A stretch of DNA of 41,447 bases from a virus, in IMG/VR virus record IMGVR_UViG_3300027976_000078, positions 1 to 41,447 of that record; one strand, written 5' to 3'. Positions 1-41,447 of this stretch are shown piece by piece. Within the stretch, counting starts at the first letter, position 1, and each line of letters starts with the position of its first letter. The notes beneath the pieces were generated by a model. That model saw nothing but the letters and a program-made list of their open reading frames with translations. It was not told the origin of the DNA and made no database searches. The position numbers and the translations under genes are program-made.

Positions 1-988
1 ATGTAACATTTGCACTGCCGTCAAAACTGGACCCGCCGATGGTTCGGGGGGTGGCCAGAGCCGTGGCGGTGCCTGCGTTGCCCGTAATCGTGGTTTGATC
101 TCCGGTGTTCGTGCCGCTGCTTGTGCCTGAAAATGTTCCGCTCTGCGTGGCGAGCGTGCCGAGGCCGAGCGTGGTGCGAGCGGCAGAAGCATCTGCATCA
201 TCAATTAATGTGAGTCCATACCCCGAAACTGCGCTGGACGCCAACCTTGAGGTGGAGTCTACGGCGTTGACGGTGATGTTCGCGCTTCCGTTGAATGATA
301 CTCCGTTGATCGTGCGAGCGGTTAGCAGGGTGGCCGCCGTGGTGGCCGCGCCAGAGGTCGCAACCGTGTTGTCGCCGGTGTTCGTGCCGCTTAGGTTGGA
401 ACCTGTGATCGTTCCACCGGCATTCATTGAACCTGCCACGCCTACGCCGCCCGCTACAGTCAGGGCTCCGGTGGTCGTGTTGGTGGATGGGGTGGCGTTG
501 CTGATCGTTGTCACGCCGGAGAACGCGGTGGCCTGCGTAATAGTGCTCGGGAGCGAGACCGTAGGAGTGGCTCCGCCCCCGCCCACGACCGTGATCTGTC
601 CCGCGGTGCCGGTGACAACAGTTGAGCCTGAGCCCGAAAATTGAACGAACGTGATCGCCGTCACGTCAATCGTGCCCCCATCGGGGGACGAACAAACCCA
701 ACCCGTAGTAGACAACGTCGTTCCGCCCTCGACGAAAACGAACGCGTTCGGGACTTCCGACCAAGTATCCAAATCCCCCGCACGGGCCCATGCCCCCGCC
801 GAGGCAACGTAAATTCCATTCTCCTCGTCCGCCGTTTGGCTCTTCACGAGCACGCGGTTTGTGGCTACAACGGAAACTCCGTCGACGGTCTGTGCTCCGC
901 TCAACGAGATGTTTGCCGTCGTGGCCGCGACTACGCTCGGCTTGGAGTCGAGCCCGATGACGTTTACCTGTGGATTTGTGAGTGGCAT
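1..988 (-). CDS. Tail fibre / receptor-binding-like protein, C terminus cut by the window edge
   Basis: The minus-strand frame is open from an ATG at 988 to base 1, giving 329 codons with no stop. The N-terminal ~100 residues hold a motif common at the start of phage tail fibres (NGIYVASAGAWARAGD around residue 60). The rest is a low-complexity Gly/Thr/Ser/Ala series with recurring GTNTGD and TARTI(N/G)G units, typical of elongated trimeric fibre shafts. A strong Shine-Dalgarno, AAGGAGG, lies about 10 nt upstream inside the end of the preceding gene. Long plus-strand frames over this stretch are shadows of its biased codons. It lies last in the visible head-tail block, where adsorption genes are expected. 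The host-binding tip would be in the missing C terminus. Confidence 0.8.
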   Translation of the reverse strand, partial: MPLTNPQVNVIGLDSKPSVVAATTANISLSGAQTVDGVSVVATNRVLVKSQTADEENGIYVASAGAWARAGDLDTWSEVPNAFVFVEGGTTLSTTGWVCSSPDGGTIDVTAITFVQFSGSGSTVVTGTAGQITVVGGGGATPTVSLPSTITQATAFSGVTTISNATPSTNTTTGALTVAGGVGVAGSMNAGGTITGSNLSGTNTGDNTVATSGAATTAATLLTARTINGVSFNGSANITVNAVDSTSRLASSAVSGYGLTLIDDADASAARTTLGLGTLATQSGTFSGTSSGTNTGDQTTITGNAGTATALATPRTIGGSSFDGSANVT

Positions 989-992
989 GGTA

Positions 993-1400
993 TTAAGCCT
1001 CCTTGCAGGTAAAGGTTTTTCCGCCGGTAGCACAGATCACGTTGATCGACCCGAAGGGGGCCACGAGAGGCTCATACGCCCCGCCGTTTGCAAAGATTTT
1101 GACGCTAGGCTGTCCAGCTACGGCAGCTGTGCCAAAATTGATCCACATATCAGTGTCTGAGTGGTTCTGAAAAACGAGATAACGACGGGTGTTGAGGGCC
1201 GCAGAAACGACCTGACTCGTTCCGCCAACGGCGATCGTGCCAGATTTGTCGATGAAGGCCGCGCCGAGCAGTTCGGCCACGCGCACGAGGATGGATTTGG
1301 TGCCCGCGAAGAGCGCGTTGAACCAATTTAGAATCTTCCGCAACAGGTCGTTGTCGGAGTCACGCGTGCGGTAGTCGAAAGGGCCATTTGGGTCAGCCAT
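993..1400 (-). CDS. Small virion-associated protein downstream of the capsid gene
   Basis: 135 aa. The N terminus is charged (MADPNGPFDYRTRDSDND) and is followed by an amphipathic stretch. The C-terminal half is beta-rich (RRYLVFQNHSDTDMWINFG) and ends with ICATGGKTFTCKEA. This C-terminal pattern recurs in small phage structural proteins next to capsid and tail genes; I cannot assign a precise role. It sits between the major capsid gene and the fibre and has its own late-promoter motif (1466-1475) behind the capsid terminator. The start at 1400 follows an AT-rich leader without a clear Shine-Dalgarno. Confidence 0.75.
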   Translation of the reverse strand: MADPNGPFDYRTRDSDNDLLRKILNWFNALFAGTKSILVRVAELLGAAFIDKSGTIAVGGTSQVVSAALNTRRYLVFQNHSDTDMWINFGTAAVAGQPSVKIFANGGAYEPLVAPFGSINVICATGGKTFTCKEA

Positions 1401-1465
1401 GGTAGTGAAAAAATAATTGTCTTTGGAGTTTGCCCGCGTTGTGCCAGCCGACCCCCCCGTCGCTC

Positions 1466-1475
1466 AGAGTATACG
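1466..1475 (-). promoter_or_regulatory. Late promoter motif CGTATACTCT, copy A
   Basis: The minus strand reads GTTGTCGTATACTCTGAGCG. TATACT would serve as a -10-like element. The site lies directly after the capsid terminator and about 66 nt ahead of the 1400 start. The same 10-mer recurs at three other minus-strand sites. The region where a -35 box would lie is taken up by the terminator hairpin, so recognition may depend mainly on the extended -10 element. Confidence 0.6.
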
Positions 1476-1482
1476 ACAACAA

Positions 1483-1517
1483 AAAGGGCCGTAGGGGTAA
1501 AACCCGTACGGCCCTTT
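1483..1517 (-). terminator. Rho-independent terminator after the major capsid gene
   Basis: An 11-bp perfect stem (AAAGGGCCGTA / TACGGCCCTTT) has a 13-nt loop. On the minus strand the stem runs into TTTTTGTTGTCG. It lies 18 bp past the capsid stop codon and just before promoter copy A, so it would insulate capsid transcription from the tail unit. Confidence 0.8.
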
Positions 1518-1534
1518 GAAACTGTCAGACTACC

Positions 1535-2770
1535 TTACAAGCCGAGGCTGGTAACGGGGCAGGCCGAGACGCTCAACGACAAGCAACGCTTGTAGAGGAT
1601 CGGGGTGACCGCCGACGGACGCACGGGCTGATATGCCCGCGTGATCTCATACTTGTGCCAGCCGAAGTCGCCATACATGTTTTCACAGTTGTCGAGCTCG
1701 TAGTGCCATTGCAGCTCGCCCATGACCAGCTGGGGAGCGAACTTGAACGACCCTTCGCCAACGTAACGCTCAGGGACGAGACGCTTGAAGGAACCGGCTC
1801 CGATGAGGAAGCCCACCTCGAAAGCGGCCCCAACCCAAGCTGGGTTGACGCGAGCGGCGGTGCCGTTCGTGGTGGCCACTCCAACGAACGGCTCCACGAA
1901 GATCGGCTGACCGCTGATGTCCAGACCAGAGGCACGGAGAGGGCGCTGGTCGATACCGAAGCTGATGCCGCGATAATTACCAAACGTTTCCCAGCTGTAA
2001 GAGGTGAGGGCACGCTCGCCGTTCTTGAACGAGCCGGTCGTCAGAGCGATGAGAGTTTCCTTGACGCCGAGTTCCTCACGGAACGCCTCGATGATGTCCA
2101 CCGAACCGATGAACTTGTAGTGGGCACCGTTGGTGCCGTCCTCGAACATTTCGTCGAGGATGGTGTCCTTCTTGTAGCGGGCCACGGCGTGGAGCGCGTT
2201 AAAGGAGAGCTGTCCGATGTCGGCCTCGGGGAGGTTCTTGTAAGGAACGTCGATCTGAGATTCGCCACCGTTGAAGCCGCCAGAGAGGCCGTAAATGGTC
2301 GACAAACCGGCCACGTATTTGGTGCCCGAGCGGTCGTGGAGCGTCGCACGAACGTCAACGTTCATGTATTGCACCATCAGCTTCTTGAGCGAATCCTCGG
2401 CCATGCCGTAGGAGCCCTTGTAGGCCGCGAAACCGTTCTTCACGCACACCTTTGGACCGATGCCGCGCTTGGAGCCGAGCGAATAGGTGTATTCGGTCGT
2501 GGCGACGTCGTCCTGCGAGTCCACCGGTCCGCACAGCGTGGCCGTGGTGACGAAGGTAGGACGCACGAGGGAGTCGGCCGGGAGGGCCTGCTCTTGGACA
2601 ACTGAACGAACGGTGTCAGAGACACCGGAAGGGAAGACGCCTCCTTCGAGGACGTTTACCCATGGGGAATTGTAGGCCAGAGCCTTAGCAATTTGACCGA
2701 GAACGCGGTTAGTGTCCTTGGTAGCGAGTGCGCGGGCCGCGATGGGTCCGAAACAAACTGAAGTAGCCAT
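1535..2770 (-). CDS. Major capsid protein (probable)
   Basis: 411 aa. This length is usual for an HK97-fold major capsid protein, and the gene lies after portal and scaffold in the order expected for a head module. Glycine-rich beta stretches are visible (GLSTIYGLSGGFNGGESQ; NYRGISFGIDQRP), along with many aromatic residues near the C terminus. It has its own upstream promoter motif (2941-2950), a ~165-nt leader and a dedicated terminator, fitting the need for very high expression. No signature motif proves the fold. The call rests on size, position and isolation as a single strongly transcribed gene. Start ATG at 2770, preceded by AGGG. Confidence 0.8.
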   Translation of the reverse strand: MATSVCFGPIAARALATKDTNRVLGQIAKALAYNSPWVNVLEGGVFPSGVSDTVRSVVQEQALPADSLVRPTFVTTATLCGPVDSQDDVATTEYTYSLGSKRGIGPKVCVKNGFAAYKGSYGMAEDSLKKLMVQYMNVDVRATLHDRSGTKYVAGLSTIYGLSGGFNGGESQIDVPYKNLPEADIGQLSFNALHAVARYKKDTILDEMFEDGTNGAHYKFIGSVDIIEAFREELGVKETLIALTTGSFKNGERALTSYSWETFGNYRGISFGIDQRPLRASGLDISGQPIFVEPFVGVATTNGTAARVNPAWVGAAFEVGFLIGAGSFKRLVPERYVGEGSFKFAPQLVMGELQWHYELDNCENMYGDFGWHKYEITRAYQPVRPSAVTPILYKRCLSLSVSACPVTSLGL

Positions 2771-2940
2771 AATGAGAGCCCTAGAAAATTATTCTCGTCG
2801 TGCTTGGGCACGGCAACGTCGAGCGGGAAAAGGCGAGCACAGAATATGCCCGTCAACACACTTTCCTTTGCCAGACCAGCGGCTCGGACGATCGTTAGGG
2901 TCGATGGAAGCGTGAGCGGTGCAACCAATTTATGCTCGTC

Positions 2941-2950
2941 ACAGTATACG
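2941..2950 (-). promoter_or_regulatory. Late promoter motif variant CGTATACTGT, copy D, ahead of the capsid gene
   Basis: The minus strand reads GTTCGACGTATACTGTGACG, one base off the 10-mer found at four other sites. It is placed between the end of the upstream glycosyltransferase-like gene (2972) and the capsid start (2770). It predicts a leader of about 165 nt for the capsid transcript. Confidence 0.55.
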
Positions 2951-2971
2951 TCGAACGTATCTCGGCGGCAA

Positions 2972-3685
2972 CTACACTTTGCCCAACCCGTGTTTTTCCC
3001 GCACCAACCGACGTCCCGAATCGTCCTTGATCCCGTGGACGAAGGCGAGCGGTTCCCGGGGCGGGAACAATTGCTCCATTTTCACGTCCACGTGCCGATA
3101 AAAATTGGCCATCTGGGAACTCTTCCACCAGTGGGGACGAAATTTCTCGGCGAGATAAACGTCCCAGCCCATCTGCGGAGCCGAGCCTTCCAAGCCCGCC
3201 ACTTTCAGGCACAGCGTCGGGTGAAAAACGAGGTTGCCGTTGACGTGCCCGTTGATCCCCCACTCTTTTTGCCACGCGCCCATCACGAGCTTGTTTTGAG
3301 CGAGCGCTTGCTTCCATTCGGCGTCGATGAGGTCGAGCCAATCGCGCTTCAGGGGAACGATGTCGCTCTCGATGAGCCACACCGCGTCCGTTTTCCACTC
3401 ACGCTCGCGGTGTTTTTCGGCCGCCAACATCAAGATGTCACACGCAAGCCCGTTGCAGCCCGCGGGCCATCCCACTTCGCGCCGTCGACCCTTGTGGGGC
3501 TTCATCACATTAAATTTCTCGGAGACGTGGCGGACCGTCTCGGGGTCGGGCAGCTGGGCGTCGAAGCGATACGCAAAAAGAAACTGATGCCTGTCCTGCT
3601 TCTGGAGCTCCATGTCCGCGATGAGGCGCGACGTCTCCATGGCCCGATCGCGGTCGCCGTCCCAATACTGCATGCACAAAATCAT
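2972..3685 (-). CDS. Glycosyltransferase-like protein in the head module
   Basis: 237 aa from the ATG at 3685, which overlaps the previous stop as ATGA; a longer frame to 3730 has no such support. The N terminus reads MILCMQYWDGDRDRAMETSR, like GT-A enzymes that open with a strand and nucleotide-binding loop. VWLIESDIVPL (residues 102-112) has the acidic ESD position of a DxD-like metal/nucleotide-sugar site. The centre and C terminus are rich in Trp and Phe. It is coupled to the HTH-glycosyltransferase upstream, and both sit between scaffold and capsid, which suggests sugar addition to virion protein, DNA or host surface. The substrate is unknown. Confidence 0.55.
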   Translation of the reverse strand: MILCMQYWDGDRDRAMETSRLIADMELQKQDRHQFLFAYRFDAQLPDPETVRHVSEKFNVMKPHKGRRREVGWPAGCNGLACDILMLAAEKHREREWKTDAVWLIESDIVPLKRDWLDLIDAEWKQALAQNKLVMGAWQKEWGINGHVNGNLVFHPTLCLKVAGLEGSAPQMGWDVYLAEKFRPHWWKSSQMANFYRHVDVKMEQLFPPREPLAFVHGIKDDSGRRLVREKHGLGKV

Positions 3686-4737
3686 CGGGTGTTGAAGGGC
3701 CCGAAGCACGTCTGGCCGATGTGGCCACACACCACCGACAAATCAACATAAGATTGGTGTCCCGCCTGTCCTGCGCGGATGCCAAACGTCTGATCTTCGC
3801 CCTGTTGGGTGCGCGAGTTCTGGAAATCGAGGGCCTTCGTCTCTGCTAATTGAGCGTGAGTGTCGTTGAGCAGCTTCTCCACTTGAGAGAGGTCGAGCTT
3901 TCCTTCCCTCACTTGCTCATATGCCACTCGAATCGTGTCGGAGAGGTTCGCGATGCGCGTCACGGCGGCGTCGTTGGCGTTTGTGAAGTAATGCCAGCTT
4001 TCGGTGGGGTGTTGGGGGGCCAGATTGGGAAATTTTGCCCTCACGTCCAAGTACACCTGACGGTTGACGAGCAACGCACCGGTGGCCGTCCATCGAACCG
4101 CCCGAAGCTCGTCACGGGGCGCGTCGTGGGCCCGTTTGTTCTCGGCGAGTCCGTCCGGGGTGCCCATCATGGCCTCGTAATACATCGCCTTCCCGCCCGC
4201 GCTTCGCCCAAAATAGAGAGCCCCCACGAGCGATTTGTTGTGGGAGAGGAGGGAATTCAAAATGTGCTTGCCTGCGTATTTCTCGGGAAAATTGAAGCCC
4301 GTGAAGTGGTTGAACCACCCCGCGTTGCCGAAAGGGAACACCATGTCGTCGTCGGTCCAAAATGACCACTCAACGCCCGTCTCCAAAAATTGATCTGCGA
4401 GCACGTTACGGGCGTGATGAATAAAGGCGTCGTTGTGACGCATCAAGGCCCCCATCGTGCCTCGGTCGAGCAGCCCAAGGATTGAAAAGTGCGTCACGGG
4501 ATGAACGGCCTTGTAGAAAGGCTGCAAAATTACAACCTTTCGGCCCTCCCAATCGGCGGACTTGGTGGGCCCGTTCGAGGGTCGCTCGAACACCTTTTCG
4601 ATGGCCGCAATGGACGGGGTTTTTGACCCGTTGCGCCACTGCTGCACGAGGAGCTTGGACACGCCGAAGAACTCGGTGGCCGCTTGATCTCCCAGCTCGA
4701 CCACCTTCAACTTGACGACGTTCGTGAGGTAGCTCAT
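3682..4737 (-). CDS. Glycosyltransferase (GT-A type) with an N-terminal helix-turn-helix
   Basis: 351 aa from the ATG at 4737, where ATGA joins it to the scaffold stop. Residues ~14-50 look like a helix-turn-helix (LGDQAATEFFGVSKLLVQQW then PSIAAIEKVF). A GT-A domain follows: VVILQPFY, a DDD motif at 129-131 (SFWTDDDMVFP), and near the end GEDQTFGIRAGQAGHQSYVD leading to VVCGHIG. This matches the usual ED..F..R...G....D....GH ending of family 2-like transferases. Residues ~270-310 form a likely helical insert. The HTH suggests DNA contact or self-control; modification of phage DNA is possible but unproven. It is coupled to the 2972-3685 gene. Confidence 0.7.
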   Translation of the reverse strand: MSYLTNVVKLKVVELGDQAATEFFGVSKLLVQQWRNGSKTPSIAAIEKVFERPSNGPTKSADWEGRKVVILQPFYKAVHPVTHFSILGLLDRGTMGALMRHNDAFIHHARNVLADQFLETGVEWSFWTDDDMVFPFGNAGWFNHFTGFNFPEKYAGKHILNSLLSHNKSLVGALYFGRSAGGKAMYYEAMMGTPDGLAENKRAHDAPRDELRAVRWTATGALLVNRQVYLDVRAKFPNLAPQHPTESWHYFTNANDAAVTRIANLSDTIRVAYEQVREGKLDLSQVEKLLNDTHAQLAETKALDFQNSRTQQGEDQTFGIRAGQAGHQSYVDLSVVCGHIGQTCFGPFNTR

Positions 4738-6134
4738 CGGTTCTGCATCTTCTCCCACTCCGCGTCCATCGCGCTCTCGGCGTTGGTGTTGAAGATGTCC
4801 ATCTTAGGGCCCCCGTCGGAGGCGCCCTGCGCTCGGGCGGTGCGAGAGAATTTGCCCGCCTTGCGAATGTCGGCGAGCTCCTGCTCGAGGGTTTCCACTC
4901 GGGTCGTGGCTTCCTTCAGTTGCCGTTGGTAGCGGGGAGCCAAGACGCCCGTGAGGGCGAGAATGCTGCGCATACGGGAGCTGTCGTTGGAGAGAAACCC
5001 GAGCAACATGCTCTGGGATTCCCCGGCTTCCTTGTTGTGGGCTTCGAGATCGGCCCGTTCCTTCGGGGACGCCCCGTCGGGGATGTCCTGTTGGGTGAGA
5101 AACGGGAGTTGCGGGAGCAGCGGCTTCAGGGTAGAGATGGCCTCCGCAACAAATTGTTCCTTCGTTCGCTTCGGGGCGTCGGCTCGTTCGGCGTTCAGCT
5201 TTACGGCGTTCGCTTTCACCTCGGCGAGCGCGGCCTTCCGGTCCATGTCAACGTTTTCGTTGTCAGCGATGCGACCGTTCACGAGCATCTTGTCTCGAGC
5301 GGGGAGCTTGTCGGCCCACCGTGAAATTTGTTCAACTTGCTCGTCGTAGGGCAACTTTTTCACCTGCTCGATGAGCGCGTCGCGGAGACCGTTCTTTTTG
5401 AGGGCCTCGAAGATGGTGGCGTTATTGACGTCGAGTCGGGAGCTGAATTTTTGCTGGAACTCGGGGTCCTGCTCCGCGGCGTAGGTGGCCCGGAACTCGC
5501 GGAGCTGCTTGAGCTCGGCCTCCACTTCGGGGGCGACCGTTTTCTTGGACACCTCGTCGAGTTTGATCTTCAGGTGATCCGCTTCTTTGCGGGCCACTGC
5601 CGTCTCGTCTTTGGCGGTCTGCTCGCGTTCCTTGGCGAGGCGCTTCAGTTTCTCTACGGTCGTTTTCGTCTTCTCGCTGGCGTCGGAGCGCAGCTTGATG
5701 TTCTCGTACGGGTCGACGTCGTCGGCCTTTGGCGCGGGCGGGTCCTTTTTGGCGGGCGGCGTCTCGCTGCCCGACTTGAAAAGTTCGGCGAGAATGTCGT
5801 CCCCCTCTTCGGCCGCTTTGCGCGGCTCGGTGGCGACAACCTCCTTCGTCACGGCGGGCGTCAGATCGTCGACCTCGTCCACTTCAAGGGGATTCTCGTC
5901 GGGTATCTCCGAGGCGATCTCCGAATTGGGCGCGTCGGCGTCGACCTTGCGGTCTCGGTCGGGGGTGTTGTCGTCGCGGGACGGCTCTCGGCCCATCTCT
6001 TTCAGGAACATCTCGTCCATCGACGAGCCCGCGTCGGGCACATCGTCGGGGGGCATCACAATGCCGGTGCGGTTGGCAACGCCCGCCTCGGAAGTGGGGG
6101 AGCGGAAACTTTCAGGTTGTAGTGGATCGGCCAT
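4734..6134 (-). CDS. Capsid scaffold protein (probable)
   Basis: 466 aa, highly charged, with an acidic disordered N terminus and a long coiled-coil-like middle (about residues 125-220, rich in Glu/Lys/Ala heptads). A second helical part follows (~380-430) and the tail is polar. This composition, plus a place between portal and capsid genes, is typical of phage scaffold proteins, which fill the prohead and are then lost. The start ATG at 6134 lies 2 nt after the previous stop (TAA-TT-ATG). The stop overlaps the next start by ATGA. No protease domain is visible in it. Confidence 0.75.
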   Translation of the reverse strand: MADPLQPESFRSPTSEAGVANRTGIVMPPDDVPDAGSSMDEMFLKEMGREPSRDDNTPDRDRKVDADAPNSEIASEIPDENPLEVDEVDDLTPAVTKEVVATEPRKAAEEGDDILAELFKSGSETPPAKKDPPAPKADDVDPYENIKLRSDASEKTKTTVEKLKRLAKEREQTAKDETAVARKEADHLKIKLDEVSKKTVAPEVEAELKQLREFRATYAAEQDPEFQQKFSSRLDVNNATIFEALKKNGLRDALIEQVKKLPYDEQVEQISRWADKLPARDKMLVNGRIADNENVDMDRKAALAEVKANAVKLNAERADAPKRTKEQFVAEAISTLKPLLPQLPFLTQQDIPDGASPKERADLEAHNKEAGESQSMLLGFLSNDSSRMRSILALTGVLAPRYQRQLKEATTRVETLEQELADIRKAGKFSRTARAQGASDGGPKMDIFNTNAESAMDAEWEKMQNR

Positions 6135-6136
6135 AA

Positions 6137-6388
6137 TTACTTGGGGGGAATGGTGAGAGATAAGAGTTCTTGGAAGGCCCTCTCGTAGCCCGCCAACTGT
6201 TCGGATTCGGCCGCACGACGTGCGGGGTCAATAGTGGCCGCGGGGCCAGAGGGCAGGGGGGACACGGTGGGCCTGCGATAAAACACCGTCCGAAGAAATA
6301 ATTGTCCGGTGGGGGTGTTAAAAAACTGTCGAAGCGTGGCCGCTTGATCGGCCGTCCAAATTGGTTCGTCGGTGCTGATCTGAAACAT
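6137..6388 (-). CDS. Small head-module protein between portal and scaffold
   Basis: 83 aa, with WTADQAATLRQFFNTPTGQLFLRTV near the N terminus and a Tyr/Glu/Leu-rich helical C terminus. Small proteins with an 'L..FL.TP.G..LL..L' opening are often found between portal and scaffold genes in podovirus-like heads. The function is unknown, and family membership is inferred from this pattern and its position. It lies 63 nt after the portal stop and is nearly joined to the scaffold start. Confidence 0.7.
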   Translation of the reverse strand: MFQISTDEPIWTADQAATLRQFFNTPTGQLFLRTVFYRRPTVSPLPSGPAATIDPARRAAESEQLAGYERAFQELLSLTIPPK

Positions 6389-6451
6389 GGTGTCTAATTA
6401 AAAAAAGGCTGGTGTGGGGCATCGGATTCCCACGGTGAGTCTGTTCATTTT

Positions 6452-8665
6452 CTAAACGGCCGGAGCCGGAGCTGGTGCTGTGGGCGGAGCCTGCTGGCCT
6501 TGTGGGGCCTCCTGCTGGCCTTGTGGGGCCTCCTGCTGGCCTTGTGGGGCCGCCTGCTGTGCCTGCTGTGCCTGCTGGCCTTGTGGGGCCGCCTGCTGTG
6601 CCTGCTGTGCCTGCTGGGCGATGATGGCCTGTAAATTGCCGAGCTCGCTGGCCGCCATCCGCAACTGGCGGAGGTCTTCTGCGAACGCGGCCTTGTCGGC
6701 ACCGGCGGCCACGGCGGCCGAGATGTGCGCCTCCCAATGGATAAGGAGCTGCTCAAAAGCCTTCATGATGCCCGGGTTTCCCTCGGAGAGTTTTTGACCG
6801 ATGTTGACGATCGGCACCTTCACGGCCTCGATGTGGAGACCGTGGTTGTCCCGCGGGGACACCTCGACGGGGTCGCCCATCGACAACAAAATGTTTTCTA
6901 AGTTCTGCTGCCGCGTCTGCTCGGCGACGACGGTGGGGTCGGGAATAGGTAGCATGACGTCTTCCGCAAATTCGGCGTTGACGCGGGCCGAGGTGGCGGC
7001 CTTTTGGAGCTTCTCTTGATCAAATAAAGGGTCCTGACGTTTCTCAGCGGCGAACAGCACGATTTGCTGTGCTTTCGCGTCCGTCCAGTCGTCAACGGTG
7101 CGCAAAGCTGGTTGATTGGCGATGAGCTCGAGCTCCTCTTCGGACATGTAGTTGAGCAGATACGCACGGGCCCCCTCGGCGTCCTCGTCGTCGGTGTCTT
7201 TGGACACGATGCGCTTCTGACAAGTGTCAACGAGCTTGCCGACCTGCATTAAAAATCGTTCGAGGATGGCGTCGCGCTTTTCCTCTTGGCGGGCCGCGAA
7301 CAGGTTCACCTCCGATGCCGTGGTGCGCTCATTCCCGAACTCCTTGGGGGTGACACCGCCCGCAATCTGGTCCATGAAGGCCACGAGCTGCTGATCGAGC
7401 TTCAGGAACGCCTCGACGTTCGGGTTGGCGTTCTTCTGTTCTGAGATTGTGTAATTGGCGGGGATGAGGACGGCCATGCCTTGGACGGCGAGCGCAAATC
7501 GGTTCAGCTGCTTGGCGTCGCCCTGAATCATGATCTTGCCGGAAAGCTGGAGACGATCGACTACCTCGTTGCGAGCGCGGTCAACGGCCCCGGCGAGTTC
7601 GTAGAGCTCGCGGCCGATGCCTTTTGAGCCCATCAACTTTCCGTTCGCCTGCTGAAACGAAAACAACGACAGGACATATTTCAACCCCTTCGCGGAGTCA
7701 AATTGGTCGAGCTTCTCGAAGAGTATTTTCTTGGCGCGGCCGTCGACAACGTAGTGCGACACTTTGCCATCATATTCGGGCACGTAGATGTGATACACCT
7801 CGATGGTTTTGGAACCCGAGAGCAACGAAAGCGACACGCTCGATTCCCGAATTGCGTCCTCGTAGACGCGGAAGTCTGTGTAGGGGGACGAATGGCCTCC
7901 GCCGGTGACGGAGCGGGGGGCAGCGGCGTTGAGAGCCCCGACCGTGTTCTCGATGTCCCAGCCCGCAGTCTCCGCGGCGTCTCGGTTCTCGATGTAGGAC
8001 GCCAACTCGTGGATCATCAGGTATTGCTTACCTACCCAAAGCTGACAACCGTTGACGTTCTGCTTGGTGCCGTCGGGAACGAAAAACTCGTCCTGTCGGA
8101 AGTGCGTTGGCCGCCACGAATACTCGTCGAGGTGCCCGACGGACGTGAACCCGAAGAGCGCGTTCTCCATCGACACCTCGTTCAGAAAATCCACCCACCC
8201 GTCCCAACCTCGGATCACTTCCGTAACCTTTCGGCGAAACATTTCGCTCTTCTCTTTACCGCCCGGGTGATTCTCGGGGAGCGAGGAGCTTGTCAAATAC
8301 CGGGCCGTCTGAACGGCCTTCGTCAGCCTCGGCGACACCTTGTCGATGGCCGTGGAGAGGGGCTTCGTTGAGAAATTGGAACGCCAATCTTGACCCTCCT
8401 CCTTCAGCTCGGCCTGCTCATACGGCCGCTCGGCGTTATATTTCGCCATGATCCGACCGTTCTTCTCGTTCTGGTCCCGTCGAGCCTCCTCGAGGGTCGA
8501 AATAATCTGAAAAATGTGCTCTACGTTCGAGATGGCACGACGCTTCGGCCTCAACGTTTTAACGTTAAGCTCTGGCGCGTTGATGGTGCCCCCCGCAACG
8601 CCATCCGAGGCTGGCGGAATCAGTGCGTTGCTGGAGGAGACGTCTGGGTATGCTTGGTCAGCCAT
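6452..8665 (-). CDS. Portal protein (head-tail connector)
   Basis: 737 aa, in the size range of large podovirus-type portals. The N-terminal region (DWRSNFSTKPLSTAIDKV, residues ~75-95) and the central part match phage portal style. The long helical region includes AGAVDRARNEVVDRLQL and EFGNERTTASEVNLFAARQE, like the portal stem and crown helices. The C terminus is an unusual Gln/Ala/Pro/Gly-rich tail made by tandem DNA repeats. The gene heads the capsid block and has promoter motif copy B 19-28 bp upstream of its ATG. Its leader is short and AT-rich (CTCTATAAATA-ATG), with no Shine-Dalgarno. Confidence 0.85.
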   Translation of the reverse strand: MADQAYPDVSSSNALIPPASDGVAGGTINAPELNVKTLRPKRRAISNVEHIFQIISTLEEARRDQNEKNGRIMAKYNAERPYEQAELKEEGQDWRSNFSTKPLSTAIDKVSPRLTKAVQTARYLTSSSLPENHPGGKEKSEMFRRKVTEVIRGWDGWVDFLNEVSMENALFGFTSVGHLDEYSWRPTHFRQDEFFVPDGTKQNVNGCQLWVGKQYLMIHELASYIENRDAAETAGWDIENTVGALNAAAPRSVTGGGHSSPYTDFRVYEDAIRESSVSLSLLSGSKTIEVYHIYVPEYDGKVSHYVVDGRAKKILFEKLDQFDSAKGLKYVLSLFSFQQANGKLMGSKGIGRELYELAGAVDRARNEVVDRLQLSGKIMIQGDAKQLNRFALAVQGMAVLIPANYTISEQKNANPNVEAFLKLDQQLVAFMDQIAGGVTPKEFGNERTTASEVNLFAARQEEKRDAILERFLMQVGKLVDTCQKRIVSKDTDDEDAEGARAYLLNYMSEEELELIANQPALRTVDDWTDAKAQQIVLFAAEKRQDPLFDQEKLQKAATSARVNAEFAEDVMLPIPDPTVVAEQTRQQNLENILLSMGDPVEVSPRDNHGLHIEAVKVPIVNIGQKLSEGNPGIMKAFEQLLIHWEAHISAAVAAGADKAAFAEDLRQLRMAASELGNLQAIIAQQAQQAQQAAPQGQQAQQAQQAAPQGQQEAPQGQQEAPQGQQAPPTAPAPAPAV
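6491..6620 (-). repeat. Tandem repeats coding the portal's Q/A/P/G-rich tail
   Basis: The 19-mer CTGCTGGCCTTGTGGGGCC (plus strand) occurs at 6491, 6512, 6533 and 6572, the first three at exact 21-bp spacing. 9-bp units (TGTGCCTGC type) fill the gaps. Read on the minus strand they code repeats of EAPQGQQ and QAQ. Such repeats vary in number by slippage. Confidence 0.9.
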
Positions 8666-8683
8666 TATTTATAGAGGGCGAGG

Positions 8684-8693
8684 AGAGTATACG
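8684..8693 (-). promoter_or_regulatory. Late promoter motif CGTATACTCT, copy B, ahead of portal
   Basis: The minus strand reads GAGTGACGTATACTCTCCTC. It directly abuts the kinase stop codon (8694-8696) and lies just before the portal start at 8665. A transcript starting a few bases past TATACT would carry a leader of only ~15 nt. Confidence 0.65.
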
Positions 8694-9350
8694 TCACTCC
8701 GTGACGGGTGGCGTGTCTAACGCAACTTGTGCGGCAGCTTCAGGTGCCGCTTCGGGGGCAGCTTCGGGGGCCGGAGAGCTAAGGGCCGACACCCACGCCC
8801 GGATGTTCTGTTCCAACGCCCCGACGGTGGAGCTGTTCATGATGATGACGTTGGCATCTTCCTTCGTCAGCTCGGTGTTGTCGGCCACCGTGGGGTGCCC
8901 GGGACGTTCCACCCAAGCGACGAGCGTGGGAATGCCGAGCCACAGCATGCGGTCGCGCACCTCGGACAGCTCCAACCGGCGGCGGACGCCGTCGATGGCC
9001 CGATGCCCGGTGAGGAAGAGGACGCGCACCAACGTCGACGGGGTGCGATAGTAGAGGGGCTCCTTCTCGGGGCGCGAATCGACCAACGTCAGCGTCCCGA
9101 TGTCGCCGCACATAAAATTCCCGAACTCGATGAGCTTGGGGCGGAACGTTTCCTTGTCGATGGCCCGGAGTTCTTCCTCGGGCGCGTCGAGGTGCTTGGC
9201 CATGATGCCATAGATGGCGTCAGAGCAAGAGGCCCCGCGGAGGCCGGTGAGGTTCGAAAATATCTTCCGAGCTTCAGTTTTCCCGTGATGGGGAGGACCG
9301 ATGAAAATAATCATCGGGGTCTGTGGCTTTACCATTTCTTGAGTGGGCAT
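8694..9350 (-). CDS. P-loop kinase, deoxynucleoside monophosphate kinase-like
   Basis: 218 aa. The Walker A loop FIGPPHHGKT lies at residues 16-25, after a hydrophobic strand (MIIFI). FNVSDAIY-like and LTLVDSRPEKEP parts follow, then VRVLFLTGHR and VIIMNSSTVGALEQNI, giving the strand-helix rhythm of NMP kinases. These enzymes phosphorylate (d)NMPs to feed phage DNA synthesis; the exact substrate cannot be read. The C terminus carries an Ala/Pro/Glu repeat (EAAPEAAPEAA). The start may be 9350, 9335 or 9314; 9350 overlaps the upstream gene by 22 nt. It is unusual to find such an enzyme in the late block just before portal. Confidence 0.6.
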   Translation of the reverse strand: MPTQEMVKPQTPMIIFIGPPHHGKTEARKIFSNLTGLRGASCSDAIYGIMAKHLDAPEEELRAIDKETFRPKLIEFGNFMCGDIGTLTLVDSRPEKEPLYYRTPSTLVRVLFLTGHRAIDGVRRRLELSEVRDRMLWLGIPTLVAWVERPGHPTVADNTELTKEDANVIIMNSSTVGALEQNIRAWVSALSSPAPEAAPEAAPEAAAQVALDTPPVTE

Positions 9351-9565
9351 GATTCTGATGTGAGTAGGGTTTTAGTTGAGACGAAACAGGTGCATTCCAG
9401 ACACTGGTCGCTATCTTGAACGTAGCGATGACATGCGTGGCAGATGGTGGTGCGGTGGAGGTCTTCCTCGGCGGAGACGAACGTCGGTGCGCCCTTGAAG
9501 AAGGTGCGGACGACGCGGCCGAGGGCCTTGAACGCGTTCGGGAGAGTGCGGCGGGTGAAGATCAT
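9329..9565 (-). CDS. Cys-rich zinc-binding-like small protein
   Basis: 78 aa from the ATG at 9565 (ATGA overlap with the 64-aa gene upstream). The N-terminal half is basic and the C-terminal half has ICHACHRYVQDSDQCLECTC and ends ESCPLKKW. The spacing CxxC...CxxCxC...CP.KKW resembles a short zinc-ribbon found in many phage head-module neighbourhoods. Zinc binding is inferred from the cysteines. It probably acts with the larger Cys-rich protein at 9753-10346. Confidence 0.65.
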   Translation of the reverse strand: MIFTRRTLPNAFKALGRVVRTFFKGAPTFVSAEEDLHRTTICHACHRYVQDSDQCLECTCFVSTKTLLTSESCPLKKW

Positions 9566-9756
9566 TGTGTTTTTCGAATGGTGGCGTGGCGGACGCGATC
9601 GGCGTCCCACTCCACGATGGAATAACGGCGCAGCCAGAGGTGAGTTTTTGTCACCAACCAAGCGGCCGCCTCGGCGACGTCGATTTCCCGTTCCGCGGTG
9701 GAGAGCGTGAACGGGGTGGCGGGCATATTGTTCACGTTGAGTTCGCTGTGCTTCAT
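9562..9756 (-). CDS. Small hypothetical protein, 64 aa
   Basis: MKHSELNVNNMPATPFTLST is followed by an acidic-basic helical part with AAAWLVTKTHLWLRRY and ends in HATIRKTQ. The start at 9756 is fixed by ATGA overlap with the preceding stop, and a good Shine-Dalgarno (GGAGG) sits 8-12 nt upstream. The stop is coupled by ATGA to the Cys-rich gene. No family is recognised. Confidence 0.65.
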   Translation of the reverse strand: MKHSELNVNNMPATPFTLSTAEREIDVAEAAAWLVTKTHLWLRRYSIVEWDADRVRHATIRKTQ

Positions 9757-10346
9757 GCTTGTTTCCTCCAGCAAAAAGGGGGGATCGTGCGGGCCTGCTC
9801 GGTGGTCATGGTCGGGGGAGCTTTGATCCACACGGCCGTGGCGTTTTCCTGCTCGAGGACGTTGCACGCCCGCAGCGAGGGTTCTCCGGCCGCTCTTCGT
9901 CCGGCTCGGTAGGTGTATCCGATCTGTTTGGTCGACGCGACGCACGAACTACACCCCATCCGCCACTCGACGTTCTGGGGGCACTGCCGACAAACAGCGG
10001 AGCGGCGATCGGCCTCCCCTTGGCTCACAAAATTATCGGCCACGGCCGTCGTCCGTGCGGAGCGGTAGAGGTTGGCCATCCACTGCGTCACCCGCGACGC
10101 CAACGGCACCGTGCCCTCGCCCGTCGAAAGAGTGGGGTGGGGCGCGTCGCTACAAAAATGAGGCCACCGCGTGCACACCGTGTCGAACACGTCCTTGAGC
10201 GGATTGCCGACCGGAATCTTGTTGGCGAGCCGATATTTCAGGAGCTCATCGGCCAGAGCTTGGTAGCTGTGGCTTTCGATGCGGGTGCCCTGCTCAACGT
10301 AGTGAAACCCGCCCGGGGGGACGATGTTCTCTTTGGGGACCGACAT
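9753..10346 (-). CDS. Cys-rich hypothetical protein, 197 aa
   Basis: Starts at the ATG 10346, one base after the previous stop. The centre has SRVTQWMANLYRSARTTAVA, followed by VCRQCPQNVEWRMGCSSCVA, a CxxC...CxxC arrangement that could bind zinc; further Cys residues are at RACNV and PPFCW. This second half resembles the shorter Cys-rich protein two genes downstream, so the pair may be related or act together. Function unknown. Confidence 0.65.
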   Translation of the reverse strand: MSVPKENIVPPGGFHYVEQGTRIESHSYQALADELLKYRLANKIPVGNPLKDVFDTVCTRWPHFCSDAPHPTLSTGEGTVPLASRVTQWMANLYRSARTTAVADNFVSQGEADRRSAVCRQCPQNVEWRMGCSSCVASTKQIGYTYRAGRRAAGEPSLRACNVLEQENATAVWIKAPPTMTTEQARTIPPFCWRKQA

Positions 10347-10347
10347 G

Positions 10348-10710
10348 CTACGTGCGTTTCCTACCTTCTTGGTTCCCCTCACGAGGACGCTCGATTTCAA
10401 TGCCGTCCGATATGGTGGTGATCACCGCTGGGTCTTCCCATGGAACAATTTCAGCTCTCCGGTCCGTTCCACAAAGCACTGCCGATTCAACGCCGCACTG
10501 AATGAACGTGAGTAACGCCCCGTAATCATACACCTCTCGCCGCGCCGCTACCGAATCGTCTGCCTCGAAATGGCACCGAAAAACTGCTGAAAAAGGCGGA
10601 GGGGAATGCCCTCCCTCCAGTTGGGGAAGGGTTGCCCCGGCTCGAATCCCGTGGTCTTGGGTGGATGGGGGACAAGAGGTGTCCACCTCGACGATGAATT
10701 TTGCTTTCAC
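10348..10710 (-). CDS. Hypothetical protein, 120 aa
   Basis: Opens MKAKFIVEVDTS and has FRCHFEADDSVAARREVYDY followed by LTFIQCGVESAVLCGTDRR. It reads as a small alpha/beta protein. It lies 4 nt after the 84-aa gene's stop, in the coupled chain between the sugar enzymes and the kinase. No known family is recognised. Confidence 0.6.
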   Translation of the reverse strand: MKAKFIVEVDTSCPPSTQDHGIRAGATLPQLEGGHSPPPFSAVFRCHFEADDSVAARREVYDYGALLTFIQCGVESAVLCGTDRRAEIVPWEDPAVITTISDGIEIERPREGNQEGRKRT

Positions 10711-10714
10711 GGGG

Positions 10715-10969
10715 TTAGAGCCTACGGCGTAGCACGTGCGGGAGGTGCTTCCGCCCCTTGGCGTCGACGGTGAAATTCACCCGCCGGTCGTTGATGAAAA
10801 CGTAAAGGCGCGTGCTGGTTCCCGGCACCGCGAGCATCTCCGCCGACACGTCGATGGTGCGGCGCAGAGAATATCTCGGGTTGAGAAGTTCGGGGAGGGT
10901 GCGATATGGCGGACGCCCAAACGAGCGAACGAGGTCGCCGAGGCGGAGGACGATGGAGTGGGCGTTCAT
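10715..10969 (-). CDS. Hypothetical protein, 84 aa
   Basis: Basic protein (MNAHSIVLRLGDLVRSFGRP...) ending KGRKHLPHVLRRRL, with a beta-like middle (TSTRLYVFINDRRVNFTVDA). ATGA overlap at 10966-10969 joins it to the gene upstream and fixes the start. No family recognised. Confidence 0.65.
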   Translation of the reverse strand: MNAHSIVLRLGDLVRSFGRPPYRTLPELLNPRYSLRRTIDVSAEMLAVPGTSTRLYVFINDRRVNFTVDAKGRKHLPHVLRRRL

Positions 10970-11367
10970 GAAAGGGCTCCTGCGGGGGAGACGCTGCCGC
11001 CGTCGAGCGTGTATTCATACTCGGAGGCCAGCCGTGCGTAGCTGATAAAATCTATCGGCTGGGGAAGCTCCGCCGCCCGCCAATCGAGGTATATCCCGTG
11101 TTGCGTGAGCGCCACAATCGTTCCCCACTGGGCGGGGGCCCCGAGGGAACGGAGGCTACCTTTAACCGGGGCCGTGCGATAGTTCCATGGCGTCACCGCG
11201 ACCTCTGGCTTGATGCGGTAGTCAAAGTCGGTCCAATTCCAATCGGGACGGTGGGAGTGCGTCCATGTGCGCTCACGTCCCACGCCGGACACTGCCGACA
11301 ACCTCATCTGAATGGGCTTCTTGTTAATGTGCGCCGTCATTACCTCAATTTTTTCTTCGGTGTTCAT
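10966..11367 (-). CDS. Hypothetical phage protein with a WxWxDFDYRIKP motif
   Basis: 133 aa. Residues ~38-55 contain DWNWTDFDYRIKPE. This 'W.W..yDYRi.P' block is widespread in small phage proteins of unknown role. IYLDWRAAELPQPIDFISYARLASEYEY follows. The start lies 21 nt from the stop of the pyruvyl-transferase-like gene, with no strong Shine-Dalgarno. It is coupled downstream by ATGA. Confidence 0.65.
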   Translation of the reverse strand: MNTEEKIEVMTAHINKKPIQMRLSAVSGVGRERTWTHSHRPDWNWTDFDYRIKPEVAVTPWNYRTAPVKGSLRSLGAPAQWGTIVALTQHGIYLDWRAAELPQPIDFISYARLASEYEYTLDGGSVSPAGALS

Positions 11368-11388
11368 AGCGGAACGTTAACATGGGCG

Positions 11389-12345
11389 TTAACAACTCGA
11401 AAGAAACTCTTTCATAATCGCTCGATTTATTTTCAGCTCCCGCTTGATGGTGTCGGGTTGCAGGGTGGACGGCCAGACCGTGGCGTGAAAGTGCTCGGGG
11501 AGGCCGCTCGGCGTGAAAACATTTTGGGTGAACGGCTTCAACATGTCGACGCGGCTGTCATACCCGATCGCCACCGCGGGCGTGCCGTTCATGGCCGCCC
11601 GCATCGCCCCGTGGAGACGGTTGCCGATGAAAAATCGGCTCTCCGAATAGAGCTTCAGATAGTGCTCGGCGGTGGCGGGAAAATGAATTTCGTTATCGCT
11701 CCACCAACGGCGGGCCAACCGCCACTCCTCCGCGTCGTGGGCCACAAATTCAAAACCACGCGAGCGCAGCTCCTGCGCCAACGATGGAAGCCGCTCGCGC
11801 CACACCGCGGCCTCGCCCGGATTGAAGTGCGCGTCGTGGGCCCCGTGCGGCATCAGGTTGCACAGCCTGCGATGTGGCGCGAGCGTCTCCGGGGCCACCG
11901 CAAACGCGGCCGGACAGATTGATTCTTGGATGCCCGGGTGTCCGGTGGGCTGTCGGCTCGTCACCTTCCACGCTCTGGCCACCGTTTCGTCCATCGCGGC
12001 TTGGAATTCTTCGGGGTCGTGAAGACCGCCCAGCCCCACCACCGGACCGGCCCCGAGCACCAGAAAATCGTTCTTTCGATCCGACACCCAGCCCCGGATG
12101 AGCTCCCCCCACCAGCCGATGCTCTGGCTCGTGGAGACAGAGTTATTCCACCACAAAGGCATCCCGCACACTATCACCTTATCGAAAGGCTGTGGCGTCA
12201 TAATTTCCTTCTCGTTCTCTTTTGAGATGCGCACTAATTTGACGTTCGCTGTTCGCGAATCGCGAATGAGTCGCTCGACGCCCAATCGAATAAATTGGTC
12301 GCCGGGGTTGTCCATGCCGCCCGTGGCGATGAGCAAAATTTTCAT
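11389..12345 (-). CDS. Polysaccharide pyruvyl transferase-like protein
   Basis: 318 aa from the ATG at 12345 (ATGA with the upstream gene). Opens MKILLIATGGMDNPGDQFIR, the NxGD loop usual for this family. WWNNSVSTSQSIGWWGELI and FLVLGAGPVVG lie in the middle, and SRFFIGNRLHGAMRAAMNGT is the conserved R-hHg-A pattern near the C terminus. Family members add pyruvate to sugars of surface polysaccharides. Here it is coupled to a GT9-like enzyme, so the pair may alter host envelope sugars (blocking superinfection) or virion sugars. The family call is fairly firm; the substrate is unknown. Confidence 0.75.
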   Translation of the reverse strand: MKILLIATGGMDNPGDQFIRLGVERLIRDSRTANVKLVRISKENEKEIMTPQPFDKVIVCGMPLWWNNSVSTSQSIGWWGELIRGWVSDRKNDFLVLGAGPVVGLGGLHDPEEFQAAMDETVARAWKVTSRQPTGHPGIQESICPAAFAVAPETLAPHRRLCNLMPHGAHDAHFNPGEAAVWRERLPSLAQELRSRGFEFVAHDAEEWRLARRWWSDNEIHFPATAEHYLKLYSESRFFIGNRLHGAMRAAMNGTPAVAIGYDSRVDMLKPFTQNVFTPSGLPEHFHATVWPSTLQPDTIKRELKINRAIMKEFLSSC

Positions 12346-13793
12346 CCTCGGTATTTTTGTGGACCTTTCCAGTCGTTCCAGTCGCCGCCGTATCGTGCCA
12401 ACCAAAGATGGGCGAGCCTGCGGTTGTGCTCGTTGCCGGGGAGCCGACGGTTGCTCTCCCAGAGAGGTGGGTGTTTCTCGTGCCAGATGGCTCGGTGGAG
12501 CTCCCCGCCGTTGGTGCTCTTGATGAGATTTCTCATGATCATGTCCCACGCCTCGCGGCCGAGCACCATGTCAGGAAATTTAGCTTGATGGGCGTTCCAC
12601 CAATTCACCGTGAACGCGAACAAATCGCTCCCCGCATACCAACGAGCCCCCGAGAGGTCGTGCTCGGAGGTGGGGACGCCCCGTGGCGCGAAAAAGTCCC
12701 AGCGGTGGGCAAAGGCAGCACCTTTCCGCGGCACCTCGTCGAGAATGGCCCCGGTGAGCCCGGGCGTGAATCCAATGTCGAAGTTACACAGGACGACAAT
12801 GTCCTCCCCGTTGTCGGCCGAATTGACGGCCCCCTCGATGAGATCGCGCACGAACGGCACGGGCCTGTCGCCGATAGAGGTGGCGTCCCGGGTGGGCTCG
12901 AAAATGATGGGCACCCAACGGCCGTTCTTGCGCTCGAGGTTTCTCCCCGCTTCCGCTCTTGCGAGGCGGGCCACTTCGGGCGGGCTCACCGCGGGCACCC
13001 CCGAGGTGACGTGGAGCAGCGTCGGGATGGCGGGAAGCGAAACGGCCCGCGCCACCTTCTCGACATCTTTCAGGGCATCAGAATAAAGCACACGAGCGAT
13101 GTGGTTGGAGCGCCACGCGGACCGATGCCAAGGCGAAGGGCCGTCGGTGATGAGCGCGGCGACGGCGAGGTTGGGCACCGCGTTCGCGAGGTGGAGCGGG
13201 AAGCTGTCCGTGGCGACGAGGCCGTCCGCTTCCTCGTAGAGCGCGAGGAGGTCGTAGGGCATCTCGGCCTTCACGTCGGAAATGTCCACGACGTCATATT
13301 CGGGGAGGAGGGCGATGAGCTTGTCGAGCATCTCCCGTGCGTGGGGGAAGGGTGACGAGGTGCCGCGGAGGGCCGTCAAAATAATTGGCTTCGTGCGGCC
13401 CGACAGCACCCGATTAACGAGCTCGTCCTCTCGTCCTTTGTCGCGTCGATCGAACACCAGCTGACCGGCCTCGAACGCGAGCGGACATTTGGACAGTCGC
13501 CACACCTCTCGGTCGAACGACGACATCGATTTGTTGAGTTGGACGTTGACGCCATGCACCGAACAATCGACGATGGGCTCGGGAATGCTCTGGTGCGCCC
13601 ACGCCCCGGCCTCGATCGGCCGCTCGAAGCTGTGCGGCCAGACGACGCCCTCGACGTAGCTCACCCCGTGCAGGATGGACGCGTATGCCTCCGCCACGAC
13701 GAGCTTCGGCTTCTTCCCGGTGAGGTCGAATTCATGTTTGAGCGCGGGCAGGATGGTGGCGACGTCGCCAAAGCGTCCGAGTAGGAGATACAT
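12342..13793 (-). CDS. Two-domain glycosyltransferase, GT9 (heptosyltransferase)-like N-terminal half
   Basis: 483 aa. The start at 13793 overlaps the previous stop as TAATG. The N-terminal ~260 residues follow GT9 style: MYLLLGRFGDVATILPALKH, then PIILTALRGTSSPFPHA and ADGLVATDSFPLHLANAVPN, the nucleotide-sugar loop of heptosyltransferases. The C-terminal ~220 residues look like a second, GT-A-like part (WVPIIFEPTRDATSIGDRPV; IVVLCNFDIGFTPGL with a possible acidic NFD site). It ends NDWKGPQKYRG. Two transferase-like halves in one chain are unusual. It is coupled to the pyruvyl-transferase-like gene. Confidence 0.7.
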   Translation of the reverse strand: MYLLLGRFGDVATILPALKHEFDLTGKKPKLVVAEAYASILHGVSYVEGVVWPHSFERPIEAGAWAHQSIPEPIVDCSVHGVNVQLNKSMSSFDREVWRLSKCPLAFEAGQLVFDRRDKGREDELVNRVLSGRTKPIILTALRGTSSPFPHAREMLDKLIALLPEYDVVDISDVKAEMPYDLLALYEEADGLVATDSFPLHLANAVPNLAVAALITDGPSPWHRSAWRSNHIARVLYSDALKDVEKVARAVSLPAIPTLLHVTSGVPAVSPPEVARLARAEAGRNLERKNGRWVPIIFEPTRDATSIGDRPVPFVRDLIEGAVNSADNGEDIVVLCNFDIGFTPGLTGAILDEVPRKGAAFAHRWDFFAPRGVPTSEHDLSGARWYAGSDLFAFTVNWWNAHQAKFPDMVLGREAWDMIMRNLIKSTNGGELHRAIWHEKHPPLWESNRRLPGNEHNRRLAHLWLARYGGDWNDWKGPQKYRG

Positions 13794-13906
13794 TATTCGT
13801 CGGTGAGGGGGGCGTAAGATGACGGCCACTGAAGCAACCACCCCCACGCGGTGAGGAACGAAAGAAGTGCGCCGAGCCGGCGGGCCGTCGAAAACAGACG
13901 TTTCAT
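13793..13906 (-). CDS. Membrane micro-protein, 37 aa
   Basis: MKRLFSTARRLGALLSFLTA is followed by WGWLLQWPSSYAPLTDE. It has a basic N terminus and one hydrophobic segment (residues ~11-27). The start is set by ATGA overlap with the 57-aa membrane protein, and the stop overlaps the next start (TAATG). It could be a holin/spanin-type accessory or a membrane anchor; the sequence does not decide. Confidence 0.55.
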   Translation of the reverse strand: MKRLFSTARRLGALLSFLTAWGWLLQWPSSYAPLTDE

Positions 13907-14076
13907 CGTCTCATGGCCCACGCCACCGCGGCCAGATACCCCAGATAGCTCGCCCCGACGAGGAGGGCCGAGCCCCAGATCGGCGATAACACCCACAGCC
14001 ACGACCACGTGATGGTGTGGGTGAGCTTGAGGACGATGAACGCTACCGCGAGAGGACTGAGGAATCCGATTTTCAT
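13903..14076 (-). CDS. Two-helix membrane protein, 57 aa, 'transmembrane Fragile-X-F'-like
   Basis: Opens MKIGFLSPLAVAFIVLKLTH, then TITWSWLWVLSPIWGSALLV and a second hydrophobic run GYLAAVAWAMRR. The 'GFL...FIVLKLTH.I.WSWLWVLSPIW' pattern is common in small phage proteins labelled transmembrane Fragile-X-F. Two predicted membrane helices (residues ~8-17 plus 23-33, and ~36-55) make a holin-type role possible, although no function is proved for the family. Coupled by ATGA to the 37-aa gene. Confidence 0.65.
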   Translation of the reverse strand: MKIGFLSPLAVAFIVLKLTHTITWSWLWVLSPIWGSALLVGASYLGYLAAVAWAMRR

Positions 14077-14144
14077 AATGTTGTCTGTTTTAGCTGACGT
14101 AATGTGGCGTAGCGTTGGTTATGTCTGACAAAAGAGGGGCCCCG

Positions 14145-14372
14145 TCAACTGTTTTTTTGTCGTTTGTGTTTTTTGACGCGTGCGTCCTCCCGCTTCGGGC
14201 GGGTGTGATTCGTCACCGTAAACGATTGCCGCACGAGATAGGTTTTGTCGCACGTGTCGCAGGTCTCTTCCCGCTCTTCCTCCGAGTAATCGGTGGGCTC
14301 CGCTATATAAGAGCCGAAACAATACGGGCATATCACAAGCCACGCGTAATTTTGTGATTCGGGTGAGCTCAT
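14145..14372 (-). CDS. Zinc-ribbon-like small protein, 75 aa
   Basis: WLVICPYCFGSYIAEP and ETCDTCDKTYLVRQ give two CxxC knuckles about 20 residues apart, followed by a basic C-terminal tail (KREDARVKKHKRQKNS). This is the usual layout of a small nucleic-acid-binding zinc ribbon. The start at 14372 is fixed by ATGA overlap with the 41-aa gene. A 68-nt gap to the next gene follows. Confidence 0.65.
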   Translation of the reverse strand: MSSPESQNYAWLVICPYCFGSYIAEPTDYSEEEREETCDTCDKTYLVRQSFTVTNHTRPKREDARVKKHKRQKNS

Positions 14373-14494
14373 AGCGCGTCCTCTGACTCGGGATATGCCC
14401 GATGGTAAAGCTCTAGGAGGGCGGCCGCTAATCCGTCGAGCCCTTCGAGTTGGGCCGCGTCGATGACGGCGAGAAGTCTCATTCTGGTGATCAT
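14369..14494 (-). CDS. Micro-ORF, 41 aa
   Basis: Reads MITRMRLLAVIDAAQLEGLD, then GLAAALLELYHRAYPESEDAL. It is bounded at both ends by ATGA overlaps (14491-14494 with the Ala-rich gene, 14369-14372 with the zinc-ribbon gene). This double coupling is the main support. It is predicted helical. Function unknown. Confidence 0.6.
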   Translation of the reverse strand: MITRMRLLAVIDAAQLEGLDGLAAALLELYHRAYPESEDAL

Positions 14495-15012
14495 GGTTTT
14501 GGGTATTTTGATCTTACAATTACTGCGCATGCGTTTAGTGTGTCTTTTTTCGCGGAGTGGACGGCGGCAGCGGAGCGGACGTCGATGGCGTAGACGGCGT
14601 CGTTGGCGGCGTTGGCGGAGCTTGCTGCGTGGGTGGCTGCGGAGGCGGCGTCGTTGGCTGCGTCGGCGTAGATGGCGGCGGTATGTGCGGCGTCACGGGC
14701 GGCGGCTAACGCTGCATCCGATATAGCCCCACGGCTCCACGCTTCGCACGCATCGAGACACTGGCTCACGCGGTCGTCGGTTGGGTATCTGCTCTCCCAT
14801 ATCGGCAGAGCTAATCGAGCGCATTGCGCGGCCACGAAAACCAGCTCGCGACGTTGGTCTAACGTCCGGCACTTCCTTCCTTTCAGCCAAAGCATCCAAT
14901 CCCCACGCTCGCAAGCGTTCCACGCTGCCTGCATTGAGTCGTAACCGTCCGCGAAATCGATCGCCTCTTGGCACGCATATATATTTTCTAGGCATCTGAT
15001 ATGAGACTTCAT
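14491..15012 (-). CDS. Ala-rich helical protein, Imm5-like
   Basis: 173 aa. The first half has QAAWNACERGDWMLWLKGRK and PTDDRVSQCLDACEAWSRG. The second half is a run of Ala-rich helices (AAARDAAHTAAIYADAANDA and so on), ending in a conserved-looking SKYP motif. The C-W-L...DDRV..C...W layout followed by AAR-AA repeats is seen in proteins annotated as putative immunity proteins of the Imm5 type in phages and bacteria; I rely on pattern memory for this. A strong Shine-Dalgarno (AAGGAGG) lies 8 nt upstream. The true activity is unknown. Confidence 0.6.
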   Translation of the reverse strand: MKSHIRCLENIYACQEAIDFADGYDSMQAAWNACERGDWMLWLKGRKCRTLDQRRELVFVAAQCARLALPIWESRYPTDDRVSQCLDACEAWSRGAISDAALAAARDAAHTAAIYADAANDAASAATHAASSANAANDAVYAIDVRSAAAVHSAKKDTLNACAVIVRSKYPKP

Positions 15013-15050
15013 AGCGTGTCCTCCTTCTTCTGTCTGGCCGGTCGGCTCAT
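15009..15050 (-). CDS. Possible 13-aa leader peptide
   Basis: MSRPARQKKEDTL ends in TGA overlapping the ATG of the Ala-rich gene (ATGA at 15009-15012). The Shine-Dalgarno of the downstream gene lies inside it. It may be a translated leader or chance. Confidence 0.25.
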   Translation of the reverse strand: MSRPARQKKEDTL

Positions 15051-15067
15051 AGTAGGTCGGGTTGTGG

Positions 15068-15853
15068 TTATGTTATCAGAGGGAAGGTTTCCCGTGATTC
15101 TCCACGCTCACGAAAGCGAAGGTATTTTACACGAGACCCGGCGCGTGTGTAGTTCCACGTCTTGATTATTATGGCGGCGATGTATGGGTTTGTGAGTTTC
15201 GCCTTCGCCATCGAATTCTGAACAAGCCGTTCCCGGAGCACGTAAACCGGGGAGCCTTCCCGCAAATCCTGTCCTTTGATCAACTGATGCATGAAGCGCA
15301 GGGCCAACGTCTCGTCTTTCCGTGAGAATAGGTAATGTAATCCTGCGACGGTGGTGAAGGGAACAAGGCCGGTGACGAATCCAGCGTGGCTCACGCTTGA
15401 CCTCATGCTGGGGTATCGTGCGAGCAGTTCTTGAACGTCGAAATTGGAAACCTTCCCGCGATTCTTTTCCAATGATCCTGCCATATAGCGGTGGACAAAA
15501 CTGAGAGCTGACGCGAGCCGTTGGGTGTTCTTCTCGCCCAACACTGAGAGCGTGTCGCTGGCGGACCGTGAGACATTGGCGTCTATGGAGTCGAAAATGT
15601 CGTCGGTCAGGCCATCGACGATGAGGGTGTGAAATGGCGTTTTGCTGCTGACACAAGCAAGCAAGCGGTGCTGGCCGTCGATGAGGTTGCTTCCGCTCCG
15701 TTTAATCGTTTCGCCGTTTTCCTTCCAGCGCCCTAGTTCCATTTCTCGGGCTAGGAAGTGGACGTGGTCGTGTTTGACGGGACGGTTCCGCTTGTTGGCC
15801 GTGAGCCAATCTGCGGCTAGTCGGGGGGTGATCGTATACCAATAGGTGTGCAT
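15068..15853 (-). CDS. ParB-like DGQHR-domain protein
   Basis: 261 aa. NLIDGQHRLLACV (residues 57-69) is the DGQHR hallmark of ParB/Srx-fold proteins, here with a preceding helical part (VKHDHVHFLAREMELGRW). The middle and C terminus are helical (ERLVQNSMAKAKLTNPYIAA). The fold can bind or hydrolyse nucleotides and, in some phage proteins, nicks DNA. No catalytic role can be read here. It opens MHTYWYTITPRLAADWLTAN at the 15853 start. Its place ahead of the Ala-rich gene suggests an accessory or host-takeover role. Confidence 0.7.
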   Translation of the reverse strand: MHTYWYTITPRLAADWLTANKRNRPVKHDHVHFLAREMELGRWKENGETIKRSGSNLIDGQHRLLACVSSKTPFHTLIVDGLTDDIFDSIDANVSRSASDTLSVLGEKNTQRLASALSFVHRYMAGSLEKNRGKVSNFDVQELLARYPSMRSSVSHAGFVTGLVPFTTVAGLHYLFSRKDETLALRFMHQLIKGQDLREGSPVYVLRERLVQNSMAKAKLTNPYIAAIIIKTWNYTRAGSRVKYLRFRERGESRETFPLIT

Positions 15854-15886
15854 TTTAGTCCTTCGTGGGGGGTTAGTTGTCGCGTA

Positions 15887-15982
15887 TCAAATTAGTTCGG
15901 GTTTCTGTTCAGAGAGTTTCCAGCACCGATCGCGCCATGACGTCGGCGTACCGAAGAAGTTATTGTTTTGGGGTGCGCTCAT
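15887..15982 (-). CDS. Micro-ORF, 31 aa
   Basis: Reads MSAPQNNNFFGTPTSWRDRC, then WKLSEQKPELI. The start overlaps the upstream stop as ATGA (15979-15982), which is the main support. It ends 33 nt before the DGQHR gene start. No family recognised. Confidence 0.45.
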   Translation of the reverse strand: MSAPQNNNFFGTPTSWRDRCWKLSEQKPELI

Positions 15983-16290
15983 TTCCAGATACCCCGGTTG
16001 CGGATTTTTTGGTCAAAAACGGCGACGCCCTTGATCGCGTATAACAAGGCCTCACGGCCCGTCTCGGTGGCGATGCCGTATTCGTCGCAGATGATCGAAA
16101 TGGGATCGGGGGCGGTGACGCGGACGAACTCGAAAACCTCGTTCCCCGTGATTAGCTCGCCGACGAAATGTTTTTCAAGGGGTTCATAATCCCCGTCTTC
16201 GTCGAGGGGCGAAGCGAAATGAACGTAATCGGTAGCGCGGAGCGTTTCCCCGACCCCTAGCGTTCTGGAGTTTTCTGAATTTGGGATCAT
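15979..16290 (-). CDS. Hypothetical protein, 103 aa
   Basis: Starts at the ATG 16290, seven bases after the previous stop; the frame is open much further upstream but runs through the preceding gene. Acidic, with LGVGETLRATDYVHFASPLD and ALLYAIKGVAVFDQKIRNRG. A beta-rich small protein of unknown role. Confidence 0.6.
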   Translation of the reverse strand: MIPNSENSRTLGVGETLRATDYVHFASPLDEDGDYEPLEKHFVGELITGNEVFEFVRVTAPDPISIICDEYGIATETGREALLYAIKGVAVFDQKIRNRGIWK

Positions 16291-16297
16291 ATTTTGT

Positions 16298-16738
16298 TTA
16301 GCTAGAAATGTATGCCGAGGCGAGGAAGAATCCAGCTGTCTTTTTTGTGCGATACGTGAAATCAACGCAACAACCTGAGTAGTCGTTCCCCCACGACTCG
16401 GTGGTGACCATCCACGAGTCAATGTCGGGTGTGTCGCTGCACATCCTACGTGAACGATCCTCGATCTCCTCTCGAGTGAGGAGGCGGTAGCCGTCACCCA
16501 CCCGCTCGGCCGTGATTTTGTGGGGGTTGTGGCCTGCGGCCACGGGCGACACGGGCGACACGGGCGATGCGAGGCGGTAATGCGTGTTGCCCCAGACCCA
16601 CCGCGGGGCCGTGTCGGGACGCCACGCGTATGCGATAGACTCGACAGGCTCACCCCTCTGATGGGCGGACATTACGGCGATCTGATATGATAGCAGCGAA
16701 GCGGGGGTCGCGTTAGTGGGATATGAATATAGGTTCAT
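16298..16738 (-). CDS. Hypothetical protein, 146 aa
   Basis: The ATG at 16738 was preferred. The frame is open to another ATG at 16933, but that part is low-complexity and covers several perfect hairpins. The protein opens MNLYSYPTNATPASLLSYQI, has APRWVWGNTHYRLASPVSPV (with an SPV triple from a 9-bp repeat), then ERVGDGYRLLTREEIEDRSR and a GNDYSGCCVDFTYR ending. The GYRLLTxEEIE block is seen in some small phage proteins; the role is unknown. A perfect palindrome lies 27-50 bp upstream and may control it. Confidence 0.6.
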   Translation of the reverse strand: MNLYSYPTNATPASLLSYQIAVMSAHQRGEPVESIAYAWRPDTAPRWVWGNTHYRLASPVSPVSPVAAGHNPHKITAERVGDGYRLLTREEIEDRSRRMCSDTPDIDSWMVTTESWGNDYSGCCVDFTYRTKKTAGFFLASAYISS

Positions 16739-16764
16739 GAGGGTGATGTGGGGAGGAGGAGCGG

Positions 16765-16788
16765 AGCTGTCAACAACATTTGACAGCT
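16765..16788. promoter_or_regulatory. Operator-like palindrome AGCTGTCAA-N6-TTGACAGCT
   Basis: Perfect 9-bp arms with a 6-bp spacer, 27-50 bp upstream of the 16738 start. The minus strand includes a TTGACA hexamer. It fits a dimeric repressor site or an RNA hairpin in the leader. Confidence 0.5.
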
Positions 16789-16802
16789 TAAAATTCTGCG
16801 TG

Positions 16803-16830
16803 CCTTTATTAAGGGGGGACTTAATAAAGG
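16803..16830. repeat. Perfect inverted repeat CCTTTATTAA-N8-TTAATAAAGG
   Basis: 10-bp perfect arms around GGGGGGAC. There is no T-tract after it on either strand, so it is not a classical terminator. It is one of a cluster of hairpins between 16.76 and 17.28 kb. Confidence 0.6.
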
Positions 16831-16980
16831 CTGGGGCGGGGCGGGCGTTCCCGCCTAACGCAAGTGGTGCCCCCTTTTTACGTGCGGGGGCCCACGGGCC
16901 TCGGGGCGGTGGACCAACCTTCTGCTCTTCCATTTACGGCCCTACCCCAGCGGCCGCTCCTGAGCTACGGTGGCATCACG

Positions 16981-17077
16981 CTAACCGGCGGGACTTGAAC
17001 CCGCGACATTTAATTCCAGCGCCCGAAGAGCGGCAACGGCCCCTCGGTTGGGGGAGTATATCCTCCACGAGCTGGAA
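16981..17077 (-). ncRNA. tRNA-like or structured RNA, possibly a decayed tRNA
   Basis: A perfect T-arm (GCGGG TTCAAGT CCCGC) lies at 16988-17004 on the minus strand. Upstream, TTCCAGC and GCTGGAA close a domain holding GGAG/CTCC and CCGA/TCGG hairpins. A fitting 5' acceptor strand, anticodon loop and CCA are not found, so this is not an intact tRNA. The best acceptor candidate, CCAACCG against CGGTTAG, has one mismatch and gives no anticodon stem. A D-arm-like GTAGCTCA is seen just downstream (about 16960-16969). Confidence 0.4.
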
Positions 17078-17259
17078 AAGTGAAAAGAACAAAAAGTGTG
17101 CCGCTGGAACGATTGCTAGTGCGGCGTCTAGGCATGAAATAGGTTAGTAACGGCCAACCACGGGGGGAGCGGCATCGTCCCACTATCTGTCTCCCCGCGC
17201 TTAACCCGAGGGGCTTGGGCCCCTAGAAATTGATCGTTTAAGCGGTAAAAAAACACTTA

Positions 17260-17280
17260 AACTACCCAATATGGGTAGTT
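17260..17280 (-). terminator. Candidate terminator/hairpin after the tRNA-Met
   Basis: 9-bp perfect stem AACTACCCA-ATA-TGGGTAGTT. On the minus strand it is followed by TTTAAGTG and then a run of seven T, so termination is plausible though the run is offset. It overlaps a second stem (GTTTAAG/CTTAAAC, 17236-17262), so two structures could compete. Confidence 0.45.
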
Positions 17281-17402
17281 AAAATAGAAAAGAACGTTGT
17301 CTCCACTGCGCTGGCAGTAAAAAATTGTGCAGTGCTCTCCTGCTGTCACTGGTTTTCATTTCTGCTTGAGATTCAGGCTGAAGTCCAGTCGTGACCTTAG
17401 AT

Positions 17403-17478
17403 TGGGGGCAGGTGCTGGAGTCGAACCAGCTATCTCCGGCGTATGAAGCCGACGTGCAATCCGATGCACCGACCTGCA
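17403..17478 (-). tRNA. tRNA with CAT anticodon (Met or Ile2)
   Basis: All arms fold. The acceptor is TGCAGGT/ACCTGCC with pairs 2-7 intact and 1-72 mismatched (T-C). The D-stem is GTGC/GCAC and the anticodon stem TCGGC/GCCGG with loop TTCATAC. The T-stem is GCTGG/CCAGC around TTCGACT. The discriminator is C and CCA is encoded. The 1-72 mismatch recalls initiator tRNA, but the three G-C pairs usual in the initiator anticodon stem are missing, so elongator Met or lysidine-modified Ile is more likely. Confidence 0.85.
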
Positions 17479-17531
17479 AAAGTAAAGAACACGCTCACCG
17501 TAGCACACTTTTTGGAGAACGAAAGCTTTAT

Positions 17532-19445
17532 TTAGTCTAAAGTTTGAAATCTATTGGTGGCGTCCGTCTTGGGCCGAAACACTTCACCGCCGCCCCCGCC
17601 GTTCTGCGCACCTTCTGACGAGCCGATGGGCCCGCCGACGGTGAGGCGCACGCCGTGGATGAGCATCGTCAAGCTGTCCGCGAAATCGGGCGACTTGTGT
17701 CCACGCGATTTGTATTCCACCTTGGCCTCCACCTTTATCTTCCCGCGGGCGTTCGTGTTGAATTGCCTCGTCGTCAGCTCGTTGAAGAGTCGCTCCGTCG
17801 GCACGGTGGGCGAGATTTTGATGAGCTTGTGCTCGAAGAACTTCCTCGCCGCATACCACAGCTCCGTCACGAGCCGCTCGTAGAGTTGGTGGGGCGTTTC
17901 CGTGTCCTCTTCCAATATCTTAATCTCGGAAGCTGCGAACGAGGGGTTGACGCCCTTCACCGGTCCCCACGTTGATTTGAGATAGTCGTGCACGCCCGCT
18001 CCGTTCACCGTCCGATCGACGCACACCCATTCCGGATCGACGCCCGCGTCTTCACAGGTCGTGCGGATCGCTTTGGCCATCGTGATCGTCTCCGCCTTCG
18101 GCAGCTTGAATTGCTGGTCGATTTGGAGGACGCTCTTCCGTGCCGGTCTGCCGTCGAGAGAAACGAAATGGACGACCTCCCCATCTGGGAAATCACGGGT
18201 CGGTCGTTTCCTCCAGCCCGAAGCGGGCCCATACCTCCCCACCGTCATCACCGCGTTGTCGTCGCCTTCGAGGGCAATGTCGACCCCGGCCACTACGGTG
18301 GAAGTAACGAATTGGTATTCCCCCATCACGTCGTCGAGCAGCACCTGCGGGATGATGACCAAATCGGCACCGTCCTTCGGAAAGGCCCCCCGGGCGAACG
18401 TGTAATACCCGGGCGTGTTGACGCCCCCGGAGTTTGAAATGATCCGCTCGAGTCCGGTCTTGGATTGAAGCCCCGGGTAGACGACCGTTCCGGCGATGAC
18501 GTTCTCGGACGTCTGGCCGTCAAGTCGCACCACCTCCCAGCCTCTTCGGCTGTGCCAGCGATAGGAGGCGTCCAAATCGAAATGGCCCCACCCGTCCATT
18601 GGCTCGCACCGCACCCCGCACGCCCCGTTCTGGTCTTTTGGATTGAACGCGGCGAAAATTTTGAACTGTTCCACCCCGTCCGTGTTTGACAGAATGTTTG
18701 AAACGTCGTCCCAGATACCGACCGGGATGTCTTCTGCTTCCTCGAGCATCACGCGCAAACGGGTCATCTTGCCCAACGTCGGGTGGGCCTTGGGTCTCGC
18801 CTTCACTTTGATGCCCTGAAGCCGTGCGGGGGCCTTCTTGCCTATCGGGACGACGACCCCGTAGATGCCCGCGTCCCTTTTATGCAGGTCGAGCGTGATG
18901 CCGAGACGGATACAAGTGCCGGGGCTCGGGATGGCCGCCGATTGGTGGAGGGTGACGAGATGCGAAAAGAGATTCTTTTCCAAGTGATCTTCGGAGGGCC
19001 CCACGATCTTGACGTTCGTGTTCTCGGGGTCCCGGAGCCAGTCCAGATAAATCCAGACCCCCAAGCTGAAGCTTTTGCCCACCGAGGCGGCGCCCATCAC
19101 CATGAGCTGACTGCTCTCCTTGATGGCCCCCCACATCAGCCGCACCGACGCTGGGTCGGCCGAGAAGATGGCCGGGGCCCACAGCACCTTCGCGGTGTCC
19201 TCATACCGACCCTGCTCGAGGAGCCACTGCCGGAACGTGCTGAGAATTTTAATGGCCTCGGGCTCGCTGGTCGTCTGGGCGTTCGGGTTATTTACCTGAA
19301 GGATGTGGTCCGCGGCGGCTTTCTTGTCGTCCAGCGCGTGAAGCGCGAACGAGATTTTGTCGACCAGCTGCGACACTTTATCCGGACAATTGTCCGGAAT
19401 AATGTCCGGAACAATGTCCGATAAAATGTCGGGAAAGTTAGACAC
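17532..19445 (-). CDS. terL: Terminase large subunit
   Basis: 637 aa. The ATPase domain has Walker A GAASVGKS (118-125) and Walker B RVMLEEAED (231-239) with the catalytic Glu. The nuclease domain has GVDIALEGDDNAV (D389) and HKSPDFADSLTML near residue 600, the acidic residues that hold metal. It cuts concatemeric DNA and drives it into the prohead through the portal. The start is a GTG at 19445. The first 24 residues are a 4-residue repeat (PDIx) coded by a 12-bp DNA repeat, which is unusual. It is separated from upstream genes by a 383-bp gap and followed by a tRNA island. Confidence 0.92.
   Translation of the reverse strand: MSNFPDILSDIVPDIIPDNCPDKVSQLVDKISFALHALDDKKAAADHILQVNNPNAQTTSEPEAIKILSTFRQWLLEQGRYEDTAKVLWAPAIFSADPASVRLMWGAIKESSQLMVMGAASVGKSFSLGVWIYLDWLRDPENTNVKIVGPSEDHLEKNLFSHLVTLHQSAAIPSPGTCIRLGITLDLHKRDAGIYGVVVPIGKKAPARLQGIKVKARPKAHPTLGKMTRLRVMLEEAEDIPVGIWDDVSNILSNTDGVEQFKIFAAFNPKDQNGACGVRCEPMDGWGHFDLDASYRWHSRRGWEVVRLDGQTSENVIAGTVVYPGLQSKTGLERIISNSGGVNTPGYYTFARGAFPKDGADLVIIPQVLLDDVMGEYQFVTSTVVAGVDIALEGDDNAVMTVGRYGPASGWRKRPTRDFPDGEVVHFVSLDGRPARKSVLQIDQQFKLPKAETITMAKAIRTTCEDAGVDPEWVCVDRTVNGAGVHDYLKSTWGPVKGVNPSFAASEIKILEEDTETPHQLYERLVTELWYAARKFFEHKLIKISPTVPTERLFNELTTRQFNTNARGKIKVEAKVEYKSRGHKSPDFADSLTMLIHGVRLTVGGPIGSSEGAQNGGGGGEVFRPKTDATNRFQTLD
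19381..19431. repeat. 12-bp tandem repeat with an 18-bp palindrome at the 5' end of terL
   Basis: TGTC falls at 19391, 19403, 19415 and 19427, exactly 12 bp apart, inside units like AATGTCCGGA. The first unit forms the perfect palindrome TCCGGACAATTGTCCGGA (19381-19398). It codes the PDIx repeat of TerL and may also be a DNA site such as a packaging or binding element. Confidence 0.7.
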
Positions 19446-19828
19446 GTTAGATTCGGGGGCCTATGGGAAAAAAATTCATATATGCTCGGACCCTACTTAG
19501 AGAATTTCGGAGCGTTTTCCCCCCCTCCCCGTGGTCCGACGACCCTCAAACAGTCGGGGAGCGCGGACGGATCACCTAAATGACGCTGTGCACACCTCTC
19601 CGGTGGGGTGGGGGAGGGCATATTGCCCGAGGTCGCGCTGTTGTAACTCACTGAGGTGGGCATAGCTTGTGGGCACGATTAAACATAATGTATATTGTGC
19701 GTTGTTTTCGCGGGGCTCGGGACTTGCGGGTCGGAGGGATTTGACGGGCATCTAAAGTTCGTCGGTGCGCGGGACCTAATGGATTTTCTAAGATGATCAC
19801 TGACAAGTCGTTACTCAACTTAGGCACG
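19446..19828. other. 383-bp gap between terL and the upstream gene; packaging-site candidate
   Basis: No credible ORF on either strand. AT-rich patches (around 19470 and 19683-19700) alternate with G/C tracts. AG(G/A)CACGTTAG(G/A) occurs at both borders (19440-19451 and 19822-19833). No terminator or -10/-35 pair stands out. Phage cos or pac sites often lie beside terminase genes, but nothing here proves one. Confidence 0.4.
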
Positions 19829-20176
19829 TTAGGACAGGAGAGAGTCGAGTGTGGCGGTCACGTCGGGCGCGTAAACCGGCGTGTTTTTGGTCCGAAACGG
19901 CACAGGTATATCATACCCGAATCGGGCCGCGTAGTGCTCGAATCTGATCAGCGACGGCTCCGTTGCGGTGCGTCTGCCCGTGAGCCATAGGATTGGAAGG
20001 TCTTGATCCATAACGTGATCTACCTTTTCCATGCGTCGCTTCCACCCATGCCCAACCCGCGCATCCATGTAGGCCACCACGGCCTTTATGCGAGTGAGAT
20101 TGTGCGCATGCACCTCCAGCACACGCTGTTGTGTGCGGATGTCGTGGATGTTGTGTGGGTGTTTAAGCCAGCCCAT
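19829..20176 (-). CDS. Hypothetical protein, 115 aa
   Basis: The ATG at 20176, which overlaps the end of the upstream gene by 14 nt, was preferred over a longer frame with an implausible Cys/Pro/Arg-rich extension. Basic and rich in His (LKHPHNIHDIRTQQRVLEVH), with ILWLTGRRTATEPSLIRFEH in the second half. It lies between the putative small terminase and terL. No family recognised. Confidence 0.55.
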   Translation of the reverse strand: MGWLKHPHNIHDIRTQQRVLEVHAHNLTRIKAVVAYMDARVGHGWKRRMEKVDHVMDQDLPILWLTGRRTATEPSLIRFEHYAARFGYDIPVPFRTKNTPVYAPDVTATLDSLLS

Positions 20177-20882
20177 CGTCGGAGGGGGGTTTAATCGTGA
20201 GCTCCTCGGGCACGCGCACCCGGGGGATTTCGGGTCGGCCGCGCTGCATGGTCGCCAGCGTAGCCAGCACGTCGCGCACCGTGGCAATATGTTCGTCCCC
20301 GCCCCGGATGGTTTTGTGCGCGTCGATGTTGGTGGGGATTTTATCCCCGAGAGCGCGGTAGCAGCAATTGTGGATCGACTCGAGGGCTTTACAAAGATCG
20401 AGCACGGCTTTCGGGTTTTGGGTGATCTCGGCGATCTCTCCCTCTTTGATGTAGCGAAATTTGACCAGCGCCGAGATGAGTTTGTCCTCGCTCGTGTAGA
20501 GCTCGATGGCCGTGGTGACGATGTCGCGGAGCTTTTGGGCCTGCAAATAATTGACGACGCGGTTGGCCACCTTTTCGGCCTCGGCCTCCCCTGCCCCTGT
20601 TTTCAGACGTTTGAGTTTGGTCGGCCAGTTGAAATCGTGTTCCAGCGCACGCACCATCGGCGCGGGCACCTTGGCGGAGATGGCCGTCTTTTCGATGTCC
20701 CCCGAGAATGCAGCATAGCACATCCACGTCCGCGCCTGATCTATCGTCAGTGGGTCATAGTTGCCGAGGTGAGGCGGGGGCGGACCGTCCGTGGGGTCCT
20801 CGATGTATTCGATGAGCGGGTTCAGGCCAGAGTATACGACAGTTGTCGGATTAACGGGACGGTGTCGACAAAAATCGTTCAC
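20163..20882 (-). CDS. Possible terminase small subunit
   Basis: About 239 aa from a GTG at 20882; the start is uncertain (TTG at 20975 or an unseen start nearer 20820 are alternatives). The domain begins near YDPLTIDQARTWMCYAAFSG. It contains a helix-turn-helix-like part, DIEKTAISAKVPAPMVRALE, then long helices (AEAEKVANRVVNYLQAQKLR) and a Pro/Asp-rich end. An N-terminal HTH followed by an oligomerising helical core and a position ahead of terL are usual for TerS. The 115-aa gene between them weakens the case. A late-promoter motif lies inside its N-terminal codons. Confidence 0.45.
   Translation of the reverse strand: MNDFCRHRPVNPTTVVYSGLNPLIEYIEDPTDGPPPPHLGNYDPLTIDQARTWMCYAAFSGDIEKTAISAKVPAPMVRALEHDFNWPTKLKRLKTGAGEAEAEKVANRVVNYLQAQKLRDIVTTAIELYTSEDKLISALVKFRYIKEGEIAEITQNPKAVLDLCKALESIHNCCYRALGDKIPTNIDAHKTIRGGDEHIATVRDVLATLATMQRGRPEIPRVRVPEELTIKPPSDDGLA
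20829..20838 (-). promoter_or_regulatory. Late promoter motif CGTATACTCT, copy C, at the head of the late block
   Basis: The minus strand reads AACTGTCGTATACTCTGGCC. It is the most upstream copy of the motif and would drive the whole terminase-to-kinase block. It overlaps the apparent 5' coding part of the putative TerS, so that gene's start or this site's activity needs testing. Confidence 0.5.
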
Positions 20883-20940
20883 ACATCGCAAAAAAGTTTT
20901 AAGTAGCTCAAAAACCCCGAAATAGGAACACGACGACTTA

Positions 20941-20986
20941 AAAACGAAAAGACTCACGTTTTGACTTTGTGTCAATTAGGAACATT
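20941..20986. repeat. Left arm of a 46-bp inverted repeat
   Basis: Its reverse complement begins AATGTTCCTAATTGACACAA and ends GTGAGTCTTTTCGTTTT. It matches the arm at 21202-21247 at 45 of 46 positions. It contains the smaller palindrome TTGAC-TTTGT-GTCAA. It faces the leftward late genes. Confidence 0.9.
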
Positions 20987-21201
20987 ACCAAACCCACTGA
21001 TCGAACAACGACTTGCATCAATAAGATACAAATTTTATATCTTTTACATCAGGGAAGAGGCGGCCGGAACGCGTTCCGAAAGAGGTTTTGGGGCCGCACG
21101 GCCCCCCGAAAAACACGTTTTCCCCAGCGTCTCCACAATGTATAATATATATATATAGTAGCAAATAGGAGTTAAGCACGTTGGGGGCCAACGACTTGGA
21201 A
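20987..21201. other. Divergent control region; candidate replication origin
   Basis: 215 bp between the inverted arms, with no ORF. It holds the 14-bp palindrome CGGAACGCGTTCCG (21065-21078), a hairpin GGGGCC-GCAC-GGCCCC (21090-21105), an AT tract with TATAAT then repeated TA (21138-21160), and two copies of CAACGACTTG (21006-21015 and 21189-21198). Easily melted DNA next to palindromes and repeats at a point of strand switch is typical of phage origins and divergent promoters. Confidence 0.5.
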
Positions 21202-21247
21202 AATGTTCCTAAATGACACAAAGTCAAAACGTGAGTCTTTTCGTTTT
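21202..21247. repeat. Right arm of the 46-bp inverted repeat
   Basis: Plus strand begins AATGTTCCTAAATGACACAA. It differs from the other arm only at one base (AAATGA for AATTGA). It leads directly into the first rightward early gene (start 21311). Both arms thus put the same sequence at the 5' side of each divergent unit. Confidence 0.9.
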
Positions 21248-21310
21248 TTTAGGTCGATTTTGTCACTTTCGTTTGTTTCGTTCTTTTTTTTACGTGATAC
21301 ATTACGCTCA

Positions 21311-21679
21311 ATGAACCGACCCGTCATCACCCGCGCCCTCGCATCTGAAATCTGCACCGACCGTATGGCCCAGCTGGCCTCAGGTGATCCGGTGCCCTCG
21401 CTCGGGGCGTTTGCCGTCGAGCTGTGTCAGTCGGGCACGCTCCCACGGGTGTTCTCCCGCGTGAGCCTCTCGCGGCTCCTCAACGGGCATATGTTCCCCG
21501 ATCTCGAGGACCTCGAGGGCAACAAAATCGATTGGGCCCGGATGCCGTCCGCTCACCGGAGCTCGCCGCGCAACTACACGCTGGCCTCCCACCAAACTGC
21601 GATCTGTCAGCTCCAACGCGACGTCGCCGCGCTACTTCGGCGGGAAATCCGTGAGTTGGAGCACCCTCGGAACGGCTAA
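21311..21679 (+). CDS. Hypothetical early protein, 122 aa
   Basis: First gene of the rightward operon. The ATG at 21311 was chosen because the upstream in-frame part is the inverted repeat and a T-rich leader. Opens MNRPVITRALASEICTDRMA; SRVSLSRLLNGHMFPDLEDL has a helix-turn-helix-like rhythm, which would suit an early regulator. No Shine-Dalgarno. No family recognised. Confidence 0.6.
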   Translation: MNRPVITRALASEICTDRMAQLASGDPVPSLGAFAVELCQSGTLPRVFSRVSLSRLLNGHMFPDLEDLEGNKIDWARMPSAHRSSPRNYTLASHQTAICQLQRDVAALLRREIRELEHPRNG

Positions 21680-21815
21680 CGTTTGCCCCAAAAAAAAAAA
21701 TACACTTTTCGCGCCGATTTTTCTTGTATCGCTGCGCGGGTCCCCCATTTTGATTGCAGGTCTCCTCCTAAACGCGACCGTAACAAAAAACAAAAAACAA
21801 AAAAACAAAAACAAA

Positions 21816-22739
21816 ATGAACACACTAAAACTCAGCGTAAGCACCGACCAAAAAGCGGCCCTCCTTAACGGACTCGTCCTCGGGCCGCGCGTCGAAATCG
21901 CGGTCACCCCGGCCGACTTCCCGGCCGAGCATTGGGCGGTCTTGGTGTCGGCTCTCAACCTACACACAACGCCCGCGACGGTGGGCCACCTCAACGGTGC
22001 TATCGTCGCAGTCAGCGACGCCACTCCCGCGGCCCTCGCCGCAGCGTTGGCGCAGGTCATCGCGGCCAAGGCGGAACGGGAAGCCACCGAACTCGCCGAC
22101 TACACGCGCCTGTTCGCCGCTTGGCAGGCCGACCCAGTTGTCGCCGTTAAGCGTCCCTCCCAGCGTATCAATGGGGTGGTATACGAGTGGGACGAGCATG
22201 AGGTGCGCTACTTCTCAGAATACTCACTCCCTAGCATACTCAACCGTGTGGAGCACGACGCAACCAAGGCCGCAGTCATCGCACGCATCACGCCCGAGAT
22301 CGATGCACACAACGCGCCCCACCTCGCCGAGATTGCACGGTTGACCGCAGAGCAGGCGATCGTCAGCGCCGCCGTCAAGGTCGAGAGCGACCGCCTCAAG
22401 GTCATCGCCAAGGCCGAGCGTGCCGCCGCCCGTCTCGCGTCGGGATACTACGAACGCGACACCGATACCTACAACGAGCGCCGCTACTCGTCGCCTTGGA
22501 TCGCCAAGGTGACTTTCCCGTCCGGAGCGAAGCCCGACTATTCGTTTGGAGATTCCACCGGGAGGTGGGGCGCGGCGGGGCTCCTCCGCATCGAATGCAC
22601 CCCCGGCGAAATCATCGCGTGGGGGCAGAAAGACCTTCGTCGCCCGGGCAACTCCGAGCACACGCTGCTCGTGATGACTGCCTCGGGCGAGATGCGGATC
22701 GTCGACAAAACGGAGGCGTTCCGTCTCGCGACCGCGTAA
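21816..22739 (+). CDS. Hypothetical early protein, 307 aa
   Basis: The ATG at 21816 follows a leader of A-runs broken by C (AAAAACAAAAACAAAATG); the open frame further upstream is not coding-like. The protein has an N-terminal part (STDQKAALLNGLVLGPRVEI), a long Ala/Glu-rich helical middle (VKVESDRLKVIAKAERAAAR) likely to form a coiled coil, and a C terminus with TPGEIIAWGQKDLRRPG. Function unknown. Confidence 0.65.
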   Translation: MNTLKLSVSTDQKAALLNGLVLGPRVEIAVTPADFPAEHWAVLVSALNLHTTPATVGHLNGAIVAVSDATPAALAAALAQVIAAKAEREATELADYTRLFAAWQADPVVAVKRPSQRINGVVYEWDEHEVRYFSEYSLPSILNRVEHDATKAAVIARITPEIDAHNAPHLAEIARLTAEQAIVSAAVKVESDRLKVIAKAERAAARLASGYYERDTDTYNERRYSSPWIAKVTFPSGAKPDYSFGDSTGRWGAAGLLRIECTPGEIIAWGQKDLRRPGNSEHTLLVMTASGEMRIVDKTEAFRLATA

Positions 22740-22772
22740 CGCAGCGGCACGAACCTCATCAATAAAAATAAC

Positions 22773-23069
22773 ATGACCACACTAAATATCGGGCTCAAGC
22801 ACTCCACCGGGATACACACGCCAGAGCATGCTCTTGCCACGCTCCAGCGATTCGGCATCGTCGTCCACGCGTTCAGCGTGAGGGACAGCAACACCGAGCC
22901 CACGCTCGTCGTCCACGTCAACGACAGCACGAACGTATGGGAAGTGAGCGAGGCGCTCGATCAGGATTGCATCGCCGTTTTTTCGACCACGCTAGAGCGC
23001 GGCGGGCTCTTCGGCCCGCGGTCCGAAAAGTGGCTCCCCTTCAACCCTAAGTTTTTTCTTTCCCTGTGA
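22773..23069 (+). CDS. Hypothetical early protein, 98 aa
   Basis: MTTLNIGLKHSTGIHTPEHA, with TLVVHVNDSTNVWEVSEALD and a C-terminal GLFGPRSEKWLPFNPKFFL. It reads as an alternating alpha/beta small protein. The leader is AATAAAAATAAC. Its stop overlaps the next start as GTGA. Family unknown. Confidence 0.6.
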   Translation: MTTLNIGLKHSTGIHTPEHALATLQRFGIVVHAFSVRDSNTEPTLVVHVNDSTNVWEVSEALDQDCIAVFSTTLERGGLFGPRSEKWLPFNPKFFLSL

Positions 23070-23347
23070 TAACCAGCCACGCCCAAACGCTCGTCGATGT
23101 CACCGACACGGAAACGTATCGTCGCTGTGAGGAGCTCATCCGAAAGCACGGGCCCGTGCTTATGCGCATCGGTGAGGAATCGAAGCTCCGTAAGTGGACG
23201 CCCGTCACTAAGCGCATGCGGGACTCTATTGCGCGGAGGATTAAACGAGGTGACACGTTTTGTGACATCGCCGCGGACATGAATCTCCACCCGAACACCG
23301 TCTCGCGCATCCACAAAAAACAACAAGAAAACCAACATGAAAAATAA
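23066..23347 (+). CDS. Small HTH protein, 93 aa
   Basis: GTG start at 23066 overlapping the prior stop (GTGA). The C-terminal ~40 residues, DSIARRIKRGDTFCDIAADM then NLHPNTVSRIHKKQ, are a clear helix-turn-helix of the resolvase/transposase-like type. It is a likely DNA-binding regulator. The N terminus has CEELIRKHGPVLMRIGEES. Confidence 0.6.
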   Translation: MITSHAQTLVDVTDTETYRRCEELIRKHGPVLMRIGEESKLRKWTPVTKRMRDSIARRIKRGDTFCDIAADMNLHPNTVSRIHKKQQENQHEK

Positions 23348-23528
23348 AACGTTCGCCTCCGGTAGCTACCAGCTCGGGGGCACCCACGGGCCCCTCGTCA
23401 CGCACACCTTCACGCTCGTCCTCGAGGGCGGCGTTCCCACGGCCGCGACGCTCAACAACAAGGTCGTGCATCTCTCAGTGATACCGCCCGAGGCCGTTGC
23501 GCGGGCCCTGAAGGGCTCCGGTGCTTAA
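23337..23528 (+). CDS. Small hypothetical protein, 63 aa
   Basis: MKNKTFASGSYQLGGTHGPL, then beta-like VTHTFTLVLEGGVPTAATLN. Overlaps the previous gene by 11 nt and the next by 8 nt, supporting real coupled translation. No family. Confidence 0.5.
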   Translation: MKNKTFASGSYQLGGTHGPLVTHTFTLVLEGGVPTAATLNNKVVHLSVIPPEAVARALKGSGA

Positions 23529-23727
23529 AACAGGCCCAGCGCCCCGCCGCGACGTTGACCTCCACCTAGCCGTGGCAGAGGCCCTGTTACCAAACAACCC
23601 AACGCCGTGGGGACCCAACGAAATTGCGGATTTCGTGGGCTGTCACCACTCACTGATCCAGCAGATCGAGCGAGCCGCGCTCTCGAAGATGCGGCTCCGT
23701 CTCGACCACGTCCTTAAAGCCTCGTAG
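23521..23727 (+). CDS. Sigma region 4-like HTH protein, 68 aa (first of two)
   Basis: GTG start overlapping the prior stop by 8 nt. Residues ~34-60 read NEIADFVGCHHSLIQQIERA then ALSKMRLRL. This parallels the sigma-70 region 4.2 helix pair (..EIG..LGVS...V.QIE..AL.KLR). It lacks any sigma region 2. It matches a second 68-aa protein at 29133 in length and layout. Possible roles are a transcription co-regulator, a promoter -35 binder or a sigma mimic. Confidence 0.55.
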   Translation: MLKTGPAPRRDVDLHLAVAEALLPNNPTPWGPNEIADFVGCHHSLIQQIERAALSKMRLRLDHVLKAS

Positions 23728-23730
23728 AAT

Positions 23731-23796
23731 ATGCAAAAGAAGGTGCTTTTGGGGCACAACGCATCACACGGTAGGCAAAAAAATAAAAAAAAATGA
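23731..23796 (+). CDS. Possible micro-ORF, 21 aa
   Basis: MQKKVLLGHNASHGRQKNKKK, very basic, ends in TGA overlapping the next ATG (ATGA). The A-rich end is also the leader of the next gene, so it may be chance. Confidence 0.2.
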   Translation: MQKKVLLGHNASHGRQKNKKK

Positions 23797-24026
23797 ACGC
23801 ACAAAGACGAAAAGACATCCAACGAGCCATCGAGCTCCTCGACGAAGCGAATCAAATCCTCTCGGCCGCGGCCGACGAGGAGCAGGAGTATTATGACAAC
23901 ATGCCCGAGAGCATTCAAGGCGGCGAGCGCGGCGAGGCCGCCGACGCGGCCGCGGATCGTCTCGCCGACGCGGCCGCGGACGTTGACGCTGCACGCAGCA
24001 ACGCGCAGGAATCCCTCGACGCATGA
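23793..24026 (+). CDS. Small acidic helical phage protein, 77 aa
   Basis: MNAQRRKDIQRAIELLDEAN, then EEQEYYDNMPESIQGGERGE and an Ala/Asp-rich helical end. The 'RK.I..AI.LL..A...L......DEEQEYYDNMPES.Q..ERG' pattern is common in small phage proteins of unknown function. The leader is AAAAATAAAAAAAAATG. Coupled to the next gene by ATGA. Confidence 0.7.
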   Translation: MNAQRRKDIQRAIELLDEANQILSAAADEEQEYYDNMPESIQGGERGEAADAAADRLADAAADVDAARSNAQESLDA

Positions 24027-24277
24027 ACATACACTACATCGACGGTAACCTCGTCATCAACATTCACACGCTACTCCGATCCCTAAAAATTGGCGACACC
24101 GTCTTCCGCAACCTCGCGGGCTGCGTCCACCAATTGCAAGTCTCCGAGCTCACCCCCGACAAGATGATTTGCGGGGCATGGGAGTTTTGCCGCTCGACGG
24201 GCGCAGAGATCGATGACGACCTCGGCTGGGGGGCCCCCCCGCTTTTCACGGGCTCATATATTGTCCCCTCCCCCTAG
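24023..24277 (+). CDS. Hypothetical protein, 84 aa
   Basis: MNIHYIDGNLVINIHTLLRS, then VFRNLAGCVHQLQVSELTPD and IDDDLGWGAPPLFTG. The start is set by ATGA overlap. No family recognised. Confidence 0.6.
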   Translation: MNIHYIDGNLVINIHTLLRSLKIGDTVFRNLAGCVHQLQVSELTPDKMICGAWEFCRSTGAEIDDDLGWGAPPLFTGSYIVPSP

Positions 24278-24320
24278 AATTTCCGTTTCGTTTACCTCCC
24301 ACACCTGATATTCTCCGATT

Positions 24321-24893
24321 ATGCCTATCACCGATAAAAACTACAAATCGTTCGAGCTCCTCGTCGGCCAAGCCGCGGCCGGCGAGCGCCTCGTCCCCCA
24401 CGATCCTTTGGAATACGATGACACCATGAAAGCGTATAAGTGCGAGCGCTCCACGTTCTCAAATTTCTACGTCTCGGGAGGAAAAGAGGACTGCCTTGAC
24501 GTTGGTCGTGAGACGTTCGATTGCACGTTCCAAAATTTCATGGTGCTCTCGAACGGCCAATACGTGGGCACGATCAAGGGCGGCTCCCACCGGAATCTTT
24601 TCAGGAATTGGCGCGTTCTGAGACACGGGAAGACGGTGGACTTCGAGATCGGAAATTGGTCCACCTACAATTTTGAAAAGTCGACGGGTAACATTTTCGA
24701 GAACATCTCGTCGGACGACGGGAAGCCCGTCACCTATTGCTACCGGCTCGGCTGCAAGCCCACCGTCATCAATTCGAACATGAAGCACCTGCGGTGGCGC
24801 TCGATCGGACTCACCGTGTATTGGCACTTCAAATACGTCAAGCACGTCATCCTAAAACGCCCCGACAACATGGGGCACCCAACGCAAAAATAA
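24321..24893 (+). CDS. Beta-helix-like phage protein, 190 aa
   Basis: Repeated short beta units with N, F and G: FSNFYVSGGKEDCLDVGRET, then FQNFMVLSNGQYVGTIKGGS, NLFRNWRVLRHGKTVDFEIG and NWSTYNFEKSTGNIFENISS. The rhythm of about 22-25 residues per turn suggests a right-handed parallel beta-helix. Lys/Arg-rich C terminus. I recall similar proteins in other phages without a known function. The polysaccharide-binding role common to beta-helices would be odd in an early operon. Confidence 0.5.
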   Translation: MPITDKNYKSFELLVGQAAAGERLVPHDPLEYDDTMKAYKCERSTFSNFYVSGGKEDCLDVGRETFDCTFQNFMVLSNGQYVGTIKGGSHRNLFRNWRVLRHGKTVDFEIGNWSTYNFEKSTGNIFENISSDDGKPVTYCYRLGCKPTVINSNMKHLRWRSIGLTVYWHFKYVKHVILKRPDNMGHPTQK

Positions 24894-24894
24894 T

Positions 24895-25359
24895 ATGGAC
24901 CCACTGACGCTGCCACACCTCACGCCCCGCGTATTCGGTGCCGCCAAAGACGGCCACAAGACGCTCGTCGGGCTCACCCTCCCGGCCACGCTCGGCCGTC
25001 CGACCCGCACGGAACGGGCCCTCCCCCACTACCAAGCGAAGGGGTTCGCCGAGTTTAACGTCCGAGACTTCTGCCAACGCTACGGTGCCCATCTCACGTC
25101 CACCCGCCTCGGTGCCAGCCGCCGACAGCTTCGAGCCAAAAAGTTGCTCAAAGCTCGGGCCCGCATGCTCTCCTACTTCCAGCCTCAAAATGGGGTGAAG
25201 GTCGAGCGTCAGGACACGGACGGCACCTCCGTCTATTTGACGTTGACGAACGGGCAGGTGCTCAACGCGCAACGGACGCTGCGGAAGTCACGGAATCCGC
25301 ACCTCGTGAACATGGTGATCGCCTATTTAGAAAACGGAAAGGCGGCCGTCGATGTCTGA
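24895..25359 (+). CDS. Hypothetical basic protein, 154 aa
   Basis: ATG right after the previous TAA (AAAATAATATG). Basic middle with STRLGASRRQLRAKKLLKAR and a C-terminal LTLTNGQVLNAQRTLRKSRN. Possibly nucleic-acid-binding by charge. It overlaps the RNA ligase start by 8 nt (ATGTCTGA). Confidence 0.55.
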   Translation: MDPLTLPHLTPRVFGAAKDGHKTLVGLTLPATLGRPTRTERALPHYQAKGFAEFNVRDFCQRYGAHLTSTRLGASRRQLRAKKLLKARARMLSYFQPQNGVKVERQDTDGTSVYLTLTNGQVLNAQRTLRKSRNPHLVNMVIAYLENGKAAVDV

Positions 25360-26035
25360 ATTTCAACGTTTCCCGAAGATGGGTCGGCTCTCCCGAGAGG
25401 TGATCGTCACCGAAAAAATCGACGGCACGAACGCCCAGATATATGTCTGGGACGAACGCTCCGCCGATCCCGCGTCGGGCCCTGAATACGTTGCGCGGGG
25501 TTCGCCGCCGGAGGGCATCCCGTTTTTGTATAGCTCCGCGGGTTTCAACGTCGCCGCCGGGTCCCGTCAGCGGTGGATTACCCCGACGGACGATAATTTT
25601 GGTTTTGCTCGTTGGGTGCTCGATCGCGCCCCAGAGCTATCTGCGCTCGGGCACGGTCGCCATTTTGGAGAGTGGTGGGGCTCCGGCATCCAGCGCGGGT
25701 ATGGCCTGAGGAATGGCGACAAGCGGTTCAGCACGTTCAACGTATCGAAATGGCACCTACACGGGGACGCCCCGAAGGTGACGCCCACCGCCGACCCGAG
25801 AATGAACGCACTCTCGGAAGAGCTTCCGCCCTGTGTCGGCCTCGTGCCGGTGCTCGGCGTCGGCGTTGGCTTCGACGTCGTCGACAGCTGCCTCTTCGAG
25901 TTGGCCCGCAACGGGAGCCGAGCGGCCCCCGGATTTTCTACCCCCGAGGGCATCGTGGCGTTCCACACCGCCGGACAGGTGGGCTTCAAAAAGACGCTCA
26001 TCGGTGACAGCTCCCCGAAAGGACAAAATGTCTGA
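25352..26035 (+). CDS. RNA ligase
   Basis: 227 aa, nucleotidyltransferase superfamily. Motif I VTEKIDGTNAQIY holds the AMP-accepting Lys22. GEWWG (106-110) is motif III, FSTFNVSKW a IIIa-like strand, PEGIVAFH (198-205) motif IV and GFKKTL (211-216) motif V. These are the classic steps of ATP-dependent RNA end joining via enzyme-AMP and RNA-AMP. It is short, with no extra C-terminal domain. Phage RNA ligases repair tRNAs cut by host defences. No end-healing kinase/phosphatase is seen beside it, though a metallophosphoesterase lies at 37793. Confidence 0.85.
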   Translation: MSEFQRFPKMGRLSREVIVTEKIDGTNAQIYVWDERSADPASGPEYVARGSPPEGIPFLYSSAGFNVAAGSRQRWITPTDDNFGFARWVLDRAPELSALGHGRHFGEWWGSGIQRGYGLRNGDKRFSTFNVSKWHLHGDAPKVTPTADPRMNALSEELPPCVGLVPVLGVGVGFDVVDSCLFELARNGSRAAPGFSTPEGIVAFHTAGQVGFKKTLIGDSSPKGQNV

Positions 26036-26120
26036 TCCATCGGTATGGCTCGTCGCGCTCTGCCTCGCCGTAGCGTGCGTTATTCTCGTCACCCTCGCCG
26101 ACGACGATACACCGATATGA
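26028..26120 (+). CDS. Membrane micro-protein, 30 aa
   Basis: MSDPSVWLVALCLAVACVIL, then VTLADDDTPI. One hydrophobic segment with an acidic tail. The start overlaps the ligase stop (ATGTCTGA) and the stop overlaps the next start (ATGA). Confidence 0.5.
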   Translation: MSDPSVWLVALCLAVACVILVTLADDDTPI

Positions 26121-26224
26121 AAGGCTCTCCGTTCACTCGCCCGCCCCGCCTCACCGTCTTGTTTGATGTCCTCGTGGTCGTCGGGGTGCTGGTCTTCCTT
26201 GCGCTGTTAATGGTCATCTCCTGA
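26117..26224 (+). CDS. Membrane micro-protein, 35 aa
   Basis: MKGSPFTRPPRLTVLFDVLV, then VVGVLVFLALLMVIS. Basic N terminus and one long hydrophobic segment, the reverse charge layout of its neighbour. Start fixed by ATGA. The pair could form an inner-membrane complex. Confidence 0.5.
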   Translation: MKGSPFTRPPRLTVLFDVLVVVGVLVFLALLMVIS

Positions 26225-26225
26225 C

Positions 26226-26492
26226 ATGCGCGGCGTTCCGCACAAATTCTTCAAGCTCCCCGTCCGCGGAACGATATACACGGTGCGATTCAGATCGGTG
26301 GCCTCGAGGCTGCGGGGGCGGGCGGATTTCGGACCAAAAATTCTGTGGATACTCCCCGGCGAATCTGCTGAGACGACGCTCATCCACGAAGTGCTCCACG
26401 CCGCGCTGCCCGATCTCGACGAGAGCTCGGTGCTCGAAACGGAGGCCGCGCTCTACCTCGCCCTTCAAAAATTTAGACGATTAAAATTATGA
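26226..26492 (+). CDS. Mini zincin with HExxH motif, 88 aa
   Basis: TTLIHEVLHAALPDLDESSV gives HEVLH (54-58), the zinc and catalytic signature of metallopeptidases. Glu residues in VLETEAALYLALQKF (residues ~68-82) may supply a third ligand, as in other E-type zincins. The first half is beta-like with basic residues. Small phage HExxH proteins of this layout are common but not characterised. Peptidase activity is inferred from the motif alone. Coupled to the next gene by ATGA. Confidence 0.6.
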   Translation: MRGVPHKFFKLPVRGTIYTVRFRSVASRLRGRADFGPKILWILPGESAETTLIHEVLHAALPDLDESSVLETEAALYLALQKFRRLKL

Positions 26493-26836
26493 AAACATCG
26501 GACCCAGCTAAAGAACTTTTTTTCGAGGTAGAGCGCCTCGAAAAAGACATGCAAATTCTCCGAGACACTCTCGCAAAAGAAAGAGCTGCCCCCCGGAAGC
26601 TTCGCGGCGGCAACGCCATTCTCATCCGGCGGGACGGGTTCTCGAAGACGATGATGATGGAACCCAGCCTCTACCGCACTTATTATTCTATCATCGAAGC
26701 TCCCCGCCCGTATGAACTGTCCACGGCCCACATCACCGACCAAACTTGGAGCCGCGACGTTAAGACGCGCAAGATTGATTTCGAGCTACAGCGGGAATAT
26801 GACGCGTGCGGCCGCGCCGTCTATTTAGAGGTATGA
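26489..26836 (+). CDS. Hypothetical protein, 115 aa
   Basis: Opens with a likely coiled coil (KELFFEVERLEKDMQILRDT), then basic GGNAILIRRDGFSKTMMMEP. Coupled by ATGA at both ends, to the mini zincin and to the helicase. Role unknown; a helicase partner is possible from position only. Confidence 0.55.
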   Translation: MKTSDPAKELFFEVERLEKDMQILRDTLAKERAAPRKLRGGNAILIRRDGFSKTMMMEPSLYRTYYSIIEAPRPYELSTAHITDQTWSRDVKTRKIDFELQREYDACGRAVYLEV

Positions 26837-27921
26837 TCCTACGTCCATACCAACACGAGGCCGTGGAGTTTTTAACGTCCCACGAGCGGGCGTTCCTCGA
26901 GGCCCCCGCGGGCTCCGGTAAAACGATTTGCGCGGCCGTGGCTCTCTCGAAATGCCCCGTCATCGGGGCCAAAGTGTATTGGCTGGCCAACACCCGGGAG
27001 CAGGTCGACCAAGCTACAATTGCGTTGGCCAACGTCGGGGTGCCCGCCGAGGTGAGGTGCGTGGCCTCGGGCCTCGATTTGTCGGACGCGGACGCGGTGG
27101 TGATGGACGAATGCCACCACTACGGGGCCACCACGTGGCTCTCCATCCTCCAACCGGCCCTCGACCGCGGGGCCATTGTCTGGGGCCTCTCGGCGACCCC
27201 GTTCGGAGAAGATGAGGAGCGGAACACCATCATCCAACGGACGTTCATACATTTCGGTTCCATCTCCCGGGAGGAGGTGATGGCAGGTGGACATCTCGTC
27301 CAAGGGCTCGTCAAGTTCCTCGACCTCGACGTGGCCGGACGATACGATCGAGAGCTGCAAGCGCAGCTCGAAACGGAGGTGACGGCGCTCTGTCGGCGTT
27401 GGCGTTTCGTGCCCGAATTTGAGCACCGCAATCGCGCCCAGTGGAAGCTCACGCTCGAGCATCTCCAGACCAATCACGTCCGCAACGCGATGATCGAAAC
27501 GCTCGCCCGCGACGCGATGGAGTTGGGCGAGACGGTGATCGTATTGGTAAACACGATACGGCACGGCGAGCAGCTGTCGGCGTCCATTCCTGACTCCGTG
27601 GTGCTCCATTCGAAGCTGCCCAAGAAAATACGGAAACGGCACGTCGACGATTTACGGAGCGGAAAGCTAAGGTGCGTCGTCGCTACGTCGCTGATGGACG
27701 AGGGCGCTGATTTCCCGATCGCGTCGACGATGATCCTCGCCGTGGGCGGCCGCTCGGCGACGAAGACCATCCAGCGCACGGGTCGGGTGATGCGCCCATA
27801 CAAGGACAAAGAATTCGGTGTCATCTACGATTTTGTCGACCGCGGGCTGGGGTTTGCCTACGCCCAACACCGTGCCAGAAAACGCACCTACCAGCAGCTC
27901 GGCTACCAAATCGCGCGGTAG
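26833..27921 (+). CDS. SF2 DNA/RNA helicase (DEAD/DEAH type)
   Basis: 362 aa. The ATG at 26833 overlaps the previous stop (ATGA). The Q-like motif LRPYQHEAV is followed by Walker A APAGSGKT (24-31), Walker B MDECHH (91-96) and motif III WGLSATPFG. In the second domain, CVVATSLMDEGADFPIASTM and QRTGRVMRPYKDKEFGVIYD form motifs V and VI. These show an ATP-driven strand-separating enzyme, similar to UvsW/ResIII-type phage helicases used in recombination and fork restart. All motifs look intact. Confidence 0.88.
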   Translation: MILRPYQHEAVEFLTSHERAFLEAPAGSGKTICAAVALSKCPVIGAKVYWLANTREQVDQATIALANVGVPAEVRCVASGLDLSDADAVVMDECHHYGATTWLSILQPALDRGAIVWGLSATPFGEDEERNTIIQRTFIHFGSISREEVMAGGHLVQGLVKFLDLDVAGRYDRELQAQLETEVTALCRRWRFVPEFEHRNRAQWKLTLEHLQTNHVRNAMIETLARDAMELGETVIVLVNTIRHGEQLSASIPDSVVLHSKLPKKIRKRHVDDLRSGKLRCVVATSLMDEGADFPIASTMILAVGGRSATKTIQRTGRVMRPYKDKEFGVIYDFVDRGLGFAYAQHRARKRTYQQLGYQIAR

Positions 27922-27955
27922 AACAAAGTTGTTTTTGCCACCAAAACAAAGTTGT
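27922..27955 (+). promoter_or_regulatory. Tandem operator-like repeats ahead of the second early block
   Basis: AACAAAGTTGT occurs at 27922-27932 and 27945-27955, 23 bp apart (about two helical turns). Each holds the inverted ACAA-AG-TTGT. A TTGACG hexamer follows 12 bp on. The 72-bp gap is one of the few breaks in the coupled early genes. Confidence 0.45.
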
Positions 27956-27993
27956 GAAAAAAGCGGTTGACGCCCCACAAATTTTCTTGTCCG

Positions 27994-28182
27994 ATGTATC
28001 CCATGGAACAAAAACTATCAGATTTAGCCTTCATCATCGCCGCGGAAGAGGGCACCCTCACCGCCGCGCAATTCGGATACAACGCCCAGCGTTTTGTGGA
28101 CAGCGGGACGTGGCGTCACCTGCAAGGATCGTGGCAGCGGACGGTGCTCTCGTGGGCCGAGGAGGGCCTCGTTGACATATGA
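27994..28182 (+). CDS. Hypothetical protein, 62 aa
   Basis: ATG at 27994 (28003 is an alternative; a TTG at 27967 is less likely). Helical: KLSDLAFIIAAEEGTLTAAQ, then WRHLQGSWQRTVLSWAEEGL. Ends in ATGA overlap with the next gene. No family. Confidence 0.55.
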   Translation: MYPMEQKLSDLAFIIAAEEGTLTAAQFGYNAQRFVDSGTWRHLQGSWQRTVLSWAEEGLVDI

Positions 28183-28463
28183 ACCTCTCCACGCAACAGA
28201 TTGCCGCTGCCATCACGCGGCTCGCGCCGCTCGAAGTCGCCGCGCAGACGACGTTCGGAAAGGACATCGAAGAAAACAAACAAGCGATCGACAAGATGAG
28301 CTACGCCGAGCTCCTCCACCACTGGAGATTCTCGCACGTCGGGCATAAGTTTTTCGCGGGGCCTTTGGGCGTGTATTTTGGTAAAAAGATGGAAGAGCGC
28401 CGGAGCGCCATGTCGCCTGCCGACGCCGTCGCGGTGAGCAAATTCATTGGGTGGACGGAATAA
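28179..28463 (+). CDS. Hypothetical protein, 94 aa
   Basis: MNLSTQQIAAAITRLAPLEV, then KMSYAELLHHWRFSHVGHKF and SPADAVAVSKFIGWTE. The 'MSYAELL..WRF...G...F.G..G.Y.....M.E.R.....DAV..SK.IGW' block is familiar from small phage proteins of unknown function. Start fixed by ATGA. Confidence 0.65.
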   Translation: MNLSTQQIAAAITRLAPLEVAAQTTFGKDIEENKQAIDKMSYAELLHHWRFSHVGHKFFAGPLGVYFGKKMEERRSAMSPADAVAVSKFIGWTE

Positions 28464-28467
28464 TTTT

Positions 28468-28665
28468 ATGACCACAAAAACACTCGCCGAAATTCGCCGA
28501 AAATACACCAGAGTCGTGAAGCTCGGCCCGGGATGGGACACCGTTTTGCAGATCGACCATCAGGGTTTTTCTGTCGTCGAACGGGCGACCAAGGCCCGCG
28601 CTCAATGGTATGCGAAGATGCTCGCCATCGCCCTCGAAAGGCTTCTGTCCTCCAACACAAAATAA
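28468..28665 (+). CDS. Hypothetical protein, 65 aa
   Basis: MTTKTLAEIRRKYTRVVKLG, then WDTVLQIDHQGFSVVERATK. Leader GGAATAATTTTATG, A/T-rich and without a Shine-Dalgarno. The end is helical (YAKMLAIALERLLSSNTK). No family. Confidence 0.55.
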   Translation: MTTKTLAEIRRKYTRVVKLGPGWDTVLQIDHQGFSVVERATKARAQWYAKMLAIALERLLSSNTK

Positions 28666-28684
28666 AGCCGGAACAAATAATTAT

Positions 28685-28915
28685 ATGAACACAATGGAAC
28701 GAGAAAATTACAGAGCGGAGTGTCTCGAGGCGGTGTCCGAACTTGCCCGTCTAGCGCTAGAGGACGAACGGGACGACGCCCGCGAACACCTCCGACGCCT
28801 CCGCGGGGCCGTTGGTGCCCTTCCGGACGTAATGATGGAGGACGTTTCTTGTAACGTTATTCCCACATACAAGCTGATCGAAAACATTCAAGCCTGCCGC
28901 GCACTCCTTCCGTGA
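28685..28915 (+). CDS. Hypothetical acidic protein, 76 aa
   Basis: MNTMERENYRAECLEAVSEL, then DERDDAREHLRRLRGAVGAL. Helical. The leader AACAAATAATTATATG is A/T-rich. A second ATG (MERE) is three codons in. No family. Confidence 0.55.
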   Translation: MNTMERENYRAECLEAVSELARLALEDERDDAREHLRRLRGAVGALPDVMMEDVSCNVIPTYKLIENIQACRALLP

Positions 28916-28948
28916 GCTCAACACAAACGAAGTTTTTATCCAAAAACC

Positions 28949-29131
28949 ATGAGCAAAATAACATCATCAACTAACGTCCGCAGGTTCGCGCTGGCCGTGT
29001 CGATCCTCAATCGGCAAGGCAAATTTAAGCGCGTCTCGAAGGACTTTCTCGACCGCATCGAAGCGAAGGTGCGCAACCTCATCGTCAGCGAAATCAACCA
29101 ACACCCATCGGTCGGCCAAACCCTGAAATAA
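28949..29131 (+). CDS. Hypothetical basic protein, 60 aa
   Basis: MSKITSSTNVRRFALAVSIL, then NRQGKFKRVSKDFLDRIEAK and LIVSEINQHPSVGQTLK. The 'R..FAL..S..NR.GKF.RVS..FL..IEA' pattern suggests a small DNA-binding helical protein, but this is only a guess. Leader TTTTTATCCAAAAACC. Confidence 0.55.
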   Translation: MSKITSSTNVRRFALAVSILNRQGKFKRVSKDFLDRIEAKVRNLIVSEINQHPSVGQTLK

Positions 29132-29132
29132 T

Positions 29133-29339
29133 ATGACAAGACGTGAAGCTATTGACGCCCGCCTCAAGCAACTCTACAACACCACCGCCCCCAATTGTCC
29201 GCTGTCGTGCATCGACATCGCCCGAGCCATCCAAGTGAGCCCACAATACGTTGGCCAAATTGAGCAATCGGCGATGCAGAAGTTGAGAAAAAAACTGAAA
29301 CACAACCACGAAATTCTTTCGTTGCTCGGGCGGACGTGA
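29133..29339 (+). CDS. Sigma region 4-like HTH protein, 68 aa (second of two)
   Basis: CPLSCIDIARAIQVSPQYVG then QIEQSAMQKLRKKLKHN (residues ~22-58) matches the sigma region 4.2 pattern V.QIE..A..KLR. The length is identical to the 23521 protein, and both have the QIE-A--K-R core. Starts one base after the previous TAA. It may be a stand-alone promoter-recognition or anti-sigma type factor working with the sigma factor at 36087. Confidence 0.6.
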   Translation: MTRREAIDARLKQLYNTTAPNCPLSCIDIARAIQVSPQYVGQIEQSAMQKLRKKLKHNHEILSLLGRT

Positions 29340-29351
29340 TACAAAAGCAAC

Positions 29352-29438
29352 ATGCACACACTTCAAAACTCGCTCCCCCTCCTACGGCAACTCGAGGACC
29401 TCGCCGGAGCCCGGGTGGACCTGTTCTTTTTATCATGA
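29352..29438 (+). CDS. Micro-ORF, 28 aa
   Basis: MHTLQNSLPLLRQLEDLAGA, then RVDLFFLS. Leader ACAAAAGCAAC fits the A-rich start style here, and the stop overlaps the next start as ATGA (29435-29438). Confidence 0.45.
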   Translation: MHTLQNSLPLLRQLEDLAGARVDLFFLS

Positions 29439-29689
29439 TACGCATCGACCAAAAAAAATTCGAGGCCGCCGTCCCTGACGCTCGCCTCCGTAGTTATCTC
29501 GGCCCCGTGCTCGAACAGCAGGGGGCCCGCGCCGACACCCAAGAGTCGCGCCAACTGGTGGACCACCTGTTGTTCACGGGCGTGGCTTTTTCTATTCGCA
29601 CCCGCTCGCAACCGATCTACGACTCCGTCCCCGACTCGCTCGAGCGGGACGTCACTTGTCACGACGACGATGACGGGCCCAACGAATGA
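29435..29689 (+). CDS. Hypothetical protein, 84 aa
   Basis: MIRIDQKKFEAAVPDARLRS, then QQGARADTQESRQLVDHLLF and an acidic end (CHDDDDGPNE). Coupled by ATGA at both ends, the downstream partner being the nuclease gene. Confidence 0.55.
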   Translation: MIRIDQKKFEAAVPDARLRSYLGPVLEQQGARADTQESRQLVDHLLFTGVAFSIRTRSQPIYDSVPDSLERDVTCHDDDDGPNE

Positions 29690-30891
29690 ACACGCCCGTC
29701 GACCGCGGGCATCACCCCGACTCTCCGTCGAGTCTCCAGTCATCGGAAGCGTGCCCCCACTTCCAAAACCGTTCGGGCGATTCCGCCGCGTCCCTCGCGG
29801 GCACCCTCCAACACAAGGCCATCGAGACCAAAGATTTTTCAATTCTCAACGACGACGAGGACCAGATCAAGGCCGTTGAGCGGTGCCTCCGTGTTGAACA
29901 GGATCGGATAGATTTTCTGGAGGCCGCTGGATTTGAGGTAGAAGTGCTTCGGGAGATTTATCTGCCCGTGTGCCCCCTCGAGTTATCCCCCCCTGATGAG
30001 ACTGGAAGGCGTTGGGAGGGCCTCACAGGAGGCTACCCCGACGACCTCATCGTCGGTCGTTCCGACCGCGGAGCGTTGGGCATCATTCTGGATTGGAAGT
30101 GTGGGAAGATGCTCGTCACCCCAACAAAATCTAATCTACAGGGAATGTCATACGCACTGGCATCTCTTCAAAAATTCCCTGAGCTTGATGAGGTGATGGT
30201 GCAATTCTATCACCCCTACATTGAGGAGGAGACCCTGATGCCGGAATACACGCACACCTTTTCGAGGGGCGACATGGAGCAGATGGAGCTCACCATCCGT
30301 CGGGTCGTCAACCGGAAGCATCTCGCCTCGAAGGAGGGGTGGGATGGCTCCCTGCCGCCCGTGGCGCACACGAGCCTCTGCATCTGGTGCGCGAATCTGG
30401 CCCTATGTCCCGCGGCCTCCAAGCTCGCGTCACTCGCCGTCACCAAGTTCGAGCGGTTGGAGGTGCCCGCTGAAATCCGGCCCGCTTACATCACCGACGT
30501 CGATTCGATGCGGAAAGCCCACCAGCTCACGGGCCTGCTCGAGGCTTACGCCAAATCGGTACGGTCGCGGATCAAGGACATGGTGCTCACCGAGGGCATC
30601 TCCATCCCCGGACTCAAGTTGGTGACAAAATCGGACCGAAAGATTACGTCCATCGCCGCGGTGCGCGAGGTGGCGTTAGCGCACGGAATTTCCCGAGCGG
30701 AGTTTGAAAGCTGCCTCTCGATGACGCTCGGCTCAATTGAAAAGCTCGTAAAGGACAAGGCCGTGAAGGGCACGGGTGCCCTCGCCGTGCGCACGCTCAC
30801 CTCGGCCCTCAACGACGTCGGGGCCACCAAAAAGGGAAAGCCGTATTCGTATCTCGTCGACGATAAAGAAGAGGAGGCCATCGATGTCTGA
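29686..30891 (+). CDS. RecB/Cas4-like PD-(D/E)xK exonuclease
   Basis: 401 aa. GTLQHKAIE holds the RecB-family His43. GGYPDDLIVG gives Asp120 and GIILDWKCGK the D136-x-K138 pair, which bind metal and cut. NLQGMSYALA gives the Q152...Y156 motif. C23 with CIWCANLALC (C232, C235, C241) forms the four-Cys set that holds an iron-sulfur cluster in Cas4/AddB-type nucleases. The C-terminal third is helical and basic. It is next to the ssDNA-binding-like gene, suggesting a phage recombination or end-resection pair. Confidence 0.8.
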   Translation: MNTPVDRGHHPDSPSSLQSSEACPHFQNRSGDSAASLAGTLQHKAIETKDFSILNDDEDQIKAVERCLRVEQDRIDFLEAAGFEVEVLREIYLPVCPLELSPPDETGRRWEGLTGGYPDDLIVGRSDRGALGIILDWKCGKMLVTPTKSNLQGMSYALASLQKFPELDEVMVQFYHPYIEEETLMPEYTHTFSRGDMEQMELTIRRVVNRKHLASKEGWDGSLPPVAHTSLCIWCANLALCPAASKLASLAVTKFERLEVPAEIRPAYITDVDSMRKAHQLTGLLEAYAKSVRSRIKDMVLTEGISIPGLKLVTKSDRKITSIAAVREVALAHGISRAEFESCLSMTLGSIEKLVKDKAVKGTGALAVRTLTSALNDVGATKKGKPYSYLVDDKEEEAIDV

Positions 30892-30934
30892 TAAAATCTG
30901 TTTCGCCCCCCAAAAAAGCTGCTACGCTGTCATC

Positions 30935-30953
30935 TTGCCCCTCACAGGGGCAA
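30935..30953 (+). promoter_or_regulatory. Leader hairpin TTGCCCCT-CAC-AGGGGCAA
   Basis: 8-bp perfect stem with a 3-nt loop, ending 14 nt before the ATG at 30968. No T-tract follows. It lies between two possible starts (30884 and 30968) of the next gene and may tune which one is used. Confidence 0.5.
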
Positions 30954-30967
30954 AACCAAAAAAAATT

Positions 30968-31771
30968 ATGAAAACCGTATCGTTTGCAAAACTAGACTCA
31001 GCTACCGAAGAGGTGGCCGTCCCCCCAGCCGTTGAAGAGAAGGCCGCCATCGTGGCCCAATCGAACGCCGCTGTTCCCCAATCGGAAAGCGTGGGCACCT
31101 ACCACGGAGAAGACGACGGCGTCGACTCCTCGGACGTCCGCCTCCCCCGTTTGAAGTTGCTGCAAGGCACCTCCGACAAGAAACAGCTCGCATCGTTCGG
31201 GTTCGCGGCGTTTGTCCTAAAGGACGTCGTCCGGATCGCCTCCGCGGCCGCTGAAGGCGTCGCCGCGGTCGCCGCGAAGCTCGTGTTCGTCAAGCTCATC
31301 TCGAAAACGTATAGCGAAAAGGTCGCCAAATTTGGTGACCCCTCGGGCTTCGCCCGTTCGCTGGCCGAAGTGGACGAGCAAGGCGGCACCACCGATTGGC
31401 GGTTGTCCAAGGAAAACCGCCAAGGCGGCGACCCCAAAAAGGGTTGGTATCAGGTGAACGCCAACTGTCTCGTGCTCGTCGAAAAGCCCGAGGACGCCGA
31501 GGACGATCATTTCCCGTTCGAAGCGGACGGCAAGTTTTACGCGCCCGCGCTCTACTCGGTGAAGAGCTTCGCCTACGACCGATTCTTCGTGGCCTTGGCC
31601 ACGGCGAAGGCCACCGGCGAGCTCCGCAAGGGCGGCTGGTCGTCGCGCTTCGTCCTCTACACGCCCGAGATTGAGGTGGGTAAGGGCAACAGCGAGTTCG
31701 CGGTGCCGTCCGTGAAGTTCGGTGAGCACACCTCCGCTGGCGTGCAGGCCATCGCCGCTGAATTGGTCTGA
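30968..31771 (+). CDS. Putative ssDNA-binding / recombination accessory protein
   Basis: 267 aa from the ATG at 30968 (leader CCAAAAAAAATT). An in-frame ATG at 30884, overlapping the nuclease stop as ATGTCTGA, would add 28 residues. The acidic disordered N terminus is followed by DVRLPRLKLLQGTSDKKQLA and beta-rich stretches (KLVFVKLISKTY; WSSRFVLYTPEIEVG). Position after the RecB-like nuclease and before the polymerase, size and the LPRLKLLQ block suggest a ssDNA-binding or annealing role. No proven motif. Confidence 0.5.
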   Translation: MKTVSFAKLDSATEEVAVPPAVEEKAAIVAQSNAAVPQSESVGTYHGEDDGVDSSDVRLPRLKLLQGTSDKKQLASFGFAAFVLKDVVRIASAAAEGVAAVAAKLVFVKLISKTYSEKVAKFGDPSGFARSLAEVDEQGGTTDWRLSKENRQGGDPKKGWYQVNANCLVLVEKPEDAEDDHFPFEADGKFYAPALYSVKSFAYDRFFVALATAKATGELRKGGWSSRFVLYTPEIEVGKGNSEFAVPSVKFGEHTSAGVQAIAAELV

Positions 31772-31792
31772 GCGTTACGCCAAACAAAATTC

Positions 31793-31821
31793 AAGGCCGT
31801 CCTTTCGGGGGCGGCTTTTTT
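31793..31821 (+). terminator. Rho-independent terminator
   Basis: 10-bp stem AAGGCCGTCC/GGGCGGCTTT (one G-T pair) with loop TTTCGG and a trailing T run. It lies 21 bp after the ssDNA-binding-like gene and 16 bp before the polymerase ATG, so it would set a lower level for the polymerase unless bypassed. Confidence 0.75.
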
Positions 31822-31837
31822 GTGTTAGCGTGGCGGG

Positions 31838-33868
31838 ATGCGCACCATCTGCTTAGACACCGAGTCGTATTATGACAACGACGTGTCGTTGAATCCGTTG
31901 GGCGGCTGGGGCTACGCCCACCACCCCAAGTGCGACGTCTACATGATGTCAGTGTTCGATGGGGTCAACGCGTGGGCCGGACACCCCAAGGATTTCAATT
32001 TCGCGTCGCTCGACGGGGCCCGCCTGCTGAGTCACAACAAGGCCCACGACGAGAACATTGCGATCGGTCAATTCGACCGTGGGCTGTGGCCAAAACTCAA
32101 ATACGCGGAATGGCATTGCACCTCGAACCTGTCGGCCTACCTCTGCAACCGCCGTTCGTTGGATCAGGCCACGGAGTTTCTTTTGGGGGTGGCGGTGTCG
32201 AAGGCGATGCGTAACTACGCCAAGGGAAAAAGCTGGGCCGACATTCAAGCCGACGGAAGGGCCGATGAGATGCTCTCGTATGCTCGAGACGACGCCGTTT
32301 ACCCGTGGCGCATCTGGGAAAAGTATTCTGATCAATGGCCCGAGTGGGAGCGGCGGCTTTCGGAGCTCACCATCCAACAGGGCCACCGCGGGGTGCGTAT
32401 CCATCAGGAGCGGCTCCGGGCAGGCATCGTGCTGCTCCAGCGGGTCATCCTGAGGGCCACCGACGCTCTGCCGTGGGTGACGGCGGGCATGAAGCCCAGT
32501 TCGCCCCGTGGCGTGGCACAGGCGTGCCGCGACGCTGGCATCCCCGCCCGCCCCGTGAAGGCTAATTTTGAGGAGGCAGCGGAGGAGTGGGAGGACAAAT
32601 ATGCGGCCGCCCAACCGTGGGTGAAGGCGCTCAAGGACCTCCGCCGCTCCAAGCGGATGCTGGCCACGCTCCAGACGATGCAGCTGCGTTTACGCCCCGA
32701 CGGCACGTTGCCATTTAGTCTCAAGTATTTTGGGGCCCACACCGGCCGCTGGGCCGGGGACGCGGGGATCAATTTTCAGAATTTCAATCGGGAGCCGCTC
32801 TTCGTCACCGAGAGCCTCGACATCGTCGACGACCTCGCCCAGATAAACGCGCTGCTCGGGCAGTTCGAGCTCGCCCCCGACGACATGTCGATGGACCTCG
32901 TCGACGTCCGAGGGATGGTGCTCCCCCCAGAGGGCATGCAGCTCGGGTCCGTCGATCTGTCGCAAATCGAGCCACGGGTGCTCAACAAGCTCGCCGGGAA
33001 CGAGTCGTTGCTCCAGAAAATCCGAGACGGCTTCCCGATTTATGAGGCCCACGCTCGCGAAACCAAGGGCTGGGTTGGAGGCAATTTGAAGAAGGAGAAC
33101 AAGAAGATGTATTCCGCGTCAAAAGCAGAAGTCCTTGGCCTTGGCTATGGCTGCGCATGGGAAAAGTTTATCACCGTGGCCAAGACGATGGCCCAACTAG
33201 ACATCACCGAGGACGACGAATTGGAGGCCCTGAAAGCGTCCTGCGACGGGGAAATACACCTCGACGAGAAGGGGGCCGCTTACGTCAACGTCCGCCACAC
33301 GATCGTCAACGCCGTGGGCCACGAGGAGCTCGTCACACGGGCGACACCCGTTCATGGACTTGTCTCGAAGGGCATCGTCAAAGATTTCCGAGACAAAAAC
33401 CCGCTCATCACGGGGCTCTGGGACACGATGCACACCGCCCTCGAGGCCGCCTCCCGCGATCCGAAAAAGAAGAACGACCTCGTCATTGACCTGCCCTCGG
33501 GGCGCCAATTAAAATACCGCGACGTCCGGGCCGAGTGGCGGACGAAGGTCGACAAGGAAACGGGGAAGACGTATCGCCGCATCGCCTACACCGCCGAGGC
33601 CGACGGACGGCGGAAGGTGTATTACGGGGGCCTCATCGTCGAGAATATCACTCAAGCCGTCGCCCGTGACATTTTCGCCGTCAACATGCTAAAAATATAT
33701 GACGCGGGCATCTGGCCGATGTGGTCCATCCACGACGAGGCCGTCAACGCCGTCCACGACGCCGAGGAGGGCGAACGGGCCCGTTCGCTGATGGCCTCAC
33801 AAGTGAGCTGGGCCCACACCCTCCCCATCGACGCGGAACTGGTATTATCAGATCGTTTCAAAAAGTAG
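31838..33868 (+). CDS. Family A DNA polymerase with 3'-5' exonuclease
   Basis: 676 aa. Exo I CLDTES (D7, E9), Exo II SHNKAHDENI (~65-74) and Exo III SYARDDAVYPW (~147-157) are present, so proofreading should work. The polymerase part has FGAHTGRWAGDAGINFQNF, motif A SVDLSQIEPR (D373), motif B with K429 and GYG near 437, and motif C SIHDEA (H632-D633-E634). It is the replicative enzyme with the primase-helicase just downstream. The start at 31838 lies just past a terminator hairpin, without a clear Shine-Dalgarno. Confidence 0.93.
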   Translation: MRTICLDTESYYDNDVSLNPLGGWGYAHHPKCDVYMMSVFDGVNAWAGHPKDFNFASLDGARLLSHNKAHDENIAIGQFDRGLWPKLKYAEWHCTSNLSAYLCNRRSLDQATEFLLGVAVSKAMRNYAKGKSWADIQADGRADEMLSYARDDAVYPWRIWEKYSDQWPEWERRLSELTIQQGHRGVRIHQERLRAGIVLLQRVILRATDALPWVTAGMKPSSPRGVAQACRDAGIPARPVKANFEEAAEEWEDKYAAAQPWVKALKDLRRSKRMLATLQTMQLRLRPDGTLPFSLKYFGAHTGRWAGDAGINFQNFNREPLFVTESLDIVDDLAQINALLGQFELAPDDMSMDLVDVRGMVLPPEGMQLGSVDLSQIEPRVLNKLAGNESLLQKIRDGFPIYEAHARETKGWVGGNLKKENKKMYSASKAEVLGLGYGCAWEKFITVAKTMAQLDITEDDELEALKASCDGEIHLDEKGAAYVNVRHTIVNAVGHEELVTRATPVHGLVSKGIVKDFRDKNPLITGLWDTMHTALEAASRDPKKKNDLVIDLPSGRQLKYRDVRAEWRTKVDKETGKTYRRIAYTAEADGRRKVYYGGLIVENITQAVARDIFAVNMLKIYDAGIWPMWSIHDEAVNAVHDAEEGERARSLMASQVSWAHTLPIDAELVLSDRFKK

Positions 33869-33891
33869 TTTCGTTTTCCGTAACTTGTTGT

Positions 33892-36090
33892 ATGTTGCCC
33901 ATCTTGCTGCCCTTCATCGCTAACTTAGTTTCCACGGACGTCGAGCTCGGATGCCCGTGGACGTTCCAAGGCTCCGTGCCGGACGGGGTGCGCGGCAAAA
34001 AGAACAAAGCGGCCCGCTCCGAGTGGATCGAAAGCCCCGCGACGGAGCACATGTGCTATTCAGGATGGGAGGGCATCGCCGACAACGCCCGCATATCGAA
34101 GGGCGGGGAGGACGGCAATCCGCCCTACCGATTGATGGCCATCGTGGCCGACTACGACGCCGCGCACACCGAACACGAGCTCGAGCTGGGCTGCAAGCGG
34201 GTCGGGGAATATCTGCCCGCCTATTACGAAAAGACGCTGTCCGGGTATTCGCGTTTCGTTTGGACGTTGGAAGAGCCCGTCACCGTCCCGTCCCGCGATT
34301 TTGCGGTGGCACTTCTGAAGCACCTCAAGCGGAGGCTCGCCGTGGACAGCTTGGCGGTGGGGCTCGACGAGCCCGCATGGCTGGCCCCCGAACGATATTA
34401 CACAAATTCCGGCGATTGGTCCAAAGTGTCAGACTACAAGATACCGAAGGCCCTGATGGCCGGGTGGGTGTTCGAGGTGGCCGAGAGGTTTTCGTTCCGG
34501 TCGGTGTCGTCGATCAAAATCCCGATGGAAATTGTGTGGCCGGAGCTGCAAAAGAAATTCCCGTCCGCGACGTGGCCCTCCGATTTTGAGGCGGGGTCAC
34601 AGGGTCCTTCCTTTTGGATTGAGGGCTCCCAATCCCCCAAATCGGCGCTCCTCAAAGACGAGGGGCTGTTCACGTTCGCGGCCCACGCCACCAAACCATT
34701 TTGGAGCTGGCGCGACTTGCTTGGCACCCAATTTGTAGAGGGCTACGAAACGAAAAGCCTCGGCGAGGCCGTCGATGGAATTTATTTTGACGGAAAAGGG
34801 TATTGGAGGAAAGACGGACCGGGCAAGTGGCGGCCGTTCTCGAAAGAGGACACGGTGATTCACTTGAAGGTGACCCGCGGGCTTTCCGACGCGGCCCCGA
34901 AGGGTGCGTCCTCGGACACCGAGCGGGCCCTCGAACACGTCCGCCAGTGGGCGGGCATCGTCGGCGCAGCGCCGTTCGTATTTCGCCCCACGGGCCTGAC
35001 GAAGGTGATGGGCAACGTGTCCGTGCTGAACACGTTCACGCGCACCACCATTCGACCCGCCGAGGCACCAGTGATTTGGGGGCCGACGGGACCGATGCCG
35101 TTTTTATCGGACTACATCGGCACGCTCTTCGATCCACACGAGCAGCTCGACTTTTTTCTCAGTTGGACGAAACGATTTTACGAGACGGCCTACGAGCTGA
35201 AACTCCAGAGCGGACAAAATCTGTTTATCATCGGCTCCACCGGTGTCGGCAAGACGCTCCTCTCGACGCAGGTGCTCGCGAAGCTCGTCGGCGGGAACGC
35301 CACCGCCGAAAACTATCTGCTCGGCAAAACTGATTTCAATTCGCAGCTGTTTGAGTCGGCCCTTTGGACCGTTGACGACACCTCGTCGTCAAACGACGTC
35401 GCCTCCCACCGTCGTTTCAGCACCATCATTAAGCGTATGGCCGCTAACACTACGTTCGAGTTCCACGCGAAATTTCAAGTGCCGTGTCAAGTGCGGTGGC
35501 AGGGGCGGGTAGTTGTCACCGCGAACGCCGACGAAGAGTCGATCCGCGTCATCCCCGATCTCGACATTTCAATTCTCGATAAGATCATCATATTGAAGAC
35601 CACCGACGCATGTCGCGCCTTCCCCCCGCAAGCCCAGCTGGAGGCGACGATTGACTCAGAGCTCCCACATTTTGCCCGCTACCTGTTAGACTACGTGGTC
35701 CCAGCTCAATGCGGTGGCGACTCCCGATACGGCATCCGAAGCTACCACGAGAAGTCACTCGTCGCGGTGGCCAAGCACGCCTCCACCTCAAATAATTTCA
35801 CGGAAATTCTGGAGGACTGGCGGAACGACTATTTCGCGGAGCACTCCGACGATTGGGTCGGCACTTCACATCAATTTTTTGTTGAGCTTCACCGCGACAT
35901 GGCACGGGCCGCGGCCCTCCGTGGGCTCACCGGCAACATCGTCAACCGCCAGCTTTCGGCCCTCAAAAACAAGGGCCACATCGTCCAATGTCGGGAAAAC
36001 GGGTCCCACCGCGAGTGGATAATTCCGCCGCCCCTCAAGGCCCCGCCTAAGTCGGTGCCGCAATCTCAAACCTCGAATTTTCAGAAATGA
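33892..36090 (+). CDS. Primase-helicase with an SF3/AAA+ ATPase domain
   Basis: 732 aa from the ATG at 33892; the open frame upstream lies antiphase in polA. The N-terminal third has RLMAIVADYDAAHTEHELEL and YSRFVWTLEEPV, a DxD-type primase-polymerase-like site. NLFIIGSTGVGKTLLSTQVL (~444-463) is Walker A, and FESALWTVDDTSSSNDVA the Walker B/acidic strand; RWQGRVVVTANADEESIRVI fits the SF3 sensor region. The C-terminal end looks like a winged helix (LTGNIVNRQLSALKNKGHIV). One protein would prime and unwind for the polymerase. Confidence 0.8.
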   Translation: MLPILLPFIANLVSTDVELGCPWTFQGSVPDGVRGKKNKAARSEWIESPATEHMCYSGWEGIADNARISKGGEDGNPPYRLMAIVADYDAAHTEHELELGCKRVGEYLPAYYEKTLSGYSRFVWTLEEPVTVPSRDFAVALLKHLKRRLAVDSLAVGLDEPAWLAPERYYTNSGDWSKVSDYKIPKALMAGWVFEVAERFSFRSVSSIKIPMEIVWPELQKKFPSATWPSDFEAGSQGPSFWIEGSQSPKSALLKDEGLFTFAAHATKPFWSWRDLLGTQFVEGYETKSLGEAVDGIYFDGKGYWRKDGPGKWRPFSKEDTVIHLKVTRGLSDAAPKGASSDTERALEHVRQWAGIVGAAPFVFRPTGLTKVMGNVSVLNTFTRTTIRPAEAPVIWGPTGPMPFLSDYIGTLFDPHEQLDFFLSWTKRFYETAYELKLQSGQNLFIIGSTGVGKTLLSTQVLAKLVGGNATAENYLLGKTDFNSQLFESALWTVDDTSSSNDVASHRRFSTIIKRMAANTTFEFHAKFQVPCQVRWQGRVVVTANADEESIRVIPDLDISILDKIIILKTTDACRAFPPQAQLEATIDSELPHFARYLLDYVVPAQCGGDSRYGIRSYHEKSLVAVAKHASTSNNFTEILEDWRNDYFAEHSDDWVGTSHQFFVELHRDMARAAALRGLTGNIVNRQLSALKNKGHIVQCRENGSHREWIIPPPLKAPPKSVPQSQTSNFQK

Positions 36091-36854
36091 GTTACGCCAA
36101 CGTCGTGCCCCTACTCCTCGACACCGTGGAACTGGAAGAGCTTCATCTCCGATACCTTAAACGCCACCTCACCGAGGACCGCGACAAGCTGTTCCGCGCC
36201 CACTACGGTTTTGCGGTGAGGACGGCGATGCGTTACGTCCGACCCGAGTTCACGGCCGACGAGGCCATCTCCGCCGCGTGTCGGGGGTTGCTTGAGGCGA
36301 TTATACGTTTCGATCCCGTGCGCGGGCGGTTCACGACGTTTTCGTTTTGGTGGATGCTTAAATTTTTGCTTCAAGAGCGGGCGTTTTCTCGGAACATGGT
36401 GAGGCTCCCCCCGGGGCTCGTCCGTCAGGCCCGTAAAGCGGGCAAGTTGCGGGCGACGTTCGGGCAAGACGACCTCCGCGTCGCCAAGGAGCTGGGGGTG
36501 AACCTCGCCGAGCTTTCGCAAATAGAAAATCTTTACGTCCCCCAGCTAAACGACTCGACGGGCTTCAACGGGTGGGGGGTCACCGAAGAAGACCCATCGT
36601 CCGAGCTCATCAACAAAGAATACGAAGAAGTTCGAGACAAGGCCGCGGCGGCGATGCACGACACTCTTTCCGAGATGACGCCCCGAGATCGCGACATCGT
36701 GATGTCGCGTCAGCTCGATCCCCCCACCCCATACGGCACGACCGGAAAAAAACATGGGCTTACCCACGAGGGGGTGCGTAAAATCTACAACAGACTAATG
36801 GCTAAACTTAAAAAGAAATGTGGAGGTGGTGCCCGTGGCTCGCGCTTGGACTGA
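36087..36854 (+). CDS. Phage RNA polymerase sigma factor (sigma-70 family)
   Basis: 255 aa. Region 2 is visible at ~55-115: DEAISAACRGLLEAIIRFDP, then RGRFTTFSFWWMLKFLLQER, with the aromatic cluster that melts the -10 element, followed by MVRLPPGLVRQARK. The middle has LRVAKELGVNLAELSQIENL, region 3-like. The C-terminal part (EMTPRDRDIVMSRQ and HGLTHEGVRKIYNRLMAKLK) matches region 4 that reads the -35 box. It would redirect host RNA polymerase to phage promoters such as CGTATACTCT. Coupled by ATGA to the helicase, so made with replication proteins. Confidence 0.85.
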   Translation: MSYANVVPLLLDTVELEELHLRYLKRHLTEDRDKLFRAHYGFAVRTAMRYVRPEFTADEAISAACRGLLEAIIRFDPVRGRFTTFSFWWMLKFLLQERAFSRNMVRLPPGLVRQARKAGKLRATFGQDDLRVAKELGVNLAELSQIENLYVPQLNDSTGFNGWGVTEEDPSSELINKEYEEVRDKAAAAMHDTLSEMTPRDRDIVMSRQLDPPTPYGTTGKKHGLTHEGVRKIYNRLMAKLKKKCGGGARGSRLD

Positions 36855-37191
36855 ATCCTACATCCTGTCCCAGATTCGGGCGCTCCTGAGAAAGCTCTCG
36901 ATGAGGATGCCCTCGATCCGGCAGATAAAACTCGAAAGCCGTCGAGCCTACAAAGGCCCCCACCGGTTGTTGAAATTTGAATACGAGTGCAACCACTGTC
37001 ACGAATGGTTTCCCGAGAAATGTGTTCAGGTGGACCACCTCGTCCCGGCGGGCTCGATGAAAACTTTCCACGACGTTGGGCCGTTTGCGCAAAGGCTCCT
37101 CTTCCCGGCGCACGGCCACTTGCAGGTGCTCTGCTTGCCCTGCCACAACACAAAAACCCAAGCCGAAAAATCGGCCCGCAAAATCATATGA
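36820..37191 (+). CDS. HNH endonuclease-like protein
   Basis: 123 aa from a GTG at 36820 that overlaps the sigma gene by 35 nt. YECNHCHEWFP (C57, C60) and LCLPCHNTKT (C105, C108) form a zinc frame around CVQVDHLVPAG (D72-H73) and H109-N110, the HNH active site. The N terminus is basic (RALLRKLSMRMPSIRQIKLE). It may resolve recombination intermediates or nick at packaging. Its place in the coupled operon argues against a free homing enzyme. Confidence 0.75.
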   Translation: MEVVPVARAWTESYILSQIRALLRKLSMRMPSIRQIKLESRRAYKGPHRLLKFEYECNHCHEWFPEKCVQVDHLVPAGSMKTFHDVGPFAQRLLFPAHGHLQVLCLPCHNTKTQAEKSARKII

Positions 37192-37796
37192 GAACCATCA
37201 TCGGACAAGACGAAGAGGGCCCCCAGAAGCGGGTCTCGAGCGTTTATCATTCACTTGCCCCGCTCGAGCGGACAGGTGCGCAACTCAAAATGCTCGAGGA
37301 CGTCGTCAAGACGGCCAGCGAGTTTGTGTTCGACAACATGTCCGCCACCGAAGGCTCTCAGCCCGTGTCTGCGGCCCGTTCGGCTGCGCTCAACACGCTC
37401 GGGCTGGCGTTGTCCCAAATTGACACCATCCTCGACGACCAACCTCGATGGAGCCGAGAGGACTCGGAGGCCGAGAAGGAAGTGAAGAGCATGATGAAAG
37501 CGGAGACGGAACGCTCGAAGTCGGCGGCCCGTTTCTATTTGCAGGCGTCACGCCCGTTCGTGCTCCTACGCGCCCAACTATTTCGCACGGCGAGCGGGAA
37601 ACTTCTCGCGACGAACGCCACCGAAAGCGTCCACGCGTTCGGGAACACCGCGGCCGAGGCGATGGACGCCTTCGACGAGGCCGTTTACAACCAACAGCAC
37701 CTGCCGCAAGCTCCTCCCAACGAGCCGCCCCCGCCTCCGCCCTCGCCTCCCCCGGCCCCGTTAAAAAAGAAACGCACTCCCCCAAAAAAATCATGA
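37188..37796 (+). CDS. Hypothetical protein with a Pro-rich tail, 202 aa
   Basis: Starts at the ATG 37188 (ATGA). The helical middle has EDVVKTASEFVFDNMSATEG and LQASRPFVLLRAQLFRTASG. The last ~35 residues are Pro-rich then Lys-rich (PPPPPPSPPPAPLKKKRTPP). It may bind nucleic acid or a partner through the tail. No family recognised. Confidence 0.6.
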   Translation: MRTIIGQDEEGPQKRVSSVYHSLAPLERTGAQLKMLEDVVKTASEFVFDNMSATEGSQPVSAARSAALNTLGLALSQIDTILDDQPRWSREDSEAEKEVKSMMKAETERSKSAARFYLQASRPFVLLRAQLFRTASGKLLATNATESVHAFGNTAAEAMDAFDEAVYNQQHLPQAPPNEPPPPPPSPPPAPLKKKRTPPKKS

Positions 37797-39034
37797 CCCT
37801 AGACCCAATGCGGATCGAAACTGTCCGCCAATACTTGTCTCTCCATCCAGAGCATGGGTGTCGCCGGGTGGCCCACGCAACGGGGCTTCCCGCCACTTCG
37901 ACCGCGGACATCGTTCGGCGACTGAAAGCGGGGGAGCTCGGCCCGCTCGGGGGAAGCCCCACGAGGACCGTCGAGAACGTGCCCAGCCGAACAATTAGGA
38001 CGCTGCCCGACATGTTGATGGAGTGCAAGGTCGACACGAAAGTCTGGGAGGTGACCAACCACATCGTCAACAAGCACGACATGTGCTACAAAGACAAAAA
38101 TGGCGACGGGCAGACGGTCCAACTCTTTCAAGTGAAGGCGTGGCTCCGACGCAGACCGGGCCCCACCGACGGTGAGGCCATCGCGACCGCGCTCGCCGCC
38201 TTCCGGACCAAGGGTCGGAAGGTGCAGAAACTAAAGCCGATCAATAAAACCGGAAACCTTCTCGAGATTTCCATCCCCGATCTCCACTACGGAGCTCTTT
38301 CGTGGTCACCAGAAACGGGCGAGGATTACAACAGTGAGGCGGCCGAGCTCCGCTTCATGCTCGCCATCTCCGACCTCCTCGCGAAGGGGAAGGTGTTCGG
38401 GTTCGATAAGGTGTTGTTTCCCGTCGGAAGCGATTTTTTCCATGTCGACAACTCCGCCAACTCCACCACCGCGGGCACGCCGCTCGACGTGGACACGCGC
38501 TGGCAACGGAGCTTCGTCCATGGGTGCCAACTGATTCGGAGGGCCATCGACATGATCCGAAAGCACGCGCCCGTTGAGATCGTGGTCATCTCCGGCAACC
38601 ACGACGAGGCCCGGGCGTTTTATATGGGCGAGGTGCTGTCGGCGGCGTATGCGTCGGCCGCAGACGTTGCCGTGAACAACGGCCCTAAACCCCGCAAATA
38701 CTTTCGTTGGGGCACCGTTCTGCTGGGGCTCACGCACGGGCACAAAGTGAAAGTGGCCGCCTTACCTAATATCATGGCCGGGGAGGCGGCCCAAGATTGG
38801 GCAAAAACAACGCACCGCGAGTGGCACATCGGTCATCTTCACCATGCGCGGGAAGATCGCTTCCACGCGGGCATGGAACAGAACGCCACCCGCATCCGCG
38901 TGTTGCCGTCCCTAGCGGGCACTGACGCTTGGCACTCCAAGAACGGATTTGTGGGAGCAAAGAAAGCCGCCGAGGCGTATCTGTGGAACCTCGTCGACGG
39001 ATATGTTGGCCACTTCAGCTTTTCGCCAAAATGA
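37793..39034 (+). CDS. Metallophosphoesterase with an N-terminal HTH-like part
   Basis: 413 aa from the ATG at 37793 (ATGA). The calcineurin-like core has ISIPDLHYG (D-x-H), PVGSDFFHVDN, VVISGNHDEA (GNHD), LTHGH and IGHLHHA, the full metal-binding set. The first ~60 residues (IETVRQYLSLHPEHGCRRVA, HATGLPATSTADIVRRL) look like a helix-turn-helix, which suggests action on nucleic acid. It could be a nuclease of SbcD type or a phosphatase that heals RNA ends for the ligase. The stop codon lies in a hairpin ending the operon. Confidence 0.8.
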   Translation: MTLDPMRIETVRQYLSLHPEHGCRRVAHATGLPATSTADIVRRLKAGELGPLGGSPTRTVENVPSRTIRTLPDMLMECKVDTKVWEVTNHIVNKHDMCYKDKNGDGQTVQLFQVKAWLRRRPGPTDGEAIATALAAFRTKGRKVQKLKPINKTGNLLEISIPDLHYGALSWSPETGEDYNSEAAELRFMLAISDLLAKGKVFGFDKVLFPVGSDFFHVDNSANSTTAGTPLDVDTRWQRSFVHGCQLIRRAIDMIRKHAPVEIVVISGNHDEARAFYMGEVLSAAYASAADVAVNNGPKPRKYFRWGTVLLGLTHGHKVKVAALPNIMAGEAAQDWAKTTHREWHIGHLHHAREDRFHAGMEQNATRIRVLPSLAGTDAWHSKNGFVGAKKAAEAYLWNLVDGYVGHFSFSPK

Positions 39035-39060
39035 GCTGATTAGCGTTCGTAATCAGCTCA
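39032..39060. terminator. Hairpin between the converging early and late units
   Basis: 11-bp perfect stem TGAGCTGATTA-N7-TAATCAGCTCA. The first TGA is the stop codon of the phosphoesterase. There is no T-run on either side, so it may work with Rho or protect mRNA 3' ends for both directions. Confidence 0.6.
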
Positions 39061-39068
39061 GGCGAGAG

Positions 39069-39143
39069 TGGAGCCCTCGGCCGGAATCGAACCAGCAACC
39101 GCTTGTTTACAAAACAAAGGCTCTGCCGTTGAGCTACGAGGGC
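39069..39143 (-). tRNA. tRNA-Thr (TGT anticodon)
   Basis: Complete cloverleaf. Acceptor GCCCTCG/CGAGGGC is perfect, D-stem GCTC/GAGC, anticodon stem TTTGT/ACAAG with loop TTTGTAA, and T-stem GCTGG/CCGGC around TTCGATT. The discriminator is T and CCA is encoded. Its 5' end abuts the stop codon of the 39144-39665 gene, so it must be cut out of that mRNA by RNase P. Confidence 0.95.
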
Positions 39144-39665
39144 TTAAATTGGACGACCGCCCAGCTGGTTAATCACCGGATCGGGCTGAACGGGGCTCAC
39201 CTGAGTGGGCGCGAGCTGCCGGAGTCGGGCCGTGTTGAGTTGGTCGTTGGGTGGAGGGGCCCCCACGGCCCGTTCTGAGGCCAAGGGGCCCTGCGTTTGG
39301 GTTGGTTGGTCAGATGACCCACCCGAGCCCAAAGGCACCGCAATTTGGGCCAAGGTTCCGTTCTCGTCGGCATCCTTCAGCTCGGCCTCGGTGATAAAGT
39401 CGGAGTTGTAGAGCACCGTCGAGGCGTCTGACGCCTCATAATGGTCAATTCCCAGCTCGGGCAGCTGTCCAAAATTCTGGAGTATCTGCTCAATCATCGG
39501 GTCGGCCAGCATCTCTTGCGTGATCGCCGGAATCAACACCGCGGGTATCGACCCGTCGACCAACCCCGGAAGGGGGGGCGGGAGCGTGGCCGCCTCGGGC
39601 TTGTTGGGCTCCGCGGAGAGAGGGGCGTCGGTGGGGGAGAGGGTGGCGTTGTCGAGGGCGGGCAT
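39144..39665 (-). CDS. Pro/Ala-rich late protein, 173 aa
   Basis: Low-complexity ends (PDNATLSP..PLPGLVDG; ..QVSPVQPDPVINQLGGRPI) flank a folded-looking middle, LIPAITQEMLADPMIEQILQ then YNSDFITEAELKDADENG. It follows the lysozyme gene at the end of the virion block, so it may be a virion or lysis accessory. No family recognised. Confidence 0.6.
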   Translation of the reverse strand: MPALDNATLSPTDAPLSAEPNKPEAATLPPPLPGLVDGSIPAVLIPAITQEMLADPMIEQILQNFGQLPELGIDHYEASDASTVLYNSDFITEAELKDADENGTLAQIAVPLGSGGSSDQPTQTQGPLASERAVGAPPPNDQLNTARLRQLAPTQVSPVQPDPVINQLGGRPI

Positions 39666-39666
39666 G

Positions 39667-40185
39667 TTAGAAAGAGGCCAAGGGGCCCGTGAGTTTCAGG
39701 GGGGATTCTGTGGAGAGTTTACGCACCGAAGCTTCCCGCATCCGTGCGGCGTTAGCTGACATCCTCGGAGCGACGCCCGTGCCGTCCTTCAGCGAGTTTT
39801 TATATTCGGCGTTGTCGAGATACTCGTCGGCGGCCTCAGAGAATTTTTTCTCTTTCAGGAGCTTCAAGGTTTTCGGGCTCCCGGACAGGTCGCCTCGGAA
39901 GAATCCATCGACCACGGCCACTTGAAGACTCTCGGGAAACGAGTCGAAGACGTCCCCGAGCTTTCGTTTCGCGGACGCCACCTTGTCATCTAAATCAGAA
40001 TCAAAGAGCCCCTGCACCTCGTCGGCGGTGAGCTTCTTGCCCTTGTATTTCTGATGCTCGGAGGGCTTCACGAGGTGCCCGATGCCGATCGTATAATTGC
40101 CCTTGTGGTCCTTGTAGATTTCGTTGCGGGAGCCCTCGTGCTGGGCGATGTATGCCGCGGCCGCCTTCTGGAGAGAGCTACTCAT
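39667..40185 (-). CDS. T4-type lysozyme (GH24 muramidase)
   Basis: 172 aa. HEGSRNEIYKDHKGNYTIGI gives E17, D26 and T32, the same E-8x-D-5x-T spacing as the catalytic triad of T4 lysozyme. GIGHLV follows as usual. The enzyme cuts the NAM-NAG bond in peptidoglycan. No signal peptide or membrane anchor is seen. It overlaps the polyprotein stop by 8 nt (ATGAGTAG), so it may be a virion-borne enzyme that helps entry rather than, or as well as, the lysis endolysin. Confidence 0.85.
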   Translation of the reverse strand: MSSSLQKAAAAYIAQHEGSRNEIYKDHKGNYTIGIGHLVKPSEHQKYKGKKLTADEVQGLFDSDLDDKVASAKRKLGDVFDSFPESLQVAVVDGFFRGDLSGSPKTLKLLKEKKFSEAADEYLDNAEYKNSLKDGTGVAPRMSANAARMREASVRKLSTESPLKLTGPLASF

Positions 40186-41447
40186 CGGAGAGGGCTAGGG
40201 CCCCGGCACGTCGAGCGACCCGGTCAAGAACTCGCGTATCGCGACTTTCTTCGCCGAAGAGGGGGAGCGACGAGGCGTTGGCGCGTCGAGTCTCGAACTC
40301 CGGATCGACGAGAGCATCGAAATCAGTGAATCCGAAGTCTTCGAGGAGTCCACGGATGACGGGATCGCGGGTGAGGTTTTCATAAAATTCTGGGGTGGCC
40401 ACTAAATCTCTGTCCGAGAGTATACGAAGCGTCTCCTGTGTCGTCCGCCCGTCGACGGACAGTTCGGTGAGCGTTTTGAAGAACGACCACACCGTCTCCT
40501 GAACCTCGGCCGGTGTCAATCCCGATTTTTTGGCCGCGGCACGCACCCGCGACGCGTAGGCGATGTAGCGAGCTTTGCTCCCGTGCATCTTCCCCGCGTC
40601 GAGTCCCGCGAATTGGGCCATCCACGTGTCGAGCGTCACCGCCATCTCGTCGCCGATCAGGTTTCGGAAGAAGCTTTCCACCTTGAATCCGGAGAGCTTC
40701 GCGTTCGAGTCGAGGGACGTCCGGGGCGGGTTCAAAAAACCTTGGAGCGCGGACACGGTGTTATTGGTGCGGGCGTCTAAATCGACGAGCGGGGCGACGA
40801 GCTTCTTCAACACGTCGGTGCCGGTGGGGCGGCCCGCTTTTTGCCAAGCGTCCCAAACGTGCAGCGACATCTCCAGATTTTTAATCACCATCTGTTGGGG
40901 CGACGTGGCCGCGAGCACGGCCGCAAATTGCTCCGTGTCGGGTCCGAAAATCTTCCGCAACGCCACCGCGGCCCGCGCATACCACCCGCGCTTGATCAGT
41001 CCCGCCTTCGCGGCCACGACGAGTTCGGTCTCGCTGGGCAGCTCGTCAAACACGGCCACCATGCCCGACGCGAGGCTGCGATTTTCAGCTCCCTTTTCGG
41101 AGGGCGTCATGTTCTTCCACAACTTTTTGTATTTCGGATCGGCCAGAACGTCCGTGGCGCTCGGCATGAACAGCGGCTGACCCGCGGCCACGCTCTCGCG
41201 CATCGCTTCCGTGATTGCTACCTTGTGGAACGGCGTGGTGTCACCAGCGCGATGGAGTTCTTGGAGAAGCTCCCCGTCGTTGAGTGTGTCGGTCCGTTTC
41301 TTCGTGGCCGGAGTGGACAACTCCCCGTCCTCCACCTTCGCGCCCCACTGCTTTACGTATTTACCGACCATGCTAGGGAGCATCACGTCGTAGAAGCCCT
41401 TCATGCCCTCCCCGCCCAATTTCAGATTAACACCAGAGAATGTTCCT
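40178..41447 (-). CDS. C-terminal part of a large virion polyprotein; N terminus cut by the window edge
   Basis: Open on the minus strand to the window edge (423 codons including the stop). The first visible residues are GTFSGVNLKLGGEGMKGFYD. The LK-GGEGMKGFYD block marks giant multi-domain phage virion proteins (polyvalent, DarB-like) that are injected with the DNA. FAAVLAATSPQQMVIKNLEM and WMAQFAGLDAGKMHGSKARY follow, also typical of these. Any apparent start inside the window is not real. The role could be ejected virion protein or anti-defence; the enzymatic domains would be upstream. Confidence 0.75.
   Translation of the reverse strand, partial: GTFSGVNLKLGGEGMKGFYDVMLPSMVGKYVKQWGAKVEDGELSTPATKKRTDTLNDGELLQELHRAGDTTPFHKVAITEAMRESVAAGQPLFMPSATDVLADPKYKKLWKNMTPSEKGAENRSLASGMVAVFDELPSETELVVAAKAGLIKRGWYARAAVALRKIFGPDTEQFAAVLAATSPQQMVIKNLEMSLHVWDAWQKAGRPTGTDVLKKLVAPLVDLDARTNNTVSALQGFLNPPRTSLDSNAKLSGFKVESFFRNLIGDEMAVTLDTWMAQFAGLDAGKMHGSKARYIAYASRVRAAAKKSGLTPAEVQETVWSFFKTLTELSVDGRTTQETLRILSDRDLVATPEFYENLTRDPVIRGLLEDFGFTDFDALVDPEFETRRANASSLPLFGEESRDTRVLDRVARRAGALALSDE
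40417..40426 (-). promoter_or_regulatory. Late promoter motif CGTATACTCT, copy E, inside the polyprotein gene
   Basis: The minus strand reads CGCTTCGTATACTCTCGGAC, 232 bp upstream of the lysozyme start. It could give extra lysozyme and tRNA-Thr mRNA late. As it lies inside a gene it may also be coding chance, though it shares all 10 bases. Confidence 0.45.

Follow-up and report, generated by a model that had tools for sequence, protein, structure and literature searches.

The question raised by this locus is what purpose is served by a short word that recurs on a single strand of a viral genome. The window, which is the whole stretch of DNA analysed, comprises 41,447 nucleotides of the IMG/VR virus record IMGVR_UViG_3300027976_000078. 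An earlier note, made from the sequence alone, had proposed the word CGTATACTCT as a candidate phage late promoter. The present analysis indicates that CGTATACT very probably acts as the switch that turns on the late (virion) genes, with a phage-encoded sigma factor as its reader.

The repeated word and its positions in the window

The viral record is incomplete: both ends of the window cut through genes, and the longer relatives reach 57-70 kb. The minus strand encodes the small (TerS) and large (TerL) terminase, the portal, a probable scaffold, the coat and a lysozyme. The plus strand encodes a helicase, an exonuclease, DNA polymerase A, a DUF5906 primase, a sigma factor and a second exonuclease. 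The minus strand had been taken as the late strand in the earlier note, and the virion genes are indeed located there. The coat, portal, scaffold and TerS proteins have no PHROG or Pfam match; their names are probable assignments that rest on the order and size of the genes and on their resemblance to P22-type gene sets. Genes were called with a simple codon-usage script. Start codons in the window mostly lack a Shine-Dalgarno sequence, and several leaders are A/T rich; the scarcity of Shine-Dalgarno sequences hints at a host which makes no strong use of them. Two tRNA genes are present on the late strand: tRNA-Met(cat) at 17403-17478 and tRNA-Thr(tgt) at 39069-39143, the latter at the convergent end of both gene blocks.

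The word CGTATACTCT occurs exactly four times in the window, and one-mismatch forms are found twice, as CGTATACTGT and CGTAAACTCT; all six copies are on the minus strand (Table 1). The positions in the earlier note are correct, and the copy at 39714 is an addition to them. The copies were also said to exceed chance, and this is borne out: shuffled versions of the window contain a mean of 0.57 one-mismatch matches, and none of 100 shuffles reaches six. A second-order Markov model predicts 0.009 copies of CGTATACTCT (four seen), which makes it the top-ranked 10-mer in the window; the 10-mers ranked below it come from a tandem repeat within the portal gene. CGTATACT is found five times on the minus strand and TATACT six times, and neither is found on the plus strand. 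A de novo motif search confined to the window did not recover the motif, as few sites lie within 70 nt of called starts. A second word, AATTATTT, occurs six times (at 1411, 6296, 13379, 20545, 28675 and 35790; 0.24 expected). These copies are also all on the minus strand, and are found in and outside genes and on both gene blocks.

Table 1. Coordinates of the candidate sites and associated features in the window
Feature	Position	Strand	Remarks
Site A, CGTATACTCT	1466..1475	-	67 nt upstream of a 135-aa gene (993-1400) that directly follows coat
Terminator-like hairpin, AGGGCCGTA...TACGGCCCT + T run	1480..1515	-	Read by eye; end of coat unit
Coat mRNA leader	2771..2937	-	Would start about 6 nt after the 2941 site; pseudoknot-like RNA
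Candidate coat promoter, CGTATACTGT	2941..2950	-	172 nt upstream of coat start (coat 1535-2770)
Candidate portal promoter, CGTATACTCT	8684..8693	-	20 nt upstream of start, in 28-base gap; portal 6452-8665
Candidate TerS promoter, CGTATACTCT	20829..20838	-	At start of small-terminase gene
DUF5906 primase/helicase-like gene	33721..36090	+	Directly before sigma gene
Sigma70-family factor, 255 aa	36087..36854	+	Region 2 and region 4; PHROG 351, E 1.9e-24; Pfam
Variant site, CGTAAACTCT	39714..39723	-	50 nt ahead of gene 39144-39665
Site E, CGTATACTCT	40417..40426	-	Within gene 40178-41446; lysozyme gene 233 nt downstream

The earlier note had placed copies in short gaps ahead of late genes. This stands for the copy ahead of the portal gene but not for site E, which is inside a coding sequence; site E has no counterpart seen in the relatives and could be a chance copy. 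The assignment of genes to sites also needs correction, as site A precedes the gene after coat and the copy belonging to coat itself is the 2941 variant. The hairpin at the end of the coat unit is directly upstream of site A, within about 10 nt. It is not among the matches listed by a terminator scan; in the relative G022, an inverted repeat, GC-rich and with a T run, likewise precedes the site. At TerS, no ATG, GTG or TTG is present at the start that is conserved in relatives; a CTG is found there, 5 nt after the site (20805-20840, minus strand).

Relatives and the form of the element

The phage collection contains no DNA-level match to the first 25 kb of the window, and tblastn against it gave no coat or portal match. 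Single-protein scans with the sigma factor or TerL found no relatives. Relatives were found by alignments of DNA polymerase, primase, coat and TerL in profile scans of IMG/VR, which revealed a clade with the same gene order as the window; its contigs are metagenomic fragments. Seven contigs (G020-G025 and G028) are close relatives: their coat is 87-90% identical, or their TerL about 77%. The group consists of uncultivated tailed phages, and no close cultured relative was found; a literature search with the terms tried found no paper on it. A host scan of genome contigs produced one coat relative, in a Candidatus Peribacteraceae MAG, which is too little to name a host.

In the seven close relatives there are 22 copies of CGTATACT on the late strand and none on the other strand, and a reversed control word has no match in these contigs. 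Together with the window this gives 27 late and 0 early copies over eight contigs; these are not all independent, since G022, G023 and G025 are in part near copies of each other. Most copies are located in short gaps ahead of late genes. The earlier note had raised the possibility of a motif that occurs just as often on the early strand and within genes; the relatives do not show this pattern. Its restriction to the late strand, ahead of the same late genes in different relatives, supports the late-promoter reading. Each of five contigs has more copies than a third-order Markov model predicts.

The same genes are involved throughout. TerS is preceded by CGTATACT in G020, G021, G022 and G028, by CGTACACT in G024 and by CCGATACT in G030. 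Coat is preceded by CGTATACT in G021-G024 and by CGTACACT in G020, while the portal gene is preceded by CGTAAACT in G020 and by CGTAAGCT in G021, G022 and G024. CGTATACT also stands ahead of the gene that follows coat and of several further late genes. The distance from the last T of the motif to the start codon is 6-12 nt at many sites and 20-24 nt at portal. In G024, five of the seven CGTA[TAC]ACT sites are 7-11 nt before a late start codon; for comparison, 1.8% of positions lie 5-30 nt before one. A de novo search of late upstream regions recovered the motif or a sister form of it from G012, G023, G024, G027 and G030. G011, which is close in its replication genes, is a fragment without most late genes and has no CGTATACT. 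Two other words were considered and rejected. GGTAGCTTGT in G011 is a tandem repeat in a protein gene, and GTGGTATCTT in G001 was discarded as a late motif: its five sites are ahead of early genes, on the early strand, most with a TTGCA box upstream, as in a host-like early promoter.

When near-identical surroundings are removed, 24 CGTA[TAC]ACT sites remain, two of which (G021 3459 and 6601) are probably chance copies. The consensus is GT-CGTA(T>A>C)ACT, or in full GT-CGTA[T>A>C]ACTnW. GT is favoured at the two positions immediately upstream, and A/T at the second position past the motif. The fixed positions carry 1.6-2.2 bits in sites which were gathered with one variable base only (T, A or C at -10), against a mean of 0.03 bits per upstream position. 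Information content over the 24 sites gives no -35 signal at fixed spacing, and a free-spacing search for a six-base upstream element scored 16.7, within the range of shuffles (14.7 +/- 1.75). With neither upstream information nor a free-spacing hexamer, the one-element promoter suggested in the earlier note still holds. One conserved element that precedes late genes and keeps to the late strand, with no -35 box, is the arrangement known for late promoters read by phage sigma factors.

The coat gene would differ from the others in the length of its leader. Coat mRNAs of the group would have leaders of 100-190 nt, and the portal leader in the window would be about 13 nt. Coat leaders in the window and its relatives contain a conserved H-type pseudoknot-like RNA, often in tandem, with the order stem 1, (C)UAA, loop, stem 1', stem 2'. 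A grammar search gives a score of at least 11 for 86% of 49 non-redundant leaders and for 17% of shuffles, and the stems show many compensating changes. Rfam has no match for this RNA, and the plain folding energy of the leaders is not unusual. In the window and in the GATACT relatives described below, its start would coincide with the 5' end of the transcript or fall close to it.

The sigma factor and its variation with the motif

The protein proposed to read the motif is encoded in the replication block, on the strand opposite to the late genes. It matches Pfam Sigma70_r2 (38.9 bits) and Sigma70_r4 (25.9 bits), both above the cut-off, as well as sigma chains in the PDB. Homology in both region 2 and region 4 places it in the sigma70 family. 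In an AlphaFold model, two parts are predicted with confidence and the linker between them with low confidence. Foldseek matches the model to sigma32/sigmaS; whole-chain TM-scores are low (about 0.37) because the arrangement of the domains is not fixed. As the region 4 match is kept, the protein may still be capable of -35 readout on domain grounds. The primase-sigma order is kept in relatives where both genes are found. In 15 contigs the sigma gene is found at the primase or adjacent to it, and the block order in these, as far as the fragments reach, is exonuclease, 30776-type gene, polymerase, primase, sigma. No sigma match is present in the fragments of G022, G023 and G025, which contain the motif; this is probably due to truncation.

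Across region 2.3-2.4, the sigma factors of G020, G021 and G024 share 50-61% identity with that of the window; identity is about 24% over the linker and 12-18% over region 4. The region that reads the -10 element is held and the region that reads the -35 element drifts, as expected for the reader of a one-element promoter. Contigs carrying both CGTATACT and a sigma gene have WW at the positions of W433/W434. In sigma70, region 2.4 reads base -12, and residue 437 affects its recognition (PMC2613000); the W dyad buttresses T-12 (PMC4593229). From these features we infer that the sigma factor reads CGTATACT.

A sister group has a different form of the motif ahead of the same genes (portal, coat, TerS and the homologue of gene 39144-39665). 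G012 contains eight copies of CGGATACT, all on the late strand and most 6-8 nt before a start codon, and GATACTT/CGATACT forms are found in G026, G027 and G030. GATACT forms are present ahead of coat and portal in G012, G026 and G027, and 6-8 nt ahead of the 39144-39665 homologue in G012, G027 and G030. Base -12 is T in the CGTATACT group and G in the sister group. The sister sigma factors (G012, G027 and G030; none was found in the G026 fragment) have RE, WP or FV in place of WW, and are 19-22% identical to the window protein in region 2.3-2.4. Residue 437 corresponds to K in the window group and to R in the sister group. It is suggested by this comparison that region 2.3-2.4 and the motif change together between groups, in a correlation that stems from about one switch, as it involves two clades.

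More distant relatives may use a bipartite promoter, TTGAC...ACT. TTGAC is found by eye about 35 nt ahead of the leader RNA in 18 of the 33 listed coat leaders, and ACT follows about 19 nt later in most of these; G017 has three further TTGAC...ACT sites in late-strand gaps. Whole-genome counts are small, so that a bipartite ancestral form should be regarded as a lead only. GAGACT was tried as a late core for G014-G017 and failed the strand test. These contigs also contain other repeated words: the palindrome GTTTAAAC is found in both G016 and G017, with 14 copies in each (0.7-1.1 expected), and GTTTACAC occurs in G014 nine times on the plus strand and five times on the minus strand. Either word is possibly an operator.

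A tentative scheme, to which we give slightly less than an even chance, connects these groups. Within one syntenic lineage of sigma factors, the late promoter would have changed from the bipartite TTGAC...ACT to the single GATACTT or CGTATACT; -35 readout would have been lost with region 4 kept, and the G/T switch at -12 would go with whether the W dyad is lost or kept. If this is true, promoter specificity can be traced residue by residue in nature.

Competing readings and known systems

The reading that we hold with high confidence is that CGTATACT is a one-element late promoter, which the phage sigma factor and the host core polymerase read as a -10 element without a -35 element. Early and replication genes would be transcribed rightward, and the gene directly after the primase would supply the sigma70-family factor, which would join the host core RNA polymerase and place it on CGTATACT. 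As a -10 element the motif would read T-12 A-11 N A C T-7, with C-14 G-13 in place of the usual TG extension, and transcription would start about 6-7 nt downstream of it. Messengers with the motif 6-12 nt before the start codon would then be leaderless or nearly so; several late mRNAs of the group would have 5' ends that coincide with the start codon or lie a few bases away, and the coat mRNA would open with its structured leader. The distance of 6-12 nt is consistent with the starts 6-9 nt past TATACT that the earlier note had anticipated. The start points, the late timing and the use of the host core polymerase are all predictions from the sequence.

The sites might instead be promoters for the host housekeeping sigma factor, of the extended or leaderless -10 type, with the phage sigma serving elsewhere. 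TATACT matches TATAAT at five of six positions, and -10-only promoters that give leaderless mRNA have been described in Deinococcus-Thermus (PMC12340547). However, the motif is strictly conserved and limited to the late strand, and its C-14 G-13 extension is not TGn. The G at -12 in the sister group, ahead of the same genes, breaks the canonical hexamer, and the phage sigma varies with the motif in its region 2.3-2.4. In addition, the early genes of G001 use a different, host-like promoter, TTGCA...TGGTATCTT. Host recognition is therefore considered unlikely.

It is very improbable that the motif is a DNA site for some other protein (an operator, or a packaging or replication signal). Its GTATAC core is palindromic, as is often the case in operators, but the flanks are asymmetric and all copies are oriented in the same way as the genes; the distances to start codons cluster at 6-12 nt, and the weak position of the motif fits a -10 element. 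Least probable of all is a role in RNA, as a signal for translation initiation or processing: the motif is often 6-12 nt before a start codon in a window mostly without Shine-Dalgarno sequences, but the coat copies are separated from their gene by 106-189 nt that include a conserved leader, site A is at 67 nt, and both the -10 likeness and the co-variation with sigma would be left unexplained.

The proposed one-element late promoter, with its probable reader, would be the late transcription switch of an uncultivated tailed-phage group, obtained from sequence alone. As sigma factor and promoter are both found at the same places in many relatives, the group offers a natural series for the change in -10/-35 readout. 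It also supplies short sigma/promoter pairs for in vitro use.

Among known systems, phiEco32 is similar in that a phage-encoded sigma factor (here the proposed reader) is combined with a single element without -35, copies of which precede late genes, and in that early genes run opposite to late genes. Its phi32_gp36 reads tAATGTAtA, with starts 6-8 bp downstream (PMC8948821). The authors explain the missing -35 element by the missing region 4, whereas the window sigma keeps a diverged region 4 match. The phage groups are unrelated, and with the consensus CGTATACT and a region 4 match the window does not belong to the phiEco32 gp36 promoter family proper. Phage 7-11 is also a podovirus with a late sigma factor, SaPh711_gp47, which reads GTAAtg-16-aCTA late promoters (PMC8948821). 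The ACT-type downstream element resembles the ...ACT core here, but the promoter is bipartite, with an upstream element, and is nearer to the TTGAC...ACT of the distant relatives than to CGTATACT.

The leaderless TANNNT promoters of Deinococcus-Thermus likewise have a -10 element that precedes the ORF by a few bases, with little or no 5' leader (PMC12340547); they are cellular and have a loose consensus, whereas here seven of eight bases are nearly fixed and copies are limited to the late strand.

T4 late promoters, which are read by gp55, also consist of one -10-type element without a -35 element (PMC2988020). gp55 works with gp33 and the sliding clamp (gp45), and T4 late transcripts have either polarity, while here the copies are on one strand only. 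In its mode of action the CGTATACT system would resemble the late promoters of phiEco32 (gp36) and T4 (gp55), but it forms a lineage of its own. The late element of T4 is TATAAATA, from which the element of the window group differs.
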